A stretch of DNA of 53,311 nucleotides, from NCBI GenBank assembly GCA_030706145.1, contig JAUZPB010000019.1, forward strand, positions 1 through 53,311, given 5' to 3'. Positions 1-53,311 of this stretch are shown in pieces. Source of the stretch: Bacteroidota bacterium (GTDB lineage: Bacteria; Bacteroidota; Ignavibacteria; Ignavibacteriales; SURF-24). Position 1 is the stretch's first letter. The number at the start of each line of letters is the position of its first letter. The notes beneath the pieces are model-generated. The model made no database searches, was not told the origin of the DNA, and was given only the letters and a program-made list of their open reading frames with translations. The position numbers and the translations under genes were made by a program.

Positions 1-48
1 ATAAGATTTTTGGTGAATAAGTTTTATTTTGAAGCTATGCTTTTTATT

Positions 49-74
49 GCCGCCTTCTTATCAAGGCGGCTTTT
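49..74 (+). terminator. GC-rich hairpin, likely terminator of an upstream gene
   Basis: An 8-bp perfect stem (GCCGCCTT at 49-56, AAGGCGGC at 63-70) with a 6-nt loop is followed by TTTT on the + strand. The orientation suits a + strand gene left of the window. It also lies just past the stop of the minus-strand gene ending at 76, but on that strand it is followed by A-rich sequence, so it would be at best a weak terminator for that gene. Confidence 0.6.
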
Positions 75-75
75 G

Positions 76-2838
76 CTATATTGAGAACCAGTGATTAAGC
101 TTGATCAAGAAAATATTATCCGGATAAACATCATACAATTTCCGCATATCTTTGCCCCAGCTAAACTCTCCATTGTTTTCAAACCCAGTTCGTCCCTGTG
201 ACCAGATAAAATATATTGTTGAACCTGCTTTATATTCATATCGGATTACTAGATTTGAACGAAATTCCTTAAAGTTGAAATCTGGTTTTGATATATCATA
301 ATCAAAAATACCATCGGAATTTTCATCAATAAAATAACTATTGGATTTTTCTTGAAAACAAATTTCCTTGTCTGAAAATCTGTGGAAACGATCGCTATAT
401 TTTTCTGCTCTTGGTTGATTACTGATCTTTTTGAAATTGCTGTATTTCCCAGCTGATACGAAGGGACTTCCATAATATTGAACCGACAATTCCGGAGTTA
501 AATAATATTCCATTCTAAAGGTCAATCCGAGTGTCTTTTGGGTCATCTTCCCCATAAGATAACTATTTGCTGAAGACCAACTTATAGTTTGAATATATTG
601 CAGATCATTTATTGTTGAACTGTAATTAATACTTGCCGACATATTGAATCTATCACTTGTTCTGATAGTTATACCGGGAGCTAAAGAGGTGTATCTTGAG
701 ATCTGATCTTCATAGATTATATCTGTATAGTATAACTCCATGCTGAGTTTCTTTGTCCTGTCAGTCCATATGCCTGAATAAAGTTTCCAGTCCCCTGTAT
801 ATTTTACCGCAGGTCCCCCTCTTAAGACTCTCGTATCAAGGAACGGAAATTCCTGCGAAAGGTTTAACTGTGCTCCCCAAAAATTGTGAAATTGTGAACT
901 GGTCTCTAAAGAATAACCAGTTTGAATATAATTTCCACCAAAATCCCAATCAGAGTGCTGGTTGAAGTAAAGTGAGTAGTTTAGAAAAAGATCTGTCGGA
1001 GTATTAACAACATAACCAATTGCAAAGCGCTGAATTATAAGATCTGCTTGCCTTAAATAGCCAATATCATTTAGCTCTAGTCCAGGTGAGCGAAATGTAA
1101 TGCTTCCTGAAAATCTTAGTCTGCCGTTGCCTTCTTTCCCAAATGAGAACATGCCTCCATATCCGGAAATTGAGGTTCTAAGTGAATCATATTTTAAATG
1201 CTCTGCATCTAGTCTTTGAAAATTGTGTACTGGTGAAATTTGTAAATTCCTTATTGATTGCTGGTCTCCTTTTATGTTACTTAAAGTTGCTTTCAAATTA
1301 AAATAATATGTCTTGTTATCCCATTGGTGTCTTAAATCTACTCCGGCACTGTATGCTGCATTATTTATGAATTTTAGATACTCCTCGGAGAAAAAACGGT
1401 TTACAGCTGTAAGCATTCCTCCCCAAATTGTATTACCTTCATTATATTCTTTCTGAAATCTTCCTACAAAATAATGGGTTAAAGGTTCAGCGGTTTTTTT
1501 AAATTGTGAATTACCAGAACTTATTTCAGCATTTTCTTTAGCTGTTAAACTTGAGATAAACCCTAATGAAATTCCGTTGGATGTTTTTCCTGTCAGCTTC
1601 AGTGCGCTCAATATTGAAGTGCTTTCTGGTATTCTTACAAATTCGCCTGAATTCACTTCTGGAGTATAAGCTGGCTTATGTCCAATCCTTCTTGAATAAA
1701 ACATCTGATCGCCATCACTTATACCAAAATCAAGTATATCTTTTCCTTCAAGAAAAAATGGACGCTTCTCTGAGTAAAAGGTTTCAAAAGAAGTTAAATT
1801 TATTGAGGAGGGATCAGCTTCAACTTGTCCAAAATCGGGATTAATTGTAAAATCCATGGTCAGATTGCTTGAAACTCCTAATTTACCATCTAATCCTGCT
1901 GAAAAACTATTTCGCTTGCCTGTGGCAAATGGATTTCCTTCTTCCTTCTTAAAAGTATTGACTTTACTAACTAAATATGGTAATACCTCAAATTTTACAG
2001 GATCTCCAATACCCTTTATTCCATGAAGTTCCCCGTAAAGATGCACCATGCCTGGCGAGTCTTTGGGAATATACTGCCAATCATCTTCTTCCTGTTTACG
2101 GTTTATCCATCTCCAAACATGAAGCCCCCAGATTTGTTCTTTCTTCTCTGCAAATCTAAGCTGGCTAAATGGTATACACATCTCTGCTGTCCATGCAGAA
2201 TCCTCAAGGGCTACTTTAGCATACCATACTGCATTCCAGTTCATATCCCAGCTTGTCCCATCATTTAGCGGGATAGCATCTAGTTGTATGCCTGCCGCAG
2301 AAATATCAAATTCATATGCTGTCCTATGGTCAAAGTAACTATCTAAGGCAATACCTACTTCATCTCCTCCCATCTCATCACGTCTTGAGGACCTTCGATC
2401 TATTTTCCCAGGCTCTTTATCATAAGCTCTGATAGCTACATAAAGATTTTCTTCATCATATAATATTTTTACTGCCGTTTTTTCTGTAGGACTACTTCCA
2501 CTACGGGGCTCGCGCTGAGTGAAATCACTTTGCCATTCTCCCAAATTCTCCCAACAATTGTCATCTAGTTCCCCATCAATTACAGGCTTGGTATTAATAA
2601 GTTTTTCTGCATTATAAATTCTTTTGGGAATATTGTTTGTGCTTTCCCTTACGTATGATGAATCACTTATTTCATTAGAAAGAATTTTCGGCGTGATTAA
2701 AAACAGTAAAGCCAGAGATGTTAAGATTATACTATGGAGCCTCTTTTGAAAGAATAAATACAAATTATGATCCCCCGTTAATTTAAAAAGCAAATTTTTA
2801 CCTCTGGCAAAGATAGCCTGTTGTTCTTGCTTTATCAA
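76..2838 (-). CDS. CBM9-like/DUF5916 outer-membrane-type protein
   Basis: This 920-aa protein has the layout of the 'carbohydrate binding family 9 domain plus DUF5916' family. A hydrophobic segment at about residues 34-52 (LHSIILTSLALLFLITP) acts as a signal peptide or anchor. A CBM9-like beta-sandwich follows at about 68-250 (PVIDGELDDNCWENL, VKILYDEENLYVAI). The DUF5916 region then runs to the C-terminus and is rich in alternating aromatic strands typical of an outer-membrane barrel. The family is common in Bacteroidota and relatives, and its substrate is unknown; enzymatic activity is not established. The predicted N-terminus carries about 33 charged residues before the hydrophobic stretch, longer than a normal signal peptide, so the true start may be downstream. 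It is divergent from zwf across 151 bp. Confidence 0.8.
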   Translation of the reverse strand: MIKQEQQAIFARGKNLLFKLTGDHNLYLFFQKRLHSIILTSLALLFLITPKILSNEISDSSYVRESTNNIPKRIYNAEKLINTKPVIDGELDDNCWENLGEWQSDFTQREPRSGSSPTEKTAVKILYDEENLYVAIRAYDKEPGKIDRRSSRRDEMGGDEVGIALDSYFDHRTAYEFDISAAGIQLDAIPLNDGTSWDMNWNAVWYAKVALEDSAWTAEMCIPFSQLRFAEKKEQIWGLHVWRWINRKQEEDDWQYIPKDSPGMVHLYGELHGIKGIGDPVKFEVLPYLVSKVNTFKKEEGNPFATGKRNSFSAGLDGKLGVSSNLTMDFTINPDFGQVEADPSSINLTSFETFYSEKRPFFLEGKDILDFGISDGDQMFYSRRIGHKPAYTPEVNSGEFVRIPESTSILSALKLTGKTSNGISLGFISSLTAKENAEISSGNSQFKKTAEPLTHYFVGRFQKEYNEGNTIWGGMLTAVNRFFSEEYLKFINNAAYSAGVDLRHQWDNKTYYFNLKATLSNIKGDQQSIRNLQISPVHNFQRLDAEHLKYDSLRTSISGYGGMFSFGKEGNGRLRFSGSITFRSPGLELNDIGYLRQADLIIQRFAIGYVVNTPTDLFLNYSLYFNQHSDWDFGGNYIQTGYSLETSSQFHNFWGAQLNLSQEFPFLDTRVLRGGPAVKYTGDWKLYSGIWTDRTKKLSMELYYTDIIYEDQISRYTSLAPGITIRTSDRFNMSASINYSSTINDLQYIQTISWSSANSYLMGKMTQKTLGLTFRMEYYLTPELSVQYYGSPFVSAGKYSNFKKISNQPRAEKYSDRFHRFSDKEICFQEKSNSYFIDENSDGIFDYDISKPDFNFKEFRSNLVIRYEYKAGSTIYFIWSQGRTGFENNGEFSWGKDMRKLYDVYPDNIFLIKLNHWFSI

Positions 2839-2989
2839 CCGAAATCCCTTTAATATTAACTATCTATAAAAGGTGATTGTATTTGTCAGTTATTATTTTT
2901 ATAAATATTAATGAGATGATATTTCAGATGAAGTTTTGATGAACTGAATTATTTGATGAATTGAACTAATGATTTGTTAAGTAATATGA

Positions 2990-4543
2990 ATGAATAAAAT
3001 GGAAAAACCTGATAATTGTATTTTGGTGATATTTGGGGCTTCTGGCGATCTTACCTCACGCAAACTAATACCTTCTCTTTTTAGACTTTATAAGCAGGAC
3101 CTTTTGCCTGATAAGTTTGTTGTTCTTGGGGTGGGCAGAACACAGCTAACTGATGATGCATTTCGAGATAGATTTCGTGAAGAACTTTCTTCAATGAAAG
3201 ATGTATCTAAGAATTCAAAAAATCCAAGAGACTTTCTGCGAATGCTTTATTATTGTTCAATTGATACAAAGGACCCTGAGGCATATCACGATGTAAAGGA
3301 CCGGCTCGCCGAATTAGATAAAGAAAAAGAAACTAATGGTAATTATCTTTTTTACCTGGCTACTTCTCCTTCAATGTATAAGATTACGGCAGAAAGTTTG
3401 GGGAAATTTGACCTGCACAAACAGGATACTCAAAATCAAAATACACATAAAAAATATAGAAGGCTAATAGTTGAAAAACCATTTGGCTATGATCTTGATT
3501 CAGCAAAGAAGCTTAATTCAGAACTCCATAATGTATTTGATGAAGAGCAGATATTCAGGATAGATCACTATCTGGGAAAAGAAACAGTTCAAAACCTTTT
3601 TGTTACTAGATTTGCAAATGGTATGTTTGAACCGATATGGAATAGAAATTATATACATCACATTGAAATTACTTCTTGCGAAAGTATTGGAATTGAAAAC
3701 CGGGGAAAGTACTATGAAACTTCCGGAGCACTTAGAGATATGGTGCAGAATCATCTACTGCAATTAGTTAGTCTTGTTGCTATGGAACCTCCTTCTAGTT
3801 TTCAATCTTACTCTGTAAGAAATGAAAAATTAAAGATCTTTGAATCTTTAAGAGCAATAAAAGATGAAGAGGTAGCAAAATACGTAATCCGGGGACAGTA
3901 TGGGGCTTCAAGAATCAGAGGCGAAAACATTTTGGGCTATCGCCAGGAAAGGGATGTATCTAAAGATTCAAGGACAGAAACATATGTTGCTGTGAAGTTT
4001 TTTATTGATAATTGGAGATGGGGTGGAATGCCATTTTACATTAGAACTGGCAAAAGACTTCCTACGACTGTTGCTGAAATTGTCATCCATTTTAAGGCTA
4101 CACCTCATAAGCTCTTTCAGAAAATTGGCATAGATGAGTCTTGTAACCAACTCGTGATTCGTATTCAGCCTGACGAGGGAATCCTCCTTCGCTTCGGTAT
4201 GAAGGTCCCTGGTGCTGGCTTTAATGTTCAGAATGTCAGTATGATTTTTAAGTACTCGGAACTAGCGGATGTTTATCTCCCGGCTGCTTACGAAAGACTG
4301 CTCCTGGATTCTATGCTTGGAGATTCTACTCTTTTTTCAAGAGGAGATTCCGTGATCGAATGCTGGAAATTTGTTGAACCAATTTTAAGAGCTTGGGAAA
4401 ATGACCCATCAATTAAATTATATGGATATCCTGCAGGAACGTGGGGACCAGAGCATGCTGATGACCTTATTGAAGAGAGTGATATGACTTGGCGCTATCC
4501 ATGTAAAAATCTTTCAGACTCGGATAGCTATTGTGAGCTGTAG
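2990..4543 (+). CDS. zwf: Glucose-6-phosphate 1-dehydrogenase
   Basis: The enzyme oxidises glucose 6-phosphate to 6-phosphogluconolactone with NAD(P)+, the cytosolic entry step of the oxidative pentose phosphate pathway. The N-terminal nucleotide-binding motif GASGDLTSRKL is at residues 16-26. The family active-site signature RIDHYLGKE is at about 190-198, with D192, H193 and K197. The C-terminal half contains the expected RTGKRLP and FQKIG segments. At 517 aa it is close to the usual 490-510. The start at 2990 lacks a strong Shine-Dalgarno, and the ATG three codons later is equally possible. No 6-phosphogluconolactonase or gnd gene is adjacent, so it appears to be a single-gene unit. Confidence 0.97.
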   Translation: MNKMEKPDNCILVIFGASGDLTSRKLIPSLFRLYKQDLLPDKFVVLGVGRTQLTDDAFRDRFREELSSMKDVSKNSKNPRDFLRMLYYCSIDTKDPEAYHDVKDRLAELDKEKETNGNYLFYLATSPSMYKITAESLGKFDLHKQDTQNQNTHKKYRRLIVEKPFGYDLDSAKKLNSELHNVFDEEQIFRIDHYLGKETVQNLFVTRFANGMFEPIWNRNYIHHIEITSCESIGIENRGKYYETSGALRDMVQNHLLQLVSLVAMEPPSSFQSYSVRNEKLKIFESLRAIKDEEVAKYVIRGQYGASRIRGENILGYRQERDVSKDSRTETYVAVKFFIDNWRWGGMPFYIRTGKRLPTTVAEIVIHFKATPHKLFQKIGIDESCNQLVIRIQPDEGILLRFGMKVPGAGFNVQNVSMIFKYSELADVYLPAAYERLLLDSMLGDSTLFSRGDSVIECWKFVEPILRAWENDPSIKLYGYPAGTWGPEHADDLIEESDMTWRYPCKNLSDSDSYCEL

Positions 4544-4701
4544 CCTTATATATTTATTAGGATCTGAAAGATAGATGACGTCAAAAAAATAATCCTTCAA
4601 AGCTTAAACTTTTAGGTGTTGAATGTTTCTTCGCTTTTTTTTATCTAATAGGTAAGTTCCGTTGTATAACATTGATAATCATCATTTGAGGAGGAAATAT
4701 T

Positions 4702-4953
4702 ATGAGCAGAAGATCGAACAGTGTTACAGGTTTTTTTACAGGCATTTTATTAGGCGGTGTTGTAGGTGGTATTGTAGCATTGCTTTATACTCCTTTACCA
4801 GGTAAAAAGCTCAGAAAACAGATATCAAGAAAGACTGATGAAATTATTGACGATATGAATGAATACTATCAGGTCGTTGAAGATATGATAAAAGATGGAA
4901 GAAAGAAAGCTGAATCTTTGATTGATGATGCAAGAAAAATAGTAGCAAGCTAA
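4702..4953 (+). CDS. YtxH domain-containing small membrane protein
   Basis: This 83-aa protein has a glycine-rich hydrophobic N-terminal segment (residues 9-31, FFTGILLGGVVGGIVALLY) followed by a basic amphipathic helix (PGKKLRKQI...KTDEIIDDMNEYY). That arrangement defines the YtxH (gas-vesicle-like) family, often induced by general stress and of unknown mechanism. An excellent Shine-Dalgarno, GAGGAGG at 4688-4694, fixes the ATG at 4702. It stands alone, with a strong intrinsic terminator 70 bp downstream. Probably inner-membrane anchored with a cytoplasmic tail. Confidence 0.85.
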   Translation: MSRRSNSVTGFFTGILLGGVVGGIVALLYTPLPGKKLRKQISRKTDEIIDDMNEYYQVVEDMIKDGRKKAESLIDDARKIVAS

Positions 4954-5023
4954 AAAGAGTAGCAAGCTCGAAAATTGCAGGTAATAAATATTAGCTAAAT
5001 AAATGGTACACATGCTAATAAAT

Positions 5024-5087
5024 AATCCCGGTATTAACCTTTCAGGTATAAGCCTTTAAGCTATAGAACCGGGATTGTTTTTTTTTA
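5024..5087 (+). terminator. Intrinsic terminator of the YtxH gene
   Basis: AATCCCGGT (5024-5032) pairs perfectly with ACCGGGATT (5068-5076) and is followed by G and ten T residues (5077-5087). The 35-nt loop can form an imperfect inner stem (TATAAGC/GCTATA). The T-tract runs into the stop codon of the convergent minus-strand hydrolase gene. Confidence 0.85.
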
Positions 5088-6392
5088 AGCTCCACTTTTG
5101 TTGTTGCTAACAAGCTTAAGTGCTTTGGGAATAAATATTCCGTTGTATATTGTTTTTTCGGAATCTTTGTTTGATAGTTCTTTATTATTCATTGTTATTG
5201 CATTTAAGCCAAATGGTTGTGGAATATAGAAACGACTCTTGATTATATTCCAGAGTTCAGCCCTGTTTCCATCATATCCTAAGGCCCACATTCCTACTCC
5301 CTTAAAGCCATGCGATATTGCAAAATCATATTTAAGACTTATACTTTTTTGATTGTCAAACCAAACCTGATGCCAAATCCCATCCTGTGTATACCTGAAC
5401 CAGGGGACCTGAAAACTATTTTGCCAGAGTACTTTGTAGCTGCTACTCTTCTTCATTGCAGCTTCATAAGTAATACTCTCTACATGCTGAAGATTTATTG
5501 ATTGAGGATCTTTTGTTTCTGTCACCCAGTGATTTCCAAAATATGGAACACCAAGAATGAGTTTCTCTGGATTGCTTTCTGTGACCTCTCCATATCCAAA
5601 AAATTCATCTAACACTGTACTCTCAACACTATAGAAACTACCAGTCAGGGAAGCTGAGGGACCTGAAACCAAACTGGTCTGAGGAAAATAATCATAACCC
5701 ATAATGAAAATATAATCGCATGCCTCTGCTAATTGCTTAAAGTTCCAGCCCCCCCAGTTTACTGCTGGACCAGCAAAGGATACCTCTACACCTGGTAACT
5801 CTGAATGCAGATAGTTTGTTAGTCTATGCATAAAATCATTAATTACTGTATTCCGGTCACTTCGCTTTAGCACTTCAAAATCGACATTGACGCCATCTAG
5901 ATTAAATTCTGTAATTGTATTTTTTATATTACTAAAGGCCTTTACTTTTTTTAGACTATCTGTTAGAACTTGGTGTAGCATTGATGAATCGGAGCTAAAT
6001 ACAGTCATTATTATCTTGACACCATTTTTGTGCCCTTCATTTATAACATCACTCCATGGCCAGTTATCAGGATTAGTTATGTTTCCTGCTTCATCAATCT
6101 TAAAATCAAATGCTGCAATATGTGTTAGTAATTCATACCTTATTGTCTTGCGTGCATTCTCATATTGCCAATAGGGAAGATAGCCAAATACAGTAGACGT
6201 TAGATTTGTATTTATTATAGGTGTGTAATGAGTGCTGTCTTTACTATTTTTCTGTGGTATTCCTTTCTTTATGATTGTTCTGCTGGCTAAATGTGAATTG
6301 ATTCCCTTGTTTGCGACTAAACTAATAGAGGTAAACAGTATTATTCCTACGATTATTAAGCTAAATCCTAGACTTAAAAGGATCTTCCTCAT
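5085..6392 (-). CDS. Glycoside hydrolase family 18 (chitinase/YaaH-like) protein
   Basis: This 435-aa protein carries a single TIM-barrel domain of the GH18 class. The catalytic signature DGVNVDFE lies at residues 166-173, with E173 as the expected acid/base and D171 as its partner. Other family landmarks are VFGYLPYWQ (about 68-76), the FIMGYDYF segment and a late VGMWALGYDG segment. Residues 5-26 form a hydrophobic segment, so the enzyme is exported or membrane-anchored facing the periplasm. GH18 members cleave N-acetylglucosamine-containing glycans; whether this one acts on chitin, peptidoglycan or surface glycans cannot be told. The stop overlaps the T-tract of the convergent YtxH terminator. 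Confidence 0.88.
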   Translation of the reverse strand: MRKILLSLGFSLIIVGIILFTSISLVANKGINSHLASRTIIKKGIPQKNSKDSTHYTPIINTNLTSTVFGYLPYWQYENARKTIRYELLTHIAAFDFKIDEAGNITNPDNWPWSDVINEGHKNGVKIIMTVFSSDSSMLHQVLTDSLKKVKAFSNIKNTITEFNLDGVNVDFEVLKRSDRNTVINDFMHRLTNYLHSELPGVEVSFAGPAVNWGGWNFKQLAEACDYIFIMGYDYFPQTSLVSGPSASLTGSFYSVESTVLDEFFGYGEVTESNPEKLILGVPYFGNHWVTETKDPQSINLQHVESITYEAAMKKSSSYKVLWQNSFQVPWFRYTQDGIWHQVWFDNQKSISLKYDFAISHGFKGVGMWALGYDGNRAELWNIIKSRFYIPQPFGLNAITMNNKELSNKDSEKTIYNGIFIPKALKLVSNNKSGA

Positions 6393-6741
6393 CTTCTCCC
6401 TTATTTTTAAATTCTGCTTTTTTTAATGAATATTTGGTCTATATGTTGATTATTTTATAATATAAAATTTTCTAATAAAAATGCAGAAACTTTTATCTAT
6501 GAAAACTTATATATGCAAACTTATCTATCACAATATGTTCTTGTTAAATTAGTTTTCTAAAAACGATCTCTTTTCGCTTTTGGTTTCTCCAATCTTTATA
6601 AAGTAAAAGGATTCTCAGAATCTTATATATGCAAAAATAAAGATCCTATTAACAAAGGATAGGCTAATAAATGTAATTTAGTTTGGCAGAACTGACTATA
6701 CCTGATACAGCCAGTTCTGTGTTAGGTGATACATCTCTGAC
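6393..6741. other. 349-bp non-coding interval between two minus-strand genes
   Basis: AT-rich sequence upstream of the GH18 gene and downstream of the propeller gene. It contains the promoter side of the GH18 gene, two copies of CTTATATATGCAAA (about 6506 and 6623), and a hairpin near 6687-6719. No ORF, RNA gene or mobile sequence was recognised. Confidence 0.5.
6687..6719 (-). terminator. Hairpin downstream of the propeller gene
   Basis: CAGAACTG (6687-6694) and CAGTTCTG (6712-6719) form an 8-bp stem, 22 bp past the stop of the minus-strand gene ending at 6742. There is no clear U-tract on that strand, so this is a weak or factor-assisted terminator, or an mRNA 3'-end stabiliser. Confidence 0.4.
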
Positions 6742-8913
6742 TTATTTCAAAAGAATAAGTTTTTTTACATCAGAAAAACTTTCCGTGCTTAACTTGTACA
6801 GGTAAATTCCACTGCTCAAAGAGTTAGCATCAAACTGAACTTTATATGACCCGGCAGGCTGTTCCTGCTTGACAAGTGTCTTTATTTCTTTCCCCAGTAT
6901 GTCAAATATTTTTAATACGACATTACTTTTTTGCGGTAAATAATAACTTATTGTTGTTACGGGATTAAACGGATTTGGATAATTCTGCAAAAGTAAGAAA
7001 CTACCTGGTATCCTGACTATCTTATCGTTCTTAACTTCTGTTGCAATTCCTGATTCATTAAATGCCGCAAGACCGCGATTTGTACCTATCCATTTATTGT
7101 TAAACTCATCAATTGCAATTGTAATTACATCCTGCCCCGGAAGACCAGTTGATGGTCTGTTATAAAGAGTAAATGTAGTATCATCATATTTTAGCAGTCC
7201 ACTAAACGTTCCAACCCATTTGACACTGCTGCTATCCATGGCTAATGACCTTACATAAGGATCAATAACAGGCGAATTTGAAGGAGTAAATGTCTTCCAG
7301 TTAGTCCCATCAAAAACGGAGACACCATTTAATGTTGCTAGCCATTTTCTGCCCTCTCTGTCAATCATTATAGCTTGTATTGTATTATTTGAAATAGATG
7401 AATTTGATGTATTATAAATTTCCCAGTTTGTTCCATCATATCTGGCTAGACCATCTCCTGTGCCTATCCACATAATTCCACTTGGCTCAGATGTAACCGA
7501 AATTACGCTATCATTTGGAAGCTTCGAGTTTGACTTTGTAAAAATAGACCAATTTGTTCCATCAAATTTTACAAGACCCGCATCCGTTCCAATCCACTTG
7601 ATATCGTTATGATCGATATATATAATATTGACATTTTTATTGGGAAGCACACTATCATAAATGATCCAGTTATTTCCGTCATATCTTGCGATTCCGCCTC
7701 CACGTGTTCCAAACCACTTATTATCCGATTTGTCAAAGGCAATGCTTGTAACATTTTTATTTGGTATTCCTGAATTTGAAGGTATAAAAAGCTCCCATTT
7801 ATTATTATCAAATGTCGCTAGTCCTTCAAGTGTGCCAATCCATTTTTTATTGTTTCTATCTACCTTCACAACATTTACCCAGTTATCAGGCATCCCTGAA
7901 TTTGATGTAACGACTTTTGTCCATGTCGTACCATCGAACTTACCCAAACCGAAATCATTTGTTCCTATCCATTTTGAGCCATCAGAACTAATAAAAATTA
8001 CATTTATTATATTATCAGGAATCTGGGAATTTGCCGTGTTATATATCGTCCAGGTTGATCCGGACAGAATTGCAAGTCCTAAAGACGTTCCAATCCATAA
8101 GTTACCTGTACTGTCAAAATCAATAGAATTGACGGTATTACTTGGTAGCTGTGAATTTGAGGTATTATAGACTGACCAGTTCACCATATCAAATTTTGCA
8201 AGCCCACCTTTTGAAGTTGCTATCCAGACATTACCGCTTTTATCTGTTTTTATGTCAAGGATCGAAAGATCTGGCAGCTGTGAATTATTAGTGTTATAAA
8301 CAGTAAAGCTGTTTCCATCGAATTTTACAAGACCTTTGTCTGAAGTTCCTATCCATTTATTACCTGAATTATCAATTGTGATTTTAGATATGAGTTTTGA
8401 AGGTATCTGAGAGTTTTCCGGATTATAAACTGTCCATATTGTATCAAGAAGCTTTGCAACGCCTCCACCGTTGGTACCTATCCATTTACTTCCATCTTTG
8501 TCTATTGCAACTGATGTTAGCCATGGGAAAGGAATTTTCGAATTGTTTGGATTGTAGGCTTTCCAGGTCTTACCATTAAACTCTCCAAGACCTGCATTTC
8601 GTGTGCCTTGCCAAATGGTTCCGCTTGAATCTATTGCAATTGCAAGTGTGAAGTTCCCAGGAATAGAAGAATTAGATTTGTTGTAAAAAGTGGGCTGAAG
8701 TGTGCTTTTATCTATTACAATAAAACCTCCAATTGTGCCAATATAAAGGTTGTTCTTGTATTGGTTTATGGCCTTTATGTTTCTTCCATTTGTGTAATTT
8801 ACAAACTGAGGGGCAGTTTGCGCCATTAAGTTGTAACTGGAATAATTAAGAAAACAACATAATATAAGTAGAAAAGTATATACCATGCTCTTCATAACAT
8901 GCCTCATTTTCAT
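6742..8913 (-). CDS. Secreted two-component-regulator-type propeller protein with T9SS sorting domain
   Basis: The 723-aa protein begins with a signal peptide (hydrophobic stretch about residues 10-25, then a Gln-rich cleavage area near MAQTAPQ). Residues 45-630 are about fourteen tandem repeats of about 42 aa, each with KWIGT(N/S)xGGLAKFDGxxW followed by YNxxNSxIP. These are the reg_prop/YVTN-like blades that fold into seven-bladed propellers. The last about 80 residues are a type A T9SS C-terminal sorting domain (NYPNPFNPVTTISYYLP, ending in SSGIYLYKLSTES...KKLILLK). Such propellers usually form the sensor half of hybrid histidine kinases. Here there is no membrane segment or kinase, so it is an exported or cell-surface version of unknown ligand. 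The repeats give antisense open frames that are not genes. Confidence 0.9.
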   Translation of the reverse strand: MKMRHVMKSMVYTFLLILCCFLNYSSYNLMAQTAPQFVNYTNGRNIKAINQYKNNLYIGTIGGFIVIDKSTLQPTFYNKSNSSIPGNFTLAIAIDSSGTIWQGTRNAGLGEFNGKTWKAYNPNNSKIPFPWLTSVAIDKDGSKWIGTNGGGVAKLLDTIWTVYNPENSQIPSKLISKITIDNSGNKWIGTSDKGLVKFDGNSFTVYNTNNSQLPDLSILDIKTDKSGNVWIATSKGGLAKFDMVNWSVYNTSNSQLPSNTVNSIDFDSTGNLWIGTSLGLAILSGSTWTIYNTANSQIPDNIINVIFISSDGSKWIGTNDFGLGKFDGTTWTKVVTSNSGMPDNWVNVVKVDRNNKKWIGTLEGLATFDNNKWELFIPSNSGIPNKNVTSIAFDKSDNKWFGTRGGGIARYDGNNWIIYDSVLPNKNVNIIYIDHNDIKWIGTDAGLVKFDGTNWSIFTKSNSKLPNDSVISVTSEPSGIMWIGTGDGLARYDGTNWEIYNTSNSSISNNTIQAIMIDREGRKWLATLNGVSVFDGTNWKTFTPSNSPVIDPYVRSLAMDSSSVKWVGTFSGLLKYDDTTFTLYNRPSTGLPGQDVITIAIDEFNNKWIGTNRGLAAFNESGIATEVKNDKIVRIPGSFLLLQNYPNPFNPVTTISYYLPQKSNVVLKIFDILGKEIKTLVKQEQPAGSYKVQFDANSLSSGIYLYKLSTESFSDVKKLILLK

Positions 8914-9121
8914 TTAATCTATCGTATCTAATACTATACAAAACATCTGTTCATAACATATTACGTAATATCCTGAGCCAGCAGTATACAAAAGGGAAGA
9001 GTGGAGAAGTGGCTTGCTATAAAGTCAAGGTATCGAAAAAACTATGTTCCTGCAATTGCTATTATGTGATTTGGAACAACTTAGCATGGGAATAATTAAG
9101 GAAGGATCTTAGTATGAGAAT

Positions 9122-9154
9122 AAAAAAGCGGAAGAGATCTGTGATCTCTTCCGC
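9122..9154 (-). terminator. Intrinsic terminator of gdhA
   Basis: A perfect 12-bp stem (GCGGAAGAGATC at 9128-9139, GATCTCTTCCGC at 9143-9154) with a 3-nt loop. On the minus strand it is followed by TTTTTT (complement of 9122-9127). It lies 52 bp after the gdhA stop. Confidence 0.93.
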
Positions 9155-9206
9155 CCATTTTTCAATAAAGGCTATATAATCTGTAAAAAGTAAAAAAACT
9201 TTTTAC

Positions 9207-11078
<1,872 letters not shown>

Positions 11079-12185
11079 ATGAAAAGCCGCACTCTTTTAC
11101 TTTCTGTTTTTGTACTTACTTTTATCCATTTTTCTAGGATCTTTGGTCAGAACTTTTACCAGGTAGATACAGTAATTGATAATGCAATTAAAAGGCACGT
11201 TTTTCCTGGTGCAACTGTTATTATTGGAGGGCCTGACAAAATACTCTATAACAAAGCTTATGGACATTTTACCTATGATCCGGAATCCAGACAGGTAACA
11301 ACCGAATCACTCTTTGACATGGCTTCTTGTACAAAGGTCTTTGCTACTACTTCCTGTATTATGAAATTGGTTGATGAGGGGAAAGTAAATATAGAGGATC
11401 CTGTAAAGAAATATTTACCAGAATTTGCACAAAATGGCAAGGAAAATGTAAAAATTAAAAATCTCCTGCTTCATAATAGCGGACTTCAGGCCTACTATAC
11501 TCCTAAAGCAGGTGAGACTCCTGAACAAATTTTTGAAACGATCTATGGACTTCCCTTGTCCTACAAAACTGATTCTGATATGGTATATAGCTGCCTTAAT
11601 TTTGTCACAACTATGAAGGTTGTTGAAGCTGTAACAAAAATGCCAATGTATAAATATTTCAAGGAAAACTTTACAGAGCCTCTTGAGATGAAAAGAACTA
11701 TGTTCATCCCCTCAGACGAGTTTAAATCTGAATGCCTGCCGACAACAGATTCATTGCAGGGAATTGTCCATGATCCTCTTGCAAGAGGTCTGAAAGGACT
11801 CTCTGGTAATGCTGGCTTGTTTTCAACAACTGCTGACTTAGCTAAGATCTGTCAAATTCTTTTGAACGATGGCCTCTATAATGGGAAAAGATACTATAGT
11901 AGCGATATTATTAAGAAATTTACAGCCAGGTATTCTTCCTTAAGTAGCCGTGCCTTGGGATGGGATACAAAATCTGAAAGCGGCTTTTCTTCAGCTGGTA
12001 AATTGTTCTCTGCAAATTCATTTGGCCACACCGGTTATACTGGAACCTGTGTTTGGATGGATCCCCAAAGAAAGCTTTTTGTGGTATTTCTAACCAATAG
12101 GGTCTATCCTGATGATAAAGCGAACGTTTCGCCGGCTCGTGCTGCTGTTAATGAGGCAGTAATTAGATCAATCGAAGGATTGTAA
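11079..12185 (+). CDS. Exported beta-lactamase-family serine hydrolase
   Basis: A 368-aa protein with a signal peptide (residues 1-23, hydrophobic core LLLSVFVLTFIHF) and a class C beta-lactamase/DD-peptidase fold. The catalytic SxxK motif is SCTK at residues 83-86, just after LFDMAS. The second motif, normally YSN or YSD, reads YSC at 170-172 within MVYSCLNF. The KTG-type motif appears as HTG in GHTGYTG near residue 320. This combination is usual for periplasmic esterases, peptidases or EstB-like enzymes rather than resistance beta-lactamases. It stands alone after a long AT-rich leader. Substrate unknown. Confidence 0.88.
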   Translation: MKSRTLLLSVFVLTFIHFSRIFGQNFYQVDTVIDNAIKRHVFPGATVIIGGPDKILYNKAYGHFTYDPESRQVTTESLFDMASCTKVFATTSCIMKLVDEGKVNIEDPVKKYLPEFAQNGKENVKIKNLLLHNSGLQAYYTPKAGETPEQIFETIYGLPLSYKTDSDMVYSCLNFVTTMKVVEAVTKMPMYKYFKENFTEPLEMKRTMFIPSDEFKSECLPTTDSLQGIVHDPLARGLKGLSGNAGLFSTTADLAKICQILLNDGLYNGKRYYSSDIIKKFTARYSSLSSRALGWDTKSESGFSSAGKLFSANSFGHTGYTGTCVWMDPQRKLFVVFLTNRVYPDDKANVSPARAAVNEAVIRSIEGL

Positions 12186-12279
12186 AAGCTTTTGCTGCTT
12201 TGTTTTAGTAGCTTTTACTTTCTCATCTAAGCAAGTTATATTTCGTGGTCATATATATTTATTTAGGAGAGTATTTTTA

Positions 12280-12783
12280 ATGGATAAAAACCATAGACAC
12301 AGACCTTCCTGGGATGATTATTTCCTTAAACTTGCAATGCTTGTTTCAGAAAGATCGACTTGCCCAAGAATGCACTGTGGATGCGTCCTGGTAAGGGATA
12401 AACAGATCCTTTCTACTGGTTATAATGGCTCGATCCCTGGTGGCGAGCATTGCGATGAAGCTGGTTGCTATATCGTTGATAATCATTGTATCAGAACTAT
12501 ACATGCTGAGATGAATGCTATACTTCAATGCTCTTCTCATGGTATTAGTACCTCTGGAGCAACTGCTTATGTAACAAATATGCCATGTACCAATTGCTCA
12601 AAGGCTCTTATTGCTGCTAAAATAAAGGAAATTGTTATTTTTTCAGACTATCACGACACCCTTGCCGAAGAGTTCTTTGAGAAAGCCGGAGTTACTCTTC
12701 GCAGGCTAAAAATGCCGGATAATCAGATATATTATGACTTAAATGATTTCTCCTCAGCTAAAAGGACTGAGAAAAGCAAATAA
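12280..12783 (+). CDS. dCMP/cytidine deaminase family protein (ComEB-like)
   Basis: This 167-aa zinc hydrolase deaminates deoxycytidylate to dUMP, feeding dTMP synthesis. The zinc-site motifs are HAEMNAI (H75, E77) and PCTNCSKA. The extra N-terminal CPRMHCGCVLV segment and the GYNGSIPGGEHC loop are hallmarks of dCMP deaminases. Length fits the family (150-170). A Shine-Dalgarno, TTAGGAGAG, ends about 10 nt before the ATG. It is followed after 30 bp by ppk and is probably co-transcribed. Confidence 0.93.
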   Translation: MDKNHRHRPSWDDYFLKLAMLVSERSTCPRMHCGCVLVRDKQILSTGYNGSIPGGEHCDEAGCYIVDNHCIRTIHAEMNAILQCSSHGISTSGATAYVTNMPCTNCSKALIAAKIKEIVIFSDYHDTLAEEFFEKAGVTLRRLKMPDNQIYYDLNDFSSAKRTEKSK

Positions 12784-12813
12784 ATTATTATATTTAATAT
12801 AAAGACAGAAACA

Positions 12814-14943
12814 ATGCAGTCTAAAGAATTATTAAAAAAATATAATAATCCAAAGAATTTCTTTAACAGGGATTTAAGCTGGGTAGAATTTAACAGGAGA
12901 GTCCTGGAGGAAGCTTTGAACCCTCACCTTCCACTTCTTGAGAAGGTGAAGTTCCTTTCCATATTTAGCTCAAATCTTGATGAATTCTATATGATTAGAA
13001 TTTCGGGCCTAAAGGAGCAGGTCGCCGCTAAAGTAATTGAACCTACTATTGACGGACTTACTCCGATTCAGCAGCTCCGGAAAATTGAGAAAGAAGTTCA
13101 ACCAATGCTAAAGACGGCCAGAGATCTCTGGTTTAATGAGATTATCCCGGGTCTTAGAAAGTATAATATTGTAATTGCTAATATGGATGAGGACATTTCT
13201 GCAAAGGAACAGAAACTCCTTAATGAGTATTTTAGAAGAGAAATTTATCCTGTCCTGACACCTCTTGCATTTGATCCCGGGCGCCCTTTCCCTTATATCT
13301 CAAATCTGAGCCTTTCCCTTGCTGTATTGGTGCAAAAACCAACCGGGGAAAAACATTTTGCACGCGTTAAGGTCCCAAGTATCCTGCCTCGCTTAATGCA
13401 GATTGATGATATTATTAATCCGGAGAAAAAAACAAATTCTCACATTAATACAAAATTTATTTGGCTTGGCGATCTTATAAAAGCAAATCTGCATATTCTC
13501 TTCCCTGGAATGGAAATACTTGAGGCACACAGATTTAGAATTACTAGAGATACTGATTTTGAACTTCAGGAAGATGAGGCAGATGACCTTCTGCAGGTTA
13601 TTGAAGAAAATATTAGACAGCGAAGGTTTGGCTCTGTTGTGAGGCTTGAAGTTGCAAACACTATGCCTGATTATATGCAGGAAACTTTGACCGAGAATCT
13701 TCAGATAACAAAGGATGATGTGCATTGTATTGAAGGACCCTTAGGATTAGCTGACATCATAAGACTATATGATCTGCCTTTTCATAATCTAAAGGATAAA
13801 CCACACTATCCGGTTATTCCTTCGGTTTTTGAAGAGGAGGAAAATGTCTTTAATATTATTCGTCATAAAGATATACTTCTGCACCATCCATATCACTCTT
13901 TTTCACCTGTAATTGACTTTATTAAAGCTGCCTCAGTAGATCCGGATGTGTTGACAATAAAACAGACACTTTATCGAGTTGGTACAAATTCACCAATAGT
14001 AAAGGCTCTTATTGAGGCTGCTGAGCGTGGTAAACAAGTTGCAGTCCTTGTTGAACTTAAAGCAAGATTTGATGAGGAGAATAATATCTACTGGGCACGT
14101 GAGTTGGAGAAGGTGGGTGTCCATGTGGTCTATGGTCTTGTTGGGTTAAAGACTCATGCCAAAATGACTTTGGTGGTAAGAAAAGAAAGTGAAGGGGTCA
14201 AACGCTATGTGCACCTGAGTACCGGAAACTATAATGCAACTACTGCCAAGATTTATACTGACCTTGGCCTTTTTACTGCAAATGAAGATATTTGTGCCGA
14301 TATTTCTGACCTGTTTAATTACCTGACTGGATACTCTAGCCAAAAGGACTTTAGAAAACTGTACGTGGCCCCTATTAATATGAAAGAAAAATTTTTGCGA
14401 TTGATTAGCCGTGAGATCGAAAACGTAAAGGCTGGCGCTAAAGGCAGACTGATCTTTAAGCTTAATTCTCTTGTCGATCCTATACTTATTGCTGCACTTT
14501 ATGAGGCATCAAATGCTGGTATTAAAATCGACCTTATTGTCAGAGGGATCTGTTGTCTGGTCCCAAATGTTCCTGGACTGAGTGAAAATATTAAGGTAAC
14601 TAGTATTGTCGGAAGATACCTTGAGCATAGTAGGCTTTATTATTTCTTTAATAATGGAAATGAAGAGATTTACTTAAGTTCAGCTGATCTGATGCCTAGA
14701 AATCTTTATCGTAGAGTTGAAATAGCTTTCCCTGTGGAAGATGAAAATATAAAGCAATATCTGATGAAAACCTTACTTAATGTTTCTCTTAAAGACAACG
14801 TTAAGGCTAGAGTGTTGATGCCAAATGGAAAATATATTTTGCCTGAGAACTCTGATAGTACAAAAAAAATTAATGCCCAGGAATGGCTGATGAACTATGT
14901 GATGAAAGAAAATAGGAAAAAGATTAAGCAAAAGATTAGCTGA
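12814..14943 (+). CDS. ppk1: Polyphosphate kinase 1
   Basis: A 709-aa PPK1 that reversibly polymerises the gamma-phosphate of ATP into polyphosphate. The N-terminal domain starts with FFNRDLSWVEFNRRVLEEA, a strong family signature. The phosphorylated active-site histidine is H448 in GLKTHAKM, followed by VHLSTGNYN. The second phospholipase-D-like half has VRGICCLVP and YLSSADLMPRNLYRRVE, which contributes the metal- and phosphate-binding residues. Length is typical (680-740). It lies 30 bp after the dCMP deaminase gene and probably shares its transcript. No exopolyphosphatase gene is adjacent. Confidence 0.97.
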   Translation: MQSKELLKKYNNPKNFFNRDLSWVEFNRRVLEEALNPHLPLLEKVKFLSIFSSNLDEFYMIRISGLKEQVAAKVIEPTIDGLTPIQQLRKIEKEVQPMLKTARDLWFNEIIPGLRKYNIVIANMDEDISAKEQKLLNEYFRREIYPVLTPLAFDPGRPFPYISNLSLSLAVLVQKPTGEKHFARVKVPSILPRLMQIDDIINPEKKTNSHINTKFIWLGDLIKANLHILFPGMEILEAHRFRITRDTDFELQEDEADDLLQVIEENIRQRRFGSVVRLEVANTMPDYMQETLTENLQITKDDVHCIEGPLGLADIIRLYDLPFHNLKDKPHYPVIPSVFEEEENVFNIIRHKDILLHHPYHSFSPVIDFIKAASVDPDVLTIKQTLYRVGTNSPIVKALIEAAERGKQVAVLVELKARFDEENNIYWARELEKVGVHVVYGLVGLKTHAKMTLVVRKESEGVKRYVHLSTGNYNATTAKIYTDLGLFTANEDICADISDLFNYLTGYSSQKDFRKLYVAPINMKEKFLRLISREIENVKAGAKGRLIFKLNSLVDPILIAALYEASNAGIKIDLIVRGICCLVPNVPGLSENIKVTSIVGRYLEHSRLYYFFNNGNEEIYLSSADLMPRNLYRRVEIAFPVEDENIKQYLMKTLLNVSLKDNVKARVLMPNGKYILPENSDSTKKINAQEWLMNYVMKENRKKIKQKIS

Positions 14944-15208
14944 AAAATATTTTCTTGCTTATTAAACTTATACTAACTTTTTTTGTGATATAAGTTGTAT
15001 GTACATTTTACTAGTTTAATTATATTTATTTATGGGTCCGAAAATTGTTCTTCCTTTTTTATAACTAAACAGGAGCTTAAGTCGTTTATTATCTTTTGTA
15101 AATCGTTCCTTCTGTAGCTATTATAAGGGGAGTTTTAGCTTGATATTTTGTTTGAATATGTGTAAACTTTCAGTAGTATTTCTTAATTATATTGTTATTT
15201 AAGGTCTT

Positions 15209-15877
15209 ATGTATCTTTTATTATTAATTCTGCTGTTATCTTATCTTGTTGGTTCAATTCCTACTAGCATTATTGTTGGAAAATTAGTTAAGGGAATCGA
15301 TATTCGCAATTATGGAAGTGGGAATGCCGGCGGAACAAATGTTTACCGTGTTTTAGGATGGAAATACGGAATTTTAGTTATCCTCCTGGATGCACTTAAA
15401 GGAGCCGTTGCTGTTGTCTTTGTTGCTCGCTTACACTATGGAAATATTCCTTTTGAGAACGCAACCCCTTTCGATGACTTTACACTCATACAGATCATGG
15501 CCGGAGTCGCTGCTGTAATTGGGCATGTATGGACCATTTTTGCAGGCTTCCGTGGCGGAAAAGGTATTGCAACTGCACTGGGAATGTTGATGACTATTAT
15601 TACTGTGGATATGCTTGTGGCATTGGCAGTCTTTATTGTCGTGGTTTCTATTACTAAATACATTTCACTCGGATCGATACTGGGAGCTATGTCAGTCCCT
15701 CTGATCCTAATAATCAGAGAAAACATCTTTCATGTCGATATTCCTGGTTATAATGTTGTTCTGCCCTTTACAATTGCCATATGCATTTTGATTCTTTATA
15801 CTCATCGTTCAAATCTGAGAAGATTAATCAGTGGGAAAGAGAATCGTATTAACCTTTTTGGCAAAAAAAGTGCTTGA
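15209..15877 (+). CDS. plsY: Glycerol-3-phosphate acyltransferase PlsY
   Basis: A 222-aa polytopic membrane enzyme that acylates glycerol 3-phosphate from acyl phosphate, the first step of phospholipid synthesis. Family motifs are present in order: SYLVGSIPTS (about 10-19), GSGNAGGTNVYRVLG (about 37-51) and GFRGGKGIATALG (about 112-124). Five or so hydrophobic segments match PlsY topology. It sits 180 bp upstream of gpsA, which makes its substrate, so the pair forms a functional unit. The upstream 265 bp show no recognised feature. Confidence 0.95.
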   Translation: MYLLLLILLLSYLVGSIPTSIIVGKLVKGIDIRNYGSGNAGGTNVYRVLGWKYGILVILLDALKGAVAVVFVARLHYGNIPFENATPFDDFTLIQIMAGVAAVIGHVWTIFAGFRGGKGIATALGMLMTIITVDMLVALAVFIVVVSITKYISLGSILGAMSVPLILIIRENIFHVDIPGYNVVLPFTIAICILILYTHRSNLRRLISGKENRINLFGKKSA

Positions 15878-16057
15878 TAATTTTTTGTTCTTTAGCGGGA
15901 GTTGAGAAAATATAATAAGCTATTTTCTTTGCTTCCGCTTTTTTATTTGTTCGATTTGTTAAGAAAATATTGTCGTTGTATTAATGATTTTGACCTATAA
16001 TGAATTATCTTCACTTTCCTTTCATTATTTTTTAACCTTTTAAGATGCAAATTTAAT

Positions 16058-17056
16058 ATGAATATTTCTGTCATTGGTGCTGGTGGTTGGGGAACAACGC
16101 TGGCTATTTTACTTCATTATAATGATCATAAAGTCTCATTGTGGGAATATGATAAAAACTATGCAAATGATATTATTGCTTCCCGCGAAAACAAGCTGTA
16201 TCTGCCTGGAGTTGAAATTCCAGAAGGTGTTGTAGTTACAAATGACCTTTCTGAAGCTTCAAATAGCAAGGATATGCTTGTCCTGGCAGTTCCGTCTCAG
16301 TTCCTTAGAAGTGTAATTCAGAAGATGGAACTTTCTTCAATAAAAAACTCTATCTTGGTTAGTGTTGCAAAAGGAGTTGAAAATAGATCACTACTGACAA
16401 TGTCGCAGATGATTTTAGATCAGATTCCACAACTAGCTCCCTCGCAGATTGGCGTACTTTCAGGTCCAAGCCACGCTGAGGAAGTAAGCCGCAAGATTCC
16501 TACTGCTGTTGTGGCAGCTTCAAAATCTGAAAATGTTTCAAAAAATATTCAATCTGCCTTTATGAACTCCTATTTTAGAGTTTATTCATCTACCGATATA
16601 TTGGGCGTTGAACTTGGAGGCGCAGTAAAGAATGTGATTGCCATTGGAGCGGGTATTATCGATGGAGCAAATTTTGGAGATAATACTAAGGCTGCAATTA
16701 TGACCAGGGGCATTGCCGAAATTTCTAGACTGGGAACGGCAATGGGGGCAAAAGCTGAAACTTTTGCAGGCCTTTCCGGCATGGGAGATCTAATCGTTAC
16801 TTGTATGAGCAAACATAGCCGAAATAGATTTGTAGGTGAGAAAATCGGACAGGGGAAAACCCTGACTGAAATCCTGAAATCTATGACAATGGTTGCTGAA
16901 GGCGTTGAATCCTGCCGCTCGGTTAAAAAACTCTCAGAGTTGCATAAAGTAAGCACTCCAATTGTTGATGAGGTCTATAAAGTGCTTTTTGAAGAAAAAG
17001 ATCCCGTTCAGGCAACTACGGATCTTATGACCAGGGATATGAAATCAGAACTATAA
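16058..17056 (+). CDS. gpsA: NAD(P)-dependent glycerol-3-phosphate dehydrogenase
   Basis: A 332-aa cytosolic enzyme that reduces dihydroxyacetone phosphate to sn-glycerol 3-phosphate for lipid synthesis. The N-terminal dinucleotide motif is GAGGWGTTLA (residues 7-16). Further markers are VSVAKGVEN, LSGPSHAEEV and the GIIDGANFGDNTKAAIMTRG catalytic region. Length matches the family (about 330-340). It follows plsY, and a bidirectional terminator directly follows its stop. Confidence 0.97.
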   Translation: MNISVIGAGGWGTTLAILLHYNDHKVSLWEYDKNYANDIIASRENKLYLPGVEIPEGVVVTNDLSEASNSKDMLVLAVPSQFLRSVIQKMELSSIKNSILVSVAKGVENRSLLTMSQMILDQIPQLAPSQIGVLSGPSHAEEVSRKIPTAVVAASKSENVSKNIQSAFMNSYFRVYSSTDILGVELGGAVKNVIAIGAGIIDGANFGDNTKAAIMTRGIAEISRLGTAMGAKAETFAGLSGMGDLIVTCMSKHSRNRFVGEKIGQGKTLTEILKSMTMVAEGVESCRSVKKLSELHKVSTPIVDEVYKVLFEEKDPVQATTDLMTRDMKSEL

Positions 17057-17057
17057 G

Positions 17058-17088
17058 AAAAAAAGGGGAATACAAATTCCCCTTTTTT
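17058..17088. terminator. Bidirectional terminator between gpsA and htpX
   Basis: AAAAGGGGAA (17061-17070) and TTCCCCTTTT (17077-17086) form a 10-bp stem with a 6-nt loop. T residues follow on the + strand, and the A-run before it gives a U-tract on the minus strand. It serves gpsA and probably the convergent htpX. Confidence 0.85.
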
Positions 17089-17166
17089 ACTAAAATCGGT
17101 TTTAATTAAAACTAGCTTTTTAGATACTTTTACCCGAAATTATCTCAATTTATAATTTTGCCCAAT

Positions 17167-18033
17167 TTACAATTTAGCTTCCCTTTTCCCCGATGCAATT
17201 TCCTGCAATCTTGCTATCCTTTCTTCCATTGGAGGATGTGTCGAAAATGCGTTCATAAAAGATCTGGCCGAAAATGGGCTTACTATGAACAAATGGGCCG
17301 ATGATGGCTGTGCATTCAGCATAGGCATACGCTGGTTTGAAATTGAAAGCTTGTTAAGTGCTGAAGCAAGTGAAAGGGGATTTTGCGAAATTACTGCTCC
17401 TCCTTCATCTGCAAGATATTCTCGTGAACGGGAAATTGCCATTTGAATTAACATTGCAACTATTGGCGAGAGTATCATTAAAAAGATAGATGATATTCCA
17501 CCACCATCTCTGTCCCTATCATCTCCACCTCTACCAAACATAAATGCCCAACCAGCCATTCTAGCTATAAATGTGATTGTTCCAACCAGTGTTGCTGTAA
17601 TTGTGCCTATTAAAATGTCCCTATGCTTTACATGCGTTAGTTCATGGCCAATAACACCAGCTAGTTCATCGTTTTCAAGTATGTTTAATATTCCTGTTGT
17701 TACTGCAACTGCTGCATGTTCAGGATTCCTTCCTGTAGCAAATGCGTTTGGAGTAGGATTATCCATAACATAAACCTTAGGCATAGGCAGACCTGCTCTT
17801 CTTGATAAGTCTTCTACTATTCTATAGAGCGTAGGGTATTCCTCGGGGCTTACTTGCTGAGCCCTGTACATTGTTAGTACAATTTTATCGGAAAACCAAT
17901 ATGACCCAAAATTCATCATTAATGAAAGAATAAATGCAAACATCATCCCTCTTTCACCACCAACCAGGTTTCCAACAAGAAGGAAAAGCATCATCATTAA
18001 AGTCATTAAAAATACGGTTTTTACTGTATTCAT
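17167..18033 (-). CDS. htpX: Membrane-bound zinc metalloprotease HtpX
   Basis: An M48-family inner-membrane protease that degrades misfolded membrane proteins. From the chosen start the protein is 288 aa. The zinc motif HELTH is at residues 130-134 within GHELTHVKH. The upstream landmark NPTPNAFATGRNPEHAAVAV is fully conserved. Two N-terminal and two central hydrophobic segments are present, plus the C-terminal HPPMEERIARL. The ATG at 18033 (MNTVKTVF, the usual HtpX beginning) is preceded by AGAGAAAGAGAG. An in-frame ATG ten codons earlier (18063) is less likely. A glycine/aspartate-rich loop (GRGGDDRDRDGGG) sits between the central membrane segments. Confidence 0.95.
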   Translation of the reverse strand: MNTVKTVFLMTLMMMLFLLVGNLVGGERGMMFAFILSLMMNFGSYWFSDKIVLTMYRAQQVSPEEYPTLYRIVEDLSRRAGLPMPKVYVMDNPTPNAFATGRNPEHAAVAVTTGILNILENDELAGVIGHELTHVKHRDILIGTITATLVGTITFIARMAGWAFMFGRGGDDRDRDGGGISSIFLMILSPIVAMLIQMAISRSREYLADEGGAVISQNPLSLASALNKLSISNQRMPMLNAQPSSAHLFIVSPFSARSFMNAFSTHPPMEERIARLQEIASGKREAKL

Positions 18034-18338
18034 CTCTCTTTCTCTAAAATTAATATTTAACAAACTTAAGAAAATTACCCCTCTTTGAGCAAATGTTCTA
18101 TTTAGTTATCTGTTTTAACAACTTTTTTGGGCCTTTTGTTTCATCTTATTTGCTATTCTATCTGATTGTCTCTAACAATGAGATTGCCTGCAAATTTCTC
18201 TTTTTTTATCCTTATTTTTTGTTAAATTTCCGGGCACTAAATTTTTATTAAAACATAAGATTTTATTTTTTTTATCCAATCTAAATTATATATTTACAGG
18301 GGAAATTTAGATATAGTTTCTATCTAAGAGGAAAAAGA

Positions 18339-18761
18339 ATGACTCAGGCTAAATACGGGGATATTGTAAAAGTCCGCTTTACAGGAAAGCTTGAAGACGG
18401 TAAGGTTTTCGCGTCATCTGAAGGTGATTTGCCCTTGGAATTTAAGATTGGCAGCGGAAAACTTCTCGAAGGTTTTGAAGAAGCTGTAATTGGAATGAGC
18501 CCTGGTGAAAAAAAAATTGCCAAGATTTCAGCTGAAAAAGGTTTTGGTGTGCATAACAATAAGCTGGTTATCAAGGTGGAAAAAGACGATTTCTTTGAGA
18601 ATATGACTCCCGAATTAGGCCAGACTTTAGAACTTAATGGTTGTGAGGGAATTCCTATTACTATTACTGGTATTTCAGATTCTACAGTTACTTTAGATGC
18701 CAATCATCCACTGGTTGGTAAGGATTTGATCTTCGAGATCGATCTTATTGAAATTCTGTAG
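18339..18761 (+). CDS. FKBP-type peptidyl-prolyl isomerase, SlyD-like
   Basis: A 140-aa cytosolic chaperone-isomerase with an FKBP domain split by an insert-in-flap (IF) domain, as in SlyD. The N-terminal strand KYGDIVKVRFTGKLEDGKVF and the VIGMSPGEKK turn are diagnostic. The C-terminal DANHPLVGKDLIFEIDLIEI closes the FKBP fold. It lacks the His/Cys-rich metal-binding tail of E. coli SlyD. The Shine-Dalgarno AGAGGA (18327-18332) abuts a 7-bp hairpin (TTAGATA/TATCTAA, 18307-18327) that could modulate translation. A terminator follows. Confidence 0.93.
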   Translation: MTQAKYGDIVKVRFTGKLEDGKVFASSEGDLPLEFKIGSGKLLEGFEEAVIGMSPGEKKIAKISAEKGFGVHNNKLVIKVEKDDFFENMTPELGQTLELNGCEGIPITITGISDSTVTLDANHPLVGKDLIFEIDLIEIL

Positions 18762-18776
18762 GCAATAATAAATATC

Positions 18777-18829
18777 TGACCTTCTGCAACTGAAATTTTA
18801 TTTCTAAGAAGCCGAAGGTCATTTTTTTT
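18777..18829 (+). terminator. Intrinsic terminator of the SlyD-like gene
   Basis: TGACCTTC (18777-18784) pairs with GAAGGTCA (18814-18821), with an inner GC/GC pair, followed by eight T residues (18822-18829). Confidence 0.85.
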
Positions 18830-18896
18830 ACCCATGTTTTACAAACCTAAAACAAAATCTCCATTTATTCTTAAGCTATTTATTCTAAAACTCATC

Positions 18897-19358
18897 TTAC
18901 TGGTTCACGGTTTCTGTCTTTTCAAAACTATTAACGGCATCTATAAACTCCTCTGGCAAGGGAATTGACTTTTTATTGTCCCAGCCAATATAGACCATTA
19001 CACCACTACCTTTAGCTATTATCCTTCTGGTCTTTTGATTTTCAATTATATGCTCAAAACCAAAACTTGAGTTTTTTGTGAAACTTACGCGTGTAAATAT
19101 TGTAAGTTCATCATCATAAAAAGCTGGTTCTATATAATCACAGTCGTTGTGAGCTATTAGAAAGAATTCTTTCTTCTTACCAACTTCCTTTATATCTTTT
19201 TCATAACCAATTGACTTTAGATATTCAAGACGGGCGGTCTCAAAATAATTAAAATAAACTGCATTGTTGCAAACACCTACCATATCTACTTCATGAAATT
19301 GTACTTTTACAAAAATCTTATGTCTGAAATTTTCCAAATCTGTTTTCCCTTGATCCAT
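18897..19358 (-). CDS. Acyl-CoA thioesterase, 4-hydroxybenzoyl-CoA thioesterase fold
   Basis: A 153-aa single hot-dog-fold protein resembling YbgC/FadM thioesterases. The characteristic segment VDMVGVCNNAVYFNYFETARLEYL (residues about 19-42) carries the helix and the N-x-x-Y-x-x-Y/F-E-x-A-R pattern. The catalytic Asp region reads HEVDMVGV. It lies 25 bp downstream of the threonine aldolase gene on the same strand and is probably co-transcribed. The acyl substrate is unknown. Confidence 0.88.
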   Translation of the reverse strand: MDQGKTDLENFRHKIFVKVQFHEVDMVGVCNNAVYFNYFETARLEYLKSIGYEKDIKEVGKKKEFFLIAHNDCDYIEPAFYDDELTIFTRVSFTKNSSFGFEHIIENQKTRRIIAKGSGVMVYIGWDNKKSIPLPEEFIDAVNSFEKTETVNQ

Positions 19359-19383
19359 TAATTAAAAAAGATGAATAAAAAAG

Positions 19384-20421
19384 CTATTTATTAAAAACTT
19401 CCTCGAAAATTTTTATTGCCTGTTCAATTTCCTCAAAACTTACATCTAGATGCGTTACTGCTCTTAAAAAGCCAACTTTGCCGCTAGAGAGAATAAGTCC
19501 CTTTTGAGCCAATTTCTCTAATGACTGTTCTACGCTCATGTTTTTAGGGCGAAAAGCAAGTATGTTTGTCTGCACAGTATTCATATCAATCTCAAGGTTT
19601 GGATTCTTCGAAATTGCACTTGCTAGCATACTTGCCTTTTCGTGATCTTCTTTTAGCCTTGGTATATTATTTTGAAGCGCATATAGACCTGCTGCAGCTA
19701 AGATGCCAACCTGGCGCATTCCGCCTCCCCAGGCTTTTCTTATGCGAAAAGCTTTGTCAATTAAATCTTTACTTCCTGCTATTACAGATCCTACCGGTGC
19801 TCCAAGACCTTTTGATAAGCAGCAGGATATTGTGTCAAAGTATGAGGCATATTCTTTTACGGAAATGCCTGTTGCTACTGAAGCATTCCAAATTCTGGCT
19901 CCGTCCATGTGATAGTACAAATTATGCTTTCTGGCCAGCTCTCCTAAGCCCTTTATGTTACTAATTGGGTTTATTGTTCCACCTGCCCGGTTGTGAGTGT
20001 TTTCTATTGCTATTACTCTTGTCGTTGGCATATAGTAAGCACTTTTAGGACGTATGAATGGTTCAGCCTGTTCAGGTGTATAAACCCCATATTTACCTGT
20101 GATAGGTAGAAGTTGTATACCACTTAAAACTGCTGGTGAGCCTGACTCATAATTGAAAATATGCGCATCCATTTCGCATATAACCTCATCTCTGGGGCTT
20201 GTAAGAATATTCAGACATAACTGATTTCCCATAACGCCACTTGAAACAAATAAGGCAGCTTCTTTCCCAAGTAGTTCTGCTGCATAACCTTGCAGTCTGT
20301 TTACTGTCGGATCTTCTTTGAAAACATCATCGCCGACCTCAGCTTCATACATGACTTTGCGCATCTCCTCTGAAGGCCGTGTAATAGTATCACTTCTTAG
20401 ATCAATATTCTTTTTCATCAT
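19384..20421 (-). CDS. ltaE: Low-specificity L-threonine aldolase
   Basis: A 345-aa PLP-dependent enzyme cleaving L-threonine/L-allo-threonine to glycine and acetaldehyde. The N-terminus IDLRSDTITRPSEEM is the family signature. HMDGARIWNA (about 171-180) contacts PLP, and the Schiff-base lysine is K204 in SCCLSKGLGAPVG. Length matches LtaE (333-350). The start is MMKKNIDLR, and either of the two Met codons could be used. It is the first gene of a probable two-gene unit with the thioesterase. Confidence 0.95.
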   Translation of the reverse strand: MMKKNIDLRSDTITRPSEEMRKVMYEAEVGDDVFKEDPTVNRLQGYAAELLGKEAALFVSSGVMGNQLCLNILTSPRDEVICEMDAHIFNYESGSPAVLSGIQLLPITGKYGVYTPEQAEPFIRPKSAYYMPTTRVIAIENTHNRAGGTINPISNIKGLGELARKHNLYYHMDGARIWNASVATGISVKEYASYFDTISCCLSKGLGAPVGSVIAGSKDLIDKAFRIRKAWGGGMRQVGILAAAGLYALQNNIPRLKEDHEKASMLASAISKNPNLEIDMNTVQTNILAFRPKNMSVEQSLEKLAQKGLILSSGKVGFLRAVTHLDVSFEEIEQAIKIFEEVFNK

Positions 20422-20667
20422 TCTTTCCCTGAAATTTTGATTTTAATCTTTCCAAAAATAGGGAATTTAGAGACTAATTACATACCTTAATACTTATCTA
20501 TCTGCAGGACTGATGCAAAGTTTTTTATATTTACCTGTTTTCCCTAAACTGTTATATTTTTTATTCTATTGCATCATGTAGGCAGATGCTTTTTTTACGT
20601 TGGTAAAACAGCACTCCATTTCCATTTTGTACTTTACCTATAATAGATATTGAAAGGACAGAAAAAT

Positions 20668-21189
20668 ATGAGAAAAGTTGTTCTATTTATTGCCGATAGC
20701 TTAGATGGCTTTATTGCAAGGAAAAATGATCAGATCGATTGGCTTTTCACTGACGGTGATTATGGGTATAAAGCTTTTTATGAATCAATCGATACTGTTT
20801 TAATGGGAAGAAAAACCTTTCAGAAGATTATTGAAATGGGAGGTGAATATCATTACTCAGACAAGATAAATTATATATTTACACATAATGAGGATATTGC
20901 TCTTAAAGATGACTATATGCATGTTGTATCAAAGAATATCTCTCATTTTATAAATGAAATAAAAAGATCTCCTGGAATGAATATTTGGCTGGTAGGTGGG
21001 GGAGAAGTCGTAAAATATTTCTTAAATGAGAATCTTTTGGATGAAATAATACTTTCAATTCATCCGAAAATTCTTGGCGATGGAATACCCTTGTTTCCTT
21101 CCCCTTTAAGAGAAACGGATCTAATACTCAAGGACGTATTAAAATTTGAAAGCGGTTTGGTTCAGCTCCATTACGAAGTACTAAGGTAA
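20668..21189 (+). CDS. Dihydrofolate reductase-family (RibD C-terminal domain) protein
   Basis: From the ATG at 20668 the product is 173 aa. The order of motifs SLDGFIARKND, VLMGRKTFQKI, IWLVGGGEVVKYF and LSIHPKILGDGIPLFP marks the YwjB/YyaP-like RibD-C family. These proteins have a DHFR fold, probably bind NADPH, and have uncertain substrates. The Shine-Dalgarno AAAGGA at 20653-20658 is correctly spaced for 20668, so the TTG-initiated extension at 20650 is unlikely. Its 3' end overlaps the convergent PAS gene by 9 bp (21181-21189). Confidence 0.88.
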   Translation: MRKVVLFIADSLDGFIARKNDQIDWLFTDGDYGYKAFYESIDTVLMGRKTFQKIIEMGGEYHYSDKINYIFTHNEDIALKDDYMHVVSKNISHFINEIKRSPGMNIWLVGGGEVVKYFLNENLLDEIILSIHPKILGDGIPLFPSPLRETDLILKDVLKFESGLVQLHYEVLR

Positions 21190-21951
21190 GCTCTTCTTTT
21201 TTGGAGAATCTATATCACTAAAAACAAGTAACAAAGCATTCTTGTTTTCGTACCTTATTAGCTCACCTTTCATATTAACTAACTTTCTTTTCCCGGATTT
21301 AAGTATTAGTCCAACTTCTGTATAAGTTTTATCTGGACTTGATAATCTTCGGTTAATTGATTCAACCATTCTACGATGGTCTTTCGTGTCAATAAAATCA
21401 AATGCAGACTTATTGAGCACTTCTTTAATCTCATATCCACTAACCTTTAACATCGATTCATTCACATATAAGATTTTACTTTCTGCCTGAATGAAAACAT
21501 AATCTGGCAACTTTGATAAAAGTGATCTGTAGTGCTCTTGTGTAATCCTAAGCTCATCTTCTGCTCTCTTTGTTGCAGTAATATCATAAAAAACAATTAA
21601 GACAGATGGTTTCCCTTGAAATATTATTGTTTTTGTACTTATATGGGCTAATATGGTTTGTCCATCGAATCTATTTAGCCTTTCTTCTGATGAAAATTCC
21701 AACAGATTCCCATTTGAAAAATTCAGTCGACTCTTAATATTGTCTCGATTATCAGGGTGAAACAATTCAAGATAGTTTTTCCCAATCATATCTCCCGCGG
21801 TTTCCATACCAAATAATCGAAGGCAGGAATTATTCATGTATATAATTCTGACATTACTAATAACGCATGTAGCTGCAGGTGATACTTCAGTAAGATTTCG
21901 AAAGTCATTATCACTTACATTTGAAGTAGTGTTTTTCTTTTCATCTTGCAT
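21181..21951 (-). CDS. Tandem PAS-domain protein lacking an output domain
   Basis: A 256-aa cytosolic protein made of two PAS domains, about residues 17-120 (ATCVISNVRIIYMNNSCLRLFG) and about 135-247 (YVFIQAESKILYVNESMLKVSG). A PAC-like segment (ILIVFYDITATKRAEDELR) joins them. After the second PAC the protein stops at SDIDSPKKKSLP, with no histidine kinase, GGDEF or HTH domain. It may pass its signal by protein contact or be a kinase remnant. It is divergent from a single-domain response regulator 335 bp away, and convergent and overlapping with the RibD-C gene. Confidence 0.85.
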   Translation of the reverse strand: MQDEKKNTTSNVSDNDFRNLTEVSPAATCVISNVRIIYMNNSCLRLFGMETAGDMIGKNYLELFHPDNRDNIKSRLNFSNGNLLEFSSEERLNRFDGQTILAHISTKTIIFQGKPSVLIVFYDITATKRAEDELRITQEHYRSLLSKLPDYVFIQAESKILYVNESMLKVSGYEIKEVLNKSAFDFIDTKDHRRMVESINRRLSSPDKTYTEVGLILKSGKRKLVNMKGELIRYENKNALLLVFSDIDSPKKKSLP

Positions 21952-22286
21952 ATTTAATCTTGGATTGTTTCCTATGCTAAATTGCTTTTAATTTGTATAC
22001 TGTGGGAGTAGCTCAACAAACTTAAGGAGAAAATATTAAAAATGATAGAAATTGCACCATTAATCGCTGCATTTTAATATATTTTGAACAAGTTCATTGT
22101 TCCTTATTTTGATTCTAAAAAAACTGACAACATAAATTATGTTTTTAATTTAACCTATATTAAAAACTATACTAAAAACCTTAAAGTAGTTGCTTTTACT
22201 CATTATTTTTTTAATATTTACCGCTTAATAGGGGAATTCTAATAAAAGGTCTTGAAACTGGGGTATAAAGTAGCCTTGAAAGTAAA
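21952..22286. other. 335-bp divergent promoter region (PAS gene / response regulator)
   Basis: AT-rich, no ORF. It contains a near-perfect direct repeat TATTAAAAAC (22158-22167) and TACTAAAAAC (22170-22179) with a 12-nt period, a possible regulator site. Nothing else is recognised. Confidence 0.4.
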
Positions 22287-22715
22287 ATGAAGGATAAAAG
22301 TACTTGTAGTGTTTTATTAGTCGAGGATAATCCTGGAGATATTCTTATTGTAAAGGAAACACTCCTGGAAAATAATGACAAAATCCGATTAAATGTAATT
22401 ACAAATGGTGAGGATGCGCTGAATTTTCTGTTTGGAATAGCAAATGCAGCAGAAAAAGACTCAATTCCGGATCTGATGATTCTGGATTTGAATCTTCCCA
22501 AGAGATCTGGAAAAGAGATCTTAGAGAGCATAAGTCCAAATCCTACCTTAAAAAAAATACCAGTCATTATACTTACAAGCGCAGATATTGATGACGATAT
22601 CTTTACTAACGGACGCTATAATATTAAATACTATTTATTAAAACCCCTTGAGCTTGACGAGTATTTAAATGTAATTGGTTTTATTAAAGATTACATTAAT
22701 ACACTAAAAAAATAA
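22287..22715 (+). CDS. Single-domain response regulator (Rcp1-like receiver)
   Basis: A 142-aa stand-alone receiver domain. The acidic pocket is in VLLVEDNPGD (about 9-18), the phosphoacceptor is D67 in ILDLNLPKRSG, the conserved Thr/Ser is in VIILTSAD, and the Lys is in LLKPLE (about 119). The VEDNPGDILIVKETL start and the long alpha-3 insertion (FLFGIANAAEKDS) resemble Rcp1-type regulators that pair with hybrid or PAS-containing kinases. No kinase is encoded nearby; the divergent PAS-only protein is the closest signalling gene. A hairpin follows the stop directly. Confidence 0.92.
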   Translation: MKDKSTCSVLLVEDNPGDILIVKETLLENNDKIRLNVITNGEDALNFLFGIANAAEKDSIPDLMILDLNLPKRSGKEILESISPNPTLKKIPVIILTSADIDDDIFTNGRYNIKYYLLKPLELDEYLNVIGFIKDYINTLKK

Positions 22716-22739
22716 GTGCGTATTACTTAAAATACGCAC
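22706..22739 (-). terminator. Terminator of the 70-aa gene, shared 3' hairpin with the response regulator
   Basis: GTGCGTATT (22716-22724) and AATACGCAC (22731-22739) form a perfect 9-bp stem with a 6-nt loop. On the minus strand it is followed by TTATTTTTTT, a good U-tract. On the + strand it begins directly after the response-regulator stop but lacks a U-tract. Confidence 0.8.
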
Positions 22740-22800
22740 ACATTTAAAACCTCTTTGTCTCTGGATTGATATCTTGTAAAGGAGATACTTTCAGCAATTT

Positions 22801-23013
22801 CTAAACTTTTTCTACTATTTTTACTACCCTTCCCGTTAGATCCTTTACTATGACTTTGTGGACCTGGGGTTCATTTAGTCTGCTTTCGTCATAAGTCTTA
22901 TGTGCTAAGACTGAGGCCCAGCCTAAAGATTCATGCTCTTCAATAAAAATTTCATCTCCTTCAATAACTTTGAACAATCTGTATTTGTTTGTTAATTCAA
23001 TCTCATGCGACAT
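22801..23013 (-). CDS. Small conserved-looking hypothetical protein
   Basis: A 70-aa acidic protein with no signal peptide or membrane segment. The predicted pattern is beta-strand rich (YRLFKVIEGDEIFIEEH, then VHKVIVKDLTGRVVKIVEK). I do not recognise the family. Supporting expression, a terminator lies 60 bp downstream and the reading frame occupies the whole interval between neighbours without overlap. Start ATG at 23013, following AAAAAGATG on its strand. Function unknown. Confidence 0.6.
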   Translation of the reverse strand: MSHEIELTNKYRLFKVIEGDEIFIEEHESLGWASVLAHKTYDESRLNEPQVHKVIVKDLTGRVVKIVEKV

Positions 23014-23135
23014 CTTTTTCTCACAAATTTTGTTAATCCAAGTGAATTATCGGGAGTTATTAAAAAATTTTAAGGCCGAAAATAATTACACTAATTATCT
23101 TATATTTATCTAAACATTCTTTTGTGGATCTTTTT

Positions 23136-23354
23136 ATGCAGTTATATAGATTAGAGCGAAAGCAGTTTATTCCCCTTTCAATTCAGGAAACCTGGAGTTT
23201 CTTTTCTGATCCTGAGAATTTAAGGAAAATCACACCAGATTATATGGGATTTGAGATAAAATCTGACCTGGATGCTAAAGTGATTTATCCAGGAATGATT
23301 ATTATCTATGTAGTGAAACCTATAATTATTTTGGGAGGTTTCCTAAAAAGCTGA
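23136..23354 (+). pseudogene. Truncated SRPBCC (START-like) family gene
   Basis: The 72-residue product from ATG 23136 (MQLYRLERKQFIPLSIQETW) matches only the N-terminal half of the SRPBCC ligand-binding fold (PENLRKITPDYMGFEI, then YPGMIIIYVVKP). Family members are about 150 aa. After KPIII the sequence diverges to GGFLKS and stops, and no frame of the next 130 bp restores the missing C-terminal helix. It therefore looks like a decayed gene end caused by deletion rather than a simple frameshift. A GTG four codons upstream (23124) is an alternative start. Confidence 0.65.
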
Positions 23355-23486
23355 CTGGAAAAATTAGGAAAAATTTTTCGGCCATTTTTCCCCATATTTG
23401 ATGCAATTTCAATAACTTTTATTAAATTTAATTTGCTTGAAACTCCAATAGACTTTCTAATTATTTATTTATTGAGGAAATAAGGA

Positions 23487-24629
23487 ATGAAGGACTCCCG
23501 TAAGATTAAACAATATTTTGCAAATATTCAGGCCGAAATTAATAGTGCTGCCTTATATCGCGTTCTCTCAGAAATGGAAACAAAATCAGAATTAAAACTG
23601 GTTTACCTAAGGCTCTCTGAAACAGAAGAAAAACATGCTGCTTTTTGGAAAGAGCAGATACTTAAGTCAGGTGGCAACCTTCCTGATGAAATTAAGCTAG
23701 GGTGGCGGACAAAAGCTATGATTTTTCTGGCAAAAAAATTCGGACCTCAGGTTGTCTTGCCTACTATTGTAAAAATGGAACAATCAGATAGCCAGGGGTA
23801 TACAAAACAGCTTGAAGCACATTCGACTTCAATGGCCGCTGAGGAGCGCTCCCATAGCAGACTCTTTAGCGCAATTATGAATAATGTACCTGGAATTGAG
23901 GGTACACAGATAGCACGTTTTGAAGGCAGGCATAAGGGCATGGGAGGCAATGCTCTTAGAGCTGCTGTACTTGGTGCAAATGATGGTCTTGTTTCAAACT
24001 TTAGCCTGGTTATGGGAATTGCCGGAGCAGCAGAGGGAGCCTCTTTATCCAACAAAACTATTTTAATTACAGGCTTTGCTGGCCTATTGGCTGGAGCAAT
24101 TTCTATGGCTCTTGGTGAATGGCTTTCCGTACAAAGCTCAAGAGAGCTTTATCAAAAGCAGATTGGCGTTGAACAAAGTGAACTTGAAAATAATCCAGCA
24201 GAGGAAATGGAAGAATTGGCTCTAATCTATCAGTCAAAGGGTATTCCTGAAAAACAGGCCCGTGAAATTGCAAGTCAACTCATCTCTAACAGCTCTACAG
24301 CTCTTGATACTCTTTCTAGAGAAGAACTAGGGATCGATCCGGAGGAATTAGGAGGATCTGCTTGGGAAGCTGCTGGTATGTCTTTTATACTTTTTTCAAT
24401 TGGTGCTATTATTCCTGTTATTCCATTTATTCTCTTCAGAGGATATAGTGCTGTGATATTTAGCCTTGTCTTTAGTGCTCTGGGATTATTTGGAATTGGT
24501 TCAGCAATTACAATTATGACAGGCCGTAGTGTCATTTATTCTGGATCTAGACAACTGATCCTGGGACTCTTATCTTCAGCTGTGACCTTTGCAATTGGAT
24601 GGTTAATGGGCGTGACAATTGCAGGTTAA
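23487..24629 (+). CDS. Ferritin-like/rubrerythrin domain fused to VIT1/CCC1 transporter
   Basis: A 380-aa two-part protein. Residues 1-140 form a ferritin-like four-helix domain with diiron-type motifs: EINSAALY, ETEEKHAAFW (ExxH) and EERSHSRLF (ExxH). Residues 150-380 form a VIT1/CCC1 membrane domain (RAAVLGANDGLVSNFSLVMG, then several hydrophobic helices ending AIGWLMGVTIAG). This is the architecture of MbfA-type exporters, which move Fe(II) or Mn(II) out of the cytoplasm with the ferritin domain as cytosolic metal sensor or oxidase. GAGGAAATAAGG precedes the start. No Fur-box was recognised upstream. Confidence 0.92.
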   Translation: MKDSRKIKQYFANIQAEINSAALYRVLSEMETKSELKLVYLRLSETEEKHAAFWKEQILKSGGNLPDEIKLGWRTKAMIFLAKKFGPQVVLPTIVKMEQSDSQGYTKQLEAHSTSMAAEERSHSRLFSAIMNNVPGIEGTQIARFEGRHKGMGGNALRAAVLGANDGLVSNFSLVMGIAGAAEGASLSNKTILITGFAGLLAGAISMALGEWLSVQSSRELYQKQIGVEQSELENNPAEEMEELALIYQSKGIPEKQAREIASQLISNSSTALDTLSREELGIDPEELGGSAWEAAGMSFILFSIGAIIPVIPFILFRGYSAVIFSLVFSALGLFGIGSAITIMTGRSVIYSGSRQLILGLLSSAVTFAIGWLMGVTIAG

Positions 24630-24691
24630 AAAGTATATTGACTTTATTTTTGTATTCTAAATAAAAACAATGAACTAGGAAAATTCTAACA

Positions 24692-24916
24692 ATGGAAAAA
24701 GAATTATTAAAAGATCTTGAACGCATTTTTCAACAGTACCTCAATATTGCTGGAGCACTATCATCTTTAAGTCTTTCTAAACAAAGAATAATTGAGCGTG
24801 GCTTTCAGCAGTTTGATAAAGAAACCATCTCCTCTGAACTAAATTCTGTCGCTGCTAAGGTTCAGGAGTTTGCAAGAAATATTAAGCATATTTCCGATAA
24901 GGTCTCCGAAATATAA
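24692..24916 (+). CDS. Small helical hypothetical protein
   Basis: A 74-aa protein predicted to be entirely helical, with heptad-like leucines (LLKDLERIFQQYLNIAGAL) and a C-terminal coil (VAAKVQEFARNIKHISDKV). No signal peptide. It starts 62 bp after the ferritin-VIT1 gene and could be co-transcribed. No family recognised. The start ATG follows AACAATGG with a weak Shine-Dalgarno (CTAGGAAAA about 15 nt upstream). Confidence 0.55.
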   Translation: MEKELLKDLERIFQQYLNIAGALSSLSLSKQRIIERGFQQFDKETISSELNSVAAKVQEFARNIKHISDKVSEI

Positions 24917-25011
24917 ACTGAAGTTTTTTTTGAAAAATTTCCGGGAAGGCGTTTTTTTCGGCTATATAATAGTTGTGAAAAATAATATGAATTATTTAGG
25001 AAACCACCTGG

Positions 25012-25266
25012 ATGAGCTTGTTAAATGAAGAACCTGAGAGTCAATCTTTGGAAAAAAAGTGCCAAAATATCCTGCAAATCGCAGAAAAGCTTCAATATAT
25101 TAGATTTGTTGTTGATAATGGCATAAAACTGATCTTTGGTGACCAAATGATAACAATTAAGGAAAGTGATTTTCTTAATGAAGTAAATAGTGAGCTTACA
25201 TGTGAGAAAACTCTGGAGTCAGCAATTCGGTCTGTAGTATTCAATAATCTCAGAGATAAAATTTAG
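25012..25266 (+). CDS. Small hypothetical protein
   Basis: An 84-aa acidic, helical protein (EKKCQNILQIAEKLQYIRFVV, then LECA-like CEKTLESAIRSVVF) with two cysteines. No recognised domain and no export signal. It lies 95 bp after the previous small ORF, with TTTAGGAAACCACCTGG before the ATG. It is convergent with tex, whose terminator immediately follows its stop. Not obviously related to its 74-aa neighbour. Function unknown. Confidence 0.5.
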   Translation: MSLLNEEPESQSLEKKCQNILQIAEKLQYIRFVVDNGIKLIFGDQMITIKESDFLNEVNSELTCEKTLESAIRSVVFNNLRDKI

Positions 25267-25269
25267 ACA

Positions 25270-25307
25270 AAAAAAGGGGACTGTCTAATTATTTTTAAGA
25301 CAGTCCC
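25270..25307 (-). terminator. Intrinsic terminator of tex
   Basis: GGGACTGTCT (25277-25286) and AGACAGTCCC (25298-25307) form a perfect 10-bp stem. On the minus strand it is followed by C and seven T residues. It lies 26 bp beyond the tex stop and may also end the convergent small ORF. Confidence 0.9.
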
Positions 25308-25332
25308 TTCTATGTCAATTGACTATTTTTTT

Positions 25333-27510
25333 TCAGCCTTTAGCACTTAAGGAAATTCTTCCTTTGTTTAGGTCGATGCTTATAATTGAAACATCAATTA
25401 TATCTCCCACATTAAGTACTTCTAAAGGATTCTTTACATATTTATTTGCTATCTGTGAAATATGAAGTAAACCATCTTGCTTTACTCCAATATCTACAAA
25501 TGCGCCAAAATCTACTACGTTTCTGACTGTTCCTTTAAGACGCATTCCCTCGCGCAGATCCTCGATCTTTAATACATCACTTCTAAGTATAGGCTTTGGA
25601 AGCTCTTCGCGCGGATCACGCCCTGGCTTTTTAAGATTCTCGATTATGTCAACTAGTGTAGGCTCTCCAACACCTATCTCTTTTGCAATTTTGCCTACTC
25701 CTTTGTGTGATGTATAAAGAGACAGTACATTTCCGGATTCTTTTATATTCTCTGCTGGAATATTACAGAATTTTAGCAAATTCATTGTGGCAGAATATGA
25801 TTCCGGATGAATAAATGTGTTATCCAGTGGGTTTTCTCCATTTGGTATCTTTAAGAAACCAGCAGCCTGTTCGAAGACTTTGTCTCCCAAACCAGAAATT
25901 TTTAGAAGCTGTTCTCTTTTTGTAAATCTGCCTATCTCTTCTCTATGCTTTACAATGTTTGTTGCTATTCTTTTATTTAACCCGGAAACATATGTAAGTA
26001 ATGAAACTGAAGCTGTATTTAAGTCAACACCAACATAATTTACACAACTTACAACTACATCATCAAGCTTCTTATTTAATAACTTCTGATCAACATCATG
26101 CTGATATAAACCAACACCTATAGATTTTGAGTCGATCTTTACAAGTTCTGCAAGAGGGTCTAGTAATCTTCGTGCAATTGAAATATTACCTCTTTGACTT
26201 GCTTCTAGATCCGGAAACTCCTGCTTAGCCAGCGGTGAAGCAGAATATACAGAAGCACCTGCTTCACTTACTATTATATAATGACACTTCAGATTGTTTG
26301 TTTTTATTATTTCTGCTACAAGAAATTCAGTCTCCCGGCTTGCTGTACCATTGCCAATGGCTATAACATTTACGCCATGCTTTCTTACTAAAGATAATAT
26401 CTTCTTTGAGGCTTCAGCTGCGTGATTCTGTGGTGGGTGAGGGTATATAGTCTCTCCTTCAAGGTACTTCCCTGTAGAATCAATAACTGCAACTTTACAA
26501 CCTGAAACAAATCCTGGGTCAATTCCCATGATGATGCGATTGGAAATTGGTGGCTGAAGTAAAAGCTGCTTGAGATTTGATGCGAATATTTCAATTGCAT
26601 GCAGATCGGCTACTTCAGTTAGATGGCTCCTTACTTCTCTTTCTATAGATGGAAAGATAAGCCTTGAATATGCATCATCAGCAATATTTTGAAGAATTTC
26701 CATGAATACACTTTCAGGATAACTTAGAAACTTTGTAAGAATTTCCTTTAGTATCGGGGCTTCCTCAACATTAAGATTTACCTTTAATACCTTTTCTCTT
26801 TCTCCACGATTGATGGCAAGAATCTGATAAGGTTTTAACTTTGATAATTCAACCTTGAAATCATAGTATATCTCATATACATCTTTCTTTGTATCAACCT
26901 TTGCCTTTGGATCTTCTTTTTCTTTTGCTTTTTCTGATCCGACTACAGCTGTATCTAGCGCATACTGGCGGACTGTTTTTCTTACTTCAGCATTATCGCT
27001 TATCATTTCAGCGATGATGTCTTTTGCACCATTGAGCGCTTCTTCAATGCTCAATACCCCAAGTTCTTCATTTAGAAATTCTGCTAGCTTTGCTTCGAAA
27101 TTTCCTGAAAAATCCGGATTTTCCAGTATAAACAGTGCAAGGGGTTCAAGTCCTTTTGCCTTTGCAATTGTACCGCGGGTTTTTCTTTTGGGTTTATACG
27201 GCAGATAAAGGTCTTCTACTTCCTGAAGCTTTGTTGAATTTTGTATCTTATTTTTTAATTCATCTGTAAGTTTACCCTGTTCTTCGATGCTTTTTAAGAC
27301 AGTTTCCTTTCTTTCTTCCAATATTGTCAGATAATTCAGGCGATCTTCTATTTCGCGAAGTTTTTCTTCGTCCAATCCCCCTGTCCTTTCTTTTCTATAT
27401 CTGGCAATAAAAGGAATGGTAGATCCATCACTAAACAGAGCTATAACTTCTTTAACCTGATCGACTCTTATAGCCAATTCATTAGCAATTATAGCTGGTA
27501 TGTTAATCAT
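25333..27510 (-). CDS. tex: Tex-family S1 RNA-binding transcription accessory protein
   Basis: A 725-aa cytosolic nucleic-acid-binding protein of the Tex family. In order it shows the N-terminal Tex helices (residues 10-60, GSTIPFIARYRKERTGGLDE), a YqgF/RNase H-like domain (about 330-450, IMGIDPGFVSGCKVAVID), helix-hairpin-helix motifs (GLNKRIATNIVKHREEIGRF) and a C-terminal S1 domain (about 650-725, GTVRNVVDFGAFVDIG). Length is normal for the family (700-780). Known roles are in transcription fidelity, RNA binding and toxin expression. Monocistronic, with a good terminator; the 294-bp upstream region is AT-rich without recognised features. Confidence 0.96.
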   Translation of the reverse strand: MINIPAIIANELAIRVDQVKEVIALFSDGSTIPFIARYRKERTGGLDEEKLREIEDRLNYLTILEERKETVLKSIEEQGKLTDELKNKIQNSTKLQEVEDLYLPYKPKRKTRGTIAKAKGLEPLALFILENPDFSGNFEAKLAEFLNEELGVLSIEEALNGAKDIIAEMISDNAEVRKTVRQYALDTAVVGSEKAKEKEDPKAKVDTKKDVYEIYYDFKVELSKLKPYQILAINRGEREKVLKVNLNVEEAPILKEILTKFLSYPESVFMEILQNIADDAYSRLIFPSIEREVRSHLTEVADLHAIEIFASNLKQLLLQPPISNRIIMGIDPGFVSGCKVAVIDSTGKYLEGETIYPHPPQNHAAEASKKILSLVRKHGVNVIAIGNGTASRETEFLVAEIIKTNNLKCHYIIVSEAGASVYSASPLAKQEFPDLEASQRGNISIARRLLDPLAELVKIDSKSIGVGLYQHDVDQKLLNKKLDDVVVSCVNYVGVDLNTASVSLLTYVSGLNKRIATNIVKHREEIGRFTKREQLLKISGLGDKVFEQAAGFLKIPNGENPLDNTFIHPESYSATMNLLKFCNIPAENIKESGNVLSLYTSHKGVGKIAKEIGVGEPTLVDIIENLKKPGRDPREELPKPILRSDVLKIEDLREGMRLKGTVRNVVDFGAFVDIGVKQDGLLHISQIANKYVKNPLEVLNVGDIIDVSIISIDLNKGRISLSAKG

Positions 27511-27804
27511 CTTTTTTACCTTATAATTTTTATTTATTATAGATTTATTTCATAAACTTTATGGTGAAACTTAATCAGAACCCCAAGTTTTTAGCAAGTT
27601 ACAAATGTAACCGCAATTGAATAACTTTATCAAGCTTGAAATTTAAAAAGATTTTATATAGTCCACTGCTGTAAAACCTTCAAAATATGTAAAATACCTT
27701 AAAATTAAACTTTTCAGTATTGAAAACGATAATTATTACTAGGTTCCTTGTGGAATTTTTTACAATTTTGAATTTCCTATATTTCATTTAATTAACAACA
27801 GAAG

Positions 27805-29649
27805 ATGGACACTCCGGAAATTATAACTGAACATCGTGAAGAACCTTTATCTCAGGAACTGATTATTGCTCGTTTTAAGACATTTGCAAAGGAGCATTTT
27901 CAGGATTCTGTTAATAAGGATGTTGATTATCTGCAATATATCAAGCAATATGGACAGCTTTATAGCTTTAAACTAGGAGAAGAAAAAAGCGAGCTTTTCA
28001 TACATTATGACGTGGCCCCTTTTTTCTGGCTTTGTGATACTCCCTCCATTCTGAAAATGGAGGAATGGCTTAGAAATGAAAGCAGAGGTAGAATTAGTTC
28101 AGTTGAAGGCTATAAATCAATTAAAGATTTTTATGTCAAATGGGTAATCCTTAAGTCCGAACAGGAAAAAAAATATTATGCTCTTTCGACAATAAAACTA
28201 ATCGAAAGAGAGGTAAACCCTAACAATATACTAAAATTAATTCTTCATGCAGTAATTTTAACTTATGATAGAAAGCTTTATTCTCCTGATAAAGCTATTG
28301 CACTGCTCAACGAATCATTACAAAAACTTCAACAATTAAGAGTCACTGAAGCTGTAAAAAAAAATCTTTCCTATGTGATTACCATATTTACTGCTTTTGC
28401 ATATATGAAGCAAAATGCATTTATGGAGGCAAACCAGGTCCTTAATGAGGCTTTAAGCTTTAATCCAAATGGTATAACTGCAAAGTTTTATCTCGCGCTT
28501 TCTGCTAAAAAAATTGGAGACCACGATTCTGCAATTTCTATACTAGATGAAATTGTCAGCTTTGATAAAGACTTAATTCAATTTGCCGTTGAAAACAATA
28601 ATTTGCCTTTATTGGAGTATTATGCTCATAACGCTATAACTTATAACATATTTTCCGAATATGACTTTGCCGATATGCTCGAGGAAATTGCAGCAATAAT
28701 TAATGCAACTAAAGGACTTGAAAATTTAAGCTATGACCACCTTGGATCTATTGTTATTAAACTTCATGACCTCTTCCTTGAAGAGTTTTATACTGAAGAA
28801 GTAACTAAAACTATCGATTTCCTCGAGAAAGTATATCAGTCACTCACAGGTAACCAAAATGCAATTGTGGCATTTTCAAAACCATTCTTGCGTGAGAAAA
28901 TTACATTCGTGACCGACTCAATTCTGAATTCCATTCGCAAAAAATATGAAGACGAAATAACTGAAAAGTTAGTCCAGTATGATATGGGCATTAACGATAA
29001 TCAGGAAACAATAAAACACCTGACAAAAGAATCTGAAGAAGTAAAGAAAGCTTATCAGAAAAAACTTGAAGATGCCTTAAATGAACTAGAGAAGAATGTG
29101 GCTGACAATATTTCAGCCGTTGAATATAAAATTGAAAACATACAACAAGATAGGAAGTTTGATCCTCAGTCTGCTTTCAACAATTCAATGGTTTATAACA
29201 TTATTGTCACTTTGATGGTTTTTATTGTGGGCGGATTTGTTGGCTGCTATGGTGGCACAATTGAAGATGTTTATAGCTTTAAAGACGTTATGGGCACAGT
29301 TGTAATCTCTGGACTTAAATGGAGTGCAATTACTTTTCTCCTGGGAATTATTATTTGCATGTTTTCAGCTGCATTTGCCTATATAGATAGAATAAATGAA
29401 AAGCAAAGACTATTAAAAAAGATTACTTACTTAAAATCATATAAAGAAAGGGAAACTGAGGTTATTAAAAAAAATAATGAGAAAAAACTAAAATCCTTTC
29501 TCGATAGTTTTGCAGAAAGAATTGAAGAGCATATAAAGAACTGCAATGCACTCCAAAAAGAAAAAGATGAAAGACTGGCAGTTCTGCAGGCAGATGTAGA
29601 TGAAAAGTTAAAAACTTACTCGGAAAAACTTCAGTCTGTTTATACCTGA
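27805..29649 (+). CDS. TPR-like / coiled-coil protein with two membrane helices
   Basis: A 614-aa protein of unknown family. Residues 1-130 form a globular N-domain. About 140-270 is helical with TPR-like pairs (AFMEANQVLNEALSFNPNGITAKFYLALSAKK). About 380-450 is a charged coiled coil (ETIKHLTKESEEVKKAYQKKL). Two hydrophobic segments follow at about 468-490 (YNIIVTLMVFIVGGFVGCY) and 505-533 (WSAITFLLGIIICMFSAAFAY), then a second coiled coil to the C-terminus. The hairpin of membrane helices puts both coiled-coil arms on the same, probably cytoplasmic, side. It lies just upstream of the glycan locus but before that locus's own promoter-like element, so co-regulation is not implied. Confidence 0.75.
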   Translation: MDTPEIITEHREEPLSQELIIARFKTFAKEHFQDSVNKDVDYLQYIKQYGQLYSFKLGEEKSELFIHYDVAPFFWLCDTPSILKMEEWLRNESRGRISSVEGYKSIKDFYVKWVILKSEQEKKYYALSTIKLIEREVNPNNILKLILHAVILTYDRKLYSPDKAIALLNESLQKLQQLRVTEAVKKNLSYVITIFTAFAYMKQNAFMEANQVLNEALSFNPNGITAKFYLALSAKKIGDHDSAISILDEIVSFDKDLIQFAVENNNLPLLEYYAHNAITYNIFSEYDFADMLEEIAAIINATKGLENLSYDHLGSIVIKLHDLFLEEFYTEEVTKTIDFLEKVYQSLTGNQNAIVAFSKPFLREKITFVTDSILNSIRKKYEDEITEKLVQYDMGINDNQETIKHLTKESEEVKKAYQKKLEDALNELEKNVADNISAVEYKIENIQQDRKFDPQSAFNNSMVYNIIVTLMVFIVGGFVGCYGGTIEDVYSFKDVMGTVVISGLKWSAITFLLGIIICMFSAAFAYIDRINEKQRLLKKITYLKSYKERETEVIKKNNEKKLKSFLDSFAERIEEHIKNCNALQKEKDERLAVLQADVDEKLKTYSEKLQSVYT

Positions 29650-29760
29650 TCATTTCAAACCCATAGGCCCTTCCCTTTTTTTTCTATAAACTTTACTCTC
29701 TCGACTGAACAAATAACAAACAATTCGACCAATATATATCCTTTAAACTCGAATATAATG

Positions 29761-29778
29761 TTGGCTAAAATTAGCCAA
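29761..29778. promoter_or_regulatory. Inverted repeat, putative activator-binding site 1
   Basis: TTGGCTAA-AA-TTAGCCAA is a perfect 8-bp inverted repeat with a 2-nt spacer. Its centre lies 72 bp upstream of the GG of a sigma-54-like element. A matching repeat with nearly the same spacing occurs at 48485-48500. Assignment as an enhancer-binding-protein site is inferred. Confidence 0.55.
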
Positions 29779-29839
29779 GATTTCACCTTTCTACTACTAA
29801 ACTATCAGTAATTTCAAGAAAAATAGGCTTTTATCAAGT

Positions 29840-29854
29840 TGGAATGATTTTGGT
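29840..29854 (+). promoter_or_regulatory. Sigma-54-like promoter element 1 (glycan locus)
   Basis: TGGAATGATTTTGGT fits the -24/-12 spacing of sigma-54 promoters (GG, ten bases, GT in place of GC). The -12 C is replaced by T, so the match is imperfect. The same element and spacing occurs at 48560-48574. Predicted transcription start near 29866, giving a leader of about 180 nt. Confidence 0.4.
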
Positions 29855-29962
29855 GCATGATAATTGTACTTACGTCCTAATTGAAATGGATAATATACTG
29901 ATAATATCAAATCAGACGCTTTAAGGATCTTTTTCCATTTTGAATAATTCTCATACTATAAA

Positions 29963-29986
29963 AAAAGGATTTTTGACAATCCTTTT
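29963..29986. terminator. Leader hairpin, possible attenuator
   Basis: AAAAGGATT (29963-29971) and AATCCTTTT (29978-29986) form a 9-bp stem with a 6-nt loop, 60 bp before the aminotransferase start and downstream of the putative promoter. On the + strand it could attenuate read-through; on the minus strand it is followed by a longer T-run. Confidence 0.45.
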
Positions 29987-30046
29987 AATATTGGCCCTAA
30001 AGCTTTGGATCTCTTACGATTTTATTTATTTAACTGTTTGGTAACC

Positions 30047-31141
30047 ATGGAATTTTATAATACTAATATTTCTAAGGAATCATTTGCTTTAGCTAATGAA
30101 GTTTTTTCTTCAACATATCTTAGCGCAGGCAAAATGGCGGCAAGATTTGAAACAGAACTAAACAGAAAATTAGGCCTGGAAAACCCTGTAAGTGTAAATA
30201 GTGGAACTTCAGCCTTACATCTGGCTTTATCAGTAGCTAAAATCGGGAGAGATGATGAGGTAATATTATCTCCGCAGACATTTGTCGCAACAGGAATGGT
30301 AATCTTGATGCAAGGAGCAAAACCTGTGTTTGCTGATATTCAATATGAAACTGGTAATATTGACCCTTCTTCAATTAAAGATAAGATTACTTCCAAAACA
30401 AAAGCCATTTTACCGGTGCACTGGGGTGGATACCCCTGCGATATGGACGAAATAAATGAAATTGCATCCAAAAACGGAGCGCTCGTAATTGAAGATGCTG
30501 CCCATGCTTTAGGCGCCAAATACAAAAATAAACCTATTGGTTCAATTTCACAGTTTACTGCCTTTTCATTCCAGGCAATAAAACATTTAACCACAGGTGA
30601 TGGCGGAGCCCTTTGTTGTAAAAATACGGAAGACTATGAATTAGCAAAAAAATGCAGGTGGTTCGGTATTGATAGGGAAAACTCTAGTCCATCAATACTT
30701 GGAGAAAGGATCTATGATATTAATGAAATTGGATATAAGTATCACCTAAATGACCTTGCCAGCGCCATTGGCTTAGGAAATCTGCAAACAATAGATAACA
30801 TAGTAAATAAGCACATAACAATTGCTAATAAATACAAAACTGAATTAAAAGACGTTCCTGGCTTGAAACTATTAAACTATTCAGCAGACAGGGAGAGCTC
30901 TTACTGGCTCTTTACTGTACTAGTCGAAAAAAGAGAGGAATTTATTAGGGCATTAAAAGACCGTGGTGTACCAACATCTGTTGTTCATCAAAGGATTGAT
31001 AGAAATTCAATTTTCGGAATTACACCTGGTTTATATAATCAGGAGAAGTTTGATTCTCATCAAATTTCAATTCCAATCCATAACGGTTTAACTGAAGCAG
31101 ATGTTGAGCAAGTAATTAAAGCGGTAAAAGAAGGCTGGTAA
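30047..31141 (+). CDS. DegT/DnrJ/EryC1/StrS-family sugar aminotransferase
   Basis: A 364-aa PLP enzyme that aminates a nucleotide-linked keto-sugar. Motifs: VSVNSGTSALHLAL (cofactor phosphate loop), VIEDAAHALGA (Asp/His contacting PLP) and the Schiff-base lysine K179 in QAIKHLTTGDGGAL. The C-terminal DRGVPTSVVHQRIDRN is typical of the family. The ATG at 30047 gives a normal N-terminus (MEFYNTN); a TTG-initiated 14-residue extension from 30005 is less likely. First gene of an about 18-kb same-strand run. No 4,6-dehydratase is present in the locus, so the keto-sugar must come from elsewhere. Confidence 0.93.
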   Translation: MEFYNTNISKESFALANEVFSSTYLSAGKMAARFETELNRKLGLENPVSVNSGTSALHLALSVAKIGRDDEVILSPQTFVATGMVILMQGAKPVFADIQYETGNIDPSSIKDKITSKTKAILPVHWGGYPCDMDEINEIASKNGALVIEDAAHALGAKYKNKPIGSISQFTAFSFQAIKHLTTGDGGALCCKNTEDYELAKKCRWFGIDRENSSPSILGERIYDINEIGYKYHLNDLASAIGLGNLQTIDNIVNKHITIANKYKTELKDVPGLKLLNYSADRESSYWLFTVLVEKREEFIRALKDRGVPTSVVHQRIDRNSIFGITPGLYNQEKFDSHQISIPIHNGLTEADVEQVIKAVKEGW

Positions 31142-31149
31142 AATAAACT

Positions 31150-31746
31150 ATGTCTGAAAATCTATTCTTTAATAAGTCCGACCTTTTGTATTGCGGAGAA
31201 AATGTAATTATCGGCAAAACTGTGCGTATTAGAAGACCAGAATTGGTTTCAATTGGGGATAATACAATAATTGATGACTTTACATATATATCTTGTAAGC
31301 TGAATATAGGAAATTATTGTCATATTGCATCAAATGTTAATATGAGCGGTGGCAATGGGGAAATAATTATTGGCGATTTTGTGGGTATCGCTTCAGGCTG
31401 CTCTCTTCACCCTTGCTCTTCTGATTATCTCATTGCTTCACTTGATTTGCCATCTGTACCACCCAAATATAGGTTCGGTGGACAATGCGAGACAATTTTT
31501 ATTGAAGATTACGTCTTACTGGGGGCAAACACTGTTGTCCTTCCAGGAGTTAAGCTGCCAGAAGGTTTTGCCTCAGCTGCTCATTCAACAATATCTAAAA
31601 AAGAATATTCTCCTTGGACATTATATGGCGGGTTAAATGCTTCAAAAATAATTCACAGATCTCCTAAAAAATTGAAAAATGTAATTCAACAAATGAAAGA
31701 CGATGGAGTATATGATGGAAACAAAAATAATAGATATACTAAATAG
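31150..31746 (+). CDS. Left-handed beta-helix (hexapeptide) acyltransferase
   Basis: A 198-aa protein with hexapeptide-repeat turns (VIIGKTVRI, VSIGDNTIIDDF, IIIGDFVGIASGC, IFIEDYVLLGANTVVLPGV), the fold of the WbbJ/maltose O-acetyltransferase group. It starts 8 bp after the aminotransferase, so N-acylation of the new amino sugar is the most natural role, although O-acylation cannot be excluded. With an ACP and an AMP ligase directly behind it, the donor could be an unusual acyl group rather than acetyl-CoA. Its last 32 bp overlap the ACP gene. Confidence 0.88.
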   Translation: MSENLFFNKSDLLYCGENVIIGKTVRIRRPELVSIGDNTIIDDFTYISCKLNIGNYCHIASNVNMSGGNGEIIIGDFVGIASGCSLHPCSSDYLIASLDLPSVPPKYRFGGQCETIFIEDYVLLGANTVVLPGVKLPEGFASAAHSTISKKEYSPWTLYGGLNASKIIHRSPKKLKNVIQQMKDDGVYDGNKNNRYTK

Positions 31747-31966
31747 CATTCTATTGTCAAAGAATAAAGAAATAATTACTGATCTTGAGGAAAAGGTTTC
31801 TCTAAGAAATGATTTGGGCTTTGATTCGCTTGACCTGGCTACTTTATCAGTGAGAATTGAAGATGAGTTTGGTATTGATATCTTTGAGGAAAAAATTATC
31901 GATAAAATAAGTGAATTATTAACAATATTGCATAACAATGAAGAATTTTTGGGTCGATCCAAATAA
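31715..31966 (+). CDS. Acyl carrier protein
   Basis: An 83-aa acidic four-helix carrier protein. The phosphopantetheine attachment serine is S38 in LGFDSLDLATL, followed by the expected acidic helix (RIEDEFGIDIFEE). GGAG at 31705-31708, six bases before ATG 31715, favours this start; ATGs at 31703 and 31712 are alternatives. The gene begins inside the acyltransferase and ends inside the ligase, indicating translational coupling. It is a dedicated rather than primary ACP, because no other fatty-acid-synthesis genes lie nearby. Confidence 0.9.
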   Translation: METKIIDILNSILLSKNKEIITDLEEKVSLRNDLGFDSLDLATLSVRIEDEFGIDIFEEKIIDKISELLTILHNNEEFLGRSK

Positions 31967-33173
31967 TAACATAAATATCTCCTATGAAAATTTCTTCAAT
32001 GAACTAAGGTCAATTGATCAGGTTAATAAAATAATTTGTAATAGGGATCCTTATCGGGGGTTTTTGGAGATCTTAGCCAGTTTGTATTGCAACGAAGTAA
32101 TAACAATTCTTGATTACAATCTGTCAGTTACTGAAAGATCAAAATTATCAATTAATAAAGAAGATTTTGATAAGAAGATAAAGATACAGCCTTTACATAT
32201 AGGTAGCCTTAATGATTTTATTGAGAAAATGTCTAAAAATTCCGAGTGGAGATTAAAGCTTTACACGTCTGGAACTACAGGTATACCTAAAAGTATTATT
32301 CATGACTTTAATAGCTTAACAAGAAATGTAAAAGTTAACCCCAGATATAAGGATAATATTTGGGCTCTATTGTATAATCCGACTCATATTGCAGGAATTC
32401 AGGTATTTTTTCAAGCTTTCCTAAATCAGAATACAATTATTAATTTGTATAATTATGAATTACAGAACATTGAAAAAGCACTAATTTCCCATAAAGTTAC
32501 ACACATTTCAGCTACACCAACTTTTTATAAGGCTATTCTCCCGCATTTGGCAAAAACAAATCCAAATATAGTACAAATAACCTCTGGTGGTGAAAGGTAT
32601 TGCTTTGATATTCAAAATAGTTTATCAGTGTATTTCCCAAATGCAAACTTCAAAAATATTTATGCATCAACAGAAGCATGCGCTATACTCAGTTCAAATG
32701 GAGAAATATTTAATATTGATGAAGCTTTAACAAATGGAATAAAGATCTCTGAAAATAAGGAAATATTGATCAAAAAATACTTGGTCGGAGATTCTGAAAA
32801 GTTAAAGATTATAGACGATTGGTATTATACTGGGGATTTTGTCGAGATGGTGGACCAAAAAAGATTTAAAATAATCTCCAGAGAAAGTGACACTGTTAAT
32901 GTTGGTGGCTATAGAGTCGATATTATTGAGATTGAGGATTCTATAAAAAATATTGAGGGAGTTAAAGACGTTCAGATAATCCCTAGGAAGAACTCCTTAA
33001 CTGGTAATATCTTAGAAGCTAGAATAATCAAGGATACTTTTCTTGATGAAAAACAATTTAAGCAAATGATATTTGATAGATTATTTAAGTTGCACCAACC
33101 ATGGAAAGTGCCCCGCATTATTTCATTTGTAAACAATTTTGAAATCTCTAGAACTCTTAAGAAGAAGAAATGA
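31938..33173 (+). CDS. AMP-forming acyl ligase (ANL superfamily)
   Basis: A 411-aa adenylate-forming enzyme that would activate a carboxylic acid and probably load it on the neighbouring ACP. Core motif A3 is LYTSGTTGIPKSI at residues 109-121. YASTEAC (A5-like), DWYYTGDFVE (A7) and SRESDTVNVGGYRVDIIEIE (A8) are all present in order. The protein is short for the family (usually 450-550) and ends ISRTLKKKK, so the A10 lysine is probably K410, one residue from the C-terminus. It overlaps the ACP by 29 bp and the SDR by 4 bp. Confidence 0.9.
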   Translation: MKNFWVDPNNNINISYENFFNELRSIDQVNKIICNRDPYRGFLEILASLYCNEVITILDYNLSVTERSKLSINKEDFDKKIKIQPLHIGSLNDFIEKMSKNSEWRLKLYTSGTTGIPKSIIHDFNSLTRNVKVNPRYKDNIWALLYNPTHIAGIQVFFQAFLNQNTIINLYNYELQNIEKALISHKVTHISATPTFYKAILPHLAKTNPNIVQITSGGERYCFDIQNSLSVYFPNANFKNIYASTEACAILSSNGEIFNIDEALTNGIKISENKEILIKKYLVGDSEKLKIIDDWYYTGDFVEMVDQKRFKIISRESDTVNVGGYRVDIIEIEDSIKNIEGVKDVQIIPRKNSLTGNILEARIIKDTFLDEKQFKQMIFDRLFKLHQPWKVPRIISFVNNFEISRTLKKKK

Positions 33174-33895
33174 AAACAACTCTGATAACTGGTGTCTCAA
33201 GAGGCTTAGGTGCTGAAATAGCAGAGCAAGTCATTAATAAAAATGACGCTTTTGTGATTGGAATAAGCCGGACTTTCTCTGATGAAGTTAAATGTTTAGC
33301 AGAAAAGTATCCGGATAATTTTATGCACATTGCCTTTGATTTATCCGATTATGAAAATCTGAAGAATATCTATTGGAATACTTTGAAGAAGATCGGTCAA
33401 ATTGAATCTGTTATACATAATGCCGCATATGCCTATGATGATTTAGTATCCAATGCAAATATTCAAACCTTGGAATATATGTATAAAGTAAATGTCTTAT
33501 CTCCGATTATACTGACTAAGTATTCAATCCGGGATATGTTATTGAATAATATTAAAGGTTCAATTGTATTTGTAACATCAATAAGTGCTCATAAAGGATT
33601 TAAGGGACTTTCAATGTATGCTTCCACAAAAGGTGCACTTGAGGCTTTTTCAAAGAACGTTGCGAAAGAATGGGGAGCAAAAGGTATTAGATCTAATTGT
33701 GTGTGTCCAGGTTTTATGGAAACTGAAATGAGTTCTAATATATCTTCTGAAATGAAAATGAAAATATTCAACAGAACATCATTAAAAAAAGCAACAGATA
33801 TAAAATCGGTGGCTAGTTCAGTAGCCTTTTTGACTTCAGATGAGTCAAATTCTATTACCGGTCAAACTATTATTGTTGATTGCGGTACAATTTGA
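33170..33895 (+). CDS. Short-chain dehydrogenase, 3-oxoacyl-ACP reductase-like
   Basis: A 241-aa classical SDR. The cofactor motif TGVSRGLG is at residues 7-14 and HNAAYAY (NAG-equivalent) at 83-89. The catalytic Ser-Tyr-Lys set is S137, Y150 and K154 in SMYASTKGA. The C-terminus SNSITGQTIIVDCG is FabG-like. The start codon overlaps the ligase stop (ATGA). Next to an ACP and an acyl ligase, reduction of a 3-keto acyl-ACP to a hydroxyacyl group is the likely job; a sugar-nucleotide substrate is the alternative. Confidence 0.9.
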   Translation: MKTTLITGVSRGLGAEIAEQVINKNDAFVIGISRTFSDEVKCLAEKYPDNFMHIAFDLSDYENLKNIYWNTLKKIGQIESVIHNAAYAYDDLVSNANIQTLEYMYKVNVLSPIILTKYSIRDMLLNNIKGSIVFVTSISAHKGFKGLSMYASTKGALEAFSKNVAKEWGAKGIRSNCVCPGFMETEMSSNISSEMKMKIFNRTSLKKATDIKSVASSVAFLTSDESNSITGQTIIVDCGTI

Positions 33896-33912
33896 AATAA
33901 AGGATTATCTAT

Positions 33913-34833
33913 ATGAAAATATTAGTACTTGGCGGACATGGATTTTTAGGAAAACATGTTGTGGAAATATTATCAAAGTCTGGGCATACTGCAATTCCGG
34001 TTTCACGCAAAGAGGGAATTGACCTGCAAAACTATGAAATTACAAAAAAGTGTTTTACTGAAATTAATCCATCAGTAATTATCAATTGTGCTGCTCATGT
34101 TGGTAGTGTTCATTATGTGAACAAATTTGCTGCCAATGTTATCAATGACAACGTACAAATTGCTCTAAATGTATATAGAGCATTATCCGAAGTATTGCCT
34201 AATGCATTAATTATTAATCCACTATCAAATTGCTCTTATCCGGGAGATGCTAATATTCATTATGAACCTGATTGGTGGAAGGGAGAAGTGCATGAATCAG
34301 TTTTCTCATATGGTAATTCAAAGAAAATAATATATGTATTATCACAATGTTATAAAAAACAGTATGGAATCAACTCTATTAATTATTTAGTCCCGAATGC
34401 CTTTGGTCCAGGTGATTATATAGATCCTAATAAAGTACATGCACTAAATGGAATGATTATTAGAATGATTCAAGCTAAAAGAAATAATATTAAACAATTC
34501 GAAATTTGGGGTTCAGGCTCCCCAATCAGGGAATGGGGATTTATAAAAGATATTGCCCAGATTTTGGCACAAAGTGTAAATTTACAAGATTCACAAATAT
34601 ACCCTGTAAATATTGCCCAAAATAAGGGCTATTCGATAAAAGAGTCAGCAGAAATGATTTCAGAGCTCCTTGGTTATAAAGGTGAGATAGAGTATAACTT
34701 AAATTATCAAGATGGAGCTCCAGTGAAAATATTGGATGCCAGAAAATTCAGAGAGTTATTTCCAGATTTCAAATTTATTGCACATAAAGATGGTATTAAA
34801 GAAACAATAGAATACTATAACGCTATTTTATAG
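33913..34833 (+). CDS. NAD-dependent epimerase/reductase, GDP-L-fucose synthase-like
   Basis: A 306-aa extended SDR. The Rossmann motif GGHGFLG is at residues 7-13. The family catalytic pair reads S105 and C107 in NPLSNCSYP, with Y133 and K137 in SYGNSKK. The region VPNAFGPGDYIDPNKVHAL matches the substrate loop of GDP-L-fucose synthases, which turn a 4-keto-6-deoxy sugar nucleotide into its epimerised, reduced form. Length fits (about 310). The real nucleotide sugar is not known. Gap to the SDR: 17 bp. Confidence 0.85.
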   Translation: MKILVLGGHGFLGKHVVEILSKSGHTAIPVSRKEGIDLQNYEITKKCFTEINPSVIINCAAHVGSVHYVNKFAANVINDNVQIALNVYRALSEVLPNALIINPLSNCSYPGDANIHYEPDWWKGEVHESVFSYGNSKKIIYVLSQCYKKQYGINSINYLVPNAFGPGDYIDPNKVHALNGMIIRMIQAKRNNIKQFEIWGSGSPIREWGFIKDIAQILAQSVNLQDSQIYPVNIAQNKGYSIKESAEMISELLGYKGEIEYNLNYQDGAPVKILDARKFRELFPDFKFIAHKDGIKETIEYYNAIL

Positions 34834-34841
34834 GAGTGAGA

Positions 34842-35768
34842 ATGCGAATATTAGTAACTGGTGGAGCCGGATATGTTGGTTCAGTTCTAGTCCCTCTGCT
34901 ACTTAGTCGAGGCTATCAAATAAGGGTTTATGATAATTTGATGTATGGAGGCGAAAGTTTATTGCCACTATTTACAAATAGTAATTTTGAGTTCGTAAAA
35001 GGGGATGTAAGAGACATGAACTCAATAAAAATAGCTGCTAAAGGATGTGATGCAATTATTCATTTAGCAGCAATTGTAGGATACCCGGCTTGTAGGAAAA
35101 ATCCTGCGCTTGCTCAATCTATTAATTATGATGGAACAAGATCTGTCCTGCAGGTCTCAGATGGACGTACAATACTGTTTGCTTCAACTGGCAGTAATTA
35201 TGGAAGTGTGGCTGACTCTGTTTGTACTGAAGATACTCCCTTAAATCCACTGAGTTTATATGGAACTAGCAAAACAGAAGCAGAAAGATTATTGTTAGAT
35301 GCGGGAAATGTGATTGCATATAGATTCGCTACTGCCTTTGGGGTCTCTTCCAGATTAAGACTCGACTTGATGATAAATGACTTTACTTATAAAGCGAAAA
35401 CACAACAATACTTGGTTATATATGAAAAAAATGTGATGAGGACATTCATACATGTGTACGATATGGCTAGGTCCTTTTTATTCGGAATTGAAAATATGGG
35501 CAAGATGAGAGGAGAAGTGTATAATGTCGGCTCAGAGAAGATGAATTATAGTAAACAACAAATTTGTGATATAATAAAACAAAAAACTGAATGTTATGTA
35601 CATTATGCTGATATAGGCGAAGATGTTGACAAAAGAGATTACGTGGTAAGCTATAAGAAAATTAATGAATTAGGATATGATACATCAATAACTGTGGAAG
35701 AAGGTGTAGATGAACTATTAAAGGCTCTTTCTGTTATTGAATCTCGTGAAAAATACTCAAATGCTTAA
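34842..35768 (+). CDS. NAD-dependent sugar epimerase/dehydratase
   Basis: A 308-aa extended SDR with TGGAGYVG at residues 6-13, the FASTGSNYG segment (115-121) and the Y140-x3-K144 pair in SLYGTSKTEAE. It resembles the UDP-glucose 4-epimerase-like group, without enough specificity signal to name a substrate. AGGAG at 34832-34836 favours ATG 34842 over the GTG at 34836. It starts 8 bp after the fucose-synthase-like gene, so the two probably act in sequence on one nucleotide sugar. Confidence 0.88.
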   Translation: MRILVTGGAGYVGSVLVPLLLSRGYQIRVYDNLMYGGESLLPLFTNSNFEFVKGDVRDMNSIKIAAKGCDAIIHLAAIVGYPACRKNPALAQSINYDGTRSVLQVSDGRTILFASTGSNYGSVADSVCTEDTPLNPLSLYGTSKTEAERLLLDAGNVIAYRFATAFGVSSRLRLDLMINDFTYKAKTQQYLVIYEKNVMRTFIHVYDMARSFLFGIENMGKMRGEVYNVGSEKMNYSKQQICDIIKQKTECYVHYADIGEDVDKRDYVVSYKKINELGYDTSITVEEGVDELLKALSVIESREKYSNA

Positions 35769-35815
35769 AAAGATATACCCTTAGTAAACAAAAATAAAAT
35801 TGAATATTAAATAGT

Positions 35816-38800
35816 ATGAAAAAAAATATAGTTCTTTCCTATGTTATTACCACTTACAATAAGATCCAATACCTTAAATATATTATTGATGAGGTATTAT
35901 TAAATATTAAAAATGACGAGGAAATCGTTGTTATTGATGGGGGTAGTGAGGATGGAACTATACAATACCTGGAAGATCTGTATATTTCAGGAAAGATTCA
36001 TAAGTACATATCTGAAAAAGATTGCGGAGAATCTCACGGACTAAATAAGGGACTGCTTTTAGCCGAAGGAGAACTAATAAAACTATTATCAGATGATGAT
36101 GCTTTTTACTTCCCTGGTATTCAGATTTGTAAAAAATTTATGATGGCAAATCCCGAAGTTGAAGTAATGGCCACTAATGGTGCTAGTATTGTTTGGGATG
36201 ATGATATTCCAATTGTTGAATTGGGAAAAGTCTATGAATCTATGTTCAAAGAATGGGAAGAATTTAAGAAGCCTATGGCATTTTGTGGTTTGGGACTTCT
36301 AATACGCCGACAGTCTCTTCCAAAGATCGGTCTATTTAATATCCATTATGTTAGGGTTGATGCAGAATTTTCTTTACGGCTTACTTCTTTGCCTGTTAAA
36401 ATTGCATGGTATACAGGCTATACATGGGTGCGCTTTACTAATATTTCAAGTAATAGTATTAAATATGAACGAAATATTGCTTTGGAAACCCAACAATTGA
36501 ACGGTTATTATAAAGTTCAGATTGATGGGGATAATAATGATAAAGTGCTAATTCAAAATGAAACTAGAAGTAATAATATTGGAGTTAAAAAACAACTTAA
36601 CCTTAGCTTAAAGGAAATTAAAAATAAAGGTTTATCTTGCCAGGAAATCTCTCATGCTTATGTCATTATGAAAAACTGGCTGCAAGAGCAAAATAGGACC
36701 TATCAAAACAAAATTCTATTTGATAAAAAGAATATTAATATTGATAAATATAATGCTGAAATACTTCCAAATGATTTTAGTTATGAAACTACAGATAATG
36801 GAACTTTGTATGAAAGAATAATAAGAAAGTGCAAAGAAAAAAATATTTATTCTGTTAATCTGCATTTAGGATGCGGTGAGATGTATTTTTCCGATTATGT
36901 AAATATTGATTATCCTTCTGATAAACATAATGTCATGAACGTAAAGCCTGATATCGAGATCGACCTGCTTGATATGGAACTGCCAGCTAATGCAATAGAT
37001 GAAATCAGGCTTCATCACGTTTATGAACATTTTAACCGGGTTACTGCATTAAGCTTGCTAATTAAATGGCATAAATGGTTAAAACTAGGAGGAAAACTTC
37101 ATATTGAAACACCCGATCTGATCGGAAGTGCAAAAACCCTCCTTTCTGATATGCCATTAAAGATCAAAATGGGCGTCGTACGTCACCTTGCTGGTGATCA
37201 GGCAGCCTCATGGGCTTATCATATAGATCACTGGTTTGCTGAAAGATTTGAGCATACATTAGGTCTCCTTGGCTTTGGAAAAATTAAAGTAAATAACTCC
37301 ACATGGAAGGTTGAACCCTTTTTGTCAAATGTTGAGGTCATAGCAGAGAAAACATGTGAACTATCTACCGAAGAAATGTTGCTTTCGGCCGATAAGATCT
37401 TGTGGGAAAGCACTGTATCAGACCGGGAAAAAAAGGTATATGAGGTTTGGAGAAAGCAGTTAAGAGATGTGTTGACCGGCTCGAATCATGAAGACCTAGG
37501 AATTGCAGGAATAAGTAATATTAAAGAAACCATTGCATGCTCAAAAACAATTGAAAATAATATATCGCAGAATAACACTATCCCATTATCTGAAATTCAT
37601 GACTTCAACCAGATGAATAGAAATAAATGGGTTATTGAAAAAGCAAAAACAATCAATGCTGGCTCAAAAGTATTAGATGTTGGCGCTGGTACTTGTCCCT
37701 ACAAATATCTGTTTAATCATTGTGATTATAAAACTCATGATTTCAAGAAATATGAAGGCGTTAAATTAAATGGTGAACAAGACTATGGGAAAATCGACTA
37801 TGTCTCGGATATAGTAAACATACCAATAGAAGACAATTCCTTTGATGTTATTTTGTGTACTGAAGTTTTGGAACATGTCCCAGAGCCAGCAAAAGCTCTT
37901 GAAGAGATGTCTAGACTGCTTAGACCAGGGGGAAGATTGTTGATTACTGCACCTCTTGGATCGGGACTGCATCAACTCCCATATCACTATTATGGTGGAT
38001 ACACACCAGAGTGGTATAAGCATTTCGGCGAAAAATTCGGTCTAAATGTGGTCGAAATAACTCCAAATGGTGGCTTTTTTAAGCTCCTTTCTCAGGAGAC
38101 TGCCAGATTTGTTTGGACTCTGCCTAAGCATAGACACCTTCATGGTGAATCAGAGGAAAACTTAAAGAAATTGTTCGGTGAGCTATTGCCTAGATTTCTC
38201 TATGAGCTGGATGAAAAATGTATGATTGATCAGTTTACTGTAGGTTACCATGTAGAGTTCATTAAAGGAAAACCTATTCACACTTCCGATGGCTGCAATA
38301 AAGAGCAGGTTAGTTCAAAAGAAAAAGCAAATGAATACGCAAGTACAAACAAAATGGATTTGGCGAAACATAGGACTAAAGGAGTTATTTTTAGCAAGAA
38401 TAGAGCACTTCAGCTAGATGCTCTTTTAAGATCATTTTATTTGAATTGTCTTGATCCGGAAAATATAGAACTGATAGTTATTTATAAGGCTGATGACAAA
38501 TATATAAATCAGTATAAACTCTTGGAAGAAACATATCAAAATGTTGTCTTCGTAAAGGAGCTGGATTTTAAGGTGCAGTTACTTGAAGCTGTCTTGGATT
38601 CAAAATATTTAATGTTTTTAGTAGATGACAATGTTTTTATTAGGGACTTTTGTATTAGTCAGCTATGCGATAAATTAGAGCAAATACCAAATGCTTTAGG
38701 CTTTTCTCTCCGTCTTGGAGAAAATACAATCTATTGTTATCCAAAAAACTCTAGCCAGGAATTGCCTAAGTTTAACAGGCTAGATAATAATGTGCTATTA

Positions 38801-40342
38801 TTCAACTGGACTAGCTCGCAATTAGATTTTAACTATCCTTTGGAATTATCTAGCTCCTTGTATAGGACAGACGAAGTTATTCCAATTATTAGTAAAGCCA
38901 ATTATAAGAATCCGAATTCGCTTGAAGGTATCTTCGATGAAGTAAAGCAATACTACAAAGATCAAAGGCCTATGCTATTATGTGCAAGAACTTCTCTTGC
39001 ATTTTGTATTCCAGTAAATAAAGTTCAAAGAGAAATAGCAAATAGGTCTGGCAATAATAATTATTATAGTATTGATGCCTTAGCTTCAATTTTTGAGGAC
39101 GGAAAAAGAATTGATGTCTCTGCGCTGAAGAATTTTGTGCCAAATGCTTGCCATCAGGAGATTGAATATTCATTTACTGATTGTAAGTCTGAGGAGCTTG
39201 GAGATATTGAACATCTGATATTAAAGTCACAGGAAATGATAGAAAATGGCAATAATATTAAAGCAATTGAAACCTTGGAGAAATTATTATTACATCATCC
39301 AAAGGATATAAAAATACTTACAAATCTGGCTGTTGCCAATTACCTGTTGAATGAAAATAACGTTGCCATTAAATATTTGGCAAGAGTGTTAGAAATAGAT
39401 CCAAAGAATAAAATTGCAAATGAAAATCTTGCAATGATCAAAGATCGGTATAAAAGTAGTCACAAAAACCTGGATACCCAAATTACTATTTTTACTGCTG
39501 CATACAACGCAGAAAAATATATTTCGCAAACCATAAATTCTGTTTTGAATCAGACTTTTAAAGACTTCGAGTATATAATTGTTGATGATGGAAGCAGTGA
39601 TAATACAGCTGCAATAATTGAAAGTCATAAAGATAAAAGAATAAAATTTTACAGATTAGAGCACAAGAATTTTGCATCTGCAATGAACTATGCAATTCAA
39701 AAGTCAAATGGTAGATACATTCTTGGTATAGATTCGGATGATTTTGTTGAAACTGATTACCTGGAAAAGATATATGATGCTGCAAGAAAGAATCCCGAGG
39801 CCGATTATGTCTATCCGGAATATTTCACCATAATTGATGAATACAATAATATAATCGAGGATAAAAATAAATTTGAAGACTTCTCAGGCGATCGAAATCA
39901 ATTACTGGTAAGGCGTCTTTTTAACGAAGCTACTGGCCGGGTACCTAATCCAGGCAGCCTGAAAAAAAGAGAGATATATGAAAAGTATGGACTTTATGAA
40001 GAGCTTGAAACTATTGAGGACTTTGTATTTCTATGCAACAATAGCCTGAAAATAAATTTTCTTCGGGCAGATGGTGTAAAAGGATATTTTTATAGAAGCC
40101 TTCAAACTGGTAATTCGAGAAAATATTTAGTCCGTAGTAAAATAATGGCAAATGCACTATTTAAGATGGTACAGAAATATCCTCCTGAAATATTGTTCCC
40201 TGAAATAAAGGATATTTTACAATCTGAAAAACAAAAAAAATATTTGGATTTTCTGAAGTCTGTATTTCAAAAACATGCTAAGTTTTATCAGGGAAGAGGC
40301 GGAGAATATTTTGAAATGTATTCGAATAAAATTACTGATTAG
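35816..40342 (+). CDS. Giant GT2 / double methyltransferase / GT-A / TPR / GT2 protein
   Basis: A 1508-aa modular, cytosolic-looking protein with no signal peptide. In order: GT2 domain 1 at about 5-235 (SYVITTYNK; acidic LLSDDDA at 91-96). Methyltransferase 1 at about 345-515 (NLHLGCGEMYF; LHHVYEHF; LGGKLHIETPD). Methyltransferase 2 at about 600-815 (VLDVGAGTCPY; CTEVLEHVPEP; LLRPGGRLLITAP). A GT-A-like domain at about 850-1120 (GVIFSKNRALQLDALLRSF; MFLVDDN near 935). A TPR segment at about 1128-1215. GT2 domain 3 at about 1222-1460 (FTAAYNAEKYISQTI; GIDSDDF near 1304). It predicts two sequential or alternative sugar additions plus methylation of the glycan. The two methyltransferases differ in sequence, so probably not a recent duplication. 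Acceptor unknown. Confidence 0.9.
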   Translation: MKKNIVLSYVITTYNKIQYLKYIIDEVLLNIKNDEEIVVIDGGSEDGTIQYLEDLYISGKIHKYISEKDCGESHGLNKGLLLAEGELIKLLSDDDAFYFPGIQICKKFMMANPEVEVMATNGASIVWDDDIPIVELGKVYESMFKEWEEFKKPMAFCGLGLLIRRQSLPKIGLFNIHYVRVDAEFSLRLTSLPVKIAWYTGYTWVRFTNISSNSIKYERNIALETQQLNGYYKVQIDGDNNDKVLIQNETRSNNIGVKKQLNLSLKEIKNKGLSCQEISHAYVIMKNWLQEQNRTYQNKILFDKKNINIDKYNAEILPNDFSYETTDNGTLYERIIRKCKEKNIYSVNLHLGCGEMYFSDYVNIDYPSDKHNVMNVKPDIEIDLLDMELPANAIDEIRLHHVYEHFNRVTALSLLIKWHKWLKLGGKLHIETPDLIGSAKTLLSDMPLKIKMGVVRHLAGDQAASWAYHIDHWFAERFEHTLGLLGFGKIKVNNSTWKVEPFLSNVEVIAEKTCELSTEEMLLSADKILWESTVSDREKKVYEVWRKQLRDVLTGSNHEDLGIAGISNIKETIACSKTIENNISQNNTIPLSEIHDFNQMNRNKWVIEKAKTINAGSKVLDVGAGTCPYKYLFNHCDYKTHDFKKYEGVKLNGEQDYGKIDYVSDIVNIPIEDNSFDVILCTEVLEHVPEPAKALEEMSRLLRPGGRLLITAPLGSGLHQLPYHYYGGYTPEWYKHFGEKFGLNVVEITPNGGFFKLLSQETARFVWTLPKHRHLHGESEENLKKLFGELLPRFLYELDEKCMIDQFTVGYHVEFIKGKPIHTSDGCNKEQVSSKEKANEYASTNKMDLAKHRTKGVIFSKNRALQLDALLRSFYLNCLDPENIELIVIYKADDKYINQYKLLEETYQNVVFVKELDFKVQLLEAVLDSKYLMFLVDDNVFIRDFCISQLCDKLEQIPNALGFSLRLGENTIYCYPKNSSQELPKFNRLDNNVLLFNWTSSQLDFNYPLELSSSLYRTDEVIPIISKANYKNPNSLEGIFDEVKQYYKDQRPMLLCARTSLAFCIPVNKVQREIANRSGNNNYYSIDALASIFEDGKRIDVSALKNFVPNACHQEIEYSFTDCKSEELGDIEHLILKSQEMIENGNNIKAIETLEKLLLHHPKDIKILTNLAVANYLLNENNVAIKYLARVLEIDPKNKIANENLAMIKDRYKSSHKNLDTQITIFTAAYNAEKYISQTINSVLNQTFKDFEYIIVDDGSSDNTAAIIESHKDKRIKFYRLEHKNFASAMNYAIQKSNGRYILGIDSDDFVETDYLEKIYDAARKNPEADYVYPEYFTIIDEYNNIIEDKNKFEDFSGDRNQLLVRRLFNEATGRVPNPGSLKKREIYEKYGLYEELETIEDFVFLCNNSLKINFLRADGVKGYFYRSLQTGNSRKYLVRSKIMANALFKMVQKYPPEILFPEIKDILQSEKQKKYLDFLKSVFQKHAKFYQGRGGEYFEMYSNKITD

Positions 40343-40375
40343 TCTAAAGGGTATATAGGAAATTATAGAAATACA

Positions 40376-43300
40376 ATGAAAAAGATTATATCATTTTTGG
40401 CAGGTGATGCCGGCAATATACATTTCATAAAATCGATAGTTAATTATCTTAGTGCATTTTATGAGGTCCGCATTTATGCAAAATTAAATTATGAACAAGA
40501 TGAATTACAAAAAATATTAAATGAATCGGACCTTGTGTGGTATGAGTGGGGTAATGGACCTGTTGTTAAGGGAAGCTGGCTTTCAGGAAATGCAAAGACA
40601 ATTTGCCGCATTCATAGATATGAAATATTGGGCGAGGAAATTAAACAAATTAACTGGAAGAATATAGATAATATTATCTTTGTCAATAAAGAATATCTTG
40701 AGCTCTTTAAGGAATTAGTAAATAGCTATATTGAAGAAGATTCTTTTTTCTCTATTATTCCGAACCCTATAAGTGAAGTTAAACCTTTTATTGAGAAATC
40801 TGCTGGATATAATATCGCCTATATCTCAAGATTTAATTCGGATAAAAATCCTGCCTTAATGATCCAAATATTAAAAAAACTGGTCGATGTTGACAGCAAT
40901 TACAAGATCTATATGGCAGGAGCTATTCAAGATTACCAGCTTTACCTTTATTGCAAACACCTATTAAGTGAATTGAAAATAAAAGATAATTTCATTTTTG
41001 AGGGTAAAATATCAGACATTAATCATTGGCTAAAAGATAAAAATTATATCCTTTCAACTTCAATTGTAGAAGCTCACCCTGTCTCAATCTCTGAAGCAAT
41101 GATGCTTGGAATAAAACCTGTTATTCATAACAGTTATGGGAAATTAGATAATATCTTTGATAAGAAGTTCCTTTTTAATACAGCTGAAGAAGCAGTTAAA
41201 ATAATTACAGAGAAAGACTATGATTCATTAAGCTATAAAAACATTATATCAGAACGTTTTAGTGAAGAAAATGTACTTCCCAAAATCCAGGACTTAATTA
41301 AAGATACTCTTAATAAAGATATTATATCGAGGAAAATAAATAAACCTAAAGATTCTCCTTTTATCACAATAGGAATTGTAACATATAATCGTGCAAAATA
41401 TTTAATACAGGCAGTTCAAAGTGCATTATTGCAGCAAGGGAACTTTGAAATTGTGATCGTAGATGATGCTTCTGAGGATGAAACAAGGCAGGTAGTTGAA
41501 GCTTTTAACTCAGATAAAATTGTATATATCAGAAATGAGATGAATCTGGGGCGTCCAAAATCCCGTAATAAGTGCATTCAATATGCAAAGGGTGAGTATA
41601 TCTTATGGATGGGTGATGACGATCTGTTAATAAATGGAGTAATTTGCGAGTATTCATCAATAATAATGAATAACCCCAAAATAGATGTTATTTATGGCAA
41701 TTTGCAGGCCTTCGATGACAAGACAGGAGAAGATCTGGAGCTATATTCAGCTGTAGATTATACTCCTTCAAACCGCAAAATTCTGATGAACTTAATTATG
41801 GGTTCTGGTATAACCGACGGCGGCTCAATGATTAGAAAAGAAATATATGAAAAGTATGGCATTTATGATGAAGAGTATTTAAGGGCACAGGACAATGAGT
41901 TATGGGCAAGGATAGCACTCAAAGCTAGATATTTTAAATATAATAGAACTGTTTATAGATATAGAAAGCATGCGGGAAATGTTTCTTTCGGTAATTTTGT
42001 AGATACATCTTATGAATCGAAAACAATTCGCAAGATAGTAAATAGTTATCCATTGGATGTTATTTTCAATGAAAGCGAGATACGATCAAAATTAGATATT
42101 ACTAAGGCTTTGAATACTGTAGTAAAGGGATTAGTTAAGTTTCAGGATTATTATAATGCAACTATGATATTGTTCAAAAGTAATATTATAGATGATTATG
42201 ATTCATTAAAAGACTATATATTATACTTGCTGTGTATGGGGCAAATAAATAAAGCAAAAACAGAATTTGAAAGGCTCCTGGAAGTACTAACAATTGATTC
42301 AACCGATAAGAAGTATATTAGTATGCTGATTTTGGAATATGAGAATTATGCTAACTCAATTCAAAATGGCATTGAAGAACAAAACCTTTTACAGGTTAAA
42401 GACTCCATAGATTCATGTCTAAAAAAATATGGACTGAACTTCTACGTTGCAAAAGCTTTAGCAGATATAATGACCCTTGGGGGAGATACTGCCCAGGCCT
42501 ATGAATATTTCAAAATTGCAGTTAGGTTAAATCCTACAGATGATTTGATTTACCAAAGAGCTCAGGAAGTTGCCCAAAAAGTAAATAAACTTGAAGAGCT
42601 TAATTCAATGCGAAACCGTATAATGGAAGATCTTCCTTTGTTTGATGAATCTAATAAGATTTGTCAGAATGTAATGGTATCTGTAATTATTCCAACATAT
42701 AACAGGAAAGATAAGCTTGTAAGAGCTATTAAGAGTGTATTAGCACAGAGCTATGATGACTATGAAATAATTGTAGTAAATGATAATGGTGAAGATGTTT
42801 CTTCTGTAATAGAGGAATTGAAGGATCCAAGGATCAGACTTATTTCTCACAATATAAATAAAGGGCTTTCTGCGGCAAGAAATTCAGCTATTAAATATTC
42901 CAGAGGTAAATATTTAGCCTATCTTGATGACGATGATATATATTATCCTGACCACCTGGAAACCCTGGTTAATTACCTTGAGAATAGTAATAGTAAAATT
43001 GCTTATACAGATGCTAATAGATTAATAATCGAAAATAACGTTGAGAATAATCAAACAGCAAAAAGGGATATTCCATACTCATCTGACTTTGACAGTGAAG
43101 ACATACTCTATAATAACTTTATTCCTGTCCTTTGTATTATGCATAAAAAAGAGTGTCTTAGTGATGGAGTTATTTTTGATGAATCTCTCAGGGTCTTTGA
43201 AGACTGGGATATGTGGATCAAATTATCAAGGAAATACGAATTCTCTCATATAAAAAAGATTACTTGTGAATTCACCTGGACTAATGATGGTTCTACAATG

Positions 43301-46300
43301 ACAAGTTCAAAATGGGACGAATATTGCTGGACAACGCTAGTCTTTTATCATAAGAATAGAAAATACTCAAATAACATTAATAAATTTCAAAAGAAGATAC
43401 TGGATTTCATTAACTATCATGAGAATTCATTGATGGAAATTATAAAAAAGAAATCCACAACAGCTGACACTTCAAACCAGCAAATGGAATTACAATATGT
43501 TTTAACGGAGCTTGCTTATTATTACTATAAGAAGGATGATGTTGACGCAGCTCTTTTATTGATATATCGAATATTAAGTGGTAAAGACTTAGAAATTCTG
43601 GTCGTGCAGCTCTTTAATGAAATTTGTAAAAAAATCAATTATCAAGATATTGAATTACTAAAATTAACTGATTTTTGTAATAATGAAGAGGATCCTAAAT
43701 ACCCAAGGTATGATTCTTCAAAGCTATCTCAAATTGTAATAAACGTAATAGAATTTAGGCTTAAAGAAAGAATTAGCTCATTGGCAATTGCCGGGAAAAA
43801 CAAAAATTATGTGTATCCCGAAATCCTTGAAACTAAAAAAATTTATGACATAGTTATACCAATTTATAATGCGGGCGACAAATTGGAAATATGTCTTAAG
43901 AGTGTATTAGCAAATACTAACAAGAAACATAACATATTTTTGTTAGATGATGCTAGTAATGATCCAAAGGTTGAAGAATTATTGAAACAATATAAAACAG
44001 GAAATGGAAACATAAAAGTTTTACGAAATAGTGTTAACCTTGGATTTATAAAAAATATAAATAAGGGTTTTAAGCTTTCAGATAATGACATAGTGATCTT
44101 AAATTCCGATACTCAAGTAACCTCACGATGGTTAGAGAAAATGGAAAGATGTTTATTGTCAAGACCATCTATTGGCATAGTTTCTCCATTATCTAATAAT
44201 GCAACCATTCTCTCAATTCCAGAAATTAACCAGAATAATAAAGAACTTGAAGATGTTGGTATAGAAAAGATATCAGAATTATTGTTTAATTGTTCAAAAA
44301 GAGAATATCTGCAGATCCCTACAGCAGTCGGCTTTTGTATGATGATAAGCCGTAAAACGATCAATATGATTGGTAGCTTTGATGAAGCCTACGGTTTAGG
44401 ATATTGTGAAGAAAATGATTATTGCATGAGGGCTTGGGACAGGGGAATAGAATCCGTATGCTGCGATGATGCTTATGTACACCATTATGGTGAAGCTTCA
44501 TTTAAAAATGTGGATAGATTGGATGAAAAGAAAAAAAAGAATATTGAATTATTAAAGAAAAGATACCCCGATTATGATAAAACAGTCTTTGCCTTCTGTA
44601 TTACAAATCCTTTAAGATATATTCAGGAGAAAATCAGAAGTGAATTACATAAGTTAAAAGGTCAGGATAAAAGCAAAATATTGCATGTAATTCATAACTT
44701 TGGAGCTCTTGGCGGTACAGAGCTGCACACAAAGAACATTGCTGAGGGATTAAAAAAGAAATTTGATTTTACAATAATTTACCCTCATGCCGATCGCTCA
44801 CTGTGGTCTGACATGAAAGAGGAATGTACTTCTGATAATATTAGAATAATAAAATATAATAATGTCCTAAAAGAAAATCACTCAAGAGGTGGAAGATTTA
44901 TTATATTCCCCGAGGATTTGGAAAATATTTATGTCGAAAGATATTTTTCAAAGATCATCTCCGGTGGAGATTATGATATTATTCATTTCCAGCACTTAGG
45001 AGAGTGGAGTTCATTACTCTTGCCAATGGTTGCAAAGGCCTGCAAAAAGAAAGTAATTCTTTCTATTCATGATTACTTCTTTTGGTGTCCGGAATATAAT
45101 TTGGTAAATGAAAAATTGCAAAAATGCGGAAAAGAAAAAGCGGACTTTAGTGATAAAGATTGTATTAAATGCCTGTCAGAAAAGAGGATTGCAGATGACC
45201 GTAGGTTGTCTTTAGATATGGAAAGTTATTTGTTAATGCGGGAGATTATTACAAAAAATGTAATAGCCACTGCTGATAAAATAATAGTTCCTTCTAAATT
45301 CGTGAAAGATAAGCTTCTAAGTACTTTCGGTACTGATGTTGAGCAGAAAGTCATCGTCGTAGAGCACGGTATAGTTGTGCCTGAACTTAATTTGGATCTA
45401 TTGAACCAAAAGACGAACGAAGGTGAATCTCTTAGAATCGGATTTTTAGGAAATCTCTATGACCGTAAAGGCGCTGAGGTGTTTCTTAAAACAATCGAAC
45501 ATGTCAATAAAAAGAATATTGAGTTTAGCATATTTGGATTTGTTCCACCTCAATATTCTGATAGATTAAACAATCTTGATGTCAAAGTTTTTGGTCAGTA
45601 TAACCGCAATGATCTTCCAAGTCTGCTGGCAAATATTGATATGATAATTGTTCCATCAATATGGGACGAAACTTATTGTATGACTGTTAATGAAGCCTTA
45701 GCCCTTGGTGTACCTGTATTGGCCTCTTCAGTTGGAGCAATCAATGAAAGAATAATAAATAATGAAAATGGATTTTTAGTCGCTCCAAATGATTCTCATG
45801 CTCTGGTAGATCAGATTCTTGAGATTTTTAATAATAGGGAAAAGCTTAGTCTGGTTAGAAACAACCTAAAGAAGATAAAAATTAAAACCTTAAAAGAAAA
45901 TATTGACGACTATGAAAATATTTATGATACCATCGTCAGAAGTGCTGAGATTAAAGATAAAAGCAGCTCTGAAGAAGAACCCGTGACAAGTATTATTATT
46001 TTGACATTTAATGGATTAGAATATAATAAGGAATGTATTGAGTCTATACAGAAACATACGAAGAGTAAATATGAACTGATAATTGTTGATAACAATAGTA
46101 ACGATGGCACAGTAAATTATCTAAAGGATCTTGAAAAATCGAACCGAAACATAAGTCTGATCCTTAACAATGAAAATCTTGGCTTTCCTATAGCAGTAAA
46201 TCAGGGAATAATTAGGTCAAAAGGCGAATACATTTTAATACTGAATAATGATACTATTGTTACTGAAGGCTGGCTCGATAGAATAATTGATGTTGCAAAA

Positions 46301-47479
46301 AAAGACGATTCAATTGGATTGGTTGGACCTATTAGTAATTTTGTAAGTGGAGTGCAGCTGGATAAAGAAGCCTCTTACAAGAATGTGATAGAAATGAATG
46401 AATATGCTAGAAAAGTAAAGGAGATCAATCAGGGGCAAATCTTACAGTTCCCAAGAATTGCATTTTTGTGTACTCTTATTAAACGCCAGGTTATAGAAAA
46501 AATTGGAGGCCTGGATGAAAGATTTTCTCCTGGAAATTTTGAAGATGATGACTTTTGTCTAAGAGCTCAGTTAGCTGGATTTTACACTGTTATTGCAAAA
46601 GACGTATTTATACATCATTATGGCTCAAAGAGCTTCAAAATTGGAGGCGAAGAAAAATATTCGGATATTTTGACCATAAATAAAAAGAAGTTTGTTGACA
46701 AGTGGGGTGCAGATCCAAATGAAATATGGCTCGGCGGAAAGTCTATTAAAAATAGGAGCTATTATATTGCAATAAATTCAGATGAATTTACTCAATCTTT
46801 CGAACGCGGACTTACGTTTCTACAGGATAATGAAAATAAAAACGCCTTTTCTGAATTATTAAAAGCTAAGAAGTCATTTAAGTATTCAAAACGAGAAAAA
46901 TTAAAGAACATAAAATATGACGATGTTTTGAATTTACTGGGAAATATCTGCCTAATTGAAAACGATCTTGAAAAGGCAAGAATATTCTTTGAAGAACAAC
47001 TGCAAATTTCAGGTGATTCTTCCGATGCTTGTCTTGGGCTTGGAGAAATATTCCTTAGGGAGGAGCAGTTTGATTCAGCAAAGACAATGTTTGAATGGGC
47101 AGTGAAAAATGACCCACAAAATCGAAAAGCAATTGAAAAACTTAATGAAGTAAATCTTATATTTGGAATTGACAAAGAAGATAATTCATTAACTAGTGCC
47201 AAGGTACCGGAAACTAAGAATTCATTCATTGAAATGATCGAGAAATCAGAGGCCTTGATTATTGAGCATAAGACAAAAGATGCAGAGCTTATATTGCATA
47301 ATATACTGACTAAAGATCCTGAAAACATCTCTGCGCTAAATAATCTTACAACAATTGAATTGTTAAATGAGAATTATCTGGAGGCTTTAGGGTACATTAA
47401 CAGGGTAATCGAGATACAGTCCGATAATCAGATTGCTCTGGATAACCTGAATTATATTCAGGAAAAATATAAAAATTAG
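40376..47479 (+). CDS. Giant glycosyltransferase with six GT domains and TPRs
   Basis: A 2367-aa protein in one uninterrupted frame. In order: a GT4-like domain at about 1-320 (EAHPVSISEAMMLG). GT2 a at about 328-575 (GIVTYNRAKYL; MGDDDLL near 412). TPR/helical 600-750. GT2 b at about 765-985 (SVIIPTYNRKDKL; YLDDDDIYY near 849). A helical linker. GT2 c at about 1158-1405, rhamnosyltransferase-like (IVIPIYNAGDKL; NSDT near 1242). GT4 at about 1432-1855 (FGALGGTELHTKNIAEG; paired Cys insertion; WDETYCMTVNEALALG). GT2 d at about 1868-2120 (ILTFNGLEYNKECIESI; NNDT near 1957). TPRs 2140-2367. No membrane segments. It would add several sugars to one acceptor, with TPRs likely recruiting the protein substrate. 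Known fused GTs rarely carry six domains. Confidence 0.92.
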   Translation: MKKIISFLAGDAGNIHFIKSIVNYLSAFYEVRIYAKLNYEQDELQKILNESDLVWYEWGNGPVVKGSWLSGNAKTICRIHRYEILGEEIKQINWKNIDNIIFVNKEYLELFKELVNSYIEEDSFFSIIPNPISEVKPFIEKSAGYNIAYISRFNSDKNPALMIQILKKLVDVDSNYKIYMAGAIQDYQLYLYCKHLLSELKIKDNFIFEGKISDINHWLKDKNYILSTSIVEAHPVSISEAMMLGIKPVIHNSYGKLDNIFDKKFLFNTAEEAVKIITEKDYDSLSYKNIISERFSEENVLPKIQDLIKDTLNKDIISRKINKPKDSPFITIGIVTYNRAKYLIQAVQSALLQQGNFEIVIVDDASEDETRQVVEAFNSDKIVYIRNEMNLGRPKSRNKCIQYAKGEYILWMGDDDLLINGVICEYSSIIMNNPKIDVIYGNLQAFDDKTGEDLELYSAVDYTPSNRKILMNLIMGSGITDGGSMIRKEIYEKYGIYDEEYLRAQDNELWARIALKARYFKYNRTVYRYRKHAGNVSFGNFVDTSYESKTIRKIVNSYPLDVIFNESEIRSKLDITKALNTVVKGLVKFQDYYNATMILFKSNIIDDYDSLKDYILYLLCMGQINKAKTEFERLLEVLTIDSTDKKYISMLILEYENYANSIQNGIEEQNLLQVKDSIDSCLKKYGLNFYVAKALADIMTLGGDTAQAYEYFKIAVRLNPTDDLIYQRAQEVAQKVNKLEELNSMRNRIMEDLPLFDESNKICQNVMVSVIIPTYNRKDKLVRAIKSVLAQSYDDYEIIVVNDNGEDVSSVIEELKDPRIRLISHNINKGLSAARNSAIKYSRGKYLAYLDDDDIYYPDHLETLVNYLENSNSKIAYTDANRLIIENNVENNQTAKRDIPYSSDFDSEDILYNNFIPVLCIMHKKECLSDGVIFDESLRVFEDWDMWIKLSRKYEFSHIKKITCEFTWTNDGSTMTSSKWDEYCWTTLVFYHKNRKYSNNINKFQKKILDFINYHENSLMEIIKKKSTTADTSNQQMELQYVLTELAYYYYKKDDVDAALLLIYRILSGKDLEILVVQLFNEICKKINYQDIELLKLTDFCNNEEDPKYPRYDSSKLSQIVINVIEFRLKERISSLAIAGKNKNYVYPEILETKKIYDIVIPIYNAGDKLEICLKSVLANTNKKHNIFLLDDASNDPKVEELLKQYKTGNGNIKVLRNSVNLGFIKNINKGFKLSDNDIVILNSDTQVTSRWLEKMERCLLSRPSIGIVSPLSNNATILSIPEINQNNKELEDVGIEKISELLFNCSKREYLQIPTAVGFCMMISRKTINMIGSFDEAYGLGYCEENDYCMRAWDRGIESVCCDDAYVHHYGEASFKNVDRLDEKKKKNIELLKKRYPDYDKTVFAFCITNPLRYIQEKIRSELHKLKGQDKSKILHVIHNFGALGGTELHTKNIAEGLKKKFDFTIIYPHADRSLWSDMKEECTSDNIRIIKYNNVLKENHSRGGRFIIFPEDLENIYVERYFSKIISGGDYDIIHFQHLGEWSSLLLPMVAKACKKKVILSIHDYFFWCPEYNLVNEKLQKCGKEKADFSDKDCIKCLSEKRIADDRRLSLDMESYLLMREIITKNVIATADKIIVPSKFVKDKLLSTFGTDVEQKVIVVEHGIVVPELNLDLLNQKTNEGESLRIGFLGNLYDRKGAEVFLKTIEHVNKKNIEFSIFGFVPPQYSDRLNNLDVKVFGQYNRNDLPSLLANIDMIIVPSIWDETYCMTVNEALALGVPVLASSVGAINERIINNENGFLVAPNDSHALVDQILEIFNNREKLSLVRNNLKKIKIKTLKENIDDYENIYDTIVRSAEIKDKSSSEEEPVTSIIILTFNGLEYNKECIESIQKHTKSKYELIIVDNNSNDGTVNYLKDLEKSNRNISLILNNENLGFPIAVNQGIIRSKGEYILILNNDTIVTEGWLDRIIDVAKKDDSIGLVGPISNFVSGVQLDKEASYKNVIEMNEYARKVKEINQGQILQFPRIAFLCTLIKRQVIEKIGGLDERFSPGNFEDDDFCLRAQLAGFYTVIAKDVFIHHYGSKSFKIGGEEKYSDILTINKKKFVDKWGADPNEIWLGGKSIKNRSYYIAINSDEFTQSFERGLTFLQDNENKNAFSELLKAKKSFKYSKREKLKNIKYDDVLNLLGNICLIENDLEKARIFFEEQLQISGDSSDACLGLGEIFLREEQFDSAKTMFEWAVKNDPQNRKAIEKLNEVNLIFGIDKEDNSLTSAKVPETKNSFIEMIEKSEALIIEHKTKDAELILHNILTKDPENISALNNLTTIELLNENYLEALGYINRVIEIQSDNQIALDNLNYIQEKYKN

Positions 47480-47526
47480 TTTTTGCTATTAAGGTAATAG
47501 TTATTATAGGCACAAGGAGAACAATA

Positions 47527-48408
47527 ATGGATAACCTGGAAATAATATTTTCATCTGCTTATGAAATGTTTTTACAAAAAAGATATATTGAATCGCTTGA
47601 AAAATTAGAAGAATTTGATAATTATTTATCCCAGAATTACTCTGATGATTGGAAGATCAGCTCTGAAAATTTGCGGGGCTTTGTTTATCTGGCTTTAGAT
47701 AATATTGATCAAGCACGTATTTGTTTTGAAAAATCCCTAAATATTGATCAAAACTCCTCCCAGGCTTGCGCTGGACTTGCTGAGATCTTTTTGATTAAAA
47801 ATCAGGATAAAGAAGCTAAGACTATGTTCGAATATGCTGCGATCACTAATCCTGAAAACCAGTTTGCTGTAAAGGGTCTTACTAAAGTAAATGAATTGTT
47901 GAACCTTCCCTCTGATCATAACTCCTTAATATCAAAAGAGGAAGTTAAACTTCCGGATTTCCGAAATGTTATTTTTGAGTCCGGTGAATTATTTAGTAAC
48001 GGACAATATGAACAAGCAATCGATGGAATAAGCTCAGTTGAAAAAAAAGTTCTTAATGATTTGGTTGACCTGAGAAATCTTTTGACTGAAATGCTTAATA
48101 TGAAGGCAACGGCTTATCTTAATCTAAATCAACTCGAAGAAGCTAAAGAGTCATTTGAAAGAGCCTTAAATATTTCTCCAGACTCTTCGATCGCATGCTG
48201 GGGACTTGCCGAAATATTTTATAGAACTAAAATGTATGAGGAAGCAAAGACAATGTTTGAATGGGCAGTAAAAAATGACAATACTAACTTAGCTGCAGAG
48301 GAGGGTCTTGCTAAAACCAACAGTGTACTTGAAAGTTTCGGAAATAACGATATTTGTGATAAACCAACATTGAAACTTGCAAGCGGTAAAACTATTATAA
48401 TAGATTAA
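47527..48408 (+). CDS. TPR protein
   Basis: A 293-aa protein made of two copies of an about 110-residue TPR module. Each contains LARICFEKSL-type and AKTMFE(W/Y)A helices and GLAEIF turns (about residues 75-120 and 210-250). The same module forms the C-terminus of the 2367-aa glycosyltransferase, with a 36-nt block differing by one base. A good Shine-Dalgarno (AAGGAGAAC) precedes the ATG. No catalytic domain, so it is likely a scaffold or substrate adaptor for the giant enzymes. Confidence 0.88.
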   Translation: MDNLEIIFSSAYEMFLQKRYIESLEKLEEFDNYLSQNYSDDWKISSENLRGFVYLALDNIDQARICFEKSLNIDQNSSQACAGLAEIFLIKNQDKEAKTMFEYAAITNPENQFAVKGLTKVNELLNLPSDHNSLISKEEVKLPDFRNVIFESGELFSNGQYEQAIDGISSVEKKVLNDLVDLRNLLTEMLNMKATAYLNLNQLEEAKESFERALNISPDSSIACWGLAEIFYRTKMYEEAKTMFEWAVKNDNTNLAAEEGLAKTNSVLESFGNNDICDKPTLKLASGKTIIID

Positions 48409-48429
48409 AAGTATTTTCTCTTGATTGAC

Positions 48430-48461
48430 ACACAGGCGGATTAACCATTTTCCGCCTATGT
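48430..48461 (+). terminator. Hairpin at the end of the first glycan transcription unit
   Basis: AGGCGGA (48434-48440) and TCCGCCT (48451-48457) pair, and the stem extends outward by three more pairs after one mismatch. There is no U-tract, so it is a weak or factor-dependent terminator, or a processing site. It separates the TPR gene from the second promoter-like region. Confidence 0.5.
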
Positions 48462-48484
48462 ATCTTAAAATTCCTACTCAACCA

Positions 48485-48500
48485 TGGCTAATAATAGCCA
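48485..48500. promoter_or_regulatory. Inverted repeat, putative activator-binding site 2
   Basis: TGGCTA-ATAA-TAGCCA is a perfect 6-bp inverted repeat. Its centre lies 69 bp upstream of the GG of a sigma-54-like element. It matches the repeat at 29761-29778. A degenerate additional half-site block, GCCATTTTTAGCC, lies at 48527-48539. Confidence 0.55.
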
Positions 48501-48559
48501 CTTTCCTTTAATTCTCCTATAAAAACGCCATTTTTAGCCTAATACCCCCGGTTTTAAGG

Positions 48560-48574
48560 TGGAATAAAATTTGT
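48560..48574 (+). promoter_or_regulatory. Sigma-54-like promoter element 2
   Basis: TGGAATAAAATTTGT has GG, ten bases, then GT, with TTG before the final T, aligning with the element at 29840-29854. The following ATTGTACT (48586-48593) is also shared. Predicted start near 48586, about 60 nt before the GT2-TPR gene. Confidence 0.4.
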
Positions 48575-48592
48575 ACAATGCTTCTATTGTAC
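48573..48592. promoter_or_regulatory. Inverted repeat overlapping the putative transcription start
   Basis: GTACAAT (48573-48579) and ATTGTAC (48586-48592) form a perfect 7-bp inverted repeat with a 6-nt spacer. The first promoter region retains the right half (29863-29869) and a degenerate left half. Position suits an operator or an early-transcript hairpin. Confidence 0.4.
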
Positions 48593-48648
48593 TGTTACAA
48601 TACTTAATTAACTGAACCACAAGAATTTACTGAACTAGAAATAATAGA

Positions 48649-50163
48649 ATGAATATCCGAAAATCTCCTCTGATCTCCCTTAGTATGATTGTTAAAAATG
48701 AAGAGAAATACCTAAAGCAATGTCTTGATTCAGTTAAGGATATTGTAGATGAAATTGTAATAGTTGATACTGGTTCAACTGATAGTACATTGAAAATTGC
48801 AAATGAATATGGAGCTAGTTTATATCAGTTCGAATGGATAAATGACTTTTCAGCTGCCCGCAATTATGCTTTAAGTAAATCAAAAGGTGAGTGGATATTA
48901 TATCTAGATGCAGATGAGCGTATTACAAATGAGTCAGGAAAAATAATTCATGATACAATCGAAAAGCTGAATCAACCTGCCTTGCTCGGCCTTAGATGCC
49001 TGGTCAATAGTATCGATGAAAAAAATGGTAAACCAAAACTAATGAGGTATACCCGCCTATTTAATAACTCACCAGAAATACGTTTCCATGGGAAAGTACA
49101 TGAACAGATAGAAGATTCGCTTATAAGTTGCGGCTATAGTATTGTGGATACAGATATAGAAATTATTCATGTGGGTTATAATATACATTTAGGCGGGATT
49201 AAAGAAAAAGCAAGTAGAAATCTTGAACTGTTACTAGATGAATATAAAGAAAATAAATCATCTTATTATGCCTTCCATTTAGGGAATACTTATGAGATCC
49301 TTGAGAACTATGAAAATGCATTTAGATTTTTCAATATAGCCCTTGAGGATAAAAACTTAAATGTTGCCTACAGATCAATCTGTTACCTCAATATAGCGGA
49401 TTATTATAGTTCAGAATTATTTGATACAAACTTAGCTGAAAAAACCATAACAGATGGATTGATTTATGATCCCCAAAATCCGCTGCTTAACCTTCTTGCA
49501 GCACAAATTAACTTTAAATCGGGGAATATTGATAAGGCTATTGCCTTCTGTAAAGATTCTTTTGTAAATAATGAAAAGCTTAAGAATACGAAGAAAAGCA
49601 ATTCAATTCTGGATATTTATATTGAACCGGATAAAATCTATTCATATGGGCTATATCTTTCTTTAGCTAACCAGAAAATAAATGAATTCGATTTTTTCTT
49701 TACAAGATCCGATCAATCATACCAGAATTTGATTTCATTGCTGCTGGATGAAAAACCACTTTTAAGGTCAGATTTCTCTAGGATAGCCAGCTTTATAAAT
49801 AAGGATAACCTGAATTTATTTTTACTGCTCATAGAGAACAGAAAAGACAAGCTGGCTGCATTAGAAATTCTTTGTGCCGTTAAAACAAAATTCAATGACA
49901 ATGCTAAGTTTCTTATTGCCCTGGGAAATCTTTATTATCAAAATGGCAATTCTGATCAAGGCATTAATTGCCTAAAACAATCTCTGGAATTAAAACAGAA
50001 GGATCCTTCTGCTGTTTTTTATCTTATATCAATTCTTCTGTTGCAAAATCAACTATCGGAAATACCTGAGTGGTTGTCATTTGCTGAAAAGCAATTTGGC
50101 CATATTCCGGTATTCAAAGAAAAATTTCAAATCCTTTTGCAGAAATTGGGAGCAATAATCTGA
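48649..50163 (+). CDS. GT2 glycosyltransferase with C-terminal TPRs
   Basis: A 504-aa protein. The N-terminal GT2 domain (about 8-215) has SLSMIVKNEEKYLKQCLDSV, the VDTGSTDSTLKIA loop and the metal-binding DADE near residues 85-88 (YLDADERI). The VKNEE start and EWINDFSAARN segment place it with TPR-linked GT2 enzymes such as those modifying peptides and flagellin. Residues 215-504 are TPR-like helices ending LIALGNLYYQNGNSDQGINCLKQSL. It has its own promoter-like region and overlaps the next gene at TGATGA (50161-50166), so the two are translationally coupled. Confidence 0.92.
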   Translation: MNIRKSPLISLSMIVKNEEKYLKQCLDSVKDIVDEIVIVDTGSTDSTLKIANEYGASLYQFEWINDFSAARNYALSKSKGEWILYLDADERITNESGKIIHDTIEKLNQPALLGLRCLVNSIDEKNGKPKLMRYTRLFNNSPEIRFHGKVHEQIEDSLISCGYSIVDTDIEIIHVGYNIHLGGIKEKASRNLELLLDEYKENKSSYYAFHLGNTYEILENYENAFRFFNIALEDKNLNVAYRSICYLNIADYYSSELFDTNLAEKTITDGLIYDPQNPLLNLLAAQINFKSGNIDKAIAFCKDSFVNNEKLKNTKKSNSILDIYIEPDKIYSYGLYLSLANQKINEFDFFFTRSDQSYQNLISLLLDEKPLLRSDFSRIASFINKDNLNLFLLLIENRKDKLAALEILCAVKTKFNDNAKFLIALGNLYYQNGNSDQGINCLKQSLELKQKDPSAVFYLISILLLQNQLSEIPEWLSFAEKQFGHIPVFKEKFQILLQKLGAII

Positions 50164-53100
50164 TGAATTCTAGATATCAAAATGCACTTGAACTTTTCCA
50201 AAGGAAAGATTATTTGGGAGCCGAAAAGATACTCATTGCAATGCATGATGAGATTCCAAATGACCCAGAAGTTGCTTATTTCCTTGCTGTAATTTATTCA
50301 AAATCCGAACGGTTTCAGGAGGCAATAAGTCTTTTTGACACTGTTCTTGGAGTCAACAATGAACATACTGAAGCTCATTATAACATAGCTCTGGCTTATC
50401 AAAACCTTAATATGTTCGATGAGGCACTCTATCATTATGGTAAAGCACTCGAGCAAAATCCATTTCTATCTGAAGCTCTGAATAATTCAGCAATTATTTA
50501 CAAGCAGCTAGGGGATATCGAATCTGCAGAAAAAGCTTTTACACAGGCAATTAAATCAAAACCCAATAACCAGAATGCCGTCAGCAACCTTGGTGGACTA
50601 ATATCCGGGAAAAACCTATCAAAAGAATTTCTTGATGCCCAGCAGTACTATAATAATAAAGACTATAATTCTGCTAAGGAATTGTTGAATAAACTTTACG
50701 TAAATGAACCCACTAATCAGGATATATTAAATCTCCTTGGAATGGTTTGCTTTTCTCAAAATAATCTGGACGAATCAATAGTATATTATGAGAAAATCTT
50801 AAGCATTAATAAAGATTCTGAGCTGGCCTATTATAGTCTTGGCGTTTGTCATCAGGGAAAGGATGATAACGAACTAGCCCTTAAATATTACAAAAAGGCT
50901 TTGGAGGTAAAACCAGATTATCTGGATGCATTAAATAATCTGGGATTGCTTTATGTGGGATTGAAGAACTTTGATGAAGCAGAAAAATGCTATTTATCTG
51001 CTCTTGAGAGTGATCCTCTTTACTTTAACTCAATTACTAATCTTGGCGCGCTAAAAGTCAATACTGATAAGGTAGAGGAAGGTCTCGAATTATTCGATAA
51101 GGCATTATCACTCGCAATAGAAAAAAATGACAAGACCCAGATGGCTGTCTCGTATGGCAACCTTGGTTTTGCTAAGTTAAGACAGCTCGATCTGCAAAAT
51201 GCAATTATATATTTTAACCTGAGCATCGAATTGGATAGTGATAATTTGCTTGCTCATTATAATAAAGGTGAGGCTCTCTTAATGTCCGGACAATTCGAAG
51301 AGGGATGGAAAGAATATGAATGGAGAACGGGTAGAAAGGACTTTGGTTTACGGCATTTTGATAAAGCTATTACTTCCGGGGCTGATCTGAAGGGAAAAAA
51401 AGTTCTTGTTTATGCTGAGCAGGGTATTGGAGATGCTCTGCAGTTTGAGAGGTACTTAACACTCCTTAAGGAACATGGAGCATATATAATTTTTGAATGT
51501 GACAAATCGCTATTTGGCTTGATGAAATCAATTCCCGAGATAGATGAAATTATTGAAAGGAATCTTGTTGATGCTCCAGTAATTAATTATGATTATGACA
51601 TTCCGCTCCTGAGTCTTCCACTTTTCTTTAATACAACACTGGAAAATATTCCCTCTACGGTTCCTTATCTGCAACCTGAAAAAGAGTATATGGAGAAATG
51701 GACTCAAATCATTAAAAATTCAGACAAGTTAAAAATTGGAATAGTTTGGGCTGGTAGCCCTACACATTCCAATGACAGACATCGCTCAGTTAAATTAAAT
51801 AGATTTTTACCTCTCTTTTCTATCGAAGGAACGGAATTCTTTAGCCTTCAAAAAGGATTTCCAACAATTCAGGCAAGAGACTATCAGTTGATGATAAAAA
51901 ACCTTGATGAACAAATAAACTCATTTTCTGATACAGCTGCTGCGATTGCTCATCTGGATTTGGTAATTACAGTCGATACTTCTGTTGCGCATCTTGCAGG
52001 TGCAATGGGAAAACCAGTATGGGTCTTGTTACCTTATGTCCCAGACTGGAGATGGATGCTTGGAAGATCTGATTCTCCATGGTATCCTACAATGAGGCTC
52101 TTTAGACAGCCTGCCCTTTGTGACTGGGATTCAGTCTTTAATAGTCTAAAATCAGAATTATTGTCTTTAACAAAACCTTCAAATACAAAACATTCAAACA
52201 CAAAACCTTCAAAAATAGAAGTATCACCTATGAAACGTTCTTTCGAAACTCTAGATATATTTCTTTCAAAACTTGAAAATGAAGCTTATGCTGAACCTAT
52301 AACTTACTTGCATTCAACTATTACAAATAATGTACTAAATGGATTATTCTCGAAATTGACACTAAAACCTAATGCTAAGATACTTGATATAGGATGCGGA
52401 CAGGGACCCGCACTTGAAATCTTTACTCAGAAGGGATTTCAACCTGTTGGTATTACATTAAGTGATGAAGATATTCTCGTCTGCAGGGAAAAAGGATTTA
52501 ATGTTCAAAAAATGGATCAGTCCTTCCTGAAGTTTGAAAACGAATCTTTTGATTTTATTTGGTCGAGGCACTGCATTGAACATAGTTTTGCGCCATATTA
52601 TACTCTTTTTGAATATTATAGAGTACTTAAACCTGGATCTTTAGCTTATATTGAAATGCCGGCTCCCGATACCGAGGCTCATCATGAAACAAACCCTAAT
52701 CATTATAGTGTGCTTCCAAAATCATCGTGGATATCCCTTATGCAGAGATGTGGATTTCATATATTGGACATAGCTGATCATGACCTTAACCTGAAGATTG
52801 GTAAAGATATGTATTGGGGTTTTCTCTGCATGAAACCTACACAGCAGGAATTAAATTCGGCTTTCGTTGCACAAGATAGGAAAGATGATATTTACCTTGC
52901 TCTTACTTCTGGAGAAAATTTCGGATGGGGGGTTTGTAGTAAATATTTAAGAAAAGAGCTTGCCGACAGAGTTAATGTTATTAATGTTGAGGAACTAAGG
53001 GATTTTAAGAAAACCGATCTGATTGATGGAACAGTTCTTCATGCACTTACTAATCAGAACTTTTTCCCACTTTCTGAACTAAGAGGTAAGAAGAATTATG

Positions 53101-53311
53101 GCTATACTTTTTTTGAAAGTGAACTTACCGATCTGTCAGTAGAAAATGCAAAAAAATATGAAAAAGTAATTGGCGGCTCCACATGGAACCGCGATAAAAT
53201 GCTTGAAAAGGGAATTACAAATGTTGATTATCTTATTCAAGGCATAGATCCTGAATTATTTTATCCTGGAGATGTTCAAAAAAACAATGATCTTTTTGTG
53301 ATCTTTTCCGG
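50163..53311 (+). CDS. Partial giant TPR / GT9-like / methyltransferase / GT4 protein
   Basis: An open frame from ATG 50163 (overlapping the previous stop, TGATGA) to the right edge, at least 1049 aa, 3' end outside the window. Residues 1-400 are about ten TPRs (ALNNLGLLYVGLKNFDEAEKCY) ending in the FEEGWKEYEWR motif typical of TPR-GT9 fusions. About 405-665 is a GT9-like domain (VLVYAEQGIGDALQFERYL; DLVITVDTSVAHLAGAMGKP), related to ADP-heptose/O-GlcNAc-like transferases. A tandem-repeat linker lies at 670-684. About 700-895 is a class I methyltransferase (ILDIGCGQGPALE; SRHCIEHSFAP; VLKPGSLAYIEMP). From about 905 a GT4 N-terminal half begins (VIGGSTWNRDKMLEKGITNV; GIDPELFYPGD). Confidence 0.9.
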   Translation, partial: MNSRYQNALELFQRKDYLGAEKILIAMHDEIPNDPEVAYFLAVIYSKSERFQEAISLFDTVLGVNNEHTEAHYNIALAYQNLNMFDEALYHYGKALEQNPFLSEALNNSAIIYKQLGDIESAEKAFTQAIKSKPNNQNAVSNLGGLISGKNLSKEFLDAQQYYNNKDYNSAKELLNKLYVNEPTNQDILNLLGMVCFSQNNLDESIVYYEKILSINKDSELAYYSLGVCHQGKDDNELALKYYKKALEVKPDYLDALNNLGLLYVGLKNFDEAEKCYLSALESDPLYFNSITNLGALKVNTDKVEEGLELFDKALSLAIEKNDKTQMAVSYGNLGFAKLRQLDLQNAIIYFNLSIELDSDNLLAHYNKGEALLMSGQFEEGWKEYEWRTGRKDFGLRHFDKAITSGADLKGKKVLVYAEQGIGDALQFERYLTLLKEHGAYIIFECDKSLFGLMKSIPEIDEIIERNLVDAPVINYDYDIPLLSLPLFFNTTLENIPSTVPYLQPEKEYMEKWTQIIKNSDKLKIGIVWAGSPTHSNDRHRSVKLNRFLPLFSIEGTEFFSLQKGFPTIQARDYQLMIKNLDEQINSFSDTAAAIAHLDLVITVDTSVAHLAGAMGKPVWVLLPYVPDWRWMLGRSDSPWYPTMRLFRQPALCDWDSVFNSLKSELLSLTKPSNTKHSNTKPSKIEVSPMKRSFETLDIFLSKLENEAYAEPITYLHSTITNNVLNGLFSKLTLKPNAKILDIGCGQGPALEIFTQKGFQPVGITLSDEDILVCREKGFNVQKMDQSFLKFENESFDFIWSRHCIEHSFAPYYTLFEYYRVLKPGSLAYIEMPAPDTEAHHETNPNHYSVLPKSSWISLMQRCGFHILDIADHDLNLKIGKDMYWGFLCMKPTQQELNSAFVAQDRKDDIYLALTSGENFGWGVCSKYLRKELADRVNVINVEELRDFKKTDLIDGTVLHALTNQNFFPLSELRGKKNYGYTFFESELTDLSVENAKKYEKVIGGSTWNRDKMLEKGITNVDYLIQGIDPELFYPGDVQKNNDLFVIFS
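52170..52214 (+). repeat. 15-nt tandem repeat, three copies, coding
   Basis: Three 15-nt units, ACAAAAC(C/A)TTCAAA plus one variable base, are in frame and encode TKPSN, TKHSN and TKPSK. They form a flexible linker between the GT9-like and methyltransferase domains. The period is a multiple of three, so copy-number change would alter linker length without a frameshift. Confidence 0.9.

Follow-up and report, generated by a model that had tools for sequence, protein, structure and literature searches.

A probable flagellin glycosylation island with giant multidomain glycosyltransferases in an ignavibacterial genome

On what carrier do the giant glycosyltransferase (GT) proteins encoded by a member of the Ignavibacteriales build their glycan? 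The locus in question occupies the right-hand part of a window of 53,311 nucleotides, which is the entire contig C101 of a 5.34 Mb genome in 345 contigs, Melioribacteraceae-like to judge by its named relatives; the leftmost 29.6 kb of the window hold chiefly housekeeping genes, and no genes for polysaccharide export or polymerisation were found there. All ORFs of the locus are on the plus strand, and those of 1508, 2367, 504 and at least 1049 aa to which a sequence-only reading had drawn attention are present as described. Judging by their length and by the strength of their domain matches, these ORFs are not products of chance, and equally large ORFs occur at the same place in relatives. Immediately upstream, on the same strand, lies an ORF of 614 aa (27805-29649) with two predicted membrane spans and no Pfam match. 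The earlier reading had inferred a protein- or polymer-directed assembly line for a long methylated, acylated glycan and had argued against an ordinary O-antigen locus. A protein-directed system is supported here: flagellin, one of the carriers that it suggested, proves to be encoded right after the locus. On the basis of sequence, synteny and one predicted structure, the locus is very probably a flagellin glycosylation island.

Sugar enzymes and giant proteins of the locus

The locus begins with a DegT/DnrJ/EryC1/StrS-family sugar 4-aminotransferase of the VioA/CalS13 type (30047-31141; PF01041, E = 6.5e-98), whose closest solved relatives in a PDB search are sugar aminotransferases (4zwv/4xau), including CalS13 (4zas). 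This gene is followed by an AntD/VioB-like hexapeptide N-acyltransferase of 4-amino sugars (31150-31746; Hexapep), which matches PDB entries 3vbi-3vbp (E = 3.6e-24), presumably structures of AntD of anthrose synthesis. Next come an acyl carrier protein (ACP; 31703-31966; PF00550, 1.6e-07), an AMP-forming acyl ligase predicted to load it (31938-33173; PF00501, 2e-16) and a FabG/VioR-type short-chain reductase (SDR; 33170-33895; adh_short_C2, 3.6e-48), for which the best NCBIfam match, 3-oxoacyl-ACP reductase, falls below its cut-off. The series is completed by a GDP-fucose-synthase-like epimerase/reductase (33913-34833; PF01370, 1.1e-31; GDPFucSynFcl 149 bits, below cut-off) and an NAD-dependent sugar epimerase/reductase (34836-35768; PF01370, 2.9e-35; galE/dTDP-glucose dehydratase superfamily, below the cut-offs). 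Pfam thus bears out the enzyme types that had been assigned to these genes by inspection. A DegT aminotransferase, an acyltransferase, an ACP and a ketoacyl-ACP reductase therefore stand together at 30047-33895, as in a viosamine-type module, and they share the island with the GT genes. A ketoacyl-ACP synthase (VioS) is absent from the locus, where the AMP ligase takes its position, and the gene for the precursor enzyme, RmlB, lies at another place in the genome.

Downstream of this module are the giant proteins. Protein A (35816-40342, 1508 aa) has the layout GT2, methyltransferase-like region, methyltransferase, a segment of about 250 aa without a Pfam match, TPR and GT2. Its methyltransferase is recognised by Pfam at residues 610-788; the region at about 325-520 (36788-37375) has no Pfam match and resembles a SAM methyltransferase by eye, with the motif LGCGEMYFSDYVNID. 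The segment without a match (about residues 861-1110; 38396-39145) has a homolog inside a 1579-aa GT protein of locus L076 (217 bits) and is possibly an unclassified GT-A-like domain; AlphaFold, run on 38396-39235 as a single sequence, gave a pLDDT of 34. Protein B (40376-47479, 2367 aa) carries six GT domains in the order GT4, GT2, GT2, GT2, GT4, GT2, followed by TPRs. Protein C (47527-48408) is a TPR protein of 293 aa (TPR_2, 5.4e-19) whose ORF had been overlooked earlier. Protein D is discussed below. Protein E (50163-53311) is cut by the contig end and reaches 1260 aa when contig C178 is added; it consists of TPR, a GT9-like domain, a methyltransferase (Pfam, residues 733-867) and a GT4 domain complete only on C178. 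A PDB search with the GT9-like domain found nothing. On C178 follows gene F (L003:361-3072, minus strand, 903 aa), which combines Glyco_trans_1_2 (GT-B type), a borderline GT2 (23.0 bits against a cut-off of 23.3), TPR and a methyltransferase.

The window had been credited with at least 11 GT domains and three methyltransferases. Ten GT domains within it score above the Pfam cut-offs (two in A, six in B, one in D and the GT9-like domain of E); E's GT4 domain, which is complete only once C178 is added, makes the eleventh. Gene F, on the latter contig, brings the count to 12 above cut-off and one borderline, so that about 13 GT domains are spread over five polypeptides, the largest of 2367 aa. 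Two of the three methyltransferases (in A and E) are found by Pfam, the third being the region of A seen by eye; F contributes another beyond the window. A canonical DxD motif is absent at the expected place in B_GT2d, F_GT2 and A_GTx, and known islands work with few GTs, namely one to three in Enterobacteriaceae (PMC4875605) and up to five in Geobacillus (PMC5109656). Both observations would suit a scenario in which flagellin is the target, with most giant GT domains decayed or acting as scaffolds and the glycan correspondingly short. However, five GT2 domains keep a DxD-type motif (DDD in A_GT2a, B_GT2a and B_GT2b, DSD in A_GT2b, DAD in D), every ORF is open, and the giants recur across the order. 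We regard this scenario, a refinement of the island reading and not its exclusive rival, as unlikely, albeit with a chance that is far from negligible.

Flagellin beyond the contig edge and across the order

The right edge of the window is a crossable contig end, a circumstance missing from the sequence-only reading. The last 141 bases (53171-53311; the overlap has no strand) are identical to the end of C178, a search for end overlaps gave no other match in the genome, and such an exact overlap is what neighbouring contigs of a k-mer assembly graph should show. The linkage of the window to flagellin depends on this overlap, across which the reading frame of protein E stays intact. Gene F is then followed by a perfect sigma-28 promoter (L003:294-320, minus strand; TAAA-N15-GCCGATAA) and the N-terminus of flagellin (L003:1-213, minus strand; PF00669, 3.7e-9); with up to one mismatch allowed, 0.03 such boxes would be expected by chance in C178. 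A search for sigma-28 or sigma-54 promoters ahead of the GT genes gave no match above chance level. C178 terminates within flagellin, and the first genes on contig C285 encode a flagellin C-terminus, FliS and FliD, in that order. The only non-FlgL flagellin termini found in the genome are this one N-terminus and this one C-terminus, and the sole other flagellin-type match is FlgL, inside the flagellar operon on C302. Since flagellin is split over the two ends in this manner, C178 very likely adjoins C285, the link spanning one unassembled gap within the flagellin gene. It is this arrangement past the contig edge, with gene F, flagellin under a sigma-28 promoter and then FliS and FliD, that underlies the interpretation of the locus as a flagellin glycosylation island.

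A comparison of neighbourhoods in relatives for linkage to flagellin, as the sequence-only reading had proposed, shows the association to be general. In 19 flagellin neighbourhoods from 18 genomes (G004 gave two) representing three families of the order, giant GT genes adjoin flagellin in every case (19/19); in 18 they lie upstream on the same strand, the arrangement in L050 being divergent, and 18 include an ortholog of D. The gene order of the window, B-like, D, E, F and flagellin, is found again in L060, and L071 has D, E, F and flagellin with one extra gene. Among 116 genomes, D is present in 72 of the 79 that have a flagellin-domain match and in 0 of the other 37 (Fisher p = 1.4e-23, a value that is not that of independent events because the genomes are related); in several of the seven genomes with a match and no D, the match may be FlgL only. 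In 48 of 71 genomes D shares its strand with flagellin and precedes it by no more than 1.2 kb; where the two lie within 8 kb of each other, in 53 genomes, the median gap is 185 bp. In most of the remaining genomes the two genes are on separate contigs. Among named records, flagellin occurs within the fetched flank for 13 of the best 14 D orthologs, and the arrangement is present in Stygiobacter electus and in a metagenome bin labelled Melioribacter roseus. A comparable pattern, with lower similarity, is seen in records of Neomarinimicrobiota. Records of Calditrichales and Neomarinimicrobiota (L091, 878-8785, and L106, 2-7642) encode GT proteins of 2636 and 2547 aa; flagellin was not found within the fetched flank of L091. 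Most of the relatives' islands are without the sugar module within the 20 kb examined around flagellin, which is consistent with the known variability of flagellin glycosylation islands.

Some relatives have tandem flagellins (L045 6164, L046 14237, L047 16198, L052 5498, L056 6576, L057 5918 and L058 5154). Here the GT-proximal copy has no sigma-28 box within 250 bp (the best site has 3-4 mismatches) and may share a transcript with the GT genes, whereas a distal copy has a box with 0-2 mismatches.

GT2 and GT4 domains, sugar-nucleotide genes and methyltransferases are common in O-antigen, capsule and exopolysaccharide loci, one of which might have come to lie beside flagellin by chance. The acylation genes have a similar association: in genome G067 the ortholog of the ACP adjoins that of the ligase (41% identical) within a conserved ACP-ligase-SDR trio (L157 125-2299, contig C40), and this trio sits in a separate locus alongside what by eye are probable Wzx/Wzy-like genes. 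The latter locus is a probable surface-polysaccharide cluster, and the trio is therefore probably a portable acylation cassette, common to polysaccharide and flagellin loci. In the window, however, there is no Wzx, Wzy, WbaP or exporter, and neither there nor beyond the right edge on C178 was any flippase, polymerase or polyprenyl-phosphate sugar transferase found; where Wzx, Wzy or WbaP genes just past the edge would have marked an ordinary O-antigen locus, flagellin is encoded instead. None of the proteins encoded between 30047 and the right end of the window is predicted to have more than one membrane span, and 3 or 4 spans are predicted in just two of 112 same-strand upstream ORFs from the 19 relatives, the two belonging to a single locus. 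Given also the co-occurrence of D with flagellin, a lipid-linked polysaccharide locus is quite improbable, and it was rejected for its missing machinery and the flagellin at its edge.

Protein D as candidate linking enzyme

The best candidate for the enzyme that attaches a sugar to protein is protein D (48649-50163, 504 aa). Its closest solved sequence is GmaR (5e-34), followed by SunS (1.1e-25). The alignment with GmaR covers the whole GT domain, and the two have DADE and HEQ motifs in common, which in D (residues 87-90 and 151-153) are among the positions invariant in 17 orthologs of the order. In the AlphaFold model (pLDDT 92) a TPR superhelix comes after a GT-A domain, so that D has the GmaR-like combination of a GmaR-homologous GT2 domain and TPRs, and the folds closest to it in Foldseek are those of the peptide S-glycosyltransferases SunS and ThuS (E about 1e-15; 3.3 A over 303 columns for 7msp). 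On TIGR04195, the SunS family, D scores 110.8 bits against a curated cut-off of 350, and membership was rejected because of this score. As GmaR and SunS/ThuS are its nearest solved relatives, D is predicted to attach the first sugar to protein. It is hardly credible that the main target is some other protein, be it an adhesin, a T9SS substrate or a secreted peptide, with flagellin a mere neighbour: SunS and ThuS do modify peptides (sublancin in the case of SunS) and the genome does encode T9SS-sorted proteins (window 6742-8913), but the locus holds no adhesin or peptide gene, a sublancin-type one included, and the order-wide linkage is to flagellin. The synteny thus strongly supports flagellin as the carrier.

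Known systems and a proposed pathway

The enzyme mix of the locus has precedents, and its strangeness had been overstated, because flagellin glycosylation islands of like composition are published. Those of Enterobacteriaceae (PMC4875605) and Geobacillus (PMC5109656) likewise neighbour flagellin and contain GT2/GT4-type enzymes, GT-methyltransferase fusions, a DegT aminotransferase, an acetyltransferase, an ACP, a CoA/ACP ligase and FabG; they differ in having far fewer GTs than the 13 or so domains here and in a sporadic, not order-wide, linkage. In the viosamine island of Pseudomonas syringae (vioA, vioB, acp, vioR, vioS, vioM, vioT), the products of vioA, vioB, acp and vioR supply flagellin with an acylated 4-amino sugar (PMC3927599). 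This island and that of P. aeruginosa PAK share with our locus the aminotransferase, hexapeptide acyltransferase, ACP and 3-oxoacyl-ACP reductase, and VioT is, like the GTs here, large (1173 aa); our locus differs in its AMP ligase, which stands where the viosamine island has the ketoacyl synthase VioS, in two additional epimerases and in its far greater number of GT domains. GmaR, which transfers GlcNAc onto the flagellin of Listeria monocytogenes (PMC9638930), has an N-terminal GT2 domain followed by TPRs as in D, which is about 130 aa shorter (504 versus 637 aa) and is not expected to carry the C-terminal MogR-binding antirepressor domain. FlmG of Caulobacter combines TPRs, which bind flagellin (PMC7591256), with a GT-B domain that acts on it, and by domain layout resembles the first half of protein E, to which methyltransferase and GT4 domains are added. 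What is new here is the giant fused GT proteins with their number of GT domains, and their conservation across the order; a search of the open-access literature found no papers on flagellin glycosylation in Ignavibacteria or on multidomain flagellin glycosyltransferases.

For flagellins, sugars are described as being transferred one after another in the cytoplasm with no lipid carrier involved (PMC3958885), and the scarcity of membrane spans in the locus proteins fits such a process. As the sugar pathway and the large GTs directly adjoin the flagellin gene, the most likely role of the locus is to add a modified sugar chain to the flagellum. For the sugars, the linking step, the order of addition and the glycan length we infer the following course. 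RmlB, encoded elsewhere, would produce dTDP-4-keto-6-deoxyglucose, which the DegT enzyme would aminate at C4. The ligase would charge the ACP with an acyl group, which the FabG-like enzyme would reduce and the AntD/VioB-like enzyme would pass to the 4-amino group, with the two epimerase-type enzymes providing one or two more deoxysugars. In the cytoplasm, the TPR superhelix of D would hold unfolded flagellin while D attaches the first sugar to Ser/Thr. Extending, branching and methylating the chain would fall to A, B, E and F, all soluble multi-GT proteins, before the glycosylated flagellin is exported and assembled.

P. aeruginosa flagellin glycans have up to 11 sugars (PMC3958885). It may be speculated, doubtful as the idea is, that the giant proteins of the Ignavibacteriales, with up to six or more fused GT domains, form a hard-wired assembly line, started by a GmaR/SunS-like enzyme, in which domain order encodes sugar order and which makes one of the longest flagellin glycans known. 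The island interpretation itself would assign a function to the otherwise unexplained giant GT-TPR proteins of a whole order and name flagellin as their target. Since the arrangement is also seen in Neomarinimicrobiota records, phyla that have received little study may widely share this type of flagellin glycosylation.
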